Origin: Leucobacter chromiireducens subsp. chromiireducens
GTDB taxonomy: Bacteria; Actinomycetota; Actinomycetes; Actinomycetales; Microbacteriaceae
Length of the DNA: 64,000 bases
NCBI RefSeq assembly: GCF_016758255.1
Contig: NZ_QYAD01000002.1
Span: forward strand, 248,001-312,000
Reading direction: 5' to 3'
Shown here: positions 1-64,000 of the stretch, one piece after another
Layout of the letters: every line of letters starts with the position of its first letter
How positions within the stretch are numbered: position 1 is the stretch's first letter
Program-made: the position numbers and the translations under genes
The notes under the pieces: generated by a model
Database searches by the model: none
Seen by the model: only the letters and a program-made list of their open reading frames with translations
Told to the model about the DNA's origin: nothing

Positions 1-811
1 CCGCGTTGTCGAGGCCGGGGCCGCCCTCTGCCGGCTGCACCTCGGGGAGCATGAGCGCGGCGTTCGCCTGCCACGCTGCGTCGGGCTGAGTGTCGGCGAG
101 GCAGGCCAGCGCGCCCGCTGCGCGCGAGGAGTAGTAGCTCCCCTCGGAGGCACGATCCAGGAACGTGAGCGGAGTGAGCTCGACCGCGGCCTCGCCATCG
201 GCAAGCACCTGCGTAAGCGTCTCGGCATTCGCGGTCTCAAAGAGCGAGCAGTACGGGCAGCGGTAGTCGACGTACACGCGAATGAGGGCCTTCGCACCGA
301 GCTCCTCCGCCGTGCGCGGCACCGGGAGCGCGCTGTCTGCGGGCGCGTCTGACGTGGCAAGCTCGCCCTTCGTGCCACCGAACACTAGGCCGCCGCTCGC
401 CATGTTGCTCGGCCACGCCACCGAGCTCGCGGCGTCGTTCGAGCCGTCCGGGCTGCTCCCCGAGCCCGAGTCGTGCTGCGCCGCCCCGACAAGCGCCCCG
501 CCGAGCGCAAGCGCGCCGACTACAACGGCCGCGATGACCGCGAGCGCGCCGGCGACCACGCCAGTGAGCGCAGGGCCGCGCCGCTGCCGCCGTACGAGGG
601 CGACGATGCCGAGCGCCACAGCGACGACACCGATTGCGGCGCCCACCCACGCAAAAGCACTGAACGTGACGGGCGCGACGGCGGCGGTGACAAGACCCAC
701 GAGGCCGAGCGCCATCGCCGCGATCGGTAGGGCTTGACCGGTGCGGGGCGACCCGATCTCGGGCTGTGCGTAGGGGTGCGGGGGCGGGCCGGGCAGCTGC
801 GAGTCGCTCAT
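1..811 (-). CDS. DsbA/thioredoxin-like membrane-anchored oxidoreductase (3' end outside window)
   Basis: The reading frame starts at an ATG at 811 and stays open to base 1, so about 270 N-terminal residues are visible and the C-terminus is missing. A proline-rich cytoplasmic N-terminus is followed by hydrophobic segments at about residues 28-72 and 83-110. A Ser/Gly/Asp-rich linker leads to an extracytoplasmic domain with a CPYC active site (Cys185, Cys188) in the context VDYRCPYCSLF. That is the redox motif of DsbA-type thioredoxin-fold proteins. The likely role is thiol-disulfide exchange on exported proteins, with the domain facing outside the membrane. It is divergent from rsmI, with only 43 bases between the two starts. 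The specific partner cannot be told from the sequence. Confidence 0.85.
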   Translation of the reverse strand, partial: MSDSQLPGPPPHPYAQPEIGSPRTGQALPIAAMALGLVGLVTAAVAPVTFSAFAWVGAAIGVVAVALGIVALVRRQRRGPALTGVVAGALAVIAAVVVGALALGGALVGAAQHDSGSGSSPDGSNDAASSVAWPSNMASGGLVFGGTKGELATSDAPADSALPVPRTAEELGAKALIRVYVDYRCPYCSLFETANAETLTQVLADGEAAVELTPLTFLDRASEGSYYSSRAAGALACLADTQPDAAWQANAALMLPEVQPAEGGPGLDNA

Positions 812-854
812 GCGGCTTATTCTTGCAGGCGCTCCTCGGGAATACCATGGAGGC

Positions 855-1673
855 ATGATCCTCCTCGCGGCCACTCCCATCGGCAACCTCGGCGACGCGT
901 CTGTGCGGCTCCGGGAGACCTTCGAAGCGGCCACCGTGATCGCCGCGGAAGATACGCGCCACACGGCGCAGCTGCTCCGTCTGCTCGAGATCGAGAATCG
1001 CCCCGAGCTGCTCGCGCTGCACGATCACAACGAACACGAGCGGGCCGCCGCGCTCGTCGCCCGCGCTGAAACCGAAGACATCGTGCTCGTGAGCGACGCC
1101 GGCATGCCGACCGTCTCCGACCCCGGCTTCCGTGTCGTGCAGCTCGCGGCCGAGGCCGGTGTGACGGTCAGCGCGATCCCCGGGCCGAGCGCCGTCATCA
1201 CGGCACTCGCCGTCGCGGGGCTGCCGACCGACCGCTTCGCGTTCGAGGGCTTCCTGCCACGGAAGGCGGGGGAGCGAGGGCGCGCACTCGCGGGGCTCGC
1301 CTCTGAGCGCCGCACGCTCGTGTTCTTCGAAGCGCCCACCCGCCTCGCGGCGACGCTTGCCGACCTCGCCGACGCGTTCGGTCCGGAGCGACCGGCCGCC
1401 GTGTGCCGTGAACTCACGAAGCTGCACGAGGAGGTGCGACGTGGGCCGCTTGCCGAACTCGCTGACTGGGCCGCCGAGGGCGTGCGCGGCGAAATTGTGC
1501 TTGTCGTGGGCGGTGCGCCCGAGGTCGAGGTGTCGCCGGAGACGGCACTTGCCGAGGTGCAGCAGCGCGTGGCAGAGGGCGAGCGGCTGAAGGACGCAAG
1601 CCGTGCCGTTGCCGAGGCGAGCGGGCTCTCCGCGCGCGAGCTTTACGCCGCGGCGCTTGCCGCCCGCGCATAG
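855..1673 (+). CDS. rsmI: 16S rRNA (cytidine-1402 2'-O)-methyltransferase
   Basis: This 272-residue protein has the RsmI (YraL) signature of the tetrapyrrole-methylase fold. It opens with ATPIGNLGD, followed by SDAGMPTVSDPG and the PGPSAV loop. It uses S-adenosylmethionine to methylate the ribose of C1402 in the decoding centre of 16S rRNA. The ATG at 855 is chosen because the protein then begins at the conserved N-terminus. TACCAT (843-848) lies six bases upstream, which suggests a leaderless transcript, although GGAGG also lies just before the start. An upstream in-frame ATG at 810 would add 15 residues that are not conserved in the family. Length is normal for the family. Confidence 0.95.
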   Translation: MILLAATPIGNLGDASVRLRETFEAATVIAAEDTRHTAQLLRLLEIENRPELLALHDHNEHERAAALVARAETEDIVLVSDAGMPTVSDPGFRVVQLAAEAGVTVSAIPGPSAVITALAVAGLPTDRFAFEGFLPRKAGERGRALAGLASERRTLVFFEAPTRLAATLADLADAFGPERPAAVCRELTKLHEEVRRGPLAELADWAAEGVRGEIVLVVGGAPEVEVSPETALAEVQQRVAEGERLKDASRAVAEASGLSARELYAAALAARA

Positions 1674-1719
1674 CGGCCCCCGACCACACTGCACCCCAGA
1701 GAGGACACCGACGCACACC

Positions 1720-2268
1720 ATGAGCCGCAAACGACCTGCCGCCCCAACCGTTCCCGCCGGCCCCGAAGCTCGGCGCCGCGTGAGCATTGAGCTGTGGCGC
1801 CTCGCGCTCCCCGTCCTCTGGTTCGGGCTCATCGCTGCGATCTCGTTCATCGAAGCGCCACTGAAGTTCCAGGCCCCCGGCATCACGATCCCACTCGGGC
1901 TTGGCATCGGGCGGCTCGTGTTCGCCGCGCTCAACGTCGCCGAGGGGCTCGTGCTGCTCGCCCTCACCCTGCTCTCCTTCTGGCCGCTCGCGACGAGGAT
2001 CTCGGGCGTGCGCTTCGGCATCTGGGCGGGCCTCGCTGCCGTGTACGTCGCAAAGATCACGCTCGTGCGGCCGCCGCTCAACGCGCGCACCGACCTCGTG
2101 CTCGAGGGAGCTGATCCGGGCCAGTCGATCTGGCACTACGTCTACATCGGCTGCGACCTCGCCACAATGATCCTGCTTGCGCTCGCCGCGGCGGGCGCCG
2201 CCGGTGCGCTGCTACCACCGCGCACGGCACCGGGCGGAGCGCAGTCCGGGCGGCCCCGCAAGCGGTAG
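1720..2268 (+). CDS. Small integral membrane protein of unknown function
   Basis: This 182-residue protein has a basic, proline-rich N-terminus, about four to five hydrophobic segments and a basic C-terminal tail (GRPRKR). A recognisable stretch is FIEAPLKFQAPGITIPLGLG followed by IGRLVFAALNVAE, where charged or polar residues sit inside membrane segments. I do not recognise a named family with confidence and assign no reaction. It lies 46 bases downstream of rsmI on the same strand and could be co-transcribed with it. The start at 1720 (MSRKRP) gives a plausible basic N-terminus. No strong ribosome-binding site is visible before it. Confidence 0.7.
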   Translation: MSRKRPAAPTVPAGPEARRRVSIELWRLALPVLWFGLIAAISFIEAPLKFQAPGITIPLGLGIGRLVFAALNVAEGLVLLALTLLSFWPLATRISGVRFGIWAGLAAVYVAKITLVRPPLNARTDLVLEGADPGQSIWHYVYIGCDLATMILLALAAAGAAGALLPPRTAPGGAQSGRPRKR

Positions 2269-2361
2269 CCATTCCCAGCGGGCAGGCAGCGGAATACGAA
2301 ATACTGTGCCCATACCCACGGCCGTACGGCCTCAACGCACGTGAAAAGGACGTTCAGCTTC

Positions 2362-3378
2362 GTGAAACTCTCCCGCGCACTCCTGCCCACCGCCCTCGCT
2401 GGCGCCCTGCTGCTCTCCGGTTGCGCCGGCGGCAGCCCGACGGCGGACTCCGCTGGCGCCGATTGCCTCGCTCCCGGCGCCGCGAGCAAGGCGGTCACGG
2501 TGAGTGGCGAGACGGGCAGCGACCTGAAGCTCGACTCGAAGACCCCCGTGAACGCCAAGGAGATGCAGCGCAGCGTCCTCACCGAGGGTGAGGGCGACGT
2601 GGTGAAGGAGGGCGAAACCATCTCCGTCAGCATGACGATGTTCAACGGCGCGAATGGTGACGTGATGCAGCAGCTGCCCGCCGCGCCCGTTCCGTTCAGC
2701 AAGGACCAGCTGATTGGGTGGGCGTACGAGGGCTTCCGCTGCGCGGTTCCCGGTCAGCAGATCGCGATTGTCGCTCCGTACGCTGAGATGTTTGGCGACA
2801 CGAAGGCTGCGGATACGGGGGTGTCGGACCTCACGGAAAAGGACTCCATCGTGCTCATCATGGAGTTCGGGGAGAAGGGTGAGGACACTGGTGCAACGGG
2901 CGAGCCCGGCACGCTCGAACCGAGCGAACTCCTGAAGAAGGCCGAGGGCACCGCGAAGCCGGCTCCCGAGGGGTTCCCCACCGTGAAGCTCGACAAGGAT
3001 GGCGCGCCCACGATCACGATGCCGAAGGACGCGAAGGCGCCCGAGAAGCTTGAGGTTGCGACGCTCATCGAGGGCGACGGCGAGACCGTCGAGCCCGGCG
3101 ACCGCGTGTACGTGAACTACCGCGGCGTGATCTGGCGCACGGGCGAGGAGTTCGATTCGAGCTGGAAGAACGGCCAGCCCGCAAACTTCACCACCACCGG
3201 CGTGATTGGAGGCTTCCAGAAGGCGCTCGAAGGTCAGAAGGTGGGCTCGCAGATCATCTCCGTCGTGCCCGCTGAGGACGGCGGCTACGGTGCGGCGGGT
3301 CTCGAGAAGATGGGTCACCAGCCGGACGACGTCATGGTGTTCGTGCTCGACATCCTCGGGACCGTGCACGCGAAGTAA
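2362..3378 (+). CDS. FKBP-type peptidyl-prolyl cis-trans isomerase lipoprotein
   Basis: The product is a secreted lipoprotein with signal peptide MKLSRALLPTALAGALLLSG and the lipobox cysteine right after it (LLSGC). The C-terminal 110 residues form a canonical FKBP domain (GDRVYVNYRGVIWRTGEEFD, then GVIGGFQKALEGQKVG and a final VFVLDILGT). The preceding region (about residues 50-185) resembles a diverged FKBP-like module. The expected role is proline isomerisation and folding of exported proteins at the outer face of the membrane. I chose the GTG at 2362 because AAAGGA (2345-2350) precedes it. A GTG at 2341 in the same frame would add seven residues and has no visible ribosome-binding site. 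Confidence 0.9.
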   Translation: MKLSRALLPTALAGALLLSGCAGGSPTADSAGADCLAPGAASKAVTVSGETGSDLKLDSKTPVNAKEMQRSVLTEGEGDVVKEGETISVSMTMFNGANGDVMQQLPAAPVPFSKDQLIGWAYEGFRCAVPGQQIAIVAPYAEMFGDTKAADTGVSDLTEKDSIVLIMEFGEKGEDTGATGEPGTLEPSELLKKAEGTAKPAPEGFPTVKLDKDGAPTITMPKDAKAPEKLEVATLIEGDGETVEPGDRVYVNYRGVIWRTGEEFDSSWKNGQPANFTTTGVIGGFQKALEGQKVGSQIISVVPAEDGGYGAAGLEKMGHQPDDVMVFVLDILGTVHAK

Positions 3379-3403
3379 TTCGCGATCCGCAGGTTTTCTC
3401 ACT

Positions 3404-3440
3404 GCGCCCCGCGCCCCCGACTTTTGGGGGCGCGGGGCGC
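3404..3440 (+). terminator. Strong GC hairpin between the FKBP gene and dxr
   Basis: A perfect 15-bp inverted repeat (3404-3418 with 3426-3440) flanks a 7-base loop containing TTTT. There is no U-tract after it on the plus strand. It begins 25 bases after the FKBP stop and ends 25 bases before the dxr start, so it may both terminate the first transcript and fold in the dxr leader. Confidence 0.65.
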
Positions 3441-3465
3441 GGTCGTCTCGGGCACAATGGAACGT

Positions 3466-4554
3466 ATGAAGCGCATCGTCATTCTTGGTTCCACTGGTTC
3501 GATTGGCGAACAGGCGCTCGATGTCGTCCGGAAGAACCCCTCGAAGTTTCAGGTGGTCGGCCTCATTGCCGGCTCGAACGCGGAGCGCATGGCCGAGCAG
3601 GCCGAGGAGTTCAACGTTGAGCACACCGGACTCGGTGCTGTCGCCGCCGAGCAGCTCATTCGTGAGGTGCCCGCGCAGGTCGTGCTGAACGGCATCACGG
3701 GCTCGGTGGGGCTCGGCCCCACCATCGCCGCACTGCAGGCGGGCCGCACGCTCGCGCTTGCCAACAAGGAGTCACTCATCGTGGGCGGTGACCTCGTCAC
3801 GGGGATCGCGGCGCCGGGTCAGATCGTGCCCGTCGATTCCGAGCACTCCGCGCTCGCGCAGGCACTCCGCTCGGGTCGCTCGGAGGAGGTGCGCCGCCTC
3901 GTGCTCACCGCGTCCGGTGGGCCATTCCGCGGGCGCAGCCGCGAGGAGCTGCGTGGCGTGACTCCGGCCGAGGCGCTCGCGCACCCCACCTGGGACATGG
4001 GGCGCATGGTCACCACAAACTCAGCCACCCTCGTGAACAAGGGCCTCGAGGTGATCGAGGCGCACCTGCTCTTCAAGGTGCCCTACAGCAGCATCGAGGT
4101 TGTCGTGCACCCGCAGTCGATCGTTCACTCGATGGTCGAGTTCGTTGACGGTTCGACGATTGCGCAGGCGTCACCGCCCGACATGCGGCTGCCGATCGCG
4201 CTTGGCCTCACCTGGCCCGACCGCCTCGCAAACGTCGGCGCACCGCTCGATTGGCGCAGCGCCACGAGCTGGGACTTCGAGCCGCTCGACTCCGAGGCGT
4301 TCCCGGCGGTTGAACTCGCGAAGGAGGTCGGTCGCGCGCGCCTCACCTACCCTGCCGTGTACAACGCCGCAAACGAAGAGGCCGTCGTCGCGTTCCATGC
4401 GGGCCGCATTGGCTTCCTCGACATCGTCGACACCGTGCGAGATGTGCTCGAGGCGCACGCTGCGCCGGAGCAGCTGACGCTCGAGAGCCTTGCGGAGGCG
4501 GAGCGCTGGGCGCGGGAGTACTCGGAGCAGGTCATCGCTCGCCGCAGCGCTTAG
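3466..4554 (+). CDS. dxr: 1-deoxy-D-xylulose 5-phosphate reductoisomerase
   Basis: DXR catalyses the NADPH-dependent conversion of DXP to 2-C-methyl-D-erythritol 4-phosphate, the committed step of the non-mevalonate isoprenoid pathway. The N-terminal NADPH site [16 protein letters not shown] is clear. So are [10 protein letters not shown], the metal- and substrate-binding PVDSEHSA, the GTTN-equivalent [16 protein letters not shown], and [11 protein letters not shown] with [10 protein letters not shown]. The protein is 362 residues, slightly short of the family's 380-400. ATG 3466 (MKRIVILG) matches the family N-terminus; ATG 3457 is a less likely alternative. It leads the run dxr - S2P protease - ispG, which puts two enzymes of one pathway on either side of a membrane protease, as in many actinobacteria. 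Confidence 0.97.
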
Positions 4555-4621
4555 CGAGGCACACGGCACTTCCCCGGCAATCGCCCAGGGGTTCCCGCGC
4601 TCGAGCGAGTAGCCTGAGTGC

Positions 4622-6085
4622 GTGATTGACGTGCTGCTCTACGTGCTCGGGATCCTGATCGTGCTGATCGGGCTCGCCGTCTCCATCGGCCTGCACGAGA
4701 TCGGGCACCTCATCCCCGCGAAGCTGTTCGGCGTCAAGGTGACGCAGTACATGATCGGGTTCGGGAAGACGCTCTGGTCGCGCAAGAAAGGCGAGACAGA
4801 GTACGGCGTCAAGGCGATCCCGCTCGGCGGCTACATCGCCATGACGGGGATGTACCCGCCGCAGAAGCCGGGCGAGGCGCCACGTGCGTCGACCACGGGC
4901 TTCCTCAACTCCGTTGTTGAGGAAGGGCCGCTGCCCGTCACGAGGCCGCAGGGTGAGGCAGGGACGGCCGTGGCTGATCCCGAGCTGCGAGATCCCGAAT
5001 TGAGCGATGCCGAGCAGCCGGAGCTGCGCCGCGGGATTGCCGGCCTGGTCGACGACGCGCGCCTCGCGAGCGCTGAGACGATCGAAGCCGGTGAGGATCA
5101 TCGCACCTTCTACCGCCTCCCCGCGTGGAAGCGCATCATCGTGATGCTGGGTGGGCCCGTCATGAACCTCATCCTCGCGTTCGTGTTCTTTGCCATCGTG
5201 CTCGTGGGCTTCGGGGTGCCGCAGGCGAGCACCACCCTCGGTGCGGTGAGCGAGTGCTTGCAGCCAGCGGGCAGCACCGCGAAGACTTGCGCGGCAAGCG
5301 ACCCCGCAGCGCCCGCCGCCGCGGCGGGGCTCCTGCCTGGGGACACTGTTGTCGCGGTGGACGGCACTCCGATCACGGAGTGGGAGGAGTTCCGTGCGCG
5401 TGTCTCGGCAGCTCCCGGAATCACGATGCAGCTCGAGATCTTGCGCGACGGCACTCCGCAGACCGTGGCGCTCACGCCCGCGGCGAACGAGCGCGCGCTC
5501 GTCGGCGAGGACGGCAAGGTGCTGACCAACGATGACGGCTCCGTGCGCACGGAGAGCGTCGGCATGGTGGGCGCGACGCCGGCCTCCGAGTATGTGCCGC
5601 AGCCCATCACCGAGGTGCCCGCGTACGTGGGCGAAAACGTGGCGCGGGTGGCCGGGGTGGTCGTGCAGCTGCCGCAGCGCATGGTCGACACCTGGAACGC
5701 CGCGTTTGGGGCGGGGGAGCGCGACCCGAATGGGCCGATGAGTGTGGTCGGCGTGGGGCGCCTCGCCGGCGAGATCGTCAGCCTCGATGAGGCCCCCGTC
5801 GCCGCCCGCGTGCAAAGCGTACTCGGGCTGCTCGGCTCGCTGAACATCGCGCTGTTCGTGTTCAACCTGCTGCCGCTCATGCCACTTGACGGCGGGCACG
5901 TGGTCGGTGCGATCTACGAGTCGATCAAGCGCGGCTTCGCGAAGTTGCGCGGCAAACCCGATCCCGGTCCGATTGATGCGGCGAAGATGGTGCCCGTGAC
6001 CTTTGCCGTGGTGTTGGTACTGGGCGCGATGATGGTGCTGCTCGTGTACGCCGACCTCGTGAAGCCGGTGTCGTTCTTCGGGTAG
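4622..6085 (+). CDS. Site-2 intramembrane zinc metalloprotease (RseP/Rip1 family)
   Basis: The 487-residue membrane protein has the HEIGH zinc motif at residues 25-29 in its first membrane segment. A PDZ-like domain follows (AGLLPGDTVVAVDGTPITEW), and the second catalytic motif (MPLDGGH) lies in a later membrane segment. S2P proteases cut membrane-embedded anti-sigma factors and similar proteins; the mycobacterial relative between dxr and ispG is Rip1. A long acidic insertion at about residues 95-160 (rich in Glu, Asp and Ala) sits between the HEIGH segment and the next membrane segment and is unusually extended. The GTG at 4622 lies six bases after TAGCCT (4610-4615), a leaderless layout, and no Shine-Dalgarno sequence is present. 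Confidence 0.93.
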   Translation: MIDVLLYVLGILIVLIGLAVSIGLHEIGHLIPAKLFGVKVTQYMIGFGKTLWSRKKGETEYGVKAIPLGGYIAMTGMYPPQKPGEAPRASTTGFLNSVVEEGPLPVTRPQGEAGTAVADPELRDPELSDAEQPELRRGIAGLVDDARLASAETIEAGEDHRTFYRLPAWKRIIVMLGGPVMNLILAFVFFAIVLVGFGVPQASTTLGAVSECLQPAGSTAKTCAASDPAAPAAAAGLLPGDTVVAVDGTPITEWEEFRARVSAAPGITMQLEILRDGTPQTVALTPAANERALVGEDGKVLTNDDGSVRTESVGMVGATPASEYVPQPITEVPAYVGENVARVAGVVVQLPQRMVDTWNAAFGAGERDPNGPMSVVGVGRLAGEIVSLDEAPVAARVQSVLGLLGSLNIALFVFNLLPLMPLDGGHVVGAIYESIKRGFAKLRGKPDPGPIDAAKMVPVTFAVVLVLGAMMVLLVYADLVKPVSFFG

Positions 6086-6172
6086 GGCGTACTGTGGCTT
6101 TGCTGGGGCTGAGCCGCGCCGGTCCGCGCCGCGCCGAGCGGGCTCGCAGGATGCACGGCTAGACTCTTCTCC

Positions 6173-7321
6173 GTGGCAGCAGTCAATTTGGGAATGCCGA
6201 AGGTCCCCGTGGTGCTCGCACCCCGACGCAAGTCGCGCGAGATCTCGGTCGGTTCGGTAAAGGTGGGCGGAAACGCCCCGGTTTCGGTGCAGTCGATGAC
6301 AACGACTCCCACGACCGATATCAATGCAACCCTCCAGCAGATCGCCGAGCTTACGGCGTCCGGCTGTGACATCGTGCGCGTGGCGTGTCCAAGCCGCGAC
6401 GATGCCGAGGCGCTGCCGATCATCGCGAAGAAGAGCCAGATCCCCGTGATCGCGGACATTCACTTCCAGCCGAACTACGTGTACGCCGCAATCGATGCGG
6501 GCTGCGCGGCGGTGCGTGTGAACCCGGGCAACATCCGCAAGTTCGACGACCAGGTCGGCGAGATCGCGAAGCGGGCAAAGGCCGCTGGAGTGTCGCTGCG
6601 TATTGGCGTGAACGCGGGATCGCTCGATCCGCGTCTGCTGCAGAAGTACGGCAAGGCGACCCCCGAGGCGCTCGTTGAGAGCGCTGTCTGGGAAGCGTCG
6701 CTCTTCGAGGAACACGACTTCCACGACTTCAAGATCTCCGTGAAGCACAACGATCCGATCGTCATGGTGCAGGCGTACCGTCAGCTCGCCGAGCGTGGCG
6801 ACTGGCCGTTGCACCTCGGGGTCACCGAGGCGGGCCCTGCGTTCCAGGGCACCATCAAGAGCGCAACGGCGTTCGGCATTCTCCTCGGTGAGGGGATTGG
6901 TGACACGATTCGCGTCTCGCTGTCGGCGCCGCCCGTGGAAGAGGTGAAGGTTGGCCTGCAGATTCTGCAGTCGTTGAACCTTCGCGAGCGCAAGCTGGAG
7001 ATCGTGTCGTGCCCCTCCTGTGGTCGCGCGCAGGTGGACGTGTACACGCTCGCCGAGCAGGTCACCAAGGGTCTCGAGGGTATGAGCGTGCCGCTGCGCG
7101 TTGCCGTCATGGGCTGCGTCGTGAACGGTCCGGGCGAGGCGCGCGAGGCTGACCTCGGTGTGGCCTCCGGCAACGGCAAGGGGCAGATCTTTGTGAAGGG
7201 CGAGGTCATCAAGACCGTGCCCGAGAGTGAGATTGTGGCGACACTGATCCAGGAAGCGAACCGTCTCGCCGCTGAGATGCCTGCCTCCGAGTCGGGCACT
7301 CCTGAAGTCATCACGGCGTAG
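6173..7321 (+). CDS. ispG: 4-hydroxy-3-methylbut-2-enyl diphosphate synthase
   Basis: IspG (GcpE) reductively converts MEcPP to HMBPP in the penultimate step of the non-mevalonate pathway, using a 4Fe-4S cluster. The cluster ligands are visible as CPSCGR and, about 30 residues later, GCVVNGPGE. The N-terminal TIM-barrel half carries [21 protein letters not shown] and RVNPGNI. At 382 residues it has the normal length of the bacterial form. The GTG at 6173 lies seven bases after TAGACT (6160-6165) with no Shine-Dalgarno sequence, so the transcript is probably leaderless. It completes the dxr - protease - ispG run and is followed by a strong terminator. Confidence 0.97.
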
Positions 7322-7341
7322 GGCACAGCAGCACAGGAGAG

Positions 7342-7386
7342 GGGCCTCCCCACAACGGCATGACAGTCGTTGTGGGGAGGCCCTTT
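7342..7386 (+). terminator. Intrinsic terminator after ispG
   Basis: A perfect 16-bp stem (7342-7357 with 7368-7383) with a 10-base loop is followed directly by TTT. It sits 20 bases after the ispG stop and before the padR promoter. Confidence 0.9.
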
Positions 7387-7406
7387 CGCATCTCCGCTTG
7401 CCGATC

Positions 7407-7427
7407 TATACACGTCGTGTATACACT
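7407..7427 (+). promoter_or_regulatory. padR promoter with overlapping 17-bp palindrome (likely PadR operator)
   Basis: TATACACG-T-CGTGTATA (7407-7423) is a perfect palindrome. The putative -10 element TACACT (7422-7427) overlaps its right end and sits exactly six bases before the padR ATG at 7434. PadR proteins commonly bind ATAC/GTAT-rich palindromes of this kind, so autorepression by occluding the -10 region is the natural reading. Binding by this PadR is inferred. Confidence 0.7.
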
Positions 7428-7433
7428 CGGTGC

Positions 7434-7967
7434 ATGGCAACCATGGACTCCTCACACGCCATGCTCGGGCTGCTCGGCACCGGCTCTGGCTACGGCTATG
7501 ACCTGAAGCATGACTACGATCGGCACTTCGGTTCCGAGAAGCCGCTCGCGTTCGGTCAGGTCTATGCGACGCTCGCGCGGCTCATGAAGCACGGCTTCAT
7601 CGCGCTCCTCGGAGATGAGGCGGGCGGCGGCCCCGATCGGAAGCGCTACGAGATCACGCCGGCGGGCCGTGAAGAGCTCGAAGAGTGGCTGTTCTCCGCA
7701 GACGTCCCGTCTCCCGCGCTCCAGAGCAACCTGTTCGCGAAGACGGTCATCGCGCTCCTGCTCGGCGACGACGCCGCGAGACTGCTCGATCTGCAGCGTG
7801 CGAGGCACCTCGAGCGGATGCGAGAACTGACTCGCCGGAAGATCGGCGCCGACCTCGCCACCGTGCTGGTCTGCGACCACGCGCTGTTCCACATCGAGGC
7901 AGATCTCCGGTGGATCGAGCTGACCTCAGCCCGGCTGGGGGAGCTCAGTGCGGAGGTGGCACGATGA
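7434..7967 (+). CDS. PadR-family transcriptional regulator
   Basis: The 177-residue protein has the PadR winged-helix domain at its N-terminus (AMLGLLGTGSGYGYDLKHDY, then LAFGQVYATLARLMKHGFIA and RKRYEITPAGREELEEWL). A C-terminal helical dimerisation region follows. It presumably represses its own promoter and the two ABC transporter genes that follow, since its stop codon overlaps the next start by four bases. ATG 7434 is preferred because TACACT lies six bases upstream; ATG 7443 (MDSSHAML) is possible. No ribosome-binding site precedes either start, which supports a leaderless message. The inducing ligand is unknown; systems of this layout often respond to antimicrobial compounds. Confidence 0.92.
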   Translation: MATMDSSHAMLGLLGTGSGYGYDLKHDYDRHFGSEKPLAFGQVYATLARLMKHGFIALLGDEAGGGPDRKRYEITPAGREELEEWLFSADVPSPALQSNLFAKTVIALLLGDDAARLLDLQRARHLERMRELTRRKIGADLATVLVCDHALFHIEADLRWIELTSARLGELSAEVAR

Positions 7968-8713
7968 GCGCGCTCACTAGTGGCGCACGGTCCAGTGGCG
8001 CGGCGACAAACGAGGCAACAGTCGGCGATTCGGTGCTCAGCGTTCGCGGTATCACGCGGTCGTTCGGCATGGACGTAGCCCTCCGCGGGGTCGATCTCGA
8101 CGTCGCGCGGGGCGAGATCCTCGCGATCATGGGGCCCTCGGGCTCCGGCAAGTCGACACTGCTGCATATCCTCGCCGGTGTACTCACGCCCGATGCAGGA
8201 ACCGCGAGCTACCGTGCTGCAACGAACTCCGAGGTCGCGGAGCTGAGCACCCTCAGCGAGGCCGAACGCGCGAAGCTCCGCCTCTCTGAGTTTGGCTTCA
8301 TCTTCCAGTTTGGGCAGTTGCTGCCCGATCTGAGCGCAGCCGACAACGTGTCGCTGCCGCTGTTGCTCGCGGGGCAGGCCCGAAAGGTCGCGCTGCGGCA
8401 GGCGCGCAGGTGGCTCGAACGGCTGGATCTTGCCGAGCACGCGGAGAAGCTCCCCTCCGAGTTGTCGGGCGGTCAGGCGCAGCGGGTCGCGATCGCTCGC
8501 GCGCTCGTCACTGCGCCGCAGGTCATCTTCGCCGATGAGCCGACTGGCGCGCTGGACTCACTTTCGGCCGAGCAGGTGATGCTCACGCTCACAGAACTCT
8601 CGCGGGCGTCGGGTACAACGGTCGTGCTTGTTACGCACGACGCGCGCACCGCGGCGTACGCGGACCGGGAGATCGTGGTGCGCGATGGCAAGCTCTCGGG
8701 GCTGGCGCGATGA
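7964..8713 (+). CDS. ABC transporter ATP-binding protein (LolD/MacB type)
   Basis: This 249-residue ATPase carries Walker [10 protein letters not shown], a Q-loop (FIFQFGQLLPDLSA), the signature [15 protein letters not shown] and Walker B VIFADEPTGALDS, with the H-loop VTHDARTAAYAD. DEPTGALDS is typical of the MacB/LolD/FtsE group that works with FtsX-type permeases, and one is encoded next with a 4-bp overlap. The ATPase would sit on the cytoplasmic face and drive that permease in export or in extraction of membrane substrates. The N-terminus has a variable tail of about 22 residues before the ATPase core. Co-expression with the PadR gene upstream is implied by the ATGA overlaps on both sides. 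Confidence 0.94.
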   Translation: MSALTSGARSSGAATNEATVGDSVLSVRGITRSFGMDVALRGVDLDVARGEILAIMGPSGSGKSTLLHILAGVLTPDAGTASYRAATNSEVAELSTLSEAERAKLRLSEFGFIFQFGQLLPDLSAADNVSLPLLLAGQARKVALRQARRWLERLDLAEHAEKLPSELSGGQAQRVAIARALVTAPQVIFADEPTGALDSLSAEQVMLTLTELSRASGTTVVLVTHDARTAAYADREIVVRDGKLSGLAR

Positions 8714-10977
8714 GAGCGCTCACGTTGGGCTGGGTGCTTGCCTCCCGGGAGCGTGGTGGCGCGAAGCGCCTGTTCGGGATCGCCTCGGGTGTTGCAGTGG
8801 GTGTCGCCCTCCTGCTCCTCGTTCTTGCTGCGTACCAGGGTCTGCAGGATCGGGGTGCTCGCGCGAGCTGGCCGATTGACGCCTCGTTCAACGCCGAGCA
8901 GACCGCTGAGCGCGTGTTTGACGACGACGCGGTGTGGGTGGCAGCAAGTGGGGTGCTGGGGGCTCCCGGCGACTATTACAACGGTCAGGCGATCACTCGT
9001 GTTTCGATCGCTGCGACCGAGAGCTCGACGGTTGTGATACCCGGAATTGACCGTGCTCCACAACCGGGGGAGTATTTTGCGTCGCCGTCGCTCGCGCGGC
9101 TGATCGACTCAGCGCCGGCTGACGAACTAGGAGAGCGCTTCGGTACTCGGATCGGGATCATCGGCGATGACGCGCTCGTCGGGCCCGAATCGCTTCTCGC
9201 GATTGTTGGCACCGAGGCGGACTCTGTGGAGCCGATGCTTGGTGCCAGCTTGCGGGCTGAGCTCTCCGGCTCGAGCTACCCGAGCTCCGCCTACGCGATG
9301 ATCGCAATTATCGGTGGTATTGCCGTGCTCTTCCCCGTGGTGGTGCTCATTTCGATCGTCACGAAACTTGGACAGGCGACACGAACCGAGCGCTTCGCAA
9401 CGATCCGACTGATCGGTGCCTCGCCCCGGCTGGTCGCAGTGCTCTCCGGCATCGAAGCCGTCGTGCCCTCGCTCGCAGGCGCAGCCGCGGGCCTTGGGCT
9501 CTTCTTCGTGCTCCGACCGCTCGCCGCGCTTGTCGAGATTGAGGGTTCTCGGTTTTTCGTGAGTGACCTCGCAGTGCCCGGGTGGGGAATGATTCTCGTA
9601 GCGCTCGGAACCGCACTCCTCGCTGGTCTGGTCGCTTTCGTCACTGCCCTCCGTGGCGGACTCGGTCCGCTCGGCGGGTCGCGTGAGCAGCAGGAACGTA
9701 CTCCAACCTGGTGGTCGCTGGTGCCGCTCGGGGTCGGCGCACTCGTGATTGGTGTGCTACCGGTGCTCACGACACTCGACATCGATCCGCTGATCTCAAA
9801 TCTCGCCGTGCTTCTCGGATTCGTGCTCGTGACGGTGGGGCTGGTGATCGCCGGGCCTGGGCTTGCCTGGTGGGTGAGCCGCGCAGGGGCAGCGCGTGCG
9901 CGAAGCGCCGCCGGCGTGCTCGCTCTGCACCGCATCGCTCGGCACCCGCGCGCAACGTTCCGCGCCGTGAGCGGGCTCGTGCTCGCGCTCTTTGTGGTGA
10001 CCGTGTTCGCCGTTGGCACCACAACCGAGTCGGTGGAGCAATTCGCCGATGTGCCGCCGACGGAACTCGTTCGCGCCGACGCGCTCGTGGCAAACCTGGG
10101 AATCGAGGCGGATCCGGAGACAACCGAAGCGGCGATTGCGAGCGTGGCGGCCACCCCTGGTGTCGAGCGCATTGTGCGCGTGGGGTGGTACGAGGGCGTG
10201 GACGAGACCGCGCACGACGCCGACCAAGCACCGGTCAGCCCTCCGCCGAGCGACACCGACGGTCGCCCCCTCAACGGCGGTTTTGTCATGGCTGCCGATG
10301 ACGCTCGGGCGCTCGGGCTCGACACGGCGGCCGATGAGTGGGTGTGGATCGAGCAGCCCTACTTCAGTGTCTTTTCGCTTGGGCGTGACGTTGATATTTT
10401 TCCCATCACCGAAGCCGCGGCTGAGGGCGCGATTCCGACACTCATCACCGTGCTCACGGACGGCACGGCAGGCTCGCTCGAACGCGCGCGAACCGCCCTG
10501 ACCACGAGCGAGCTCGAGCTCTCGATGCTCCCGTACACTCGGGCCGAGAACACGGACGCTGGATCGAGTCGCTTTGCGCGCCAGTATGTGAGCCTCGCTT
10601 GGGTGGGCATCCTCATCTCGATGCTTATTTCGGTGGTGTCGCTCTCAGTCTCGACCATCGCAGGCATGATCGATCGTCGGAGGCAGTTGGGCCTTTTGCG
10701 CCTGAGCGGAATGCCGGCGGCAACGCTCAGACGCATGATCGTCATTGAAACTGCGTTGCCGCTCGCGGCGGTGTTTCTCTGTACGATTGCGCTCGGTGCT
10801 CTGGCAGCGTGGTCGATTGTTGTGGGGCTGAGCAGTGGGGACCGGCAGGTCACGCTGCCGGATGTGAGCTACCTCGGGCTCATCGCCATCTGCCTGGGGC
10901 TTGCGGCTGCTGCGATCCTCGTCGTGTTCCGTTCGGTGCGTAGCGAACTCCCACTTGCCGCCACCCGGTTCGAGTAG
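8710..10977 (+). CDS. FtsX-like ABC transporter permease
   Basis: This 755-residue membrane protein has one membrane segment near the N-terminus, a large extracytoplasmic domain, and two FtsX-type membrane domains. The first (around residues 195-310) contains ATRTERFATIRLIGASP. The second is near the C-terminus, with DRRRQLGLLRLSGMPAATLR in the conserved cytoplasmic loop that couples to the ATPase. Duplicated FtsX domains with a large outer domain are typical of MacB-like and bacitracin-exporter-like permeases. With the preceding ATPase and PadR regulator it forms a three-gene operon with 4-bp overlaps throughout. The substrate is not evident; export of, or resistance to, a membrane-active compound is an inference. 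Confidence 0.9.
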   Translation: MRALTLGWVLASRERGGAKRLFGIASGVAVGVALLLLVLAAYQGLQDRGARASWPIDASFNAEQTAERVFDDDAVWVAASGVLGAPGDYYNGQAITRVSIAATESSTVVIPGIDRAPQPGEYFASPSLARLIDSAPADELGERFGTRIGIIGDDALVGPESLLAIVGTEADSVEPMLGASLRAELSGSSYPSSAYAMIAIIGGIAVLFPVVVLISIVTKLGQATRTERFATIRLIGASPRLVAVLSGIEAVVPSLAGAAAGLGLFFVLRPLAALVEIEGSRFFVSDLAVPGWGMILVALGTALLAGLVAFVTALRGGLGPLGGSREQQERTPTWWSLVPLGVGALVIGVLPVLTTLDIDPLISNLAVLLGFVLVTVGLVIAGPGLAWWVSRAGAARARSAAGVLALHRIARHPRATFRAVSGLVLALFVVTVFAVGTTTESVEQFADVPPTELVRADALVANLGIEADPETTEAAIASVAATPGVERIVRVGWYEGVDETAHDADQAPVSPPPSDTDGRPLNGGFVMAADDARALGLDTAADEWVWIEQPYFSVFSLGRDVDIFPITEAAAEGAIPTLITVLTDGTAGSLERARTALTTSELELSMLPYTRAENTDAGSSRFARQYVSLAWVGILISMLISVVSLSVSTIAGMIDRRRQLGLLRLSGMPAATLRRMIVIETALPLAAVFLCTIALGALAAWSIVVGLSSGDRQVTLPDVSYLGLIAICLGLAAAAILVVFRSVRSELPLAATRFE

Positions 10978-11010
10978 TCGGGCGCACGCGTCGGCTCTGC
11001 GCCGTATAGG

Positions 11011-11775
11011 TCAGTACATCTCGGCGCGCGGAGCGGAGGCGTGCGCCACGCACGCGCGGGCGAGAGCTGCAGTGGGGTCGGTGACCGGGGGAGTTGTCGT
11101 GAGCGTACTGCACGCTATCGGGAGCTCCGTACAGCCGGCAATGACCGTGCTTGCGCCCTGGGCAACGAGCGCGGCAAGCACCGGGGCAAGGGCCGCCCCG
11201 CCAGCGGCCTCAGTTCCGCGCTTGACCTCGGCAATTGCGGTGTCCACGGCCAGCTGCTCCTCGGACGACGGCTCAAGTGGTACCAAGCCCTCGGTGAGCA
11301 ATCGACGAGCGTACAGCCCGCTTGCCCGCGTGGCTGCGGTGCCGAGCACCGCGACACGGGAGCCCGGTGCCGTATTGCGGCGCAGCTCGGCCACGGTGGC
11401 TCCCACCATGTCGAGAATGGGGATGCCCACCGCTTCGCGTACTGGCTCGAGAAAGAGGTGCGCGGTATTGCACGGCACTGCGAGGAACGCAGCCCCAGCG
11501 GCCTCCAGGCGGCGCGCCCCCGCGATGAGCGCCTGCACGGGGCTCTCCCCGCCGTGCAGGAAGGCCGTCGCACGATCGGGGATGGAAGGGTCTGACCAGA
11601 TCATGGTGCGCAGGTGATCCTGATCCCGCGTGGCCGGGGTTGCCTGCACGATCTTGCGATAGAAATCTGCTGTGGCCGCGGGACCCATCCCGCCGAGCAC
11701 ACCAATCACCGGGGGCTCCGCGGTGCGCACGGCGCCCCACTCGGGGAGGTGTACTCCGAGACCACTGCGAGGCAC
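11011..11775 (-). CDS. Aspartate/glutamate racemase family protein
   Basis: The 254-residue protein has the fold signature GVLGGMGPAATADFY and the two catalytic cysteines expected of PLP-independent amino-acid racemases: VPCNTAH near the middle and AGCTELPIA near the end. Members interconvert L- and D-aspartate or glutamate, or act on related amino acids, with one cysteine removing and the other adding a proton. I chose the GTG at 11775 because AAGGAG lies six bases before it; longer in-frame versions lack such a site and add an unconserved extension. It is divergent from an amidase gene and near an amino-acid importer, which suggests a catabolic role rather than cell-wall D-glutamate supply. 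Confidence 0.85.
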   Translation of the reverse strand: MPRSGLGVHLPEWGAVRTAEPPVIGVLGGMGPAATADFYRKIVQATPATRDQDHLRTMIWSDPSIPDRATAFLHGGESPVQALIAGARRLEAAGAAFLAVPCNTAHLFLEPVREAVGIPILDMVGATVAELRRNTAPGSRVAVLGTAATRASGLYARRLLTEGLVPLEPSSEEQLAVDTAIAEVKRGTEAAGGAALAPVLAALVAQGASTVIAGCTELPIACSTLTTTPPVTDPTAALARACVAHASAPRAEMY

Positions 11776-11997
11776 GGTCGACTCCTTCGGCGGGCAATTG
11801 GATGGTGGCCGAGGCAGACGTTGCAGCGGCGAAAAGGACAGTGGCAACGCTACAAATTTCGGGCCGGTGTGCGCACCGCGGGATCGGCATGCTGAGCAGC
11901 AGCAAGAGTGCGCCTCGCGCGGGAGGGTACGTGCTGAAGCTGCTGCTAGCGTGAACCGCACGAGCCCGAGTACGGCGAGAGACCGCAAGGAGAAGAC

Positions 11998-13194
11998 ATG
12001 CCCGAGTATCCCGCCGGCATTGTCATTTCCGACCTCACGGGGCCGGGCGGCTGCGTGGACGCGGCGGGCTCCGGCCGGCTTCGGCTCGCAGTGAAAGACA
12101 ACATTGATGTTGCGGGCGCCGTAACGAGCGAGGGATCACGCTTCGTTGCGGAGGAGTCCACACCAGCGGTGCACTCGGCGCCGGTGGTCCAGGCGCTCGT
12201 CGATGCGGGAGCCGTTGTGGTTTCCAAAGTCAACATGCACGAGTTCGCCTATGGAGTGACGAGCGACAATCCGTGGTTTGGTGCGGTGCCGAACCCGGCG
12301 CTGCCGGGACGTATCCCTGGAGGATCCTCCGGGGGAAGTGCTGCGGTGATCGCTGGGGGCGCGGCGGACATCGCGCTCGGGACCGACACCTCCGGATCGA
12401 TTCGCATGCCAGCCGGCTGCGTCGGCGTTGTCGGCCTGCGTCCACGAGCCGGCCTGCTCGACCTCAGCGGCGTGCGGCCGCTGTGTCCCTCGTTCGACAC
12501 GGTCGGCCCCATGGCTGCGAGTGTTGAGCGTCTCGCGTGGGGATGGCGCGCGCTTGCGGGGGCGGCCCTCGCGGCGTGCCCGTCTGATGGCCAGGCAACG
12601 GGCACGCGCGCCGGGATCCGGGTCGCGCTGCATGACCCGCATGCGAGCCTGCCCCCGGAGATCCGATCGGTGCTCACCCGATCAGACGCCGCGATCGTCG
12701 GAGCTCAATGGGGAGGCGTGCTGGGAGAGCGCAGCGGGGAGGCGTACATCGATACCGTCCTGAACGCGCTGTGGCCGGCCTTTCGGTTCGAAGCCGCGCG
12801 GACGCACGCCGCGCGGTTTCCCGCTCGCGCCGCTGAGTACGGTGCGAGTGTGGCACGGAAACTCGCGGCCGCGCAGTCGAGCACCGCAGCGGATCATGAG
12901 CACAGCCTGCGCGTACTCCAGGGGCTCCGCAGCGAGCTGCTCAAGGGGTGGGATGATGCCGGCATTGATGCGCTGGTGCTCCCGACGCTCGGCTGCTCCG
13001 TGCCCAGGGCAGACGACCCGGAGGAGCAGTACGAGGATGCGCTGGGGCGTTATGCGGCGGTGTGGTCGGCCGTGAACCTCCCCGCCCTCGCGATCGGTAA
13101 CGTGCAGATCGTCGCGCGCACCGAACAAGACGTGCTGCAGCTCGGATTGCGCCTTGAGCAATCAGGCCTCACGCCGTCGCCTGCGCGGGACTAA
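11998..13194 (+). CDS. Amidase-signature family hydrolase
   Basis: The 398-residue enzyme shows the Ser-cisSer-Lys catalytic set of the amidase signature family: Lys in AVKDNIDVAG, the glycine/serine loop PGGSSGGSAA, and the nucleophile region DTSGSIRMPAGCVGVVGLRP. These enzymes hydrolyse amides or ureido compounds to acid and ammonia. It is shorter than GatA (about 480), so it is not the tRNA amidotransferase subunit. AAGGAG precedes the ATG at 11998. Its stop codon overlaps the stop of the convergent LysR gene. Together with the racemase, amidohydrolase, importer and aminopeptidase nearby it suggests use of amide or peptide nitrogen; the substrate is unknown. Confidence 0.88.
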   Translation: MPEYPAGIVISDLTGPGGCVDAAGSGRLRLAVKDNIDVAGAVTSEGSRFVAEESTPAVHSAPVVQALVDAGAVVVSKVNMHEFAYGVTSDNPWFGAVPNPALPGRIPGGSSGGSAAVIAGGAADIALGTDTSGSIRMPAGCVGVVGLRPRAGLLDLSGVRPLCPSFDTVGPMAASVERLAWGWRALAGAALAACPSDGQATGTRAGIRVALHDPHASLPPEIRSVLTRSDAAIVGAQWGGVLGERSGEAYIDTVLNALWPAFRFEAARTHAARFPARAAEYGASVARKLAAAQSSTAADHEHSLRVLQGLRSELLKGWDDAGIDALVLPTLGCSVPRADDPEEQYEDALGRYAAVWSAVNLPALAIGNVQIVARTEQDVLQLGLRLEQSGLTPSPARD

Positions 13195-14132
13195 TCGGCA
13201 GCGCGTTCCTCGCACGGCTCGTTTGTGTCGGGCTCGAGCGCGCGCTGCACCGCGGCGAGCACCACTCGCGTGGATGGGCCGGGTGCACTCGGTGAGACGA
13301 GCGCATGGACATCACGTGACAAAGCGAGGCCGGGGACGTCAAAGGTGTCCACCCCGGGCGGGGCAAGCCGGGCCACAACACTCGGAACGAAGGCGCTCGC
13401 AGCTCCCGCAGCGACCAGGTCGAGCACCACGTCGAAACTGTCGCTGTGCGTCATTGCGCGGGCGCGGACGCCCGCCTGCCGGAACACCCCCTCGATGACG
13501 TTTGCGTCACTCGTGCCCGGGTGATGGAGCGCCCACGGCAGCTCTGAGAGCACCTCCGCGGGCGAGCGCTCGCGGAGTGCGGAGTCCAACTGCCACGCGG
13601 CGGGGGCAATCAGCCGATATGGATCGGGGCCGAGGTTGACCTGGTGCACCGCGGGCGGCCACGCAAGCCCGCTGCCGGCGTAGCGATACACGAACGCGAT
13701 GTCTGGCGCGTCGCCGGCCGCGAGCGAGCGCACCGCGGCCGAGGGATCCTGCACCGTGATGCGCAGCCGTACCCCGCTCTGCTGAAACGCGGGATCCGCG
13801 TACACGCGGGCGAGGGTGGCGCGAGCCAGGCTGGCATAGAGCACCACCGAAACCTCGCCCGAAGTGTCGTCGTGCGCAGTTCGCGCGGCCTCAAGAATCG
13901 TGTCGAGGTCGGCGAACACCGGGGCGGCCGCCCGTGCCATCGCTCGCGCGGCCTCGGTGGGGTGTGCGCTGCGGGCCGTTCGCTCGAAGAGCGGCACACC
14001 GACGAACTGTTCGAGCGCGGTCATCTGCTGTGAGACCGCCGATGCGGTGTACCCGAGTCGATTCGCTGCGCCGGCGAATGAGCCGAGCTGCACGACCTCG
14101 ACGAGTGTGCGCAAATGGATCGGATTGAGCAT
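13191..14132 (-). CDS. LysR-family transcriptional regulator
   Basis: The 313-residue protein has an N-terminal helix-turn-helix (LVEVVQLGSFAGAANRLGYT then ASAVSQQMTALEQFVGVPLF) and a substrate-binding-like effector domain. It is divergent from the amidohydrolase/importer/aminopeptidase operon that begins at 14254, the usual arrangement in which a LysR protein controls its neighbour in response to a pathway metabolite. Its 3' end overlaps the amidase stop by four bases. The effector is unknown, but the surrounding genes point to an amino acid, amide or peptide derivative. Confidence 0.93.
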   Translation of the reverse strand: MLNPIHLRTLVEVVQLGSFAGAANRLGYTASAVSQQMTALEQFVGVPLFERTARSAHPTEAARAMARAAAPVFADLDTILEAARTAHDDTSGEVSVVLYASLARATLARVYADPAFQQSGVRLRITVQDPSAAVRSLAAGDAPDIAFVYRYAGSGLAWPPAVHQVNLGPDPYRLIAPAAWQLDSALRERSPAEVLSELPWALHHPGTSDANVIEGVFRQAGVRARAMTHSDSFDVVLDLVAAGAASAFVPSVVARLAPPGVDTFDVPGLALSRDVHALVSPSAPGPSTRVVLAAVQRALEPDTNEPCEERAAD

Positions 14133-14177
14133 GAGTTCTCCTTGTGCTCAGCATGGCGCATCGACGTGGGTGCCGCC

Positions 14178-14207
14178 TTGAACCGTGCCGTTATCTGCCT
14201 CTATTGT
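14178..14207 (+). promoter_or_regulatory. Candidate promoter for the amidohydrolase-importer operon
   Basis: TTGAAC (14178-14183) and TATTGT (14202-14207) are spaced 18 bases apart in the 121-base interval between the LysR gene and the amidohydrolase, about 47 bases before the start at 14254. No clear T-N11-A LysR box could be fixed by eye. Confidence 0.4.
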
Positions 14208-14253
14208 TGCCTCAGGGGAACCCCGAGAGCAACCGCAAGGATGAGGAGTGCTG

Positions 14254-15855
14254 ATGGTCGAGACGATGTTCACGCATCCGCGCATCCTGGCCGATACCGG
14301 GGCAGCAAACGCAACTCCGGCAGAAACCGGAACCGATGCGATCCTCGTTTCTGACGGGATCATCACTGCAGTCGGTGGGCGGCACGAGCTGCGCGAGCGG
14401 GCACCGCACGCGTCAGAGGTTCCCCTCCCAGGCCGGGCCGTGGTCGCCGGGTTCCATGACGCGCACATCCACCTGGGAAGTGTTGCCCGCTCGCTGTCGG
14501 CGCTCGATCTTCGGGACTGCGCCTCACTCGCGGAAGCACTGGGGCGTGTGCGTGAGTACCTCGTCGCGCATCCCGGGGCGGGCTGGGTCGTGGGCGGTCG
14601 CTATGACAGCAACCGGTGGTCGAGTGGGGTGCCGACCCGGCACGATCTTGACGCCGTGTGCGCCGATCGACCGATCGCACTCGCGAGTCTCGATGGGCAC
14701 TCGGCCTGGCTCAACACCGCTGGCCTGCGTGCAGCCGGAATCGACCGGAACACTCCGGACCCCGTCGGCGGAGACATCGCACGTGAGGCGGACGGGCGCG
14801 AGCCGGCCGGGGTCGTGCGCGAGAGCATCTCGGACGAGGTGCGGGAACTGTCTGAGCGTGGCATGGATCCCGAACTTCCGAGGCTCCTGCGTGCCGCGCA
14901 GGACATCGTGCTGGCGCAGGGAATCACTCACGTCACCGATCTCGACGAGGGCGCCACTCGGCGCGCGCTCAGCGGGCTCCGTGACAGCGGGGCGCTGAAG
15001 ATTCGCGTGCACAAGGGAATTCCGATGTCGGACTTGGACGTGGCGATCGAGGCGGGCTGGCGCACCGGTGACGGCGACCGCTGGCTGACGGTCGGGCCGG
15101 TGAAACTCTTCTCGGATGGCGCGCTCGGATCGCACAGTGCCCACATGGGTGAGGACTTCGCGGACGCGCCAGGCAACGTTGGCATCGAAGTGCTCCGGTG
15201 TGAAGAGCTCGCCGCGCTCGTGGGGCGCGCGAACCGGGCCGGGATCGCGGTGGCCACGCACGCGATCGGCGATCGAGCCAATCGACTCGTTTTGGACGCC
15301 TACGCGGAGCATGTTGAGCTCACCCGCGCAATGGGGCTCCGTAATCGCGTCGAGCACGCGCAACACATTGCGCTTGAAGACCTACCGCGTTTCCGGGCGC
15401 TCGGTGTAGTCGCCTCGCTGCAAGCTACGCACTGCACCACCGACTACGCGCTCGCCGCCCAGCGAATTGGGCAGCGGCGCCTCGCCAACTATGCCTGGCG
15501 TTCGCTGCTCGACTCGGGCGCCGCGCTCGCCTTCGGCTCCGACGCACCCATCGAACCTACGCCGCCCATGTTCGGCGTGCACGCCGCGGTGACTCGACAG
15601 GACCGAACGGGTGAGCCCCTGGGCGGGTTCGAACCGCACGAACGCCTGAGCGTGCGCGAAGCGCTGAGCGCGTACTCTGCGGGTGCCGCCTACGCGGCGG
15701 GCCTCGAGCACCGCGTAGGTCGAATCGCGCCGGGCCAGTACGCCGACTTCGTCGCGCTCACCGACGACCCCACAGCGATCGATCCCACAGCGCTCGCATC
15801 CGTCACCTCGGCAGCGACCGTTATCGACGGCGACGTCGCGTTCGTGCGCGAATAA
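14254..15855 (+). CDS. Amidohydrolase (YtcJ / Amidohydro_3 type)
   Basis: The 533-residue metal-dependent hydrolase has the metal ligands of the amidohydrolase barrel: FHDAHIHLG, HAIGDRANR, EHAQHI and GSDAPIEPTPP. The YtcJ-type motif KLFSDGALGSHSA is also present. The family includes N-substituted formamide deformylases and hydrolases of diverse amides, so the exact substrate cannot be read off. The ATG at 14254 follows AGGAG at the right distance; a GTG two codons upstream (14248) overlaps that site. It is the first gene of a run with an amino-acid ABC importer and a P1 aminopeptidase, and probably processes a compound brought in by that importer. Confidence 0.88.
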   Translation: MVETMFTHPRILADTGAANATPAETGTDAILVSDGIITAVGGRHELRERAPHASEVPLPGRAVVAGFHDAHIHLGSVARSLSALDLRDCASLAEALGRVREYLVAHPGAGWVVGGRYDSNRWSSGVPTRHDLDAVCADRPIALASLDGHSAWLNTAGLRAAGIDRNTPDPVGGDIAREADGREPAGVVRESISDEVRELSERGMDPELPRLLRAAQDIVLAQGITHVTDLDEGATRRALSGLRDSGALKIRVHKGIPMSDLDVAIEAGWRTGDGDRWLTVGPVKLFSDGALGSHSAHMGEDFADAPGNVGIEVLRCEELAALVGRANRAGIAVATHAIGDRANRLVLDAYAEHVELTRAMGLRNRVEHAQHIALEDLPRFRALGVVASLQATHCTTDYALAAQRIGQRRLANYAWRSLLDSGAALAFGSDAPIEPTPPMFGVHAAVTRQDRTGEPLGGFEPHERLSVREALSAYSAGAAYAAGLEHRVGRIAPGQYADFVALTDDPTAIDPTALASVTSAATVIDGDVAFVRE

Positions 15856-15935
15856 TCCCACCGACCGACACCCACAGATTTCACCGTTTCACCCATTCCC
15901 CGCCCGCACCGGGCGGCTCACCAGTAGGAGTAGCA

Positions 15936-16922
15936 ATGCAGCCACGACTCACCCGAAGCAACCGGGCATTCGCCAGGACCGCCACCCTGCTCGCGGTCGG
16001 AGGTCTGATCGTCGGCCTCACCGCCTGCGGCGGCCAGAGCCTTGCCGACGTCGACTCGAGCGGATTCGACGTCGACGCGAGCGCAAGCGAGTTCATGCCG
16101 ATTCCATCGGAGGAGAAGGCCAAGGAGGTGCTGGAGGGGATCACCGCCGACGCTGATCTCGCCGCACAGGTGCCAGACGACATTCGCAAGAACGGCCTCC
16201 GCGCCACCACCTCGGTGGGCTACCCGCCCATGGAGGAATGGGGCACGAACGGCACCGACATTGTGGGCGTCGACCCGGCAATTGCGCACGCGATCGCTCG
16301 CAAGCTCGACCTGACACTCTCGATCCAGGATCAGGAATTCAACGCGATGATCCCTGGCCTCATTTCGGGCCGCTACGACATGCTGCTCTCCTCAATGACC
16401 GACAACGAGGAGCGTCGCGAGACGACCACGTTCGTCGACTACGTCCAGGCAGGGAACGCCTTCCTTGTCGCGAAGGGCAACCCGGACAAGATCGCGCTGC
16501 CCGCAGACCTCTGCGGCAAGACCGTGGCTGCGGTCGAGTCGGGATCCTCGGCGCTGCTTGCCGAGCAGTTCTCGAGCGACTGCGAGAGCGCAGGGAAGCC
16601 CGCCTACGACATCCTCCTCCTGGGCGGCGACAGCGAAGCAAACCTCAGCGTGCAGAGCGGCCGTTCGAGCGCCACGATCACTGACTACCCCGTGGCCGTG
16701 GAGCGAGCGGCGGACCCCGAATCCGAGATGGATGCCGTGCGCATCGAAGGCGACGAGAGTATCTGGGGCATCGGAATTGACAACTCGAAGGCGGAGTTCG
16801 CGAAGACCGTGCAGCAGGCACTTCAGTCGCTCATGGACGACGGCAGCTACGCCGAGATTCTCGATGCCTGGGGCCTCGGTGACATGGCGCTCCCGAAGGC
16901 TACTCTGAACGGCGGCGCGTAG
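15936..16922 (+). CDS. Amino-acid ABC transporter substrate-binding lipoprotein
   Basis: This 328-residue family-3 solute-binding protein begins with a basic signal peptide and the lipobox GLTACGG (Cys at about residue 30). The mature domain contains the polar amino-acid binding signatures VGVDPAIAHAIARKLDLTLS, FNAMIPGLISGRYDML and SMTDNEERRETTTFVDY, in which the Arg of the RRE region normally grips the substrate carboxylate. It captures an amino acid or an analogue outside the membrane for the permease and ATPase encoded next. GTAGGAG precedes the ATG. The neighbouring hydrolases suggest a modified amino acid or amide rather than a common one. Confidence 0.92.
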   Translation: MQPRLTRSNRAFARTATLLAVGGLIVGLTACGGQSLADVDSSGFDVDASASEFMPIPSEEKAKEVLEGITADADLAAQVPDDIRKNGLRATTSVGYPPMEEWGTNGTDIVGVDPAIAHAIARKLDLTLSIQDQEFNAMIPGLISGRYDMLLSSMTDNEERRETTTFVDYVQAGNAFLVAKGNPDKIALPADLCGKTVAAVESGSSALLAEQFSSDCESAGKPAYDILLLGGDSEANLSVQSGRSSATITDYPVAVERAADPESEMDAVRIEGDESIWGIGIDNSKAEFAKTVQQALQSLMDDGSYAEILDAWGLGDMALPKATLNGGA

Positions 16923-16951
16923 GGCGCGCCCCGGGAACGCGAGGACGAACG

Positions 16952-17929
16952 ATGACTGTGCAACTGCAGGCGCGCACCGAGCCCGTGGTCGGTTCGGACG
17001 GGACACGGATCCCGATTGCGCGACCACTTCACGTGAAGCGCTGGATCACCGGCGCGCTCGCGCTCGCCTTCGTGGCGTGGGCGGTGTCGATCGTGGTGTT
17101 CAACGACCGCATCCGATGGGACCGCGTGTGGGAGTACCTGTTCTCCCCGCGCATCCTTGAGGGCGTCGTCGTCACCATCTGGGTGAGCATCGCGGCTACC
17201 ATCCTCGGCCTCGTGCTCGGGGTGGTGCTCGCGGTGATGAAGCTCTCACACAACCCCGTGCTGCGTTGGATCGCGGAGGGCTACATTTGGTTCTTCCGTG
17301 GCACGCCCGTGCTTGTGCAGCTGATCTTCTGGTTCAACCTCGCGTTCCTGCTCCCGTTCATCACACTAAAGATTCCTTTCACGAACATCGGGATGCGCTG
17401 GGACACAAACAGTGTGATCAGCGGCAGCGTCGCCGCGCTCCTCGGGCTCGGCCTGAACCTTGCCGCGTACTTCGCTGAGACCGTGCGTGCGGGAATCCAG
17501 GCGGTCGACCGCGGTCAGACCGAGGCCGCGCTTGCAGGTGGCATGACGCGGGCGCAAACCATGCGACTGATCGTGCTGCCGCAGGCCCTGCGCATCATCA
17601 TCCCGCCCACCGGGAACGAGTTCATATCGATGCTGAAGACCACCTCGCTCATCGTGGTGGTGGCGGGCAACGACCTCATGACCAAGGCAAGCCAGATCTA
17701 CAAGCAGAACAACCTGATCATTGAGCTGCTCATTGTTGCGAGCCTCTGGTACATGGCAATGACCGCGATCGCGACCTACCTGCAGTCGCGACTGGAGAAG
17801 CGCTTCGGGCAGGATCGCGTCCGCCTCGTTCGCGGCGAGACGTTCACACAGCAGCTGGTGCGCGTGGCGACCGGGGCCATCACCGTGCCCGGACGTGGTC
17901 GCACCGCACGAACGGGGGAGCCGGTATGA
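16952..17929 (+). CDS. Amino-acid ABC transporter permease (HisM/GlnP type)
   Basis: The 325-residue permease has several membrane segments and the His/Glu/Gln/Arg/opine permease motifs [30 protein letters not shown] and the ATPase-docking EAA loop [20 protein letters not shown]. It also has the hallmark [20 protein letters not shown]. It forms a homodimeric channel, or pairs with itself, since only one permease gene is present. It overlaps the ATPase gene by four bases and follows the binding protein by 29 bases. It is longer than the usual 220-250 residues because of an extended cytoplasmic N-terminus and C-terminal tail. Confidence 0.95.
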
Positions 17930-18690
17930 CTGAGCTACTCGTCGACGCAGCTGGCGTCGAGAAGTCATTTGGCGACAACCGTGTACTGACCGGGGTCGAC
18001 TTCACAGTGCGCCGGGGCGAAGTGAGCTGCATCATCGGCCCATCAGGGTCCGGCAAGTCCACGTTCCTCCGCACCATCAACGGCCTCGAGACCGTTGACG
18101 GAGGCAGCCTCACGGTCGACGGTGAGCAGGTGGGATTTCGCTTGCACGGTGGGCGCTACCACCCGTGGACCGACCGGGAATGGGCCCAGTTCCGCTCACG
18201 CATCGGCATGGTGTTTCAGCGCTTCAACCTATACGGCCACATGGACGCGGTCGAGAACGTCGCCGCGAGCCTCATCCACGTGAAGCGCCTGTCTCGTTCG
18301 GAGGCGCACGAGCGTGCTCGAGCAGAGCTGGATCGCGTGGGGCTCGGTGAGCACAGCCACAAGCGCCCCCACCAGCTTTCCGGCGGGCAGCAGCAGCGTG
18401 TTGCGATCGCACGCGCACTCGCCATGGATCCCGATCTGATGCTGTTTGACGAACCCACGAGTGCGCTCGATCCCGAGCTGGTCGATGAGGTGCTGGAAAC
18501 CATGCGGGCGCTCGCCCGAGGAGGCATGACCATGATCATTGTGACCCACGAGATTGGCTTTGCGCGGGAGGTGGGCGACACACTGTCGTTCTTCGACCGC
18601 GGCACAGTGCTGGAACGTGGCACTCCCGAGGCAGTGCTCTCCGATCCTGATTCGGTGCGCACGCGCGCGTTCCTGGAGCGGGTTCGATGA
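17926..18690 (+). CDS. Amino-acid ABC transporter ATP-binding protein (GlnQ/HisP type)
   Basis: The 254-residue ATPase has Walker [10 protein letters not shown], the Q-loop [17 protein letters not shown] typical of polar amino-acid systems, the signature [15 protein letters not shown], Walker [15 protein letters not shown] and the H-loop [14 protein letters not shown] short insertion ([19 protein letters not shown]) follows the first strand pair and is longer than in GlnQ. It energises the permease encoded immediately upstream and overlaps both neighbours by four bases, so the importer and the following aminopeptidase are one transcription unit. Confidence 0.96.
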
Positions 18691-19736
18691 GCATGGAATC
18701 GCGGCCTCGGGCAGCGGAACTCGGCATTCCCGCCGGGCAGTTCGCGCGCGGAGTCGAGAATGCGATCACCGATGTGCCGGGCATTCGGGTGGGACACTCG
18801 ACCGTGCAGACCGAACGCCTCAGCACGGGTGTCACCGCAATCGTGCCCGACGCGCTCGGACCGGATCGAAAATCGATCCCCGCAGGGCTCTCCGTGGGCA
18901 ACGGCTACGGGAAGCTCGTTGGCGTCTCTCAGCTGTGCGAGCTGGGGTCCATCGAGACCCCGGTGTTGCTGACGAGCACGCTCTCGGCCTTCCGTGTCGC
19001 GGATGCGCTCGTCGCGTACATGCTCGAGCAGCCGGGGCACGAGACGACCACGACCCTCAACCCCGTGGTGGGGGAGACGAACGATGGGTTCCTCTCAGAC
19101 ATCCGAAGCCGGCCGGTTGGTGAGGCCGAGGTGCGCGCTGCGCTCGCCGCAGCGGACACGGGGCCGGTCGCTGAGGGAGGCGTGGGGGCGGGTACGGGCA
19201 CTGTCGCGCTGGGATACAAAGGTGGGATCGGCACCGCGTCGCGCATCGTCGGGGTCGGCGCGACCGAGTACACCGTCGGCGCGATCGTGCAGAGCAACTA
19301 CACGGGCACACTGCAGCTCGCGGGGGTGCCCATCCCCGCTGCAGAGGTGCTGCCGGGAGAACCCGCCGAAACGATTGGGAACTCGTGCATGATCGTGGTG
19401 GCAACCGACGCGCCGCTTGATGCACGCCAGCTGCGGCGGCTCGCGAACCGTGCGGTGTTTGCGCTGCGCGGCACCGGTTCGGACTTTGCGCAGGGCTCCG
19501 GCGACTACGCGATTAGCGTGTCGGTGGGCACGGGGGCGCCGCCGAGCGATGATGACCTTTCGCCAGCGTTTCTCGCGACGATGGAGGCGGTCGAGGAAGC
19601 ACTCGTGAACTCGGTGCTTCGTGCCGAGACCCGCGTTGGCTTTGAAGGGCGAACTGCGCACGCGGTTCCGATCGCGGAAGTGCGCAGACGGCTTGCCCGG
19701 GCCGGGATCGGCGCGGACTCACTGCTGTCGCGCTGA
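18687..19736 (+). CDS. P1-family aminopeptidase / D-esterase (DmpA/BapA-like)
   Basis: This 349-residue protein belongs to the N-terminal-nucleophile peptidases of family S58 (DmpA, beta-peptidyl aminopeptidases). It starts [15 protein letters not shown] and contains [34 protein letters not shown] and the self-processing region [19 protein letters not shown]. By homology, cleavage before Ser233 would create the catalytic N-terminal serine of the small subunit. Members release N-terminal L- or D-amino acids or beta-amino acids from peptides, amides or esters. There is no signal peptide, so the substrate is probably imported by the overlapping ABC system. The location next to a racemase fits D- or unusual amino-acid substrates, which is an inference. 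Confidence 0.9.
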
Positions 19737-19745
19737 GGGTGCTCC

Positions 19746-19783
19746 GACTCGGCGGGTCGGCCAACGGGCTGGCCCGCCGAGTC
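19746..19783. terminator. Bidirectional terminator between convergent genes
   Basis: An 11-bp stem (19746-19756 with 19773-19783) with further partial pairing inside lies between the stop codons of the aminopeptidase (19736) and the minus-strand RNB nuclease (19798). Confidence 0.7.
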
Positions 19784-19797
19784 GCTACTCCGAGACG

Positions 19798-21222
19798 CTA
19801 TATCGAGACCGGTGCGAGGTCCACGGTGCCGCTTGCGATGTCGGTGCCGAGCACGCGCAAGCGCACAAGGGTACCCGCCCGCAGCCCGTCCGCCGGGCAC
19901 TGCGCCGTGACGGGCGGGTCGGTGAGCTGCACGCGGGCTTTCGCCCCACGCACCTCGATCACCACCGCGTCGAGCGTGTCGCCCACGCGGTCGTGCAGCA
20001 CCGCCGCTTCCACGCGGTCAAGCGCGGCCGACGTGAGCTGCCCCGAGCGCTGGTTTGACGCGCGCATGAGTGCGGGGAGCTCGGGGAGGGCCGCCCGAGC
20101 CCACTCGGGGATAGCCTCGTCGGCGCAGATCGCTGCGCACACGACCAGCCCGAAGCGGTCGACCAGGCGGCGCAGCGGAGCGGTCACGTGCGCGTACGGT
20201 GCCGCGATCGCGGCCTGCCGGGTCTCCGCGGGGAGCGCACCGTCGAAGGAGGTGTAGTCAGCGCCGCGGAACAGCGCCGCCGCCGCTTGTCGCACGGCGG
20301 GGGTGCCCACGGCCGTGGGGTCGAGCCCGGCCAGGTACTCGCCGTAGCTGAGATCCTGCGCCCATGGCTGCCCGAGTGCGCGCACGCGGGCACGGAACTC
20401 GGTGAGCGCGGTCTCCTCGGGCGGGGGCATCGTGCGCAGGATCCCCACCTCAGCGCCGAGCATGAGCTCCCCGGCGGTGATGCCCGCGAGGAGCGAGAGC
20501 TGTGCGTTCCACTCCTCAACGGGCAGCGGATCCCGCCGCTCGATGCGGTAGCCGCTGGGGGTCTCGCGAATCTCCTCCTCGGGCATGCTGAGACTTGCTC
20601 CGCCGCGCAGCCGTTCCTGCCCGGACCGCGCGAGTCCCACTTCGCGCAGCAGCGCGAGCGGTCCGTCCGCATGACCTGCGTCGATCGCCCGCTGTGCGCC
20701 CGGGTAATCGAGTTGTGCACGCGACCGAATCACTGCGCGCTCGACTCGGCCGGAGTGCGCGGCCCCGTCGGCGTCGAGCTCCGCCGTCCACACGTACGCC
20801 GAGCGGGTCTCGCCCGGCAGCAGCGATGCACGGCCCTCGCTGAGCAGCCGCGGGTGCAGCGGAACGGTGCCGTCGGGGAGATACAGCGTCTGCCCGCGTG
20901 ATCTCGCCGCCCGGTCGAGCGCGCCTCCCGGGTGCACGAACCCCGGCACATCGGCAATCGCATACCGCACGCGCCAGCCCGATCCCACGCGCTCCAGGTG
21001 GAACGCCTGGTCGAGGTCCCGTGAGCCCACGGGATCCAGCGTGACGAACGGGATATCGCGCAGGTCACGTGGTGCGGGGAGCGGGATCGCCGCCGCGGCC
21101 TCGCTCAACGCATCTGGCGGGAAGTCGAGTGGCACCTCGAACTCGGTTCTGAGCGCGGCGAGCGCCGCCGCGAGCTCTCCGTGAGCGTGATGCGGTGCAA
21201 GGTGGGTGCGCCGTGCCGGCAT
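19798..21222 (-). CDS. RNB-domain (RNase II/R-type) exoribonuclease
   Basis: The 474-residue protein has the catalytic RNB signature TLDPVGSRDLDQAFHLE, in which the aspartates bind the metal ions. RYAIADVPGFVHPGGALD, TLYLPDGTVPLHP and the C-terminal region LRRLVDRFGLVV are also present. A short beta-rich tail may stand in for the S1 domain. It is shorter than RNase R (700 or more) and lacks clear N-terminal cold-shock domains, matching the compact RNB proteins widespread in actinobacteria. The expected reaction is processive 3'-5' hydrolysis of RNA. It lies 34 bases downstream of the minus-strand MFS gene and may share its transcript. Confidence 0.88.
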   Translation of the reverse strand: MPARRTHLAPHHAHGELAAALAALRTEFEVPLDFPPDALSEAAAAIPLPAPRDLRDIPFVTLDPVGSRDLDQAFHLERVGSGWRVRYAIADVPGFVHPGGALDRAARSRGQTLYLPDGTVPLHPRLLSEGRASLLPGETRSAYVWTAELDADGAAHSGRVERAVIRSRAQLDYPGAQRAIDAGHADGPLALLREVGLARSGQERLRGGASLSMPEEEIRETPSGYRIERRDPLPVEEWNAQLSLLAGITAGELMLGAEVGILRTMPPPEETALTEFRARVRALGQPWAQDLSYGEYLAGLDPTAVGTPAVRQAAAALFRGADYTSFDGALPAETRQAAIAAPYAHVTAPLRRLVDRFGLVVCAAICADEAIPEWARAALPELPALMRASNQRSGQLTSAALDRVEAAVLHDRVGDTLDAVVIEVRGAKARVQLTDPPVTAQCPADGLRAGTLVRLRVLGTDIASGTVDLAPVSI

Positions 21223-21256
21223 GGCCCCAGCCTAGTGCCCGACCCCGCGTGTGTGG

Positions 21257-22489
21257 CTAGGCCATGAGGCCAGGAGCGTCCTCGTTCGGGCGTCTGCGCC
21301 GCAGGCGAAGCACGCAGGCCGTGCCGGCGAGCAGTGCCACCAGCAGGCCGTAGCCGTAGCTCACTGGGTGCAAGCCAAATAGCTGCACGAGAACCCCTGC
21401 CACGACCGTGGGTACGCCGAACGCGAGGTACGAGACGAGAAAGATCACGGCGAACACGTCTGCGCGCTGCGTGGCGGGGATGTGCGGCGACAGCGCACGC
21501 ACCACACCGAAGAAGGCGGTACCAAAGCCTGCGCCCGTGATCGATACCGTTACGAGGTAGAGGGGGAGCGAGTTGAGCGCCAGTGCGCCGAGCGACAGGA
21601 GCGTGCCGCTCGCGAGGGCCGCGGTGCCAAATACGACGATGGTGTGCGCGCTGCGCCGACGGATGAGGAGCGTGGCGAGGCCGCCGGTACCCGCGAGAAG
21701 CGCCACGGAGAGCCCCTGCCACAGGTGATCACGCCCGCCGAGCTCGGCCGCAACAATGTTTGCACCGAGTGAGAGGAAGAACCCGCCGGTCGCCCAGCCC
21801 GCGAAGATTGCGGGGGCGCTGCGCAGGAATTCTGCGCGCATTGCGGCGGGTACCGTGAGCTGGAATCTCAGCGAGCGTAGCGCGCCGGGCGTGCGCGGTG
21901 CCGTCTCGGGAACGAACCACACGAGCACGGCGAGCACCGCGTATGCGGCACTCAGCGGACCGAAAATGTCACGCATCGGCTCGGCAGCAACGTCCAGCAT
22001 GATGCCCGAGACGAGTGCGCCGCCGCCCAGCCCCACCATGGGCGCAACCGCGTTCCAGACCGCGGCCGAGCCCGGCCTGTCCGGCCGCTCGAGATCGGTG
22101 ACCGCGGCCGAGAGCGAAGAGAGCAGCAAACCGCTCGCAACGCCCTGCACCGCGCGCCCCCACATCAGGCCGGCCACCGAGTCCGCGTGCCAGAACACCA
22201 GCACGCTTACCGCAAGCAGGAGCAGGCCCGCGCTCGCCACTGGGCGGCGGCCGACATGGTCAGAGAGTGAACCTGCGGTGAGGAGTGTGAGGAGCAGCGT
22301 GATGGCGTAGACCGCAAACACCGTGGTGATTGTTGCGGAGCTGAATCCGATTTCTGCTGCAAGTACCGGGTAGAACGGCGAGGGCGCGCTCGCGCCGGCC
22401 ATCATGCCAACGAGGCTCACCACGGTGATGGCGAAGCCCCAGCGCCGGCGTGATGCGCTCGGCGCGGCTGCGTGGGAAGTGGCGTTCAC
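21257..22489 (-). CDS. MFS transporter, drug-efflux type
   Basis: The 410-residue protein has twelve predicted membrane segments and the MFS motif A loop GSLSDHVGRRPVASAGLLLL after segment 2. The N-terminal half also contains GRAVQGVASGLLLSSL. It belongs to the DHA1-like group of proton-driven exporters; the substrate is unknown. It is divergent from a small ArsR-family regulator, and a single palindrome overlaps the promoters of both genes, which implies that the ArsR protein represses the pump until its ligand appears. A -35 TTGAAC (22567-22562) and -10 TACGCT (22544-22539) with 17-base spacing can be seen on the minus strand. Confidence 0.9.
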   Translation of the reverse strand: MNATSHAAAPSASRRRWGFAITVVSLVGMMAGASAPSPFYPVLAAEIGFSSATITTVFAVYAITLLLTLLTAGSLSDHVGRRPVASAGLLLLAVSVLVFWHADSVAGLMWGRAVQGVASGLLLSSLSAAVTDLERPDRPGSAAVWNAVAPMVGLGGGALVSGIMLDVAAEPMRDIFGPLSAAYAVLAVLVWFVPETAPRTPGALRSLRFQLTVPAAMRAEFLRSAPAIFAGWATGGFFLSLGANIVAAELGGRDHLWQGLSVALLAGTGGLATLLIRRRSAHTIVVFGTAALASGTLLSLGALALNSLPLYLVTVSITGAGFGTAFFGVVRALSPHIPATQRADVFAVIFLVSYLAFGVPTVVAGVLVQLFGLHPVSYGYGLLVALLAGTACVLRLRRRRPNEDAPGLMA

Positions 22490-22514
22490 TGCGTGCTCCA
22501 GAACTCAGGTGTCA

Positions 22515-22532
22515 GTTCGATGTTTTTCGAAC
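22515..22532. promoter_or_regulatory. Inverted repeat in the MFS-arsR interval
   Basis: GTTCGA-N6-TCGAAC is a perfect 6+6 inverted repeat in the leader of the MFS gene, downstream of its putative -10. It could be a second operator of the neighbouring ArsR protein; its sequence differs from the palindrome at 22558-22572. Confidence 0.4.
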
Positions 22533-22557
22533 AGTGCGAGCGTACTGGTATCGCACA

Positions 22558-22574
22558 AATAGTTCAACTATTAT
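22558..22574. promoter_or_regulatory. Palindrome overlapping divergent MFS and arsR promoters
   Basis: AATAGTT-C-AACTATT (22558-22572) is a perfect palindrome. It contains the minus-strand -35 TTGAAC of the MFS gene and overlaps the plus-strand -10 TATTAT (22569-22574), which is six bases before the arsR ATG. One bound repressor could block both genes. Confidence 0.6.
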
Positions 22575-22580
22575 CGAACC

Positions 22581-22898
22581 ATGAGTGCGGTTCCGGAACT
22601 CCCACACCCCGAGCGGGCAGAGATCACGCTCCCCGAGGTGTTGTTTGCGCTGAGTGATCCCGAGCGGCTTGCGATCGCCCGCCAGCTGGTCAACGGTCCG
22701 ATGGAGATGGCCGCCTGCTCGCTCAGCGATCCGAACATGCCCAAATCAACGAAGTCGCACCTCATGAAGGTACTCCGGGAGTCCGGCGTGATTCGCAACG
22801 ATCCGCAGGGGCGCTCACGCGTGCTCTCGCTGCGCCGGGAGGACCTCGACGCTCGCTTCCCGGGGCTCCTCGACGCGGTACTTGCGGCGGGCGCATAG
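22581..22898 (+). CDS. ArsR-family winged-helix regulator
   Basis: This 105-residue protein has the ArsR-type fold (LFALSDPERLAIARQLVNGP, then KSTKSHLMKVLRESGVIRND and SRVLSLRREDLDARFPGLLD). It lacks the paired cysteines of metal-sensing ArsR proteins in the recognition helix; the single Cys (AACSLSD) lies between the two halves, so a non-metal effector is likely. The gene is divergent from an efflux pump and probably represses it and itself. TATTAT lies six bases before the ATG and there is no Shine-Dalgarno sequence, so the message should be leaderless. Confidence 0.88.
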   Translation: MSAVPELPHPERAEITLPEVLFALSDPERLAIARQLVNGPMEMAACSLSDPNMPKSTKSHLMKVLRESGVIRNDPQGRSRVLSLRREDLDARFPGLLDAVLAAGA

Positions 22899-22976
22899 CC
22901 CGTCCGGTTCCTCCTCCGCCCCGGAGCGGGGCGCGGAACCCGCACCTTCCACGGCTCGCACAGCTAGGGTGGAAGC

Positions 22977-24032
22977 GTGAGCAACGCCACAAACGCCCCC
23001 GAACCCGACGCGCAGCAGGAGCTTCGCGAGCGTCTTGACGCGCTGATCGCCGATTGCGGGGTGGGTTCGCAGCGCACGCTCGTGCGGCGCATCCTGGAGA
23101 CCGGAATCGGCCTGGGGCAGGACGCCACCCCGCGCCGTGATCTCAAGATCACGGCTGCAGCCGTCGAGGAGATGCGCGCGGCATTCCTACTGTTCGCGCC
23201 ATACGCTGGCACGCCGAAGGTGACTATTTTTGGTTCGGCGCGCACCCATGCGCACGACCCGCTGTGGGAGAACGCGCGCGCCGCCGCCGAACAGCTCGCA
23301 AACGAGGGATGGTTCGTTGTGACGGGCGCCGGTCCCGGCATCATGGAAGCCGCGGCGACCGGTGCGGGGCCGGAACAGTCGCTTGGGGTGTCGATCCGGC
23401 TGCCGTTCGAGGAAGCGCCGAACGCCGTGCTCACGGGGGACAACCGCCAGGTCGCGATGAAGTACTTCTTCACCCGCAAGCTGATGCTCGTGAAAGAGTC
23501 GAGCGGATTCATCTGCCTGCCCGGCGGATTTGGCACCATGGACGAGACCTTTGAGCTGCTCACGCTGCAGCAGACGGGCAAGATGGAGCCCACGCCCATC
23601 GTGCTGCTTGACCGCGAGGGCGGTCAGTTCTGGCGCGGCTTCGCGGCGTTCGTGACCGAGCAGCTCGCGGCCAACGGGCTTGTCGCCGTGGACGATCTCG
23701 ACCGCGTGCTCGTCACGGACTCTGTCGAGGCGGCGGTCGCCGAGGTGACCGGGTTTTGGCGCAACTACGATTCGCTGCGCTGGTTCGGCGCCGAGCTGGT
23801 GCTGCGCCTCCGCGCCGAACCGAGTGATGAGGAGCTCGCTGACCTCAACGCGCGCTTCTCGGGCCTGTGCGAGACCGGCACGATTGAGCGAACCGAGGCG
23901 CTCCCCGAGGAACGCGGCGACGACGACCGCCCGGAGCTGCCGCGCATTATCTTCACCCCGCGTCGCCGCGCGGTGGGTGACCTGCACCGCCTGATCCGGG
24001 CGCTGAACGAGCTGCCCTCAGCGCCGCGCTAG
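22977..24032 (+). CDS. LOG-family (lysine decarboxylase-like) nucleotide-binding protein
   Basis: The 351-residue protein has the Rossmann-type LOG core: TIFGSARTHAHDPLW, VTGAGPGIMEAAATGA and the signature PGGFGTMDETFELLTLQQTG. LOG proteins are phosphoribohydrolases that release free cytokinin-type bases or act on purine monophosphates, and many bacterial ones have unclear roles. This one is longer than the usual 180-200 residues: about 75 residues precede the core and about 100 follow it, as in the actinobacterial long form. TAGGGT (22965-22970) lies six bases before the GTG at 22977, a leaderless arrangement. Confidence 0.85.
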   Translation: MSNATNAPEPDAQQELRERLDALIADCGVGSQRTLVRRILETGIGLGQDATPRRDLKITAAAVEEMRAAFLLFAPYAGTPKVTIFGSARTHAHDPLWENARAAAEQLANEGWFVVTGAGPGIMEAAATGAGPEQSLGVSIRLPFEEAPNAVLTGDNRQVAMKYFFTRKLMLVKESSGFICLPGGFGTMDETFELLTLQQTGKMEPTPIVLLDREGGQFWRGFAAFVTEQLAANGLVAVDDLDRVLVTDSVEAAVAEVTGFWRNYDSLRWFGAELVLRLRAEPSDEELADLNARFSGLCETGTIERTEALPEERGDDDRPELPRIIFTPRRRAVGDLHRLIRALNELPSAPR

Positions 24033-24063
24033 CGGGAAGGCTCACCCGGGTGAGCGCTCCCGC
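24032..24063. terminator. Bidirectional hairpin between convergent LOG and UvrA-like genes
   Basis: GCTCACCCGGGTGAGC (24040-24055) is a perfect palindrome extended by GCGGGA/TCCCGC arms (24032-24037 with 24058-24063). It fills the short interval between the two stop codons. Confidence 0.7.
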
Positions 24064-24074
24064 AGCTCACCGCG

Positions 24075-26438
<2,364 letters not shown>

Positions 26439-26565
26439 GGGGGTAGCGTAGCGCGCGCGGGGCGCCGCAGACTTCTTGATTTCTGATCGTCTGCGTCCGG
26501 CAGGTCTGGCGGGCGGTGAGCATCGCTTCGGGTGCCCCGCAGGCGCGGCGGCTACGCTGTGCTGC

Positions 26566-27498
26566 GTGGGAACCCCAGTTGAGCACCGGCTGCACGCGAG
26601 CGCGTCACCCGCGATCCGCCCGTGGCACGTGATCGCCGCTGCGCTCACGGTGCTCGCGGCGCCCGCGCTGTTCGTGTTCGAGGACCTTCCTGCCGGGATC
26701 CTGCTCCTGATCCTGGGACTCGCAGCCGCCGCCTACGCCGACCGGGGAGGCTGCGGCGGGCAGTGCTCGATCCCGATCCCGCGGGGCGCCGCGGACCGTG
26801 CCGCGCTGCGCGCGCTGCCGCCGGAGGCGCGCCCGCCGTCGCTCCTGCGCGACCTGTCGCTCATCGCACTGGGCCTCGCGATCATCCGCACGATCGACCT
26901 CGGTGCGCGGCTCGACACGTGGTCAATGGTGCAGTTCACGCTGGCGCTGGGCGGCGCCGTGCTCGTGCCGTACCTCGTGTCGCGGTTTCTCTATCGGGAT
27001 CGGGCCACGGGCTTTCCCTGGCGGAGCAGGCAGCGTTGGGGCGTATTCCACTGGGCCTGGCTTGCCGCGGTGCTTGTGCTGGGCTGGCTGATCCTGCCCT
27101 GGTATTTCATCAGCTCGGGGGTCTACGAGAACTGGCCGGCGGTCACGACACCCGATCTCATCTCGCGGCTGTTCGTTGGTGTCGGTGCCGTTGGGATCTG
27201 GGATGAGCTGTTCTTCATCTGCACGGTGTTCGCCGTGCTGCTGCGCCACTTCCCGGCCTGGCTCGCAAACGTGCTGCAGGCTGTGGTGTTCGTGTCATTC
27301 CTCTGGGAGCTGGGCTATCGCTCTTGGGGTCCGCTGCTGACCATTCCCTTTGCGCTGATGCAGGGCATGATCTTCCTGCGTACGCGCTCGCTCGCGTACG
27401 TGGTGACTGTGCACCTGCTGTTCGACGCGGTCGTGTTCGCGGTGCTCGTGCACGCGCACAACCCGGGGCTGCTCGACGTGTTTCTCACCGCGCCGTAG
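26566..27498 (+). CDS. CPBP-like polytopic membrane protein with altered active-site motifs
   Basis: The 310-residue protein has about eight hydrophobic segments and a Gly/Cys-rich loop near residue 60 (DRGGCGGQCSIPIP). The C-terminal third resembles the CPBP (Abi/CAAX) intramembrane protease domain. The usual EExxxR reads WDELFFICTVFAVLLR, the second-motif histidine is not evident in FVSFLWELG, and the last motif is HLLFD. Catalysis as a glutamic-type protease is therefore uncertain. A GTG at 26566 lies seven bases after TACGCT (26553-26558), the leaderless layout used elsewhere in the window. It is a stand-alone gene between the UvrA-like gene and aroQ. Confidence 0.75.
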   Translation: MGTPVEHRLHASASPAIRPWHVIAAALTVLAAPALFVFEDLPAGILLLILGLAAAAYADRGGCGGQCSIPIPRGAADRAALRALPPEARPPSLLRDLSLIALGLAIIRTIDLGARLDTWSMVQFTLALGGAVLVPYLVSRFLYRDRATGFPWRSRQRWGVFHWAWLAAVLVLGWLILPWYFISSGVYENWPAVTTPDLISRLFVGVGAVGIWDELFFICTVFAVLLRHFPAWLANVLQAVVFVSFLWELGYRSWGPLLTIPFALMQGMIFLRTRSLAYVVTVHLLFDAVVFAVLVHAHNPGLLDVFLTAP

Positions 27499-27535
27499 CG
27501 CGCGGGGTCCGCGCAGCGGCGCAGCCGGGACCGCG

Positions 27536-27976
27536 TTAGCGTGCGATGAGAGCGGCCACGCGTCGCACCGCGAACTCGTAGCCCTGCACACCGCAGCCCA
27601 CGATCACGCCGGCGGCGATGGGGGAGATGTACGAGTGATGGCGGAACGGCTCGCGCGCGTGCACGTTGGTGAGGTGTACCTCGACGGTGGGCAGATCAAC
27701 GCCGGTGATCGCGTCGCGCAGCGCCACGGAGGTGTGCGTGAACGCCCCCGGGTTGATGACGATCCCGAGGCAGTCTTCGCGGGCCTCGTGGATCGCGTCG
27801 ATGAGCACGCCCTCGTGGTTGCTCTGCACCGCGCGAACTTCGATGCCGAAATCTGCTGCGACGCGGGCGGCAAGCGCCTCGACGTCGGCAAGCGTCTCCT
27901 CGCCGTAGAGTTCCGGTTCACGGGTGCCCAAGAGATTGAGGTTTGGGCCGTTCACCAACAGAATGCGTCGGGTCAT
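27536..27976 (-). CDS. aroQ: Type II 3-dehydroquinate dehydratase
   Basis: AroQ removes water from 3-dehydroquinate to give 3-dehydroshikimate in the shikimate pathway. The 146-residue protein shows [17 protein letters not shown] (with the catalytic Tyr), [15 protein letters not shown], and the catalytic-His region [16 protein letters not shown]. The length is typical of the dodecameric type II enzyme. AGGAGGAC precedes the ATG at 27976. No other aro gene is near it, so it is a detached member of the pathway here. It is divergent from trmB, with 94 bases between the starts. Confidence 0.96.
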
Positions 27977-28070
27977 GGGAGTCCTCCTGGGTCGAAGCCG
28001 TGGCTCCATGGTACCGCGGGCCGGTGCCGCGCGCTTTGCCCTTCGGGCGTTGCCGCACTACCGTTGTGGG

Positions 28071-28817
28071 GTGACTGACGAGCAGCCCCAGAAATCGAAG
28101 ACCTTCGACCCGACCACGTTTCGGGACAAGCCTGTCTCGTTTGTGCGCCGCAGCGGACGAATGACGTCCGGGCAGCAGCGCGGGTGGGACGAACTCTCGC
28201 CGCTCTACCGTATCGACGTTCCCCGCGGCCCCGCCGCGACAAGCGTTGCGGAGGGTGCGCATGGCGTACCGGAGGAGATCTTCGGCCGCAAGGCACCACT
28301 TGTGATCGAGGTGGGATCGGGGCAGGGTCACGCGATCGTGCATGCCGCGAGCACGCACCCCGAGCGCGATCACATGGCAATCGAGGTGTTCCGTGCGGGG
28401 CTCGCGCGCACGATGACTGCGGCGGACGAGCTCGGCGCGCGCAACCTGCGGCTCATCGAGGCGAACGCGCCGGAGGTGCTTGAGCACTACCTGCCTGCGG
28501 GAAGCGCGGACGAGCTCTGGGTGTTCTTCCCGGACCCGTGGGCGAAGTCGCGCCACCACAAGCGGCGACTCATCAACGAGGAGTTCACGCAGATCGCCGC
28601 CCGCGTGCTCCGCCCCGGCGGCGTGCTCCGTCTCGCCACCGACTGGGAGGAGTACGCCGAGCACATGCGCGTGGTGCTCGATGCCGCACCCGACTTCTCG
28701 CGTGACTTCACAGGCGAGTACGCGGAGCGCTTCGACGGCCGCATCCTCACCGCCTTCGAGCGCAAGGGCGCCGCAAAGGGACGCGCGATCCGCGACCTGA
28801 CGTACCGCCGCGCCTAG
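28071..28817 (+). CDS. trmB: tRNA (guanine-46-N7)-methyltransferase
   Basis: TrmB methylates G46 in the tRNA variable loop using S-adenosylmethionine. The 248-residue protein carries VIEVGSGQGHAIVHAA, the AdoMet-binding motif, then MAIEVFRAGLARTM and the family signature FFPDPWAKSRHHKRRL. An N-terminal basic tail (SFVRRSGRMTSGQQRGWDEL) is typical of the actinobacterial form. The GTG at 28071 is chosen because TACCGT (28059-28064) lies six bases upstream and the protein then starts MTDEQPQKS. The transcript is probably leaderless. Confidence 0.95.
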   Translation: MTDEQPQKSKTFDPTTFRDKPVSFVRRSGRMTSGQQRGWDELSPLYRIDVPRGPAATSVAEGAHGVPEEIFGRKAPLVIEVGSGQGHAIVHAASTHPERDHMAIEVFRAGLARTMTAADELGARNLRLIEANAPEVLEHYLPAGSADELWVFFPDPWAKSRHHKRRLINEEFTQIAARVLRPGGVLRLATDWEEYAEHMRVVLDAAPDFSRDFTGEYAERFDGRILTAFERKGAAKGRAIRDLTYRRA

Positions 28818-28858
28818 TCCACCGCCTGCGCCAGCATGCAGCGGGCATTGCCCGCTGC

Positions 28859-29554
28859 CTAGAGCAGCGCGGGGTCGAGCCGCGTGACCACGTGGGGGGT
28901 GAGCTCGCTCGCGGCGGCGAGATCAAGGCTGCCGAGCACCGCGACGGTCGGTACCCCGGCACCGCGCGCGGCGCGGATCCCTGTGCGCGAGTCCTCAAAC
29001 GCAACCGCGCGAATGGGCTCGATCCCCAGTTCAGCCGCCGCACGTAGATAGCACTCTGGGTCGGGCTTCGACGATGCGACATCCTCAAGCGCGACGACGG
29101 TTTCGAACGCGGCACCGATGCCCGCCTGCTCGAGCGCAGGAACCACGGTCTGGCGGCTCGCAGCAGTTACGACCGCGAGGCGCTTTCCCGCCGCGGTAGC
29201 GGACGCGATGAACGCGCGAGCCGCGGGGGTGATCGTGCTGTGCGCTGCGGTTCGCTCAAGGTACCGGGCGTTGAACCGGTCAAAGAGGTACTCTGCGCTC
29301 GGTGCCTGCCCGCTCGCCTCTGCGGCAAGAACGCCAAACATGTGCTCCTCGGTAAAGCCGGCAAACTCAGCAAAATACCGCGCTGCAGACACTGCGACGC
29401 CGAGCTCCTGCTCAGAGATCTCGGCGACGAGTTCCGCAAGGAGCTGCTCATCGTCCGAGAGCGTGCCATTGAAATCGAGGAGGAAGGCATCTGCCTCCGC
29501 GATCAGCGTGCGCGTCGCAACGGGGAGCGCGGGAGCGGGGATGGAGTGGGTCAC
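28859..29554 (-). CDS. HAD-superfamily hydrolase (beta-phosphoglucomutase-like)
   Basis: The 231-residue protein has the HAD fold with a helical cap. Motif I is FLLDFNGTLSDDE, in which the usual second aspartate (DxD) is Asn. The motif II region is RLAVVTAAS, motif III Lys is in ASSKPDPECY and motif IV is AFEDSRTGIRAA. The sequence after motif II matches phosphatases and phosphomutases that act on small sugar or metabolite phosphates. Asn at the general acid/base position would be expected to change or slow phosphatase turnover. GTG 29554 follows AAGGA with a seven-base gap. It lies 117 bases downstream of the amidase on the same strand and may be in its operon. Confidence 0.85.
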   Translation of the reverse strand: MTHSIPAPALPVATRTLIAEADAFLLDFNGTLSDDEQLLAELVAEISEQELGVAVSAARYFAEFAGFTEEHMFGVLAAEASGQAPSAEYLFDRFNARYLERTAAHSTITPAARAFIASATAAGKRLAVVTAASRQTVVPALEQAGIGAAFETVVALEDVASSKPDPECYLRAAAELGIEPIRAVAFEDSRTGIRAARGAGVPTVAVLGSLDLAAASELTPHVVTRLDPALL

Positions 29555-29671
29555 TGGTGGATCCTTTCGGACGCCGCACACGCAGGGGTGCGCGGCAAGA
29601 GCGGGTGGGCTGTTTGCAAGAACAGGAGGAGAGGGGCGGGCCGGGCGAGGTGCCGGGTGATTGCGCTTGGG

Positions 29672-31114
29672 CTACGCGGCTGACGACGCCTGGGGAGACG
29701 TGAGTGCGGGGATGCCGAGTGGCACCTCGAGCACTCCTTCGAGCGCCTCAGCGATGCCGAGCAGCGCGAAATCTGCGCCGTGTGGGCCAGCGATCTGCAC
29801 TCCGATGGGGTGCCCAGCCGTGCTGCGAGCCATGGGGAGCGCCACTGCCGGCTGACCGGTCTGGTTGAACCACGCGGTGTAGTTCGCATGGAAGAGGAGC
29901 GGCTGTGTGGGATCGGGGCCAAACGAGTCGGCTGCAAAACGGTGCACGCCCATGACCGGTGAGACAACGATGTCGTAGCTTGCCACCCGTTCGGAGACGC
30001 GCGCGGCAACCGCCGACAGATGCTCGAAGTCGAGGAAGTAGTCGGTGGCCCGGAGTTGCGACCCAGACTCTGCCCAAGCACTGATCACGGGGAGAAGATC
30101 GTCCTGGCGGTCGGTGGGGCAGCCTGAGCGCTCGGCGATGCAGCGCGTCATGAGGCACCGGTCGAGTGCGGCAAAGTCGAGCTCGGTGATCGCTGGTGTG
30201 AAGTCTTCCAAGATGGCCCCGTTCGCGCGGAGTACCTCGAGGAACCGGTGAAACGCAGTGTTCGTTTCGCTGTCCATGTGCGGCCCATACCCGGGGCTCT
30301 CCATTACACCGACGCGGAGTCCACGCAGGGCAGCGGGTGTCCAACCACTCGACGCCGCGGAGGCGAGCAGCGCCGCGTGCACGCCGGAGGGGGAGTTAGG
30401 GAGCGGCCGCGACAGCTGATCGCTTGGGTGCGGGGCTCCGACGACCTCAAAGAGTTCGCGCGCCGCGCGCACCGTGCGCGCCATTGGTCCCGCGGAGCGC
30501 CAAGTGCTCGCGGGCGCATAGGCCAGGGCGCCCTGCGTGGGTTTGAGGGCGACAAGCCCACAGTGTGCAGCGGGGAGGCGCACACTCCCGGCGATGTCAG
30601 TGCCGAGCGCTGAGTGGCCGACGCCCGCGGCAACCGCCGCCCCCGCGCCTGAGCTCGAACCCCCGGGGGATGCCGATAGATCCCACGGATTGCGGGTGAT
30701 CCCAAACTGCGAGCTGAGCCCGGCAGCAAGGAGCCCATAGTCGGGCATCGTCGTCTTCCCGACAATGATCGCTCCTGCCGCGCGCAAGCGTGACACGGGA
30801 ACCGAATCCGAGGGAGAGAATGCGCCCGGGTGGGTCGCGCTGCCGTGCCAGCGGGGAAGATCCCGCACGTGGAAACTATCCTTCACTGTGACGATGGATC
30901 CCGCTAAAGGTCTGCCAGAATGGACCTTTTCATTGACGTGAGTCTGTGCCGCCGCAGCCTCGCGTGCCGCAGGGGTATTGAGTGCCGAGAATGCGTTCGT
31001 GGCCGCCTGAACCTGCTCGGCACGCGCAAACTGCAGCTCATAACTTTTCTCTGAAAGTGGCTGATTTAGGCCGATTTCTTGCGGATCAACGAACGAATCG
31101 TGCTGACTCATCAT
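29672..31114 (-). CDS. Amidase-signature family hydrolase
   Basis: This 480-residue enzyme has the amidase catalytic set: Lys in SIVTVKDSFHVRD, the loop SPGGSSSGAGAAVAAG and the nucleophile region GTDIAGSVRLPAAHCGL. It hydrolyses an unidentified amide to acid and ammonia. It is divergent from a GntR regulator whose gene starts a run of urea-family channel, kinase pair and carbamoylase, so it is probably part of the same nitrogen-scavenging module. The ATG at 31114 follows GAGGGG. A 7+7 inverted repeat (30906-30929) is embedded in its coding sequence near the 5' end. The gene has locally lower GC there than its neighbours. Confidence 0.87.
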   Translation of the reverse strand: MMSQHDSFVDPQEIGLNQPLSEKSYELQFARAEQVQAATNAFSALNTPAAREAAAAQTHVNEKVHSGRPLAGSIVTVKDSFHVRDLPRWHGSATHPGAFSPSDSVPVSRLRAAGAIIVGKTTMPDYGLLAAGLSSQFGITRNPWDLSASPGGSSSGAGAAVAAGVGHSALGTDIAGSVRLPAAHCGLVALKPTQGALAYAPASTWRSAGPMARTVRAARELFEVVGAPHPSDQLSRPLPNSPSGVHAALLASAASSGWTPAALRGLRVGVMESPGYGPHMDSETNTAFHRFLEVLRANGAILEDFTPAITELDFAALDRCLMTRCIAERSGCPTDRQDDLLPVISAWAESGSQLRATDYFLDFEHLSAVAARVSERVASYDIVVSPVMGVHRFAADSFGPDPTQPLLFHANYTAWFNQTGQPAVALPMARSTAGHPIGVQIAGPHGADFALLGIAEALEGVLEVPLGIPALTSPQASSAA

Positions 31115-31161
31115 GTGCATTCCCCTCTGCGGTGAAGGTCGAGTGTGCCTGGCGAAGATTG

Positions 31162-31220
31162 CCTCTAGACACGGAGTGTAGCGGTGAATATATACTTGCC
31201 GAAACCCCCGCTCAGCGGGT
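31162..31220 (+). promoter_or_regulatory. Candidate promoter and GntR-type site upstream of the gntR gene
   Basis: TATACT (31191-31196) is a plausible -10, with TAGACA (31166-31171) 19 bases upstream as a -35. CCTCTAGACA (31162-31171) resembles the TGTCTAGACA-like operators of HutC/GntR proteins, and CCCGC-TCA-GCGGG (31207-31219) is a short palindrome near the expected transcript start. Assignment is by appearance only. Confidence 0.35.
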
Positions 31221-31255
31221 AAATGGTCCAAAATATCGAACCTTTGGAGGCGGAG

Positions 31256-31990
31256 ATGGAGATCAGAGATCGGCTCTCTCACATGGTGGAGCGTCTGCGT
31301 TTGCAGGGCGAATCCAAGCTCCCCTCCGAGCGTGAGCTCGCCGAGCAACTGGGGGTCTCCCGCGGCTTGGTGCGCAAGGAGCTCGCCAGTCTCGTCTCGG
31401 CGGGACAGATTGAACAGCGCGTGGGGCGCGGGGGCGGTAGCTACATCCGTGAGGTGGGGGTGAACGCCTATGTCACTTCCGGGGCAGGGCGCGCTCCGTT
31501 TACGGTCTCGCGCTCGCTCAATGCGGTCGTTGGCGTGCCCACGTTTCTGGTTGATCAGGGGTACCAGCCCAGCACCCGAATCCTTCGCGCCGAAGAGCGT
31601 GACGCGGTCGAGAGCGAGCGCACCCAGCTTGCGCTCGAGCCGGGCGCGCGAGTGGTCACCATTCGCCGACTTCGCTCTGCGAACGAGGTGCCGCTGTCGC
31701 TCGAAGACATGACGCTTCCGGCCCACATTTTTCCCGACATTCTCTCCCGAGACCTGAGCTCGATCTATGAGCTCATGGCGGGCGAGTATGGCACTCCCGT
31801 TGTCACCGCGCAGGAACGAATCGGGATCGGCGAGGCCACACCTTCCGCTGCGTACCTGCTGCGCGTCTCGCCCGGCACCCCGCTCTTTGACATCGAGCGT
31901 GTCGCGCTCGATGCTGCAGGACGGCCGATCGAGCTTTCTCGCGACCTGTTCCGCTCAGACATCACCAGGCTGACCGTGACGAGTCACTAG
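31256..31990 (+). CDS. GntR-family (HutC/UTRA) transcriptional regulator
   Basis: The 244-residue protein has an N-terminal GntR winged helix (LPSERELAEQLGVSRGLVRK) followed by a UTRA effector domain (TRILRAEERDAVESER, VVTIRRLRSANEVPLSLEDM and a closing PIELSRDLFRSDI). UTRA regulators bind small metabolites such as sugar phosphates, histidine-pathway or amine compounds. ATG 31256 follows GGAGG with a five-base gap; an ATG at 31223 has no ribosome-binding site. It is divergent from the amidase and precedes the urea-family channel by 64 bases, so it most likely controls both sides. Confidence 0.92.
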   Translation: MEIRDRLSHMVERLRLQGESKLPSERELAEQLGVSRGLVRKELASLVSAGQIEQRVGRGGGSYIREVGVNAYVTSGAGRAPFTVSRSLNAVVGVPTFLVDQGYQPSTRILRAEERDAVESERTQLALEPGARVVTIRRLRSANEVPLSLEDMTLPAHIFPDILSRDLSSIYELMAGEYGTPVVTAQERIGIGEATPSAAYLLRVSPGTPLFDIERVALDAAGRPIELSRDLFRSDITRLTVTSH

Positions 31991-32000
31991 ACCCACCACC

Positions 32001-32034
32001 GCGCAGCACGCCGCACTGGCGCGGACTGCTGCGC
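32001..32034 (+). other. Hairpin between gntR and the channel gene
   Basis: GCGCAGCA (32001-32008) pairs with TGCTGCGC (32027-32034), and the 18-base loop can pair further. There is no U-tract, so it may be a weak attenuator or an mRNA processing element separating the regulator from the structural genes. Confidence 0.4.
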
Positions 32035-32054
32035 CCAACCTTGAGGAATCAACG

Positions 32055-33158
32055 ATGATTCACACTCCTGTCCACCCTCTTGACCGGTTCTCGGGAACAT
32101 TCCGGGCAACCGAGCACATCGATCAGGCGAACGCCGCACTGGGTGTGCTCGATAGCGCATTCCGTGGAATTGGCCAGATTTTTCTCATCAACAACCCGCT
32201 CACCGGGCTGGCACTACTCCTCGCCATCACCACCCAGTCAGTTTGGGCCGGAACGCTCCTCCTCGGGGGTGCGCTCATCTCCACGCTCACAGCACTTCTG
32301 CTTGGCTACGACTCCAGCGTGGTGCGACTTGGTTTCTTTTCATTCAACGGAGCGCTCTTCGGGGTGCTCGGCGCGGTGTTCCTGCAGGGCGAGTGGGTGC
32401 TCGGCAACGCCGTGTTCACACTCCTCGCTGCGGCGATCTCGGTTCCGATCATGCAGGCCACCATCGAGGTGCTCGTTCTGCGTTTCGACGCACCTGCGCT
32501 GTCACTCACCTTTGGTCTGCTGGGCTTGCTCGTGCTGTTGCTCGCCCCAGCCACCGCACACGGGAATGGCAATATGTCAATCCTGCAGCCGGTGCAGCGC
32601 TTCGCACACGCGCCAGATCCGGTGCTGCGCGCCGCAGTCGACGGTCCGCCGGTCGACGCGCTCTCTGGGCTCGTCAACGCGACCTTCCGAGGCATCGGAC
32701 AGGTCGTGCTCATGGATTCGGTGCTCGCCGGCGTGCTGATCGTCATCGGCATCGCCCTCGCCACTCGCGTGGGTGCCATCATGGCGGTGCTCGGCTCGCT
32801 CACCGGGGCGCTCGCAGGCCAGGCCATCGGCGCAGACGGCTCTGAGATCTACCACGGCCTCTGGGGCTACAACGGCGCAGTTGTCGCGGTGGGATTGTTT
32901 GGCGTGATCCTGGTGCCGAGCGTGCGCGCATTCATCGCGACGATTGTTGCCGCAGCTGCATCGGCTCTGCTGTACGGGGCGCTCACCCAGTTCCTCGCAC
33001 CCTACGGGATCATTCCGCTCAGCCTGCCGCTCGTCATCGTCATCATCGGCGCCGTGCTTGCCCTTCGTGCGAGCCGCATCGGTGTGATCCCCATTCCCGA
33101 CTACTCAAACGCTGAGCATCAGCTCCGCACCCGCGCTCTGGAAAGGACACTCTCGTGA
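32055..33158 (+). CDS. Urea-transporter family channel (UT)
   Basis: The 367-residue membrane protein is built from two homologous halves, each opening with the UT signature: FRGIGQIFLINNPLTGLALL in the first half and FRGIGQVVLMDSVLAGVLIV in the second. Each half also has the loop with FSFNGALFGVLGAV or LWGYNGAVVAVGLF. These features define the trimeric urea-channel family, which passes urea or similar small amides down a gradient. No urease or urea carboxylase gene is present here, so the permeant may be another small amide or ureido compound. It starts a run of four genes whose reading frames all touch or overlap. Confidence 0.9.
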   Translation: MIHTPVHPLDRFSGTFRATEHIDQANAALGVLDSAFRGIGQIFLINNPLTGLALLLAITTQSVWAGTLLLGGALISTLTALLLGYDSSVVRLGFFSFNGALFGVLGAVFLQGEWVLGNAVFTLLAAAISVPIMQATIEVLVLRFDAPALSLTFGLLGLLVLLLAPATAHGNGNMSILQPVQRFAHAPDPVLRAAVDGPPVDALSGLVNATFRGIGQVVLMDSVLAGVLIVIGIALATRVGAIMAVLGSLTGALAGQAIGADGSEIYHGLWGYNGAVVAVGLFGVILVPSVRAFIATIVAAAASALLYGALTQFLAPYGIIPLSLPLVIVIIGAVLALRASRIGVIPIPDYSNAEHQLRTRALERTLS

Positions 33159-34099
33159 CCCGTTGGCAGGACAACATTGATGATTGGGCGCATGGCTTCG
33201 ACGTCGAAGCCATCACCTGGGGCGGCCCGGTTGCTCAGGTCCCTTCCCCCAGCTGGTGGGCTTCGGACAGCGCACTGATCGCCGGTGAGTGCCCCGATTT
33301 TGGCCCCGTGCTCTTGAAGAAGCTCTCCCGGCACGCCTGGTCATGGCGTAATCGCGACAACCTCATCGCGGCAGCGACTGCGGCGGGCGAGGCGGGAATT
33401 GGCCCCAAGATTTACGCGGCCGACAGCGAGCTTGGCGTGCTGCTTGAGGAACGACTCAGCCCCGAGTGGCGAGTGGGGCGCCTCGATCTCTTCCGCGACG
33501 CACGGCTGCGGCAGCGTCTCCACGAGGCTCGCGCGCAGTTCGCGCAGTTGGACATCCCGCTCTCCACACGCAGTCCACTCATTGAGCTGCTCCAACTGCT
33601 CGATGAGTGCGACGATCGCGGAATTGATGTGGATCCGCGAGTGCGAGAGCTCGCCGCCTACGTCGCGGGCTTTCGCGCGCCGCTCCTCGCATACCGCCGA
33701 ACCGTCGAGATGCGGCCGTCGCAAGGCGAGGGCACCGTGTCGAACATCATGGTGAATCCTGCGGGTGAAGTGCGTCTCGTGGGGTGGGGCTCTGCCGCGA
33801 GTCTCTCGGCGGTGCACGACCATGCGGTGCTGGTGGCGGAAGCGTGTCCCGGGGCACTCGACATTGATGACTTCATCTCCGAGCTCGCGCCCGAAGCGGA
33901 AGCGCGCGATCGCGCGGTCATCAAGCTCATCGCGGGGATCGAACACCTGCGCTGGGCGGTGCTCACCCGGCTCCGTTCTGGAACCGATCCGGACGTCAAC
34001 CTCGATTCGATCAAGTATGGGCTCTGGCGAATGACGTTTGCCGAGCTGCTGTTCTCTGACCCCGACACCCGTACCGAACTGGAAGGAGCGCTCGCATGA
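33155..34099 (+). CDS. Choline-kinase-like pseudokinase
   Basis: This 314-residue protein resembles the kinase encoded next, most clearly in the C-terminal segment (DSIKYGLWRMTFAELLF against YFKYGSWKLYRTFW). It has lost the phosphotransferase catalytic residues. Where active members have HxDxxxxN, it reads SQGEGTVSN (residues 189-197), and the metal-binding IDFD is VGWGS (209-213). The glycine-rich GGxTN loop is also missing, although a Lys pair remains at 55-56. It is therefore unlikely to transfer phosphate and may be a regulatory or scaffolding partner of the adjacent kinase. It overlaps both neighbours by four bases, so the two are made together. I know of no assigned function. Confidence 0.75.
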   Translation: MTRWQDNIDDWAHGFDVEAITWGGPVAQVPSPSWWASDSALIAGECPDFGPVLLKKLSRHAWSWRNRDNLIAAATAAGEAGIGPKIYAADSELGVLLEERLSPEWRVGRLDLFRDARLRQRLHEARAQFAQLDIPLSTRSPLIELLQLLDECDDRGIDVDPRVRELAAYVAGFRAPLLAYRRTVEMRPSQGEGTVSNIMVNPAGEVRLVGWGSAASLSAVHDHAVLVAEACPGALDIDDFISELAPEAEARDRAVIKLIAGIEHLRWAVLTRLRSGTDPDVNLDSIKYGLWRMTFAELLFSDPDTRTELEGALA

Positions 34100-35019
34100 C
34101 CACCATCACGCTTCCCGAACCTCTCCGCGCAGCCATCGCCAAGAACCCAGAATGGGCCGGTCTCGATGTGGCGGTTGACCCGGTATTCGGCGGCATCACC
34201 AACGAAAACTTCCGACTGCGGATCGGCGACAGCCAGCCGATCTTCGCGAAGGTGCCCGGGCTGGGCACCGAGAAGTTCATCAACCGAGACACGGCGAACC
34301 AAGCCGCGCGCCAGGCTGCAGCAGCCGGGATCAGCCCTCAGGTGCTGTTCTACGACGCAAGCAGCGGCATTGAGTTTTCCGAGTTCGTGGCAGATGGGTT
34401 CCGCACTGCGACGACACTCGACTTTCAGCGCGCTGACGTGTGTCGAGGCGTCATGGATACCTACCGTCGTTGGCACGGCACCCCGCTGCTCAGTGAGACC
34501 AAAACCATGGTGGACATGGTCGAGGAACACCTCGCGCAGGTCGAGGAAGACGGGATTCCGCTCCCGGACTGGTCGGCCGATGTGTTGCGCAACTATCGCG
34601 AAGCGGTCGACGCATTCATGGTGTCCGGGCTCGAACTGGTGCCGGCCCACAACGACCCCATGCCCGGCAACTTCCTCATCGATGATGCGGCCAACGTCAC
34701 GCTGATCGACTTCGACTACGCCGCGAACAACGAGGCAAGCTTCGAGATCGGTCTGATCCTCACCGAGATGTTCGTGGACATCGATCGTTCCCGCGAACTT
34801 GTCGCCGAGTACCGCGGCGAGCATGACGAGCGGTTCTTCGCACGCGCCATGCTCTCGCGCATGATCGCCGACACGAAGTGGGGCCTCTGGGGGCTGATCA
34901 ACGCCCACGCGCGCGATGAGGACTTCGACTACTTCAAGTACGGCTCCTGGAAGCTCTATCGCACGTTCTGGATCTCACGGCGACCCGAATACCGGCAGTG
35001 GTTGGACGCGGCCCGCTAA
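34096..35019 (+). CDS. Choline/ethanolamine-kinase-like phosphotransferase
   Basis: The 307-residue protein has an intact choline-kinase/aminoglycoside-phosphotransferase core: the nucleotide loop GGITNENF (32-39), Lys52 in FAKVPG, the catalytic HNDPMPGN (185-192) and the metal-binding IDFDYA (204-209). The family phosphorylates hydroxyl groups of choline, ethanolamine, thiamine, sugars or antibiotics. GGxTNxxF and HNDxxxxN are closest to the choline/ethanolamine branch, so an amino alcohol is a reasonable but unproven substrate. It overlaps the pseudokinase gene by four bases and its stop codon shares a base with the start of the carbamoylase gene. Confidence 0.85.
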   Translation: MTTITLPEPLRAAIAKNPEWAGLDVAVDPVFGGITNENFRLRIGDSQPIFAKVPGLGTEKFINRDTANQAARQAAAAGISPQVLFYDASSGIEFSEFVADGFRTATTLDFQRADVCRGVMDTYRRWHGTPLLSETKTMVDMVEEHLAQVEEDGIPLPDWSADVLRNYREAVDAFMVSGLELVPAHNDPMPGNFLIDDAANVTLIDFDYAANNEASFEIGLILTEMFVDIDRSRELVAEYRGEHDERFFARAMLSRMIADTKWGLWGLINAHARDEDFDYFKYGSWKLYRTFWISRRPEYRQWLDAAR

Positions 35020-36266
35020 TGTCCGAGCAGACCGCCGATGCAGTGCTCCTCCAGCTATTCGACGAGCTCTTCGCAGAGTTCTCGGAGATCGGCCGCGCGA
35101 ATGACACGGGGCTGCACCGTCTCGCGTTCAGCGCGGCCGACGCCGAAGTGCGGGCGGCCTTCCGGGCGCGCTGCGCTGCGCTCGGCTTGCACGCGCACAC
35201 TGACGAGATCGGCAACCAGTTTGCGCTTGCCCGGCCGCCGGTGCCAGGCGACCGCACGGTGCTGCTCGGCTCCCACCTCGACAGCCAGCCCGACGGTGGG
35301 CGATTCGACGGCCAGCTCGGCGTTGCCGCCGCGCTGGCCGTCGTGGCCGAGGCCGCTCACACCGAGGTACCGCAGGGAACAAACCTGGGCGCTGTGAACT
35401 GGGCCAATGAAGAGGGAGCCCGTTTCCAGCCCAGCGTGATGGGAAGCAGCGTGTTCACTGGGCAGCTCTCACTTGCCGAGGCACTCGCCGCGAGCGATGC
35501 AGAGCACACGCTGCTCTCCGATGAGCTGGTGAGCCGCGCACTCGCGGGCACCTCCGCGCTCCCGGCCACTGTCGCCGCCTACGCGGAGCTGCACGTGGAG
35601 CAAGGCGCTCGGCTTGAACGAGACGGTGCCGAGCTCGGAATCGTGGACCGCACCTGGGCCGCTCACAAAGCTGACGTGCGTGTGCACGGGGTACAAACAC
35701 ACACGGGACCGACCCCCATGGCGCTCAGAGTCGATGCGCTCGCGGCTGCCGCGAGACTCATCGCCCTGCTGCGTGAACTCGGGCTCGCGGATCCCGATGA
35801 TCGTCTCCACACCGCAGCGGCGTGGATGCGCATCACTCCGAATTCGCCCAATGCGACGCCGTCGCTCGTCGAGTTCAAAGTGGAACTGCGAAGCCCAGAG
35901 GAGGAGCGGCTACACGCGGCGCGGGCAGCCCTCGTTACAGCGGCGCAAGAGATTGAGCGTGGCACTGGGGTGCAGTGCGACTTCGGCGCGTGGTCAGAAC
36001 GGCGGGCGGCAAGTTTTGATCCCGATCTGGTTGCGCTTGCCACAGCGACCGCAATCTCAATGGGGATCCGCGCACAGCGCATGCCCACGATTGCGGGCCA
36101 CGATGCGGTGATCATGAACGCGGCCGGTGTGCCAACCGTGTTGCTCTTCACGCCCAGCGCGGAGGGCATCACGCATCACGCCGCGGAGTACACCGAACCT
36201 GCTGATCAGCACCGTGGGGTGCGCGCGCTCGCCGCAGTGGCGCGTGCGCTGCTGGCGCGGGTTTAG
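35019..36266 (+). CDS. M20-family Zn-dependent amidohydrolase (N-carbamoyl-amino-acid hydrolase type)
   Basis: The 415-residue enzyme belongs to the hydantoinase/carbamoylase branch of the M20 peptidases. Metal ligands are visible in GSHLDSQPDGGRFDGQLG, WANEEGARF and ELHVEQGARLE, with THTGPTPM in the dimerisation lid and SAEGITHHAAEYT near the C-terminus. Members cleave N-carbamoyl amino acids, ureidopropionate or allantoate to ammonia, carbon dioxide and an amine. Its stop codon overlaps that of the convergent GntR gene. In this operon it would release nitrogen from a ureido compound, which agrees with a urea-type channel for uptake. ATG 35019 overlaps the kinase stop (TAATG), implying translational coupling. 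Confidence 0.9.
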   Translation: MSEQTADAVLLQLFDELFAEFSEIGRANDTGLHRLAFSAADAEVRAAFRARCAALGLHAHTDEIGNQFALARPPVPGDRTVLLGSHLDSQPDGGRFDGQLGVAAALAVVAEAAHTEVPQGTNLGAVNWANEEGARFQPSVMGSSVFTGQLSLAEALAASDAEHTLLSDELVSRALAGTSALPATVAAYAELHVEQGARLERDGAELGIVDRTWAAHKADVRVHGVQTHTGPTPMALRVDALAAAARLIALLRELGLADPDDRLHTAAAWMRITPNSPNATPSLVEFKVELRSPEEERLHAARAALVTAAQEIERGTGVQCDFGAWSERRAASFDPDLVALATATAISMGIRAQRMPTIAGHDAVIMNAAGVPTVLLFTPSAEGITHHAAEYTEPADQHRGVRALAAVARALLARV

Positions 36267-37006
36267 CGCGCCGGCTCAGACGGGTTCGAGAAGAAGCCGC
36301 GGAGCAGCGCGGTGGAGCCCTCGACGTGTTCGAGCATTGCCTCCGCGGCCGAGTCCGGACGGCCGGTGAGGATCGCCGTCACGATTGCCTCGTGCTGCGA
36401 GTTCGAGTGGGCAAGGTTCGGCCGCAGCAGCGGGATCCCGTCAAGCAGCGCGTTGACGCGGGTGCGCAGGTTCGCAACGAGCGGTACCAGGCTGGGCGAG
36501 CCAGAAAGCTCCGCGATCAGCAGGTGCAGGCGCGAGTCGAGGCGCCGGTGCTGCGTATCGTCGGCGGCAGCGCACTCCTCGAGCGCCCGGCCGAGCGACT
36601 GCCGCTCCTCAGCGCTCAACTCGCGCGCAGCGGCCTCGCGCGCGGCGCCGACCTCGAGCACGCGCCGCAGGGGAGCGAGATCCTCCACCTCTTCCGCGCC
36701 GAGGGCAGGTGCGACGACACCGAGGGCCGAATCCCGCGGCAGCTCGTCCACCACGAACGTGCCGCCGTAGCGGCCACGGCGTGACACCACGTAGCCCGCA
36801 TCCGCGAGCGTCGCCAATGCGTCGCGCACGGTGTCCCGACTCACCTTCAGCATGGTCGCCAGCTCGCGCTCGGCAGGGAGCCGCGATCCAGGGCTGATGA
36901 GGCCGAGACGGACCGACTGGAGGAGCCGCTGCATCGTCTCCTCGTACGCGTTCGTGGGCCGCACACCACGAACGAGGAGCTCGAAACCATCGTGTGTCAG
37001 GTCCAT
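36263..37006 (-). CDS. FadR-type GntR transcriptional regulator
   Basis: The 247-residue protein has a GntR winged helix (LPAERELATMLKVSRDTVRD, then ALATLADAGYVVSRRGRYGG) and an all-helical FCD ligand domain (RRVLEVGAAREAAARELSAE and HSNSQHEAIVTAILTGRPDS). FCD regulators respond to carboxylic acids and amino acids, often through a bound metal. It is the last gene of the minus-strand operon synthetase - hydrolase - aldehyde dehydrogenase - SDR, so it is its likely pathway-specific repressor. ATG 37006 follows GAGGAG. Its 3' end overlaps the stop codon of the convergent carbamoylase gene. Confidence 0.93.
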   Translation of the reverse strand: MDLTHDGFELLVRGVRPTNAYEETMQRLLQSVRLGLISPGSRLPAERELATMLKVSRDTVRDALATLADAGYVVSRRGRYGGTFVVDELPRDSALGVVAPALGAEEVEDLAPLRRVLEVGAAREAAARELSAEERQSLGRALEECAAADDTQHRRLDSRLHLLIAELSGSPSLVPLVANLRTRVNALLDGIPLLRPNLAHSNSQHEAIVTAILTGRPDSAAEAMLEHVEGSTALLRGFFSNPSEPAR

Positions 37007-37085
37007 CGAGCTCCTCGTCGGGGTGTGCGGCGCGAACGCACCGGGCCAGCGCGGCCGCGCCGGGTCTCGTAGCGAGTGTACGCGG

Positions 37086-37892
37086 CTAGGAGAGCGGCGT
37101 CGTGTAGGCGCTGCTGATGCCGCCGTCCACGAGGAACGTCGACGCCGTAATGAAGGAGGAGTCGTCGCTCGCGAGGAACGCGACGGATGCGGCGAGCTCC
37201 TCCGGGCGGGCAAAGCGGCCGAGCGGCACATGGACGAGGCGGCGCTCAGCGCGCTCGGGATCGCTCGCGAACAGCTCCTGGAGGAGCGGCGTATTCACCG
37301 GCCCCGGGCAGAGCGCGTTCACGCGGATGCCCTGGCGCGCGAACTGGACGCCGAGCTCACGGGTCATTGCAAGGACGCCGCCCTTCGACGCGGTGTACGA
37401 AATCTGCGAGGTGGCCGAGCCCATCACGGCGACGAACGACGCGGTGTTGATGATCGATCCGCTGCCCTGCTTCGTCATGTGGCGAAGCGCCGCGCGCGAG
37501 CAGAGGTAGACGCTCTTCAGGTTGACGTCCTGCACCTTCTGCCAGGCCGGGAGTTCGGTGGTTTCGATCGAGTCATCGTCGTCGGGGGAGATGCCGGCGT
37601 TGTTGAACGCGATATCGACCGAGCCGTACTCGCGCGCAGCGGTATCGAACAGGTTGTCGACCTGATCCTGGTCGGTGACGTTGACCTGCACGAAGAGGCC
37701 CTCAACGGCCTCGGCAGCGGCCTGGCCGCTCGTGGGATCCATGTCGCCGATGACAATCTTCGCACCCTCGGCGCGCATGCGCTTCGCAGTGGCGAGGCCG
37801 ATCCCGCTGCCGCCGCCGGTGATGACGGCGACCTTGCCGGCAAGACGCTGCGTGAGATCGATGGGGGTGATGTCGCTCATGGTGGTGCTCAT
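37086..37892 (-). CDS. Short-chain dehydrogenase/reductase
   Basis: The 268-residue NAD(P)-dependent enzyme has the cofactor motif TGGGSGIG, the NNAG strand motif, and the catalytic Ser with YTASK. Asp (IGDMD) follows the second strand, which favours NAD over NADP. The substrate is not readable from sequence. Its place in an operon with a gamma-glutamyl-amide synthetase, an aldehyde dehydrogenase and a gamma-glutamyl hydrolase, and the absence of an amine oxidase, suggest it oxidises the alcohol of a gamma-glutamylated amino alcohol to the aldehyde. The start could be 37892 or, four codons later, 37880. Confidence 0.9.
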   Translation of the reverse strand: MSTTMSDITPIDLTQRLAGKVAVITGGGSGIGLATAKRMRAEGAKIVIGDMDPTSGQAAAEAVEGLFVQVNVTDQDQVDNLFDTAAREYGSVDIAFNNAGISPDDDDSIETTELPAWQKVQDVNLKSVYLCSRAALRHMTKQGSGSIINTASFVAVMGSATSQISYTASKGGVLAMTRELGVQFARQGIRVNALCPGPVNTPLLQELFASDPERAERRLVHVPLGRFARPEELAASVAFLASDDSSFITASTFLVDGGISSAYTTPLS

Positions 37893-37943
37893 TTCTCGTG
37901 CAATGCCCGTGTGAGCGGGCGGGAGGAGTGGAAAAGGAAAGGG

Positions 37944-39299
37944 TTATTCGCTTGCGAAGAAGACGTTCTTGGTTTCGGTGAAGTGTTCCGCCGCGTCGGG
38001 CCCCAGCTCGCGGCCGAGTCCTGACTGCTTGAATCCACCGAACGGCGTGGTGTAGCGCACGGAGGAATGCGAATTGACGGAGAGATTGCCGCCCTCGACG
38101 CCGCGGGCCACGCGGATGCCGCGACCGAGATCGCGCGTCCAAATGGACCCGCTGAGCCCGTACTCGGAACTGTTGGCCAGCTGGATCGCGTCGGCCTCGT
38201 CCTCAAACGGCAGCACCGAGACGACGGGGCCGAAGACCTCCTCGGTGGCGATTCGGGATCCGCGCTCGGGTGTCACGACGGTCGGGGCGAACCACGCGCC
38301 CGGGCCGCTCGGGGCGGAGCCCTGGAACGCGACGGGAACGTCGGGGGTCAGGAAACTTGCCACGGAATCGCGGTGCGCGAGCGTGACGAGCGGCCCCACC
38401 TCGGTGGCGTCGTCGGTGGGGTCGCCCACCACGACGTTCTTGACGGCCTGTTCGAACTGCTCCATGAAGCGGTCGTACACGCTGCGCTGAACGAGGAGGC
38501 GGCTGCGTGCGCAGCAATCCTGCCCGGCGTTATCGAACACCGAGTAGGGCGCTGTTGCCGCGGCCCGCTCAATGTCGGCGTCATCGAACACGATGTTGGC
38601 GCTCTTCCCACCAAGTTCGAGCGTGACGCGCTTCACCTGGTCGGCGGCGCCGGCCATGATGCGCTTGCCGACCGCGGTGGAACCGGTGAACACCAGCTTG
38701 CGAACGTCGGGGTGGCTCACAAAGCGCTCACCGACCACCGATCCGCGCCCCGCGAGTACCTGGAACAGGCCCTCGGGAAGCCCTGCCTCGAGCGCCAGCT
38801 CGCCGAGGCGGAGGCTCGTCAGCGGAGTCCACTCGGCAGGCTTCAGTACGACCGCGTTGCCTGCGGCGAGCGCCGGGGCAAAGCCCCACGAGGCGATCGT
38901 CATCGGGAAGTTCCACGGTGTGATGACCCCCACGACGCCGAGCGGCTCGTGGAAGGTGACGTTCATGCCGCCGGCGACCGGGATCTGCTGCCCGATGAGG
39001 CGCTCAGGTGCGCCGGAAGAGTACTCAAGCACGTCGCGCACATGGCCCGCCTCCCAGCGGGACTGCGTGATCGGGTGCCCCGAGTTTGCGGTTTCAAGCT
39101 GGGCGAGGTTCTCGATGTCGGCGTCGACGGCGTCCGCGAAGCGGCGCAGCACGCGAGCCCGATCCGCGGGGGCCACGGCTGCCCACTCGCGCTGCGCACG
39201 CACTGCCGCAGTGATCGCACGGTCGGTACCTTCGACATCGAGGTGCTCAATCTCCTGGATGACGGCCTCGGTCGCCGGGTTGACGAGGGTGGTGCTCAT
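37944..39299 (-). CDS. NAD-dependent aldehyde dehydrogenase
   Basis: The 451-residue protein shows the aldehyde dehydrogenase features GVITPWNFPMTIASWGFAPA, FTGSTAVGKRIM, the catalytic Glu in LELGGKSANIVFDDAD, the catalytic Cys in FDNAGQDCCARSRLL, and EEVFGPVVSVLPFEDE. It converts an aldehyde to a carboxylate with NAD(P). In this operon the predicted substrate is a gamma-glutamyl amino-aldehyde, by analogy with PuuC in putrescine degradation. It overlaps the hydrolase gene upstream by four bases and is followed after 51 bases by the SDR gene. Confidence 0.94.
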   Translation of the reverse strand: MSTTLVNPATEAVIQEIEHLDVEGTDRAITAAVRAQREWAAVAPADRARVLRRFADAVDADIENLAQLETANSGHPITQSRWEAGHVRDVLEYSSGAPERLIGQQIPVAGGMNVTFHEPLGVVGVITPWNFPMTIASWGFAPALAAGNAVVLKPAEWTPLTSLRLGELALEAGLPEGLFQVLAGRGSVVGERFVSHPDVRKLVFTGSTAVGKRIMAGAADQVKRVTLELGGKSANIVFDDADIERAAATAPYSVFDNAGQDCCARSRLLVQRSVYDRFMEQFEQAVKNVVVGDPTDDATEVGPLVTLAHRDSVASFLTPDVPVAFQGSAPSGPGAWFAPTVVTPERGSRIATEEVFGPVVSVLPFEDEADAIQLANSSEYGLSGSIWTRDLGRGIRVARGVEGGNLSVNSHSSVRYTTPFGGFKQSGLGRELGPDAAEHFTETKNVFFASE

Positions 39300-40099
39300 G
39301 ACTGCTCCCTGGGTTCTGCGTCGGGGGTCTGGGATCGGGCGGTGCGATAGTCGCGCGCCGCGCTGACGAGGCCGGCGAAGAGGCGCCGATCCTGCTCGTT
39401 CTCTTCGGGGTGCCACTGCACGGCGATCCCGAAGGGGTGATCAGCGAGTTCGATGGATTCGGGGATCCCGTCGGCCGTGCGGCTCGTCACGGTGAGGCCC
39501 TCGCCAATCTCGCCAATTCCCTGGTGGTGGTACAGGTGGGCGCGTGCGCCCCGATCATCGCCGAGCACCTCGGCGATGCGGCTGCCCGCGTCCACTTCGA
39601 CATCGATTGGGTTGAAGACTCCGCCCCCAATTTGGTAGCGATCGTCGCCCACCACATCGGGGAGGTGCTGGATCAGGTTGCCGCCGCGCTCGACGTTGAG
39701 GAGCTGCGCACCCCGGCAAATACCGAGGAACGGAAGCTCAATCGCAAGGGCTGCATCGAGCAGCGCGGCCTCGAAGTCATCGCGATCGCTGCGCGGCGCT
39801 CCGGTGCGATCATGGGCGTCCTGCCCGTATCGCGCGGGATCGATGTCTGCGCCGCCCGAAAGGATGATCCCATCGAGGCGCGAAACGATCGCCTCGGCGA
39901 CCTCAGCGGATGCGGGCTGCGGGGGCAGGACCACAACGATCCCGCCAGCGTCGGTGACGGCCTTGATGTAGACCTGCGGGAGGAATGAAGCTCGCACATC
40001 CCACACGCCCGTCTGGGCCTGCTCAAGGTAGCTCGTGATGCCAATGATCGGCGCGTGCTCGCCGCGCTGCTGCGGTGTCTTAGAGGCGTTCAAAGCCAC
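39296..40099 (-). CDS. Gamma-glutamyl-amide hydrolase (PuuD-like, peptidase C26)
   Basis: The 267-residue class-I glutamine-amidotransferase-fold protein has the nucleophile Cys in FLGICRGAQLLNVERGG and the His/Glu pair in QWHPEEN. ILSGGADIDPARYG is characteristic of the PuuD group, which hydrolyses gamma-glutamyl-GABA and related gamma-glutamyl amides to glutamate and the free amino acid. It lacks a synthetase partner domain, so it is a hydrolase and not a biosynthetic amidotransferase. GTG 40099 lies inside the end of the synthetase gene (20-base overlap) and follows GGAGAGG at a good distance, so the two are translationally coupled. Confidence 0.9.
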   Translation of the reverse strand: MALNASKTPQQRGEHAPIIGITSYLEQAQTGVWDVRASFLPQVYIKAVTDAGGIVVVLPPQPASAEVAEAIVSRLDGIILSGGADIDPARYGQDAHDRTGAPRSDRDDFEAALLDAALAIELPFLGICRGAQLLNVERGGNLIQHLPDVVGDDRYQIGGGVFNPIDVEVDAGSRIAEVLGDDRGARAHLYHHQGIGEIGEGLTVTSRTADGIPESIELADHPFGIAVQWHPEENEQDRRLFAGLVSAARDYRTARSQTPDAEPREQS

Positions 40100-41450
40100 G
40101 GATCCTCTCCCAATCGGTGACCGCAGCGTCGTAGGCGGCAACCTCGACGCGTGCGGCGTGCGTGTAGTGATCGACCACTTCGTCTCCGAAGACTTCGCGT
40201 GCGAGTGCCGACTGCTCGAACAGGTCAGCGGCCTCGCGCAGCGTGGTGGGCACGCGGGCGATGTCGCTCGTGTACGCATTGCCGCTGAGCGGATCGCCGA
40301 GCTCGAGCTTCTGCTCAATGCCGTAGAGCCCGGACGCGAGCATGCCGGCGACGGCAAGGTACTGGTTCACGTCGCCGCCGGGGACGCGGTTCTCCACGCG
40401 AATCCCGCCACCGTGGCCCACGACCCGCAGCGCGCACGTGCGGTTATCGTGGCCCCACGCAACGGCGGTCGGGGCGAAGCTGCCGTCCACGAAGCGCTTG
40501 TAGGAGTTGATGTTCGGGGCGTAGAGCAAGGTGAACTCGCGAAGGGCCGCGAGCTGGCCGGCAATGAAGTGGCGGAACATCGGCGACATGCCATCGGCCG
40601 CACTCGGATCGGAGAACGCCGGGGTCCCATCGCTGCCCCACAGGCTCGCGTGCACGTGGCAGCTGTTGCCCTCGCGCTCGTTGAACTTCGCCATGAAGGT
40701 GATGCTCTTGTCGTGCGCCGCCGCGATCTCCTTGGAACCGCTCTTGTAGATCGAGTGGTTGTCGCACGTCGGGATCGCGTGGGCGTAGCGGAACGAGATC
40801 TCCTGCTGGCCGAGATTGCACTCGCCCTTGACGCCCTCGCAGTACATTCCCGCGTCGTCCATCGAATTGCGAATGTCGCGGAGGAGGGGCTCCAGGCGGG
40901 TGGATCCCTGGAGAGCGTAGTCGGTGTTGTAATCCGAACCCGGAACCAGGTCGCGGTAGCCCTTCCGCCAGGCCGTGCGGTAATCGTCGTCGAACACGAT
41001 GAACTCGAGTTCGGTACCAACGAACGGGACGAGATCGTGCTCTGCGAGGCGTTCCACCTGGCGCTGCAGCACGCGGCGCGGGGAGACGTCGATGGGGGAG
41101 CGGTCGCTCGCTCGCGTGAGATCGGCGATGACGAGCGCGGTCCCGGGAAGCCAGGGGATCCGGCGCAGTGTCGAGAGATCCGGCACCATGGCCATATCCC
41201 CGTAGCCGCTCTCCCAGCTCGTGAGCGCATACCCGTCAACCGTGTTGAGCTCGACATCGACGGCGAGGAGGTAATTGCAGCATTCTGCCGCTCCATCCAT
41301 CGTGTCCTCGAGGAAGAGGCGAGCCGAGATGCGCTTCCCCACGAGCCGACCCTGCATGTCCGTGAAGGCCACGATCACCGTGTCGATTTCGCGGGTTGCG
41401 ACGGCCTCGCGCAGTTCGTCCGGTGTCAAGTTGCCGCTCGCGGGAATCAT
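40080..41450 (-). CDS. Gamma-glutamyl-amine (ethanolamide/polyamine) synthetase of the glutamine synthetase family
   Basis: The 456-residue protein is a type-I-like glutamine synthetase homologue: FVGTELEFIVFD, CEGVKGECNLGQQEISFRYA (metal and glutamate sites), NSCHVHASLW with the ATP-site His, FVDGSFAPTAVAWG and NRVPGGDVNQYLAVAG. The adenylylation-site loop of GlnA is not recognisable. PuuA in enteric bacteria and GlnA3/GlnA4 in Streptomyces are of this kind and join glutamate to putrescine, polyamines or ethanolamine using ATP. It leads the operon with a gamma-glutamyl hydrolase, aldehyde dehydrogenase and SDR, and faces an ethanolamine-permease-like gene. AGGAGCACAC precedes the ATG at 41450. 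Ethanolamine is my preferred substrate by context. Confidence 0.9.
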   Translation of the reverse strand: MIPASGNLTPDELREAVATREIDTVIVAFTDMQGRLVGKRISARLFLEDTMDGAAECCNYLLAVDVELNTVDGYALTSWESGYGDMAMVPDLSTLRRIPWLPGTALVIADLTRASDRSPIDVSPRRVLQRQVERLAEHDLVPFVGTELEFIVFDDDYRTAWRKGYRDLVPGSDYNTDYALQGSTRLEPLLRDIRNSMDDAGMYCEGVKGECNLGQQEISFRYAHAIPTCDNHSIYKSGSKEIAAAHDKSITFMAKFNEREGNSCHVHASLWGSDGTPAFSDPSAADGMSPMFRHFIAGQLAALREFTLLYAPNINSYKRFVDGSFAPTAVAWGHDNRTCALRVVGHGGGIRVENRVPGGDVNQYLAVAGMLASGLYGIEQKLELGDPLSGNAYTSDIARVPTTLREAADLFEQSALAREVFGDEVVDHYTHAARVEVAAYDAAVTDWERIRGFERL

Positions 41451-41514
41451 GTGTGCTCCTTGCTGCTCATCATCGAGTGTTGGGGTGCGGGCCAGGTGAC
41501 GCCACTTCGCGTCC

Positions 41515-41564
41515 AATGGTCTGCCTGTAGGCCATTAAAGCACAGTGCTCGGTCGGCGCCGCAA
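41515..41564 (-). promoter_or_regulatory. Putative promoter and operator of the synthetase operon
   Basis: On the minus strand TTGCGG (41564-41559) and TTTAAT (41539-41534) are spaced 19 bases apart. An imperfect 22-bp inverted repeat, AATGGTCT-N6-AGGCCATT (41515-41536, 7 of 8 pairs), covers the expected start of transcription, where a FadR-type repressor could act. This is in the 338-base interval between the divergent synthetase and permease genes. Confidence 0.45.
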
Positions 41565-41677
41565 GTCCCTTGCCTGAACTCTATCGAGGTTCGGCACGCA
41601 CTTCCATGTGTTCTTGACGATGTTTTGGGGTATCAGGGCGCGGAATTTCGCCCCTGTGCGTGAATGGGGCAAAAATA

Positions 41678-41713
41678 AAAGGTTGTTGCAAACGACCTTT
41701 AGGTGGGTATAGT
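41678..41713 (+). promoter_or_regulatory. Permease promoter with overlapping inverted repeat
   Basis: TTGCAA (41686-41691) and TATAGT (41708-41713) form a -35/-10 pair with a 16-base spacer. AAAGGTTGTT-GCA-AACGACCTTT (41678-41700, 9 of 10 pairs) covers the -35 element and is a probable repressor site, perhaps for the FadR-type regulator at the end of the divergent operon. Confidence 0.6.
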
Positions 41714-41788
41714 CATCGTGTCATCCCACCAAACCGCGAGGGCCGCTGTGCGGCGGCCGCGATCGCTCACAATGAAGTGAAAGGGGTC

Positions 41789-43342
41789 ATGATGGCCAAA
41801 GACACACTCAAGGTCTCGGGGGTTACCTACACCACCGCCGAGTCCGGCTATTTCGAGAAACGACAACTGAAACGATCCGCCGGGATCTGGGGTCTCTGGG
41901 GGCTCGCGGTCGGCGCAGTGATCTCGGGCAATTTCTCGGGGTGGAACTTCGGGATCGAGGCCGCAGGATTCGGTGGCATGATGATCGCCTTCGCGATCCT
42001 CGTTGTCATGTATTACGGCCTCGTGTTCTCCATTGGTGAGATGGCCGCAGCGATGCCGCACACCGGTGGTGCCTACTCCTTCGGTCGGGCCGCCATGGGC
42101 CCGTGGGGTGGGTTCGTGACCGGCCTTGCGGAGTCGATCGAGTATGTTGCGACCACCGCGGTGATCGTCTACTTCTCGGCGGGCTACGCGAACGGTGTCA
42201 CGGAGGGCCTGATGGGCTTCTCACTGCCGACCTGGGTGTGGTGGATCATTCTCTATGTCGCGTTCGTGGGGCTGAACACCGCTGGCGCTTCGATCTCGCT
42301 GAAGTTCGCGGTCATCGTCTCGTTCGTCTCGATCGGCGTGCTCGTCCTCTTCGGAACGATGGCGCTCTTGAGTGGCTCCGTCGACTGGGGCAGCCTCTTC
42401 AACATCGAGCCGGATCCCGGACAGACGGCCTTCCTACCGCACGGCGTGCTGCCGATTCTCTTCGCGCTGCCATTCGCGATGTGGCTGTTCCTCGGCATTG
42501 AGGAGCTGCCACTTGCAGCCGAGGAGTCGCACAACCCCGTTCGTGATATCCCGCGCGCCGGCCTCTGGGCACGTGGCACCCTGATCGTCACGGGTCTCCT
42601 CGTGCTCTTCCTGAACACCGCGGTGCTCGGCGCGGAGGCGACCGGAACCGCGGGTGAGCCGCTGCTCGACGGCTTCCGTGCGATCCTCGGCGAAGACCTC
42701 GCGTGGGTGGCCGGCCTGCTCGCACTGTTTGCGCTCTTCGGCCTGCTGGCCTCGCTGCAGGGCATCATGTTTGCGTACGGGCGCAACCTCTACTCCCTGT
42801 CTCGGGCCGGGTACTACCCGAAGTTCCTGTCGCTCACCGGTAAGCGCCAGACGCCCTGGGTGGCGCTCATCGCGGGTGCGCTCATCGGCTTCACCGCACT
42901 CATTGTGGTCGACCTCACGGGTGGCGACGGCGGCGTAGGTGGCGCGGTGGTGCTCAACATCGCCGTCTGGGGTGCGGTCGTTGCGTACTTCATGCAGATG
43001 CTGTCGTTCCTCATCCTGCGCAAGAAGTTCCCGAACGCGAAGCGGCCGTATCGGAGCCCCTGGGGTCTCTTTGGGGCAGCCGCTGCCGCGGTCATCTCGG
43101 CGCTGATCTTCTTGGGCTTCCTGCTCAACGAGACGTTCCGTCCCGCGATCGTCGCGGTCGCGATTGTGTACGCCATTGGGCTCATCATCTTCGGCGTATA
43201 CACCCGCCACCGGCTGATTCTGTCGCCCGAGGAGGAGTACGCCGTCTCGGGTGGCCTGCACGGCGACCCGCAGGCGGAGGGCTACGGCGGCGAGGTCGAA
43301 GAGGAACTGCTCGCGCTCGACGGCAGGGACGCCGACAAGTAG
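41789..43342 (+). CDS. APC-family amino acid/amine permease, ethanolamine-permease-like
   Basis: The 517-residue protein has twelve or more membrane segments. Its N-terminal part, LKRSAGIWGLWGLAVGAVIS followed by GNFSGWNFGIEAAGFGGM and MAAAMPHTGGAYSFGRAAMG, resembles ethanolamine permeases of the APC superfamily more than GABA or putrescine permeases. It is divergent from the gamma-glutamyl-amine synthetase operon and separated from the glycine-cleavage operon by a terminator. The expected role is proton- or gradient-driven uptake of the amine that the synthetase glutamylates. AAGGGG precedes tandem ATG codons at 41789 and 41792. The acidic tail at the C-terminus (EVEEELLALDGRDAD) is cytoplasmic by prediction. 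Confidence 0.88.
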   Translation: MMAKDTLKVSGVTYTTAESGYFEKRQLKRSAGIWGLWGLAVGAVISGNFSGWNFGIEAAGFGGMMIAFAILVVMYYGLVFSIGEMAAAMPHTGGAYSFGRAAMGPWGGFVTGLAESIEYVATTAVIVYFSAGYANGVTEGLMGFSLPTWVWWIILYVAFVGLNTAGASISLKFAVIVSFVSIGVLVLFGTMALLSGSVDWGSLFNIEPDPGQTAFLPHGVLPILFALPFAMWLFLGIEELPLAAEESHNPVRDIPRAGLWARGTLIVTGLLVLFLNTAVLGAEATGTAGEPLLDGFRAILGEDLAWVAGLLALFALFGLLASLQGIMFAYGRNLYSLSRAGYYPKFLSLTGKRQTPWVALIAGALIGFTALIVVDLTGGDGGVGGAVVLNIAVWGAVVAYFMQMLSFLILRKKFPNAKRPYRSPWGLFGAAAAAVISALIFLGFLLNETFRPAIVAVAIVYAIGLIIFGVYTRHRLILSPEEEYAVSGGLHGDPQAEGYGGEVEEELLALDGRDADK

Positions 43343-43414
43343 TCGCGCCTCAGGCGGGCCTGCCGATCTCGGCCGTCCGCCACTCGCGCCCCGCACGCCG
43401 GGGGAGGTTCCCGG

Positions 43415-43454
43415 CCCGAGGGCAGTCTTCTCACGTGGGAAGGCTGCCCTCGGG
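43415..43454 (+). terminator. Hairpin terminator after the permease gene
   Basis: CCCGAGGGCAG (43415-43425) pairs with CTGCCCTCGGG (43444-43454), with partial pairing inside the loop. It lies 72 bases after the permease stop and before the riboswitch. The interval 43343-43827 otherwise holds only the riboswitch leader. Confidence 0.75.
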
Positions 43455-43574
43455 GTGGCACGCTCCCCTCGGCGAGGCGTGCAATAGTTCCCAAATCGCG
43501 CAGCTTCGCGACACGCTCCCGCACGGGGCGCGCGGGCTGCTATGGTGAGACCCAGTTACGAATATCGGCCAACA

Positions 43575-43790
43575 AGCTGTAGCGGGAGAGTCCGGGTGGC
43601 ACGCAAGTGCGAGCCCGGCGCCGTAGGAGCAAACCCTCCCCGGGAATCTCTCAGGCACCCGTACCGCTGCAGCGCGGCAACTCTGGAAAGTAGTCGGTCC
43701 TTCCGGCTCACCGACGGTGCAAGGGCGCCCGATCTCGATCGGAGTGCCTGAATCTCTCAGGTTCCGTAACAGAGCGGGGAGGATCCATCC
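43575..43790 (+). ncRNA. Tandem glycine riboswitch upstream of gcvP
   Basis: The leader contains the conserved glycine-aptamer elements twice. The first aptamer runs from GCGGGAGAGTCC (from about 43583) to CGGGAATCTCTCAGGCAC (about 43641-43658), with GCCGTAGGAGCAAACC between them. The second ends with GTGCCTGAATCTCTCAGGTT (43744-43763) and then CAGAGCGGGGAGGATCC. CTCTGGAAAG links the two. The element precedes the glycine cleavage operon, where such riboswitches normally switch expression on when glycine is high. The exact ends are approximate; the expression platform probably overlaps the region up to the TTG start at 43828. Confidence 0.93.
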
Positions 43791-43827
43791 GGTGCGTTTC
43801 GGCGTACACCCATCTACGGAGATCCTC

Positions 43828-46677
43828 TTGAGCATTAGTTCGCAACCCACTGTTTTCGCAGATCGTCACATCGGCGTCACCACGCCCGCTGACATCTCCG
43901 CGATGCTCGATACGCTTGGCTACTCGAGCGTTGACTCGCTCGTTGACACGGCAGTCCCCTCGGACATCCGCATGTCTGGCACGCTCGACCTTCCCGCGGC
44001 ACGCAGCGAGGAGGAGATCCTCGCCGATCTGCGCGCGCTCGCAGCAAAGAACGTGCTGAAGACGCAGATGATCGGGCAGGGATTCGCGGACACGTACACT
44101 CCGCCCGTGATTCGCCGCAACGTGCTCGAGAGCCCCGCCTGGTACACGGCGTACACTCCGTACCAGCCGGAGATCTCGCAGGGCCGCCTCGAGGCGCTGC
44201 TCAACTTCCAGACCATGGTGGCGGACCTCACCGGCCTCGCCGTGGCGAACGCCTCGATGCTCGACGAGTCGTCTTCCGCCGCCGAGGCCGTGCTCCTCAT
44301 GCGCCGCGCGGGGAAGGCTCCCGCCACCGCGCGCGTGGTGGTTGACCAGAACGTGTTCCCGCAGACGATCGCCGTGATTGAGGGCCGGGCAGAGGCGCTC
44401 GACTTCGAGGTTGAGGTGGCAGATCTGACCGCGGGGCTCCCCGAGGGCGAGATCTTCGGCATCGTGCTGCAGCAGCCCGGCAATGATGGATCAGTGCGGA
44501 ATCAGTCCGAGCTGATCGCGGCCGCACACGAGCGCGGTGCAATGGTCACGGTGATCGCTGACCTGCTCTCGCTCACGCTCATCACCTCGCCGGGTGAACA
44601 GGGCGCCGACGTTGCGGTGGGCAACACCCAGCGATTCGGTGTGCCGCTCTTCTTCGGTGGACCGCACGCCGCGTATCTCGCAATTCGCGCCGGTCTCGAG
44701 CGCTCGCTGCCCGGCCGCCTCGTTGGCGTCTCCAAGGATTCGGCCGGCGATCCCGCATACCGCCTGACGCTCCAGACCCGCGAGCAGCACATCCGCCGGG
44801 AGAAGGCGACGAGCAACATCTGCACCGCCCAGGCGCTCCTCGCGATCACCGCCTCGATGTACGCGGTCTACCACGGCCCCACCGGCCTGCGCGCGATCGC
44901 CGAGCGCGCACACGCACACGCCCGCACGATCGCGCAGTCGCTTGCCGCCGCCGGGATCCCGCTCGCCGCTGAGTCGTTCTTCGACACGGTCGTGGCGAGC
45001 GTGCCGGGCCGCGCCGATGAGATCATCGCTCGCGCGTGCGACGCGGGGATCAACCTCCGCCGCCTCGACGCCGACACCGTGGGCATCTCGACCTCTGAGA
45101 CGACCACGCCCGAGCACGTCGCCGCGGTTGCCGAGGCATTCGGCGCGACGCCCGCAGCGGCGGTCGCCCCCGGTGAGCTCGGCTTCGTCGCCGAACTCAC
45201 CCGCACGAGCGACTACCTCACGCACCCGATCTTCAACACGATGCGTTCCGAGACGCAGATGCTGCGCTACCTCCGCCGCCTCGCCGACCGCGATCTTGCG
45301 CTCGACCGCACCATGATCCCGCTCGGATCTTGCACGATGAAGCTCAACTCGACCGCTGAGATGGAGTCGATCTCCTGGCCCGAATTCGCGGGCATCCACC
45401 CCTACGTGCCGGAGGATCAGAGCCGCGGCTGGCGTGAACTCATCGCCGATCTCGAGCGCCGCCTCGTCGAGATCACGGGCTACTCCGGGATCTCGCTGCA
45501 GCCGAACTCGGGCGCGCAGGGCGAGTACGCGGGCCTCCTCGCGATCCGCGGGTACCACCGCGCGAACGGCGACACACAGCGCACCGTCTGCCTCATTCCC
45601 GCGTCGGCTCACGGCACGAACGCAGCGTCGGCAGTGCTCGCTGGCATGCGCGTCATTGTGATCAAGAACACCGACACCGGTGCGATCGACCTCGACGACC
45701 TGCGAGCGAAGGTCGAGGCGAACCGCGACGAGCTCGCGGCGATCATGATCACGTACCCCTCGACCTACGGGCTGTACGACGCCGACGTCCGCGAGGTGTG
45801 TGAGCTCGTGCACGAGGCAGGTGGCCAGGTGTACATCGACGGCGCGAACATGAACGCGCTCGTGGGGCTCGCGCAGCCCGGCAAGTTTGGCGGCGATGTG
45901 TCGCACCTGAACCTGCACAAGACGTTCGCGATCCCGCACGGCGGTGGCGGCCCCGGCGTTGGCCCGATTGGTGTCGCCGAGCACCTGCTGCCTTACGTGC
46001 CGAGCGACCCCACCGGCACCTACTCGGTGAGTGACGGCGTCCCGGTTGTTGCGACGCTCTTCGGCTCAGCGGGCGTGCTGCCGATCTCGTTCGCGTACAT
46101 CGCGATGATGGGCGCCGACGGGCTCACCCGTGCGACGAAGACCGCGCTGCTCAGCGCAAACTACATCGCGGCGCGGCTCACCGAGTACTTCCCCGTGCTC
46201 TTCACGGGCGAGGCCGGACTTGTTGCCCACGAGTGCATTCTTGACCTCCGCGAACTCACCGCGCAGTCGGGCGTGACCGCTGAGGACGTGGCGAAGCGTC
46301 TCATCGACTTTGGTTTCCACGCACCGACGCTTGCGTTCCCGGTTGCGGGCACGCTGATGGTGGAGCCCACGGAGTCGGAGGATCTCGATGAGATCGAGCG
46401 CTTCATCGAGGCGATGATCACGATTCGCGCTGAGATCGCGGAGATCATCGACGGCGCGGTTGAGCTCGAGGCGTCCGTGCTGCGCAACGCCCCGCACACC
46501 GCACGCGTGGTCGCAGGCGATGCGTGGGATCGCGCGTACAGCCGCGAGCAGGCCGCGTACGCGGTGCCCGCGCTGCGGCACGACAAGTACTTCCCGCCGG
46601 TGGGCCGGATCGACGGTGCCTTCGGCGACCGCAACCTGGTCTGCTCCTGCCCGGCACCCGAAGCGTTCGAGAACTAG
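43828..46677 (+). CDS. gcvP: Glycine dehydrogenase (decarboxylating), P-protein
   Basis: GcvP decarboxylates glycine with PLP and passes the aminomethyl group to the lipoyl arm of GcvH. The 949-residue single-chain form is seen: N-terminal half with [38 protein letters not shown] and [20 protein letters not shown], and C-terminal half with [17 protein letters not shown] and the PLP-lysine region [20 protein letters not shown] chose the TTG at 43828 because GGAG lies six bases upstream and the protein then begins at the conserved N-terminus; a GTG at 43792 lies in the riboswitch tail. It heads the operon gcvP-gcvT-gcvH-glyA. Confidence 0.97.
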
Positions 46678-46691
46678 ACGAGGAGCACCCG

Positions 46692-47807
46692 ATGACGAGC
46701 ACGCCCCGACACACCACCCTGCATCCTGAGCACGCCGAATTGGGCGCATCGTTCACCGACTTTGGCGGCTGGGATATGCCGCTGAAGTACGGTTCCGAGC
46801 TTGCCGAACACCGCGCCGTGCGCGAGGCGGCCGGCCTCTTCGACCTCTCCCACATGGGTGAGATTCGCGTGAGCGGCCCCGACGCGGCAGCGTTTCTCAA
46901 CACGGCGCTGGTGGGTAACCTTGCGGTTGTCGCCGTGGGCCGCGCGAAGTACTCGCTGATCTGCGACGCAGACGGCGGGATCATCGACGACCTGATCACC
47001 TATCGGCTCGGCGACGAGGAGTTCCTCGTGGTGCCGAACGCCGGAAATGCGCCGACCGTCGCAGCAGAGTTCGCGGCGCGCGCCGCGGGCTTCGACGTGA
47101 CGATCGTCGACGAGTCTGCCGACACGAGCCTCATTGCGGTGCAGGGGCCTGCCTCCGTGGCGATCCTGCACCAGCTGGTGCCTGCCGAGCAGCACGGCGT
47201 CGTGACCAACATGAAGTACTACTCGGCCGCTCCGGTGACAGTTGCCGGGCTCGAGGTGCTGCTCGCTCGCACGGGCTACACCGGCGAGGATGGTTTCGAA
47301 CTCTACGTGCCGAACGCCTCGGCGGCAGAGCTCTGGCGCGCGCTGCTTGGAGCGGGCGAGGGCCACGGCCTGATCCCCGCTGGGCTTGCCGCGCGCGACT
47401 CGCTCCGTCTCGAAGCCGGCATGCCGCTCTACGGCAACGAGCTCAGCCGCGACATCACGCCGTTCGAGGCCGGGCTTGGCCCCGTCGTCTCGTTCAAGAA
47501 GGACGAACAGTTCGTCGGTCGTGCGGCGCTCGAGGCGCGGCGCGAGGCCGCGCCGACTCGCGTGCTCGTCGGTCTCGTCGGCGCAGGGCGTCGCGCAGGA
47601 CGCGCGGGGTACCCCGTGCTCGCGGGAGAGCAGCAGATCGGTGAGGTGACGAGCGGTCAGCCGTCGCCCACTCTCGGATATCCGATCGCGCTCGCCTCGA
47701 TCGATCCCGCGTACGCGGAACCGGGCACGGAGCTGAGCGTCGACCTGCGCGGCAAGCCGGAGACATTCACGGTCGTGAAGACTCCGTTTTACCGCCGCGC
47801 GCAGTAG
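46692..47807 (+). CDS. gcvT: Aminomethyltransferase, T-protein
   Basis: GcvT releases ammonia from the aminomethyl-lipoyl intermediate on GcvH and transfers the one-carbon unit to tetrahydrofolate. The 371-residue protein shows the N-terminus [20 protein letters not shown], then [30 protein letters not shown] and [17 protein letters not shown], all features of the folate-binding family. The ATG at 46692 follows GAGGAGCACCC. It starts 14 bases after gcvP. The length is typical. Confidence 0.97.
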
Positions 47808-47878
47808 CTCTCTCGCGCGGAGTTCCGCGCACTTTTCACACGTCACACAGCATCACCCCAACAGGTAAAGGACACATC

Positions 47879-48256
47879 ATGAGCAAGGTTCAGACCGGAC
47901 TGCAGTACTCCGCCGAGCACGAGTGGATCACTGACGAGTCGCCCGCGACGATCGGCGTCAGCGAGGTCGCCGCTGACGCACTCGGCGAGGTCGTCTACGT
48001 TGACCTCCCCGCCATTGGTGCGACCGTCACCGCGGGCGACTCCTGCGGCGAGATCGAGTCGACGAAGTCGGTCTCCGAGATCTACTCGCCCGTCTCCGGC
48101 GAGGTCGTCGAGGTCAACCAGGCCGTCATCGACGACCCGGCACTCGTCAACTCGGATCCCTACGGGGCCGCGTGGCTGTTCAAGGTCAACGTGACCGAGT
48201 TCGGCCCGCTGCTCAGCGCTGAGCAGTACGCCGCCGACAACGGGGCAGAGTTGTGA
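47879..48256 (+). CDS. gcvH: Glycine cleavage system H-protein
   Basis: The 125-residue carrier has the lipoylation-site context [14 protein letters not shown], whose lysine carries the lipoyl arm that shuttles between the P, T and L proteins. The N-terminal [20 protein letters not shown] and the C-terminal [11 protein letters not shown] are family hallmarks. The L-protein (dihydrolipoamide dehydrogenase) is not in this window and is presumably shared with other complexes. AAAGGACACATC precedes the ATG. It overlaps glyA by four bases. Confidence 0.97.
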
Positions 48257-49575
48257 CCCGTTTCACGCCGATTCCCGCGGCGTCGCTCAATACCCCCATC
48301 GCCGAGCTCGATCCCGAGGTGGCCGCGCGCATCGATGCCGAGCTCGCGCGTCAGCGCCGCGGGCTCGAGATGATCGCCTCGGAGAACCACACCGCGGTCG
48401 CGGTCATGCAGGCCCAGGGCTCGGTGCTCACGAACAAGTACGCCGAGGGCTACCCGGGGCGCCGCTACTACGGCGGTTGCGAAGAGGTCGACGTCATCGA
48501 GACGCTCGCCATCGAGCGCGTGAAGGCACTCTTCGGTGCGGAGTTCGCGAATGTGCAGCCTCACTCGGGTGCGCAGGCGAACGCCGCGGTGATGCACGCG
48601 CTGATCCGCCCGGGCGACACGATCCTCGGCCTCAACCTGGCACACGGCGGTCACCTGACGCACGGCATGAAGATCAACTTCTCCGGTCGCCTCTACGATG
48701 TCGCCGCGTACGGTGTCGACGAGACGACGCTGCGGGTCGACATGGACGAGGTGGCGCGCCTCGCCCGCGAGCACCAGCCCAAGCTGATCATCGCCGGGTG
48801 GAGCGCCTACCCGCGCCGCCTGGACTTCGAGCGCTTCCGCGAGATCGCTGACGAGGTCGGGGCCTACTTGATGGTGGACATGGCCCACTTCGCTGGCCTG
48901 GTCGCTGCCGGGCTGCACCCGAATCCGGTGCCGCACGCGCACGTGACGACCTCCACGACGCACAAGACCCTCGCCGGGCCGCGCGGCGGGATCATCCTGT
49001 CGAACGATCCCGAGATCGCAAAAAAGATCAACTCCGCGGTCTTCCCGGGGCAGCAGGGTGGTCCGCTGGAGCACGTCATCGCGGGCAAGGCTGTCGCGTT
49101 TGGCGTTGCGGCGACGCCGGAGTTCGCTGAGCGCCAGCAGCGCACGGTGATGGGTGCGCGAATCCTCGCGGAGCGCCTGGTGCGCGAAGACGTGACCGAG
49201 CGCGGCATCAGTGTGCTCACGGGCGGCACTGATGTGCACCTCGTGCTCGTCGACCTGCGCGGCTCGGAGCTTGACGGCCAGGCCGCCGAGGACCTGCTCG
49301 CCGCGGTGGAGATCACGGTCAACCGCAACGCGGTGCCCTTTGATCCTCGCCCGCCGATGGTGACGAGCGGCCTGCGCATCGGCACGCCCGCGCTCGCCAC
49401 GCGTGGCTTCGGTGAAGCCGCGTTTGCTGAGGTCGCCGACATCATTGCGGAGACCCTCATCGCCGGAACCGCCGAGGGCGGGGCCGACCCGGCCGTGCTC
49501 GCCGCGCTCCGCGCCCGCGTAGACGTGCTCGCGGCCGAGCACCCGCTCTACCCGGACCTCGCTCCGCTCAGCTAG
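48253..49575 (+). CDS. glyA: Serine hydroxymethyltransferase
   Basis: GlyA interconverts glycine plus 5,10-methylene-THF and serine plus THF with PLP. The 440-residue protein carries [55 protein letters not shown], and the PLP-lysine motif [18 protein letters not shown]. The GTG start at 48253 overlaps the gcvH stop by four bases, which couples the two. Placed after gcvPTH it can use the one-carbon unit from one glycine to convert a second glycine to serine. An intrinsic hairpin follows. Confidence 0.97.
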
Positions 49576-49591
49576 CGGGACGAATCACACA

Positions 49592-49625
49592 CTCCCACCG
49601 GGTGCCTGCCCGCACCCGGTGGGAG
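49592..49625 (+). terminator. Hairpin between glyA and sdaA
   Basis: A perfect 14-bp stem (49592-49605 with 49612-49625) with a 6-base loop lies between glyA and sdaA. There is no long U-tract, so it may be a partial terminator that lowers sdaA expression relative to the gcv genes. Confidence 0.75.
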
Positions 49626-49652
49626 CCTCACTCACGTATCGCAGGAGGCAAC

Positions 49653-51095
49653 GTGGCCATCAGCGTCTTCGACCTGTTTTCGGTCGGCATCGGGCCCTCG
49701 AGCTCGCACACCGTCGGTCCCATGCGGGCCGCTCACCGCTTCGCAGCGCACTTGCGCGAGAGTGGGATCCTGGCCGCTGCCGCCGGACTTCGCGTCGACC
49801 TCTACGGTTCGCTCGCCGCGACGGGTCACGGCCACGGCACACTCACGGCCGTGCTGCTGGGCCTCGAAGGTTGCGACCCCGAGACCGTGCTGCCTGAGGA
49901 GGTTAATGCGGCGCTCGCGCGTATTGAGCGCGACGGCACCGTCCTCCTCGGCGAACGACTCACTCCCGTGCCCGGGAACGCATCTGGTGCGCCCGCGATT
50001 CCTTTCCGGGCGTCGGACATCGTGCTGCGCCCGCTCACCGTGCTGCCCACGCACACGAACGGCATGAAGCTCGGAGTCACCGACACGGCGGGGGAGCTGT
50101 TGCTCGAAGAGACCTACTTCTCAGTGGGCGGCGGCTTCATTGTGCGCGAGGGGGCCGAGGAGCGCGTGCAGGATCAGCTCGAGTCCACGCTCGCTGAGCT
50201 GCCGTACCCGTTCACGACCGCCGCGGAGCTGTTGCGGTATTCGGAGGAGACCGGCCTCTCGCTCGCGGGCCTCATGCTCGAGAACGAGAAGACGCACCGC
50301 AGCGAGGCGGAAGTGCGCGATGCGCTCTGCCACATCTGGGACGTGATGGAGGCCTGCAAGGACTCCGCGCTGCAGCGCACGGGTGTGCTCCCGGGCGGGC
50401 TCAACGTGCGTCGACGCGCACCCGAGTGGCACCGCCGACTCAGTGAGCAGGATCCACACCGTGATCCCGTGTACTGGCAGGAGTGGATCAACCTCGTTGC
50501 GCTCGCCGTGAACGAGGAGAACGCGTCGGGCGGCCGCGTGGTCACGGCCCCCACCAACGGCGCTGCCGGCATCATCCCGGCGGTGCTCTTCTACGCCACG
50601 CACTACGCACCGGGCGCCGCCAGCTGGACTTCCGAGGAGAAGCGTCGCGCCATCGCCGACTTCCTCCTCGCGGCGGGCGCGGTCGGGGTGCTCTATAAAG
50701 AGCAGGCCTCGATCTCGGGCGCCGAGGTGGGCTGCCAAGGCGAGGTGGGATCCGCTTCCTCAATGGCGGCGGCCGGCCTTGCGCAGGTGCTCGGCGGCAC
50801 TCCGCAGCAGGTGGAGAACGCCGCGGAGATCGCGATGGAGCACAACTTGGGCCTCACCTGCGACCCGATCGGCGGGCTCGTGCAGATCCCATGCATCGAG
50901 CGCAACGCGATCGCAGCGTCGAAGGCCGTCAACGCGGCAAAGATGGCGCTGATGGGCGACGGGACCCACCACGTGACACTTGATGAGGTGATCGCGACCA
51001 TGCGCGAAACCGGTCGCGACATGAGCGAAAAGTACAAGGAGACCGCGATGGGCGGCCTCGCGGTGAGCGTCTCGGTCGGAGTAGTCGAGTGTTGA
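49653..51095 (+). CDS. sdaA: L-serine ammonia-lyase, iron-sulfur type
   Basis: SdaA deaminates L-serine to pyruvate and ammonia using a 4Fe-4S cluster. The 480-residue single-chain form begins [20 protein letters not shown] with the substrate-binding SSSHT. Later it shows [14 protein letters not shown], the cluster cysteines in [15 protein letters not shown] and [17 protein letters not shown], and the C-terminal [19 protein letters not shown]. The GTG at 49653 follows AGGAGG at the right distance. Its place after gcvPTH-glyA gives a direct route glycine to serine to pyruvate. Confidence 0.96.
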
Positions 51096-51122
51096 TCGCC
51101 CTCCGCCCTCTACGATGATCCT

Positions 51123-52513
51123 ATGAGTGATCACCGGACGAGCCCCGAGCGCTCGCTGTCGCAGCGACTCGACGCGCTGCCCTTCACGAAGAAGCACGCG
51201 CGCCTCCTCACCGGATCGGGGCTCGGCTGGGCTCTTGACGCGATGGACGTCGGGCTCATCTCCTTCATCATCGCGGCGCTCACGCAGCACTGGGGGATCA
51301 CCACGGGCGAGGCGGGGCTCATCGCCTCCATCGGATTCCTCGGCATGGCGATCGGCGCCAGCCTGGGCGGCCTGCTTGCCGACCGCTTCGGTCGCCGACA
51401 GATTTTCGCCATCACCTTGCTCGTCTACGGCGTCGCGACGGGCGCGAGCGCGCTCGTGGGTGGCGTGGCCGCGCTCCTCGTGCTCCGATTCCTGGTCGGT
51501 CTCGGGCTTGGCGCAGAGCTGCCGGTCGCCTCGACGTACGTGAGCGAGTTTGCGCCGGCGCGGATTCGCGGCCGCCTGATCGTGATCCTTGAGGCATTCT
51601 GGGCGGTGGGCTGGACCGCGGCCGCGATCATCGGCTACTTCGTGGTGCCGGCCTCGGAGAACGGGTGGCGCTGGGCGTTCGCACTAGGGGCCATTCCCGC
51701 GGTGTACGCGTTCGCCGTGCGCTGGGGGTTGCCCGAGTCCCCGCGCTGGCTCGCGGGCCGTGGGCGCACCGCGGAAGCGGAGCGCATCGTTGCCGACTTC
51801 GAGCGCTCGGCGGGCATTGCACCGGAATCTTCGAGTGGGATCGCGCCCAGCGCTGCCCCTGCCGACGCCCCGGGTGCTGGTGCAGGCCCCACGGACGCAC
51901 CGGTCGCCACGTCGGGCGGAAGCCGGCTCGCCGGGCTCTGGTCGCGCGAGTTCCGCGGGCGCACGCTCGCGATCTGGGCCATCTGGTTCTGCGTCAACTT
52001 CGCGTACTACGGGGCGTTCATCTGGATCCCAAGCATTCTTGTTGACGCCGGCTTCAGCCTCGTGCGCTCCTTCGGCTTCACCCTGATCATCACGCTGGCG
52101 CAGCTGCCCGGGTACGCGGTTGCCGCGTGGCTCATTGAGAAGTGGGGGCGTCGCCCCACCCTGTCCGTCTTCCTGGTCGGCTCAGCGGTCTCCGCGGTGT
52201 TCTTTGGCACCGTGCACACGGAGTCGGCCATCATCGCGTCCGGTATGGCGCTCTCGTTCTTCAACCTGGGGGCGTGGGGTGCGCTCTACGCGGTGACGCC
52301 GGAGATCTACCCGACCTCCATGCGGGGCACGGGGGCTGGCTGGGCTGCAGGCGTGGGCCGCATCGCGTCGATCGTGGCGCCGCTGCTCGTGCCGGTGCTC
52401 CTCGCGGGTCCCGGCACTGGCTTCACGTTTGCGCTCTTCGCCGCCTTCTTCATTATTGCGGCGGCGGCAACGTGGGGCCTCGTCGACCGGCGCGGCGAGG
52501 CCCTCGACGACCG

Positions 52514-52517
<4 letters not shown>
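51123..52517 (+). CDS. MFS transporter (sugar/aromatic-acid porter type)
   Basis: The 464-residue protein has twelve membrane segments with MFS motifs LGGLLADRFGRRQIFAITLL and LVGLGLGAELPVASTYVSEF in the first half. PESPRWLAGRGRTAEAERIV precedes a central cytoplasmic loop rich in Ala, Pro and Gly (about residues 225-265). The second half contains GRRPTLSVFLVGS and TPEIYPTSMRGTGAG. This is the pattern of sugar porters and of NiaP/PcaK-like acid transporters, so the substrate could be a carboxylate; it is not determinable here. TACGAT (51111-51116) lies six bases before the ATG, implying a separate leaderless transcript from sdaA. It converges with cstB, overlapping by four bases. Confidence 0.88.
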
Positions 52518-53929
<1,412 letters not shown>

Positions 53930-53995
53930 GGGCGGCCTTTCTCGTATGTGGCGGGTGGGGTGTGGAGCTCTTTCCCCTGGGATGTGCTGGCGAGG

Positions 53996-54181
53996 TCAGC
54001 GGCCCAGCAGGCGGCCGAGGAAACCAGGGCGCTCAGCCTGTGCCTGTGCGATCTCGGCGGGGGAGTGCTTGCCATCGCACCAGTCGGCGCGGGGCACGCT
54101 CGCCTTCACCATTGCGACGTGTTGGCCGCAGCCGGCCCAGGTGGTGCGCTGGCAGGTGGAGCAGGAGGTGGGTCGGCACAT
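53996..54181 (-). CDS. Small Cys/His-rich protein in the persulfide-response locus
   Basis: This 61-residue protein begins MCRPTSCSTCQRTTWAGCGQ. It has five cysteines (2, 7, 10, 18, 35) and histidines at 21 and 39, spaced as CxxC, CxxH and CxxxH, which looks like a metal-binding or redox knuckle. The C-terminus is basic and amphipathic (GFLGRLLGR). The protein looks like a small zinc-ribbon-like family found in actinobacteria, but I know of no function. It is the promoter-proximal gene on the minus strand before cstB, directly downstream of two G-tract operators, so persulfide control is likely. The ATG at 54181 has only a weak GGA upstream. Confidence 0.75.
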   Translation of the reverse strand: MCRPTSCSTCQRTTWAGCGQHVAMVKASVPRADWCDGKHSPAEIAQAQAERPGFLGRLLGR

Positions 54182-54204
54182 CGGGCAATTCCAATCTGTG
54201 AGAT

Positions 54205-54220
54205 ATACCCCCGGGGGTAT
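54205..54220. promoter_or_regulatory. G-tract palindromic operator 1 (CsoR/CstR type)
   Basis: ATACCCCCGGGGGTAT is a perfect 16-bp palindrome of the form bound by CsoR/CstR tetramers. It is nearest the start of the small Cys-rich gene (54181, minus strand). Confidence 0.85.
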
Positions 54221-54240
54221 TCCGCGGTGGTGGTGCGATA

Positions 54241-54259
54241 ATACCCCTGGGGGTATAGT
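54241..54259. promoter_or_regulatory. G-tract palindromic operator 2 and cstR -10
   Basis: ATACCCCTGGGGGTAT (54241-54256) is a near-perfect copy of operator 1 (7 of 8 pairs). Its right end overlaps TATAGT (54254-54259), a -10 element about 35 bases before the regulator's ATG, consistent with autorepression. Confidence 0.8.
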
Positions 54260-54293
54260 GGAAGTCAACTTGATCGCTGAGAGGATCCCCAGA

Positions 54294-54605
54294 ATGACCG
54301 AGCTGAGCACCGGAAATGCCGTCCTCGCGCAGGGCAGTCTCCCCGCACACGACCCGGAGTCGAAGCGAAAGGTCGTCAACCGCCTGCGGCGCGCGCACGG
54401 ACAGCTCGCCGCGGTGATCGACGCCGTGGAACAGGACGCACACTGCCGCGACGTGGTGCAGCAGCTGTCGGCCGTGTCGAAGGCACTCGACCGCGCGGGC
54501 TTCCTCGTGATCTCCTCCGCGCTGCGCGACTGCCTCGAGTACCCCGACGCTCCCGGCGCCGCCGACCCGGAGGAGCTGGAGAAGCTCTTCCTCTCGCTCG
54601 CGTGA
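54294..54605 (+). CDS. CsoR/RcnR-family repressor, CstR-like (persulfide sensor)
   Basis: The 103-residue all-helical protein belongs to the DUF156 family (VVNRLRRAHGQLAAVIDAVE, then CRDVVQQLSAVSKALDRAGF). Copper-sensing CsoR proteins use Cys-His-Cys. Here Cys51 and Cys80 remain, but the intervening ligand position, His in CsoR, is Ala76 (SSALRDC). Loss of that histidine with both cysteines kept is the pattern of CstR, which forms di- or polysulfide links on exposure to persulfides. The divergent CstB-like gene supports this. AGAGGATCC precedes the ATG. It overlaps the GNAT gene by four bases. Confidence 0.88.
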   Translation: MTELSTGNAVLAQGSLPAHDPESKRKVVNRLRRAHGQLAAVIDAVEQDAHCRDVVQQLSAVSKALDRAGFLVISSALRDCLEYPDAPGAADPEELEKLFLSLA

Positions 54606-55099
54606 GCGTGGGAGAGCTGCGCGTGCGGCCCATGCGCGCGGAGGACTGGGGGTGGATTCAAGAGTGGTTCGCCGACCCCAAGCTGAACGCCGAGCTCGGC
54701 CCGCTCGACGAAGCGTGGCGTGACTACGTGTTGGGCGACGACTCGGGCGTCGAACTGGTGGTGAGCGCGCTCGCAGGGGACGGGGACGCCGCTCGTGAGC
54801 AGCCGGTCGCGCTTGTCGGCTGCGTGTGGGAGACCGCGGACCACCCGCACACCGTGTCGGACCTTGCGGTCGATCCCGCTCGTCGCGGGCAGGGTATGGG
54901 ACGCCGCGCGCTCGCCGCAGCACTCACGTGGGCCGGGCATCCGGGAGGGGACGCGTGGGTCTTATACGTGGACCTGGGCAACCCCGAGGCGCACGCGTTC
55001 TTCACGGCGCTTGGCTGGGAGAACCGCGGGATCAGCGACGAGATGACCGAGTTCACCTCGGTCGTGCCGCGCACACGCGCGGTGCAGGGCGTGGAATAG
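54602..55099 (+). CDS. GNAT-family acetyltransferase
   Basis: The 165-residue protein has the GNAT acetyl-CoA signature DPARRGQGMGRRALAAAL and a preceding strand VSDLAVDP. The C-terminal part, LYVDLGNPEAHAFFTALGWE, is also typical. It would acetylate an amine on an unknown small molecule or protein. The N-terminus, LRVRPMRAEDWGWIQEWF, resembles aminoglycoside 6'-N-acetyltransferase-type GNATs, but that is weak evidence. GTG 54602 overlaps the cstR stop codon, so it is co-expressed with the regulator. Confidence 0.88.
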   Translation: MSVGELRVRPMRAEDWGWIQEWFADPKLNAELGPLDEAWRDYVLGDDSGVELVVSALAGDGDAAREQPVALVGCVWETADHPHTVSDLAVDPARRGQGMGRRALAAALTWAGHPGGDAWVLYVDLGNPEAHAFFTALGWENRGISDEMTEFTSVVPRTRAVQGVE

Positions 55100-55127
55100 A
55101 GTCCGCGCCTTTCCCGTTGGATGAAGG

Positions 55128-56075
55128 GTGACCGAGCCCGATTCTGCAGTGTTTGACCGCCTCCTCGAGGATGTCGACCTCACCGTGCGTCGCACCGAGC
55201 GGCGAGAGCTTGCGGCCCGCCAGCGCGTGCATGCCGCGGCCGGTGTGACGACCCTCATCTACGTGCTTGAGGGAGAACTGCGGGGAGCCACCATGCCCGC
55301 GTGCTCGGTGGCGCGCGATGGCGGACAGGTGACTGCTGTCCCTGCCCGGCCCGCCGGTGGCTTCAGGAGCGGTGCCGCCGTGCTGACGCTCGGCCGTGGC
55401 ACGCACACCCTTGAGGCGGCGTGTGACAGCACGGTGCTCATCGTGACGCTCGACCTCAGCGAGACTGCGCAGCGCCTGCACGAGTTGCTGCCCGAGCCGC
55501 TCACACTGCTCGGCTTTCCCGCCCTCGATCCCGCGGGTGCGGCTCTCGCAAGCAACATGGGCATCGCTGAGGCGCAGGGTGGTGCTGGTCACGCTGCTCC
55601 CCAGGCCGCGGGGAGCAGCGTGGTGTGCCGGCTTATGGCACACACCGTGCTGCTTGCGGTGCTGCGCTCCTGGTACGGGGCGGGGTGTGCGCCGCGCGGC
55701 TGGTCGGCCCGCGCGGCGGACCCGCAGCTCGATCGTGTGCTCACCGCGATCCACGACGAGCCCGGACGTGATTGGTCACTCGAGACGCTCGCGGCGCTCG
55801 GGGCCATGTCGCGCTCGATGTTTGCCCGCCGGTTCCGTGACACCCTCGGCGCGACGCCGGGCCAGTACCTCGCGCGGATTCGCATGGAGGACGCCAAGCG
55901 GCGTTTGGCGACGGGAACCCCTGTCTCGCAGGTGTCACGCGAACTTGGCTACGCTTCCGATGAGGGCTTCAGTCGGGCCTTCCGGCGTCACACCGGGGTC
56001 GTGCCCTCGCGCTGGCGGTGGGACAGCCCGAACAGAACGGCTCCCGCCACTAGGAGCGCGGCACCGATTCCGTAG
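55128..56075 (+). CDS. AraC-family transcriptional regulator with N-terminal cupin
   Basis: The 315-residue protein has an N-terminal cupin-like ligand domain (residues 20-120; LIYVLEGELRGA) and a C-terminal AraC DNA-binding domain with two helix-turn-helix units: WSLETLAALGAMSRSMFARR and SQVSRELGYASDEGFSRAFR, ending HTGVVPSRWRW. It resembles regulators that respond to small hydrophobic or aromatic compounds and control adjacent MFS pumps. The last 88 bases overlap the 3' end of the convergent MFS gene. GTG 55128 is the only plausible start; its ribosome-binding site is weak. Confidence 0.88.
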   Translation: MTEPDSAVFDRLLEDVDLTVRRTERRELAARQRVHAAAGVTTLIYVLEGELRGATMPACSVARDGGQVTAVPARPAGGFRSGAAVLTLGRGTHTLEAACDSTVLIVTLDLSETAQRLHELLPEPLTLLGFPALDPAGAALASNMGIAEAQGGAGHAAPQAAGSSVVCRLMAHTVLLAVLRSWYGAGCAPRGWSARAADPQLDRVLTAIHDEPGRDWSLETLAALGAMSRSMFARRFRDTLGATPGQYLARIRMEDAKRRLATGTPVSQVSRELGYASDEGFSRAFRRHTGVVPSRWRWDSPNRTAPATRSAAPIP

Positions 56076-57211
56076 CCAACGGCGACGCCGAGGGCGTCGA
56101 TCAAGACTCCGCCAAGCCCAGCGGCCAGCGTGATGGCGGCCTGGAAACCCATGACCACGAGTGTGCCGCCGGCCTCCAGGCGGTCGGGGAGGCGATGGCC
56201 CACCCACGTGTTCACGACGATGAGCCAGGACGCGAAGCAGAAGCCCCACACGAACACCGCCGCGGCCACGAACCAGAGCGCGCCCGGCAACGTGAGCGTG
56301 GTGAGCACTGCGCCAGCGATGGCGAGTGGCACGAGCACCGACAGTGTCGCAAATGAGCGATCGACGATGAGCCCCACGAGGACATTGCCGATGAGCCCAC
56401 CAGCGCCGAACAGCGCGAGGAGCATGACGATCGTGCCCGCGTCAACGGGCACCGCGTCGGGACCAACGGTGACCCGCTCGAGCGCGAGGCGAACGTAGGT
56501 GTAGGCGAGGAAGTGGCCAAACACGACGAGCGTGTGGCCGGTCAGGCCAAGGGCGATACCCGGGCGGAGGAACGTGCGGCCGAGCGCGGCGAGGCTGCTA
56601 GTGCGCGCAGCCGGGACTGGGGGCAGTACGACGCGCACCACGATCGCGAGCACGGCCATCGCGACGCTGAGGCCCGCGAAGGCAATGTGCCAGTCGGCGA
56701 GCTCAGCGACCACCACGCCGAGGGGAACACCCGCGACCGTCGCGAGCGACATGCCCGCAGACGTGAACATGATCGCGCGCCCGAGTCGCTCGGGCCCCGC
56801 AAGCTGAGCGGCAACGCTGATCGACATGGCCCAGAACGTGCTGATCGCGACGCCGAGGAGGAACCGCGACGCGAGAATCAGCGGGAACGAAGGTGCGAGG
56901 GCGACCACGAGGTTTGAGACTGCTCCGAGCGCGGCCATCCCGGCAAGGAGTACGCGCCGATCGAGCCGAGGAAAGACGAGCCCAATGGTGGGGGCCGCGA
57001 TGAGCCCGGCGAGCGCGGTGATGCTGACGGTCTGCCCGGCCTGGCCGGGGGTCACGCCGAGGCTTTCGGCCATCTCGGTGAGCACGCCGTTCGGGAGGAA
57101 CTCGGCCGTGACGAGCAAGAAGCTCATCGCCATGAGCGCGAGCAAGCCGCCGATGCGCATGCGGCCGGGTGGTGACGTTCGGGGAAGCGTAATGGGGGCG
57201 GTAGTGGTCAT
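55988..57211 (-). CDS. MFS transporter (sugar-efflux/DHA1-like)
   Basis: The 407-residue protein has twelve membrane segments. The N-terminal region FLLVTAEFLPNGVLTEMAES followed by LGVTPGQAGQTVSITALAGL is characteristic of the SotB/AraJ-like efflux group, with GLVFPRLDRRVLLAGMAALG as the motif A loop. It probably exports a sugar, arabinoside or drug-like compound; the true substrate is unknown. ATG 57211 gives the typical N-terminus. Its 3' end runs 88 bases under the convergent AraC gene, which may regulate it. Confidence 0.88.
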   Translation of the reverse strand: MTTTAPITLPRTSPPGRMRIGGLLALMAMSFLLVTAEFLPNGVLTEMAESLGVTPGQAGQTVSITALAGLIAAPTIGLVFPRLDRRVLLAGMAALGAVSNLVVALAPSFPLILASRFLLGVAISTFWAMSISVAAQLAGPERLGRAIMFTSAGMSLATVAGVPLGVVVAELADWHIAFAGLSVAMAVLAIVVRVVLPPVPAARTSSLAALGRTFLRPGIALGLTGHTLVVFGHFLAYTYVRLALERVTVGPDAVPVDAGTIVMLLALFGAGGLIGNVLVGLIVDRSFATLSVLVPLAIAGAVLTTLTLPGALWFVAAAVFVWGFCFASWLIVVNTWVGHRLPDRLEAGGTLVVMGFQAAITLAAGLGGVLIDALGVAVGYGIGAALLVAGAVLFGLSHRQREGTTPV

Positions 57212-57326
57212 GATTCCAGCGTGGCGGCGCGTGGCGCTCTGTGCCCGACCGTGCGTCTGCGCTTCCCGATCATTCGTCCACGTCTGTGAGTGCTCACCTC
57301 CGCCTGAGGTGCTGCATGTTCTGCGG

Positions 57327-57356
57327 GGGTGGCCGGAGCGCGTGCCCCGGCCACCC
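57327..57356 (-). terminator. Hairpin downstream of aztD
   Basis: GGGTGGCCGG (57327-57336) pairs with CCGGCCACCC (57347-57356) across a 10-base loop, beginning 11 bases past the aztD stop on the minus strand. It closes the zinc operon. The interval 57212-57366 otherwise shows nothing coding. Confidence 0.7.
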
Positions 57357-57366
57357 ACTCGTGGCG

Positions 57367-58632
57367 TTAGCCGCGCGCGACCGCGATCTCGTTGGGGACG
57401 CCATCGAGAGTGGCGCTCGCGAGGGTCTTACCGCTCGTGAGATCAACGGCGTGGACGGCCTTCGCGGCGGGCTCGGTCACGTATGCGACGTCGCCGTCCA
57501 CCACGAGGGCGGGGTGCGCGTCCTGCCACTCCTTCGGCCCCTCCCAGGGCTGCACAACGGGGAACGCGTCGAGCACCTTGCCCGTCGCGGGATCGATCAC
57601 GTGGATGCTGCCGTCCGTGGAGAGGATGAACGCGTTCCCCTCGGGGCCGCGTGCCACATCGCGGAAGGTGTAGCGAATGTTCTCGGGGAGCTCCGCGACC
57701 GTGAGCGTCTCAGCCTTCGTGTCGATCAGCGTGATCGCAGTCAGGAGATATCCCTCGGCGTCCGGATCGTTCTTGTAGTCGCCCACGACGAGCGGGCTCT
57801 CCTCGGACACGAACGCATTGCCCATGCGCCCGTAGGCGTCGGGTGCGCTCAACTTCGTGAATTCCCCGTCAGTGAAGAGCAGCGCGCCGTCCTCGCACCC
57901 GAAGACAACGGCCTCGTTGGCCGCGGTTCCCTCGCCGTGGATGCCGGGGCAGTTCTCGGCTGTGGCGTGCTCGTGCCAGTGGTCATCGTGCGGGGCGAGC
58001 GCCGCTGCTCCGGTGCGCGCGTCTGCGGTGCCGACCGTGGTGAGGAGCGTGCCGTCGCCGAGCTCAATCGACACTCCGTGATGCGGGGCAGCGGCGGTGT
58101 ACTCGCGCGACTTCGGCGCGGTCGTGTTGTTCTTCGCAAGCGAATCGGTGTCGAGGATCGTGGTGCGGCCCGTGCCGTCGTCAAACAGCACCGTGTGGCC
58201 CGCGTGCCGCACGACGTGACCCGCCGCGGTCGCGGGGAAGACAAGCCCCGTGAGCTTGGCGGTGTCGGTGTCGAGCACCTCGAAGCCGCGCGAGGTGGTG
58301 ACGAGGAGGTGCTGACCATCACCGAAGTTGTTCACTCGTGTGAACTCTTCGGTGGCAAGCTCGCCCGTGGCGCTCAGCGATCCCGAGCTGACTTTGCTCG
58401 TGTCGAGGACCGTGATTCCGCCAGCCGTGGTGACCGCGAGGCGATCTGCCTGCTCGGCGTGGTTGTGATCCGCGTGGTCGTGGTCGGCGTGCGAGTGATC
58501 GGCCTTGTCTGCGGCGCCGGCCTGCGCGGTGCAGCCACTTGCGAGGAGCGCGAGGCCCGCGCTTGCCGCAACGGTGAGGAGCAGGCGGGAATGGCGCGAC
58601 GCTCGGGGGCGTGCGCGTTCGGTCTGGGTCAT
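57367..58632 (-). CDS. aztD: Zinc metallochaperone lipoprotein
   Basis: The 421-residue lipoprotein has a signal peptide with lipobox LASGC (Cys34). A His/Asp-rich stretch follows (DHSHADHDHADHNHAEQ, with histidines at about 46-58), then a beta-propeller-like body built of repeats such as ITVLDTSKVSSGSL, LVTTSRGFEVLDTDTAKL and IHVIDPATGKVLDAF. This matches AztD, an extracytoplasmic zinc-binding protein that passes zinc to the substrate-binding protein AztC. It is the last gene of the minus-strand operon, after aztC. The His-rich N-terminus is the likely zinc acquisition site. AGAAAGGG precedes the ATG. Confidence 0.88.
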   Translation of the reverse strand: MTQTERARPRASRHSRLLLTVAASAGLALLASGCTAQAGAADKADHSHADHDHADHNHAEQADRLAVTTAGGITVLDTSKVSSGSLSATGELATEEFTRVNNFGDGQHLLVTTSRGFEVLDTDTAKLTGLVFPATAAGHVVRHAGHTVLFDDGTGRTTILDTDSLAKNNTTAPKSREYTAAAPHHGVSIELGDGTLLTTVGTADARTGAAALAPHDDHWHEHATAENCPGIHGEGTAANEAVVFGCEDGALLFTDGEFTKLSAPDAYGRMGNAFVSEESPLVVGDYKNDPDAEGYLLTAITLIDTKAETLTVAELPENIRYTFRDVARGPEGNAFILSTDGSIHVIDPATGKVLDAFPVVQPWEGPKEWQDAHPALVVDGDVAYVTEPAAKAVHAVDLTSGKTLASATLDGVPNEIAVARG

Positions 58633-58691
58633 GGTTCCCTTTCTGGGGTGTTGGGGTGGGTGGTCAGCACTCGGTTGAGCGCTTGACCGGG

Positions 58692-59726
58692 CTAGTGGTC
58701 GGAACGCGTGAGACCTGACGCGATCCGTTCGGTGTTGGTGGCGAGCATCTCCGTGTAGCTCTCGGCCCCGCCGCCCGGGGGAGAGAGCGATTCGGTGAAG
58801 AGCTCAACGACGCGCACGTCGACGCCGGCCTCATCGGCGAGGACCCGCATGAGACGGTCGGGCGCAGACGACTCCGCGAAGATCGTGGGCACGCGTGCCT
58901 CCGTGATGGCGTCGACCAGTCCGCGCAAGTCCGATGCGCTGGGCGCCGCGAGTGTGGTGCCGCCCGGAATGGCAGTGCCGAGCACTCGGAAGTTGTAGCG
59001 CTCCGCGAGATAGGCGAAGACGTGATGGTTCGTGACGAGCGTCCGTTCGTTCTCGGGGATCGCGCCGAAGCGCGCACTCATCTCGGCGTCGATGCTGCCG
59101 AGCTGCGCGGCGTAGGTGGCGGCGCGCTCGGTGATGTCACTACGTGCTGCATCCCCGAACCCGGGAACGTCCCCGGTCGTGAGCGCGACGCCCATTGCAT
59201 TCACCACCTCGATCATGCGCTGCGGGTCGGTCCAGAAATGAGGGTCGGGGGTTGCGGAGCTTCGAGCGTTCTTGAGCGGAGTGATGTGATCGCCGGCCAC
59301 GAACTGTGCGCCACCGGCTGCGGCCACGCGGTCCAAATGCTGCTGCAGTCCCGCCTCGAGCCCGAGCCCGTTCGACACCACGAGTTCGGCGTGATCGAGC
59401 GCGGCCGCCTCCTGCGCGGAAATCTCAAACGAGTGAGGATCGGCGCCCGGCCGCATGAGGACGGTCACCTCGGCGGTGTCGCCCACGAGCTGCTGCACCA
59501 CGTCGCCCAGGATGTTGGTCGTGACGACGATGCTCGGCCGTGCGGCCGCGCTCGCCGCAGCGTCCCCGGCTGCCGACGCGCCGGCGTTCCCGGTTGCGCA
59601 CCCGGCAAGCAGGAGTGATGCTGCGAGCGCGCCCGTGAGCACGCGCGCCCAGCGACCTCGCGTGTGCTGGCGGCCCTCGGTGTGACCTCCGCGCGTGTGC
59701 TGACCGCGCGCGTTCCAAGCGCTCAT
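58692..59726 (-). CDS. aztC: Zinc ABC transporter substrate-binding lipoprotein
   Basis: This 344-residue cluster A-I binding protein has a long basic, His-rich N-terminus, then a signal segment and lipobox LLAGC (Cys43). Metal ligands typical of ZnuA-like proteins are visible: DPHSFEIS (His98), DPHFWTDP (His163) and TNHHVFAYLAERY (His234/235). The long linker helix lies between the two lobes. A short loop (ITPLKNARSSATPDPHFW) replaces the long His-rich loop of ZnuA, as in AztC. It delivers zinc to the AztB/AztA transporter. Its start overlaps the previous gene by four bases. Confidence 0.92.
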   Translation of the reverse strand: MSAWNARGQHTRGGHTEGRQHTRGRWARVLTGALAASLLLAGCATGNAGASAAGDAAASAAARPSIVVTTNILGDVVQQLVGDTAEVTVLMRPGADPHSFEISAQEAAALDHAELVVSNGLGLEAGLQQHLDRVAAAGGAQFVAGDHITPLKNARSSATPDPHFWTDPQRMIEVVNAMGVALTTGDVPGFGDAARSDITERAATYAAQLGSIDAEMSARFGAIPENERTLVTNHHVFAYLAERYNFRVLGTAIPGGTTLAAPSASDLRGLVDAITEARVPTIFAESSAPDRLMRVLADEAGVDVRVVELFTESLSPPGGGAESYTEMLATNTERIASGLTRSDH

Positions 59727-61033
59727 CGTCCCGTCTCCGCAAACACGGCGGGCGCCACGGCGGGGCGCAGCTCGCGGGCCACCCGGGCCCCGTCCGCGAA
59801 GTCGATCTCGAACACGGTGCCGGAGGATGGTGATGCCAGATAAGCGCGCTGCGCGTCGAGCGTGAGGGTGAGCTGCGAGCGCATCGCGGGGGCAAGGTCC
59901 TCGCCCGTGAGGAGGGGCTCTGAGAACACGGGATCCTCGTCCGCGCGCAGCACGACGACCCGGCCGGCCTCATCGAGTGCGACGACGTGCCCCTCCTCGT
60001 CGTCGACCGCGATCGCCCGGATCAGTGGCGTGGGGCTCGGAAGCCACGTCCACGTGCGGGCGCGTGTATCGAGCAGCCACGCCCCGGCGCTCGCGGTTCC
60101 ACCGGAGTTTGCTCCGAGGCCCGCCACCGTGGGCCGGCCCTTCCTGCCCGCGAACTCGGTGGGTGCCGCTCCGCCTCCGGCTGGGAGCGCGACCGGGGTG
60201 AGCGTCGGCTCGCCGCCCTCCTCCGTGGCGAGGACCGCGCCATCCGCGCAGCCGATCACGAGGGCGACCCGCGTCACCACGGCGCCGGAGGCTGCGGAGC
60301 ACGGAATGCGTGTCTTGCTCGGTGCACCATCGGAGTCGAGCACGCGGAGCTCGGTCACGCGGCCAGCGCTGTCGGCCTCGGTGATCACCGCACCGTCGCC
60401 CAGTGGGGCGATGAGCCCCTCGTGGGGCGATGTCTCGATCCGGAACCGCGCCTCGATGGTTCCGTCCGCGAGTGAGTGATTCTCGAGCAGGATCGCTTCG
60501 CCCGACCCAGCGAAGAACACGCCGGTCGTGCCAGAAGTGGCGAGCGGGCCGCCGACCACGGTGGCGGCGCCGTCTCCGGGCAGCGTGCCGAGCAGGGCTG
60601 GGGTGCCACGGTAGTAGTGGAAGTGATCCACGTGATCCCACGTCCAGACGGCGCTGTCGATCACGTCGAGACCACCCGCGTGAGAGGTGAACACGTAGCG
60701 TCCGTCGCTGGCCGCGCCGGTGGGCGGCGCGACCGCGCCGAGCTGCGACTCCTCGCCGCTCAGGAGGTCGAGCATCCCGACCGCGCCGCCGTTGTCGACT
60801 GTGACGAGGTGGAGCTGGGGCTCGGCGGCCTCGGCGGCGCCAGCGACGCTGCCGTGCCCAGCGGCGGTTTCGGAGGTGTCGGTTTTGGCGGTGTCGGGCG
60901 CGGCCGGAGCCTGGTCGGCCGCGGGCGAGCCGCAGGCGGTCAGGGTGAGCGCGAGCAGTGCGGCGGAGGCGGCGGTTCCGCGAGCGCGGCGGAGCCCTGT
61001 GCGCCTCCGAGTGGAGTGTGCAGCGTGAATCAT
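59723..61033 (-). CDS. AztD-like propeller lipoprotein, second paralogue in the zinc operon
   Basis: The 436-residue lipoprotein has lipobox TLTACGS (Cys34), a Thr/Ala/Pro-rich linker and a beta-propeller-like body. The repeats are LHLVTVDNGGAVGMLDLLSG, YVFTSHAGGLDVIDSAVWTW and AYLASPSSGTVFEIDF. A His cluster lies in WDHVDHFHYYRG (His134, 137, 139), a probable metal site. It resembles AztD in architecture but lacks the N-terminal poly-His region. Four-base overlaps on both sides (with aztB before and aztC after) place it firmly in the zinc operon. Its role is not established; a second zinc chaperone or a metal-gated partner is the simplest idea. Confidence 0.8.
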   Translation of the reverse strand: MIHAAHSTRRRTGLRRARGTAASAALLALTLTACGSPAADQAPAAPDTAKTDTSETAAGHGSVAGAAEAAEPQLHLVTVDNGGAVGMLDLLSGEESQLGAVAPPTGAASDGRYVFTSHAGGLDVIDSAVWTWDHVDHFHYYRGTPALLGTLPGDGAATVVGGPLATSGTTGVFFAGSGEAILLENHSLADGTIEARFRIETSPHEGLIAPLGDGAVITEADSAGRVTELRVLDSDGAPSKTRIPCSAASGAVVTRVALVIGCADGAVLATEEGGEPTLTPVALPAGGGAAPTEFAGRKGRPTVAGLGANSGGTASAGAWLLDTRARTWTWLPSPTPLIRAIAVDDEEGHVVALDEAGRVVVLRADEDPVFSEPLLTGEDLAPAMRSQLTLTLDAQRAYLASPSSGTVFEIDFADGARVARELRPAVAPAVFAETGR

Positions 61034-61929
61034 GCGTGGCTTTCTCGTGCGTGGTGTTCCGAGTGTGGGGGTCGTGAAAAGTGGTGAGGGGCGCTCGTGG
61101 CGGAGGGGGCGCGCGTGCGCTCGCGGAGGGCATGCGCGAGGTGGGAGCAGCCGGCCAGCGCGACGGCACTTGCCGCGATGGTTGCTCCTGCGGCGGTGCC
61201 GGCGAACCACGAGACCGAGAGCCCCGTGCCGACCGCGACCACGCCCACTGCGGAGCCCAGCACCATACGCTGCGGAATTCTGGCGCTCCACGGCGTCGCG
61301 GCCACTGCTGGCCCGAGGAGTAGCGCGACAACGAGCAGGGTGCCTACGGCCTGCGCCGACGCAACGACCGCGAGCGTGACGAGTCCGGTGAGGGCTGCCG
61401 CGGCGGGCCCGGTACGCACACCGAGCACGCGAGCGATCCGCGGATCGAATGCGAGCGCGACGAACGAGCGGTGGCCGGCGGCAGCGATCCCGATCGTGAG
61501 AACCGTGGCCCCCGCGATGACGGCGAGGTCTGTGGCCGAGATTGCGAGCACATCACCGAACAGCAGCGCGGTGGCGTCGGTGGCGAAGCTGCCGGAGTGC
61601 GACACGATGATCACGCCGAGCGCCAGCATTGCGACGAAGAGCAGGCCGATGCTGGTGTCGTAGGAGAGTTTGCCGCGGCGTTGCAGCGCGCCGATGAGGG
61701 CGCTCATGAGGGCTGCGGTGGCGGCGCCGCCGAGCATGGGCGGTAGGCCGAACAGCGTGGCGAGCGCCACTCCGGGCAGCATTCCGTGGCCGAGGGCCTC
61801 GCCGAGAAACGCCATGCCGCGAATCACCACCCAGGTGCCGACGACACTGCAGATGACGGCAACGAGCGCGCCGCCGGTGAGCGCGCGGACGAAAAACTCG
61901 GTGCCGAGCGCGTCGAAGATCCAATGCAT
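61030..61929 (-). CDS. aztB: Zinc ABC transporter permease
   Basis: The 299-residue permease belongs to the ZnuB/MntB (ABC-3) family: MAFLGEALGHGMLPGVALAT, LSYDTSIGLLFVAMLALGVI, and LAFDPRIARVLGVRTG, the cytoplasmic docking loop. About eight membrane segments are expected. The C-terminal tail is unusually His-rich (APHHFSRPPHSEHHARESHA) and could bind metal on the cytoplasmic side. It is the first gene of the minus-strand operon. TATGGT (61943-61938) lies eight bases before the ATG, and there is no Shine-Dalgarno sequence, suggesting a leaderless message under the Zur-like palindrome. Confidence 0.92.
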   Translation of the reverse strand: MHWIFDALGTEFFVRALTGGALVAVICSVVGTWVVIRGMAFLGEALGHGMLPGVALATLFGLPPMLGGAATAALMSALIGALQRRGKLSYDTSIGLLFVAMLALGVIIVSHSGSFATDATALLFGDVLAISATDLAVIAGATVLTIGIAAAGHRSFVALAFDPRIARVLGVRTGPAAAALTGLVTLAVVASAQAVGTLLVVALLLGPAVAATPWSARIPQRMVLGSAVGVVAVGTGLSVSWFAGTAAGATIAASAVALAGCSHLAHALRERTRAPSATSAPHHFSRPPHSEHHARESHA

Positions 61930-61951
61930 GGGACACGACCATACAGATATC

Positions 61952-61964
61952 GAGAATCATTCTC
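61952..61964. promoter_or_regulatory. Zur-like palindrome between divergent aztB and aztA
   Basis: GAGAATCATTCTC is a perfect 13-bp palindrome resembling Fur/Zur boxes (AATNATT core). It lies between the putative -10 of aztB (61938-61943, minus strand) and that of aztA (TAGTTT, 61972-61977, plus strand), so one site could repress both directions in zinc-replete cells. Binding by Zur is inferred. Confidence 0.75.
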
Positions 61965-61984
61965 AACATGGTAGTTTTGAACAC

Positions 61985-62689
61985 ATGGACCACGACGTCG
62001 CAATCCGGGCCACCGGGATTCACGCTGCCTACACCCGCGCCCCCGTGCTGCGCGGAATCGATCTGACGCTTGAGTGGGGAGCGGTGACCGCGCTCACAGG
62101 CGCCAACGGCGCCGGAAAATCAACGCTTCTCGAGATCCTCGCGGGTGCTCGGGATCCGGGCTCGGGGACCGTGATCCGCGCCGCACCGGTGGCGCTCGTG
62201 GTGCAGCGACCCCTCTCCCCGGCGCAGCTGCCACTCACCGTCGCGGATACCGTGCGCATCGGCGCGTCGCGGCCGGCGCGGCACGGGAGGGCACGCAGAT
62301 CCCGCGCCGAAATCACTGCCGCGGTGACGTCGGCGCTCGAATCCGTCGACCTTGTCGACCTCGCCCACCGGCCCTTCGGGGAGCTGTCGGGTGGACAGCG
62401 CCAGCGCGCGCTGATCGCGCAGGGGCTCGCGACCGGCGACCGAATCCTGTTCCTTGACGAACCCGCGGCGGGGCTCGATGTGGCCAGCCGGGAGCGCACG
62501 CGCGGCATCCTCGCCACCGCTGCTGAGCGCGGGATCGCGGTCTGCTGCGTCACGCACGACGCCGCAGACTGGGCCAGCGCAGACCGCTGGCTCCGCCTCG
62601 AAGGCGGGCGAATTGCCGAGGACTGGGCGACGTCTCGATCGACACCCCGCTCGACGCCTCACGCGGCGCGACGAGAGCGTGCTGCGTGA
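61985..62689 (+). CDS. aztA: Zinc ABC transporter ATP-binding protein
   Basis: The 234-residue ATPase has Walker A GANGAGKST, signature LSGGQRQRALIAQGL, Walker B ILFLDEPAAGLDV and the H-loop CCVTHDAADWASADR. GANGAGKST is usual for metal (Zn/Mn) ABC importers. It is divergent from the permease and binding-protein operon but shares its regulatory region. TAGTTT (61972-61977) lies seven bases before the ATG, so it is probably leaderless. It overlaps the following UPF0718 permease gene by four bases. Confidence 0.92.
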   Translation: MDHDVAIRATGIHAAYTRAPVLRGIDLTLEWGAVTALTGANGAGKSTLLEILAGARDPGSGTVIRAAPVALVVQRPLSPAQLPLTVADTVRIGASRPARHGRARRSRAEITAAVTSALESVDLVDLAHRPFGELSGGQRQRALIAQGLATGDRILFLDEPAAGLDVASRERTRGILATAAERGIAVCCVTHDAADWASADRWLRLEGGRIAEDWATSRSTPRSTPHAARRERAA

Positions 62690-63705
62690 GCGCGCAGATC
62701 ACGGCTCCCCGCACGACCGGCCACCGCGGTGGCCGCATCCGTGCGAGCGGCTTTGTCGTGCTGCTGCTCGCGCTGGGGATTCTCATTCGCCTCCTGGTGC
62801 CGGGGGAGAGCCCCTGGCTCCCGGCGACCGCGCGCGATTTCGTGACGCTCGCGCTTGCCGTCTTCATCGAGTCGCTGCCGTTTGTGGTGCTCGGCACACT
62901 CATCTCGATTGCGGTACGCATCTGGGTGCCCGACGGTGTGATCGAACGCGCGCTTCCCAAGCGGCCCTGGTTGCGTCGCGTGGCGCTGTCCTTGTTTGGG
63001 ATCGTGCTCCCGGTGTGCGAATGCGGAAACGTGCCGCTCGCGCGTGGCCTGATTCAACGTGGCTTCGCGCCGGCCGAGGCAGTGACGTTCCTCCTCGCCG
63101 CGCCCATCCTGAACCCCGTAACCATTCTCACCACCGCGCAGGCGTTTGGGTGGAACTCGGAGATCCTCCTGGCGCGCGTGCTCGGGGGGTTTGTGATCGC
63201 CAACCTCCTGGGGTGGTGGCTGAGCGGTCACCCGAGCCCTGAGCGAATGCTCACTCCCGGGTTCCGGTCAGCGTGCGCGCACCACGCCGTCGCTCCCCGG
63301 GGTGGGCGACTGCGCCGGAGCGCCGACGAGTTCCTCACCGAGACGGCGCAGCTCATGCCCGCGCTCGCCCTCGGCGCGGCCCTCGCTGGCGCGATCCAGG
63401 TGGGGGTGCCGCGCTCCGCGCTGCTCGCGCTCGGGGCCGATCCGCTGTGGTCGGTGCTCGCGCTCATCGCGCTCGCGTTTGTCGTCTCGCTCTGCGCCAC
63501 GGTGGACGCGTTCTTCATCCTGTCGGTGAGCGCGGCATTTCTGCCCGGCAGCGTGACCGCGTTCCTGCTGTTCGGCGCGATGATGGATGTGAAGATGGTG
63601 GCGCTCATGCGAACAACCTTCACCGGCAGAACGGTGGCGCAGCTCGCCGTGCTGACGGCGCTCTGCGTCGCCGCGATTGGGTGGGGGATGAACCTTGTTG
63701 CCTAG
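62686..63705 (+). CDS. UPF0718 (DUF318) family permease
   Basis: The 339-residue membrane protein has eight or more membrane segments and the family hallmark FGIVLPVCECGNVPLARGLI, with a CxC pair in a membrane segment. LLAAPILNPVTILTTAQAFG and a second-half LCATVDAFFILSVSAAFLPG are also present. UPF0718 permeases are often paired with a TIGR03943-type protein, as here. The 4-bp overlap with aztA and the shared Zur-like site suggest a zinc-related role, perhaps uptake or handling of metal or a metal-binding ligand; the actual substrate is not established. Confidence 0.88.
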   Translation: MSAQITAPRTTGHRGGRIRASGFVVLLLALGILIRLLVPGESPWLPATARDFVTLALAVFIESLPFVVLGTLISIAVRIWVPDGVIERALPKRPWLRRVALSLFGIVLPVCECGNVPLARGLIQRGFAPAEAVTFLLAAPILNPVTILTTAQAFGWNSEILLARVLGGFVIANLLGWWLSGHPSPERMLTPGFRSACAHHAVAPRGGRLRRSADEFLTETAQLMPALALGAALAGAIQVGVPRSALLALGADPLWSVLALIALAFVVSLCATVDAFFILSVSAAFLPGSVTAFLLFGAMMDVKMVALMRTTFTGRTVAQLAVLTALCVAAIGWGMNLVA

Positions 63706-64000
63706 ATCACGCTGGCTCGGCTTGCTGCTGTTCGGGTGCGGGATCGTCGCCACGCTGTCACTCGCCGCGAGCGGCAAGCTTGCCTGGTACGTGCACCCCC
63801 GCTCCGCCTGGTTCACGGTGCTGATGGCGGTCGTCGCCGCAGTTGTTCTCGTGGGCGGGGCAGCGCTCCGCGCGGCACGGCCCGAGCGGACGCGGCCGAG
63901 TGGCCCCGGGGAGCGCGGCTGGCGGCGGCGCTGGCGGTGGGTGGGCAGCGGGGCCATCGCGCTGTGCGCGGTCGGGGCAATGCTGATCCTGCCTCCCGCG
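63695..64000 (+). CDS. TIGR03943-type membrane protein, N-terminal part (runs off the window)
   Basis: A frame open to the last base begins with tandem TTG codons at 63695/63698, overlapping the end of the UPF0718 gene by about ten bases. The visible 102 residues start with PRSRWLGLLLFGCGIVATLS and LAWYVHPRSAWFTVLMAVVA, two membrane segments. A basic, Arg/Trp-rich loop (GERGWRRRWRWVG) and a third segment follow. This matches the N-terminus of the TIGR03943 family, the usual partner of UPF0718 permeases. The start codon is uncertain because no ATG or GTG fits the frame near the overlap. Confidence 0.75.
   Translation, partial: MLPRSRWLGLLLFGCGIVATLSLAASGKLAWYVHPRSAWFTVLMAVVAAVVLVGGAALRAARPERTRPSGPGERGWRRRWRWVGSGAIALCAVGAMLILPPA

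Follow-up and report, generated by a model that had tools for sequence, protein, structure and literature searches.

A predicted GlnA4-type ethanolamine glutamylation operon adjoins a riboswitch-led glycine module in Leucobacter chromiireducens

We describe a locus of Leucobacter chromiireducens subsp. chromiireducens that very probably encodes a GlnA4-type gamma-glutamylation pathway for ethanolamine, with the glycine formed then being fed to riboswitch-governed gcv, glyA and sdaA genes. The original prediction of an ethanolamine route ending in glycine is supported by orthology with the published glnA4 cluster and by recurrent linkage to glycine genes. We read this as a known pathway that has repeatedly been coupled to glycine catabolism. 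The coupling is unreported in the open literature searched, where no paper was found that joins ethanolamine glutamylation with gcv. The original claim of novelty fails for the short-chain dehydrogenase (SDR) step and for the route, because a path from ethanolamine to glycine, with a gene for such a dehydrogenase in the cluster, was already proposed in 2019 (PMC6529630). In the portions of that paper considered here, Krysenko et al. 2019 describe one cluster with genes for a short-chain dehydrogenase, an aldehyde dehydrogenase (ALDH), glnA4, a regulator, a transporter and a glutamine amidotransferase, and propose the conversion of gamma-glutamylglycine to glycine; the final steps of the actinobacterial route rest there on prediction.

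Locus layout and proposed route

The window (the whole stretch of DNA that was analysed, 64,000 nucleotides) contains, where it had been predicted, an operon in the order GSL-C26-ALDH-SDR-FadR, a divergent permease gene and a tandem glycine riboswitch followed by gcvP-gcvT-gcvH-glyA-sdaA. Gene set and positions were confirmed by open reading frames, family profiles and aptamer scores, and every member of the published glnA4 cluster set is present:

36263..37021 (-): FadR-type (GntR/FCD) regulator; Pfam GntR and FCD; start codon approximate; counterpart of Streptomyces EpuRI, SCO1614
37086..37892 (-): SDR, proposed gamma-glutamylethanolamide dehydrogenase, its substrate inferred; NF004713, YxxxK and TGxxxGxG motifs
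37944..39302 (-): ALDH, proposed to convert gamma-glutamylaminoacetaldehyde to gamma-glutamylglycine; PF00171, GQDC and ELGGK motifs
39296..40069 (-): C26 (PuuD-like) amidotransferase-like hydrolase, proposed gamma-glutamylglycine hydrolase; PF07722 192.6 bits, GICRG and WHPE motifs
40080..41450 (-): GS-like ligase (GSL) of GlnA4 type, predicted gamma-glutamylethanolamide synthetase; PF00120, primers, residues, tree
41780..43342 (+): APC permease, proposed ethanolamine uptake; TIGR00908, below cut-off
43573..43782 (+): predicted tandem glycine riboswitch; RF00504, two aptamers
43804..46677 (+): gcvP, glycine dehydrogenase (decarboxylating); TIGR00461 1280 bits, cut-off 859; start approximate
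46689..47807 (+): gcvT; TIGR00528 354 bits, cut-off 236
47879..48256 (+): gcvH; NF002270 146.5 bits, cut-off 117
48253..49575 (+): glyA, serine hydroxymethyltransferase; NF000586 604.6 bits, cut-off 335
49656..51095 (+): sdaA, L-serine ammonia-lyase; TIGR00720 642.9 bits, cut-off 345

The SDR position is occupied by a PF13561/PF00106 protein, which reaches 493 bits (cut-off 404) with the NCBIfam model NF004713, named only '3-oxoacyl-ACP reductase', and the hydrolase position by a PF07722 protein. With 325.6 bits against a TIGR00908 cut-off of 381.75, the permease is related to ethanolamine permeases, yet under the threshold of that model. Both aptamers lie on the (+) strand (43573-43676, 62.0 bits; 43677-43782, 45.2 bits), above the RF00504 gathering score of 32, and no second glycine aptamer site was found among the 150 of 299 candidates scored in the genome. 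gcvP is a single-copy gene according to the genome search. A scan for promoters and terminators gave results near chance level.

In the proposed route, the permease would import ethanolamine and the ligase would convert it to gamma-glutamylethanolamide, the alcohol of which would be oxidized to the aldehyde by the SDR and further to gamma-glutamylglycine by the ALDH. The C26 hydrolase would release glycine and glutamate, and the FadR-type protein is the putative regulator of the operon. Glycine might then control gcv expression via the tandem riboswitch; it would be cleaved by GcvPTH, GlyA would combine glycine with the one-carbon unit to form serine, and SdaA would convert serine to pyruvate and ammonia. 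For Leucobacter we infer every substrate, the riboswitch response, the regulation and all steps past glutamylation. The eut (ammonia-lyase) pathway was rejected, since eutB is absent from the genome (0 matches with the PF06751 profile, a model that finds the E. coli control).

Relation to known glutamylation systems

Judged from its sequence, the window ligase is orthologous to Streptomyces GlnA4, which agrees with the predicted kind of synthetase. Published S. coelicolor primers were matched in 7 of the 16 Streptomyces-like loci, standing in for the S. coelicolor sequence. Both SCO1613 (glnA4) primers lie without mismatch in the ligase gene of one ortholog (L079). The reverse primer is found within the ligase gene in 7/7 loci (0-1 mismatches); the forward primer matches with 0-2 mismatches in 5/7 loci and with 4 in L081, and its best site in L078 (4 mismatches) falls outside the ligase gene. 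These primer-matched ligases are 61-66% identical to the window ligase. The SCO1612 reverse primer lies in the ALDH gene in 7/7 loci (0-1 mismatches), and the SCO1614 primers in the FadR gene (forward 1-4 mismatches in 7/7, reverse 1-2 in 6/7). All 13 GlnA4 ligand residues checked (metal, glutamate, nucleotide, and the Phe replacing the Glu flap) are present in the window ligase, with a numbering offset of 9 up to H276 and of 6 thereafter; at offset 6, R348 of GlnA4 corresponds to R342, which is invariant in alignment A2 (the neighbouring Arg is R337). The structure predicted for the window ligase has the GS fold, and the closest solved ligases include 5dm3, Csal_0679 of Chromohalobacter. The root of the careful ligase tree is unsure because PuuA sits on a saturated branch and the bootstrap is not fully settled, but the state-change counts given below are independent of the root. 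For S. coelicolor GlnA4 itself, the portions of PMC6529630 considered report activity, a growth defect of the mutant and induction by ethanolamine.

The Streptomyces glnA4 cluster (SCO1610-SCO1615; PMC6529630) shares with the window, by primer match, the orthologous ligase, ALDH and FadR-type regulator, and likewise, as far as the portions considered describe it, an SDR, a permease, an amidotransferase-type gene and a proposed route to glycine and glutamate. Whereas hydrolase and regulator genes follow the ligase gene in its operon in the window, they are divergent in Streptomyces-like loci. The pathway block itself is strongly conserved. SDR, ALDH and C26 genes are each present in 40/40 loci of the window's family, and in 60/61, 59/61 and 52/61, respectively, of the phylum loci with a ligase identity of at least 50%. 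The permease gene lies within 10 kb of the ligase gene in 36 of the 40 family loci and is divergent from it in 34. When the region ahead of the ligase gene was scanned for operators as 5-mer palindromes, none was shared in the window's family (37 sequences), in f7 or in the Pseudonocardiaceae/Kribbella sets; one palindrome is shared by 9/16 Streptomyces-like loci and another by 4/12 Streptosporangiaceae loci.

The same four chemical steps are proposed for the ethanolamine glutamylation operon of Chromohalobacter salexigens and Phaeobacter (PMC9397018; PMC10132767), with a related ligase (5dm3, Csal_0679); for Chromohalobacter, the source portions considered refer to an earlier in silico proposal of ethanolamine glutamylation. 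For C. salexigens, a table in the review PMC9397018 assigns these steps to PF00465 (iron-dependent dehydrogenase) and PF05013 (formylglutamate amidohydrolase), whereas the window has an SDR and a C26 hydrolase in their place. The transporter of Phaeobacter is of TRAP type, in contrast to the APC permease of the window.

The E. coli Puu pathway follows the same logic of glutamylation, and its PuuA, PuuC and PuuD align as distant homologs with the ligase, ALDH and C26 hydrolase of the window, at 30%, 40% and 30%. A classical Puu-type polyamine pathway is nevertheless scarcely credible and was rejected, because the family cut-offs for PuuA (197 of 650 bits), PuuC and PuuD (104.5 of 266 bits) are all widely missed and a tblastn search with E. 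coli PuuB gave no match in the window between 32 and 54 kb and a single match, at the edge of L037, in 200 loci. No FAD oxidase is encoded nearby, and it is the alcohol, not the amine, that is thought to be oxidized. An SDR in place of PuuB, as originally predicted, is supported by this result and by the near-universal SDR in orthologous clusters.

Linkage to glycine and serine genes

Among loci with a ligase identity of at least 50%, gcv, glyA or sdaA genes lie within approximately 10 kb of the ligase gene in 35/162. The 162 loci leave out the window itself, ligases below 50% identity and unlinked loci with less than 6 kb on either side; a phylum-wide PF02347 survey was left out of all counts. 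We did not score as linkage the low-identity GcvT-domain matches (29-36%) in L124, L170, L182 and L233, nor a 47% glyA match in L080, which is a Streptomyces-like locus lacking both SDR and ALDH. The linkage recurs with differing gene orders in at least six families, among them Pseudonocardiaceae, Streptosporangiaceae/Thermomonosporaceae and Rubrobacteraceae; mapped on two trees, its state changes number 8 to 11. In the same genomes, control regions 0.2-0.5 Mb away carry such genes in 0/20 cases versus 8/20 at the ligase (five of the 20 genomes belong to f20), and loci of ligases below 50% identity are linked in 0/19 cases. The glycine and serine genes are on the ligase strand in 31/35 linked loci. 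The gap to the nearest pathway gene is at most 500 bases in 19/35 and larger in 16/35, exceeding 1 kb in 15 of the latter; in L185 (peptidases) and in L035 (an FtsK-type protein) the gap is occupied by unrelated genes.

A functional link, as the original prediction saw in the gcv neighbourhood, is thus supported by recurrence in unrelated lineages and by the empty control regions, but it is not universal. Orthologous clusters without the linkage, which the prediction had counted against itself, form the majority (127/162; 36/40 in the window's family); absence of the SDR and a nearby amine oxidase, which it had also named, are not seen as features of these clusters. Linkage is absent, in contrast to the window, from the Streptomyces-like loci (0/16) and the named Streptomycetaceae (0/9), and also from f7 (0/12).

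The choice of amine varies among GS-like ligases, and the operon could act on putrescine, isopropylamine, alaninol or another amino alcohol, with the nearness of gcv being a coincidence. The permease score below the ethanolamine permease cut-off and the lack of gcv linkage in the majority of loci would fit such a reading. We nevertheless consider it improbable in view of the ligase orthology with S. coelicolor glnA4, the low PuuA score, the near absence of PuuB matches from the 200 loci and the window region, and the recurring link to glycine and serine genes. The ethanolamine route is therefore preferred.

Even if ethanolamine is converted to glycine, gcv might be a housekeeping operon that landed alongside in the window's clade and is uncoupled from the pathway. 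In the window's family only 4/40 loci are linked, namely three with gcv, all in the nearest clade, and L053 with sdaA alone. A further member of the window's own clade (G014) is unlinked, with gcvP approximately 2 Mb from the ligase gene. Ligase and gcv genes lie on opposite strands both in the window and in the three relatives that show the linkage, which makes two transcripts likely, and the gcv module has its own riboswitch. The clade gcvP is 78-82% identical within the clade and 71% identical to that of G017, but at most 64% identical to those of other family members searched, and may therefore have arrived separately. However, the same riboswitch-led module recurs in other families: the riboswitch is directly ahead of the first gcv or glyA gene in 18/19 scanned gcv/glyA-linked loci, with no match in L129 (split gcv) or L053 (sdaA only) and none in 8 unlinked loci scanned. 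Moreover, gcv genes are embedded in the operon in Prauserella (L180), where SDR-riboswitch-gcvP-gcvT-gcvH-glyA-FadR share one strand and the gcvPTH-glyA module sits between SDR and FadR, and in L129, where the C26 gene is located past gcvT and gcvP. Together with the control regions, these findings make the uncoupled housekeeping operon unlikely. A tandem RF00504 riboswitch ahead of gcv is common to known glycine-riboswitch gcv operons and the window, but that of the window adjoins a putative glycine-producing catabolic operon.

Significance of the linkage

The recurrent docking of glycine-consuming and glycine-sensing modules is an independent line of genomic evidence for glycine as the product of the pathway. 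We consider it somewhat probable that ethanolamine glutamylation operons of Actinomycetota have repeatedly acquired a module for glycine cleavage or serine deamination, headed by a riboswitch, as a feed-forward circuit, in which the product glycine would switch on its own breakdown. For two of the four steps the enzyme families are other than those listed for Chromohalobacter, and annotation transfer would miss them. In M. tuberculosis the cluster is presumably Rv2857c-Rv2860c. Old reports on mycobacteria, as mentioned in the portions of PMC6529630 considered, describe carbon from ethanolamine arriving in glycine, serine and alanine. If the feed-forward circuit is real, ethanolamine would supply one-carbon and pyruvate metabolism beyond nitrogen alone, and the mycobacterial reports would have an explanation that does not involve glyoxylate.

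Genes of the locus and the known ethanolamine route

The original prediction was right in its gene list and coordinates. The locus is arranged as follows:

36263-37021, minus strand: FadR-type regulator
37086-37892, minus strand: short-chain dehydrogenase (SDR)
37944-39302, minus strand: aldehyde dehydrogenase (ALDH)
39296-40069, minus strand: PuuD-like C26 hydrolase
40080-41450, minus strand: GS-like ligase
41780-43342, plus strand: APC permease, divergent from the ligase operon
43573-43782, plus strand: two glycine aptamers, after the permease and on its strand
43804-51095, plus strand: gcvP, gcvT, gcvH, glyA and sdaA, after the aptamers

Searches of the organism's genome found a single copy of gcvP, no eutB and, with 150 of 299 candidates scored, no further glycine aptamer. 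An MFS transporter gene follows sdaA (51123-52517, plus strand), stands at the same place in the related neighbourhood L036 (78%) and possibly belongs to the unit at the sdaA end. Beside the operon (32055-36266, plus strand), genes for a urea transporter, a protein without family match, a PF01633 choline/ethanolamine-kinase-family protein and an M20 hydantoinase/carbamoylase-type amidase lie in a row; all of these genes went undetected near the ligase in the 40 loci of Microbacteriaceae, the window's family.

The reading of the locus as a predicted pathway from ethanolamine through glycine to serine and pyruvate is correct, apart from the novelty claimed for the route and for the SDR step. Passages of Krysenko et al. 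2019 (PMC6529630) already hold both: GlnA4 activity and its requirement for ethanolamine use were shown, gamma-glutamylethanolamide was proposed to be oxidised by SCO1611 and then SCO1612 and gamma-glutamylglycine to be hydrolysed, giving glycine and glutamate, and the legend of Fig. 2 lists a short-chain dehydrogenase in the glnA4 cluster. The same route is repeated in a 2022 review (PMC9397018), where the Chromohalobacter salexigens steps are PF00465 and PF05013, and PMC10132767 reports that an operon of this kind is induced in Phaeobacter. In contrast to C. salexigens as presented in that review, the second and fourth steps in the window are assigned to SDR and C26 proteins, homologs of which are also present in Streptomyces-like clusters. 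The window pathway is the actinobacterial form of a known kind of ethanolamine pathway.

The window ligase falls below the cut-offs of the GlnA, PuuA and type III GS models, and the nearest solved structures are 11zs and 5dm3, the latter being Csal_0679 of C. salexigens. The 13 GlnA4 residues checked against the 2019 paper are all present. A 50-row tree places the ligase inside the GlnA4 radiation of actinobacteria; 11zs and 5dm3 belong to a group next to it, and PuuA lies well away from both, on a branch that is saturated. By sequence matching, the published S. coelicolor primers tie the ligase to GlnA4. They were tried on seven of the 16 loci of family f6, which we infer to be Streptomyces-like because of the primer matches and whose ligases are 61-66% identical to that of the window. 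The reverse primer for SCO1613 (glnA4) lies inside the ligase gene in all seven loci (0-1 mismatches); the forward primer matches this gene in five (0-2 mismatches), has 4 mismatches in L081 and finds its best site in L078 (4 mismatches) outside it. Likewise, the SCO1612 reverse primer hits the ALDH gene in 7/7 loci (0-1 mismatches), the forward primer having 5 mismatches in L079 and 6, elsewhere, in L078. The SCO1614 forward primer hits the FadR gene in 7/7 (1-4 mismatches), and the reverse primer misses it in L078, where it matches at another place with 5 mismatches.

Ligases sharing 58-60% identity with that of the window also occur in Nitrococcus and a gammaproteobacterium (L162, L165, L193, L199). 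L162, L193 and L199 were included in the tree and group there inside the actinobacterial ligases, which suggests acquisition by transfer. In L193 the ALDH beside the ligase reaches only 35%, and no SDR was found.

Apparent replacement of PuuB by the SDR

As far as the neighbourhoods show, the SDR replaces PuuB. It is near-universal, being present in 40/40 loci of the window's family, in 60 of the 61 phylum loci with a ligase identity of at least 50% and in 72 of the 80 named loci, which are the top 80 among at least 588 relatives rather than a random sample and of which several are cut by contig ends. A tblastn search with PuuB gave no match in the window region and one partial match in 200 loci, at the edge of L037. 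Catalytic motifs are conserved in the SDR (YxxxK, 170/170) and the ALDH (GQxC, 165/165; ELGGK, 162/165); the C26 proteins carry the nucleophile pattern GxCRG in 121 and WHPE/WNPE in 146 of 155 cases.

In three Pseudonocardia loci (L170, L182, L233) no close ALDH was detected in the ligase cluster. A PF01633-like kinase (28-30% to window 34096-35019) and a GcvT-domain match lie near the ligase, the latter in L182 inside an 864-aa ORF that is perhaps a dimethylglycine-dehydrogenase-like enzyme.

Glycine genes beside the ligase in Microbacteriaceae

Within the family, gcv genes occur in 3/40 loci (L035, L036, L038), all in the window's five-row clade, and L053 carries sdaA where the permease would stand. 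Across 80 family genomes, with listed positions compared by eye, gcvP lies within 7 kb of the ligase on the same contig only in L035, L036 and L038; the next nearest distance is about 42 kb, many pairs being on different contigs and so not measurable. In G014, a genome of the window's clade, the distance is about 2 Mb. Taken alone, this linkage is narrow and would be weak. In the window the ligase operon and the gcv half are on opposite strands. Identity of the clade's gcvP is 78-82% within the clade, 71% to genome G017 and at most 64% to other family members searched, a gap larger than that of the ligase, which suggests a separate ancestry of the gcv module. Given the opposite strands and the unlike gcvP, the pairing in the window may have arisen by arrival of this module.

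The gcvP beside the L036 ligase cluster (G208:C4:8937-11819) is read through one in-frame TGA, reflecting either a broken gene or a sequence error. Genome G121 has two window-type gcvP copies (C2:815752-818610 and 1325948-1328809), only one of which adjoins the ligase cluster.

Recurrence of the coupling across families

A gcv, glyA or sdaA gene lies within about 10 kb of the ligase in 35 of 162 GlnA4-type loci. Linked loci were found in Streptosporangiaceae (14/16), Pseudonocardiaceae (7/18), Thermomonosporaceae (1/1), f20 (6/7), which we take for Rubrobacteraceae, named Rubrobacteraceae (1/1), f54 (1/4), f76 (1/1) and the window's family (4/40), those within one family being related to each other. 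Linkage is absent from f6 (0/16), Streptomycetaceae (0/9), f7 (0/12), Nocardiaceae (0/8), Kribbellaceae (0/5) and smaller groups, and from all 19 loci of related ligases below 50% identity. As a control, 20 stretches of 20 kb, 0.2-0.5 Mb away in the same genomes, held no gcv, glyA or sdaA gene (0/20); the ligase loci of these genomes were linked in 8/20, in a set enriched by five f20 genomes. The linkage state changes 11 times on a 207-row tree and 8 times on the 50-row tree, gains and losses being indistinguishable.

The module itself varies: gcvP-gcvT-gcvH-glyA in Prauserella and most Amycolatopsis loci, gcvT-gcvH-sdaA in Nonomuraea, Herbidospora, Sphaerisporangium and others, gcvT-gcvH-glyA-sdaA in Actinomadura, glyA-sdaA in Actinocrispum, gcvT-gcvPA-gcvPB followed by the C26 gene in L129, and, in f20, a split gcvPA-gcvPB-gcvT-gcvH behind a cysteine-synthase-like gene. 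Ligase and glycine genes share a strand in 31/35 linked loci; the other four are all from the window's family. The gap to the nearest pathway gene is no more than 500 bases in 19/35; the other 16 have larger gaps, filled for example by two peptidase genes in L185 and an FtsK-type gene in L035, and in L121 gcvH is the sole glycine gene, 3.8 kb off. The strongest example is that of Prauserella L180, where ligase-C26-ALDH-SDR-riboswitch-gcvP-gcvT-gcvH-glyA-FadR lie on one strand, while in relatives without gcv (e.g. L163, L169, L183, L235) FadR is directly 3' of the SDR.

The scan for glycine aptamers was positive in 18 of the 19 gcv- or glyA-linked loci that it covered, L129 being the exception; in every case the aptamers separate the pathway genes from whichever gcv or glyA gene comes first. 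None was found in L053 (sdaA only) or in eight unlinked loci (L037 and seven others). Since this riboswitch accompanies gcv genes generally, it is evidence on the module and not on the linkage itself. The search for operators revealed none that is conserved in the window's family.

In the f20/Rubrobacteraceae-type loci (L110, L112-L117, L159, L160), the cysteine-synthase-family PLP gene usually follows the SDR directly (4.8 kb off in L117) and precedes any gcv genes in the locus. The L114 enzyme is below the CysK cut-offs; a serine or sulfur link is possible.

In the literature searched we found no description of a coupling of ethanolamine glutamylation to riboswitch-led glycine catabolism, and as far as these searches reach its recurrence is apparently undescribed. 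Judged from gene neighbourhoods, this recurrent coupling supports glycine as the end product of the pathway.
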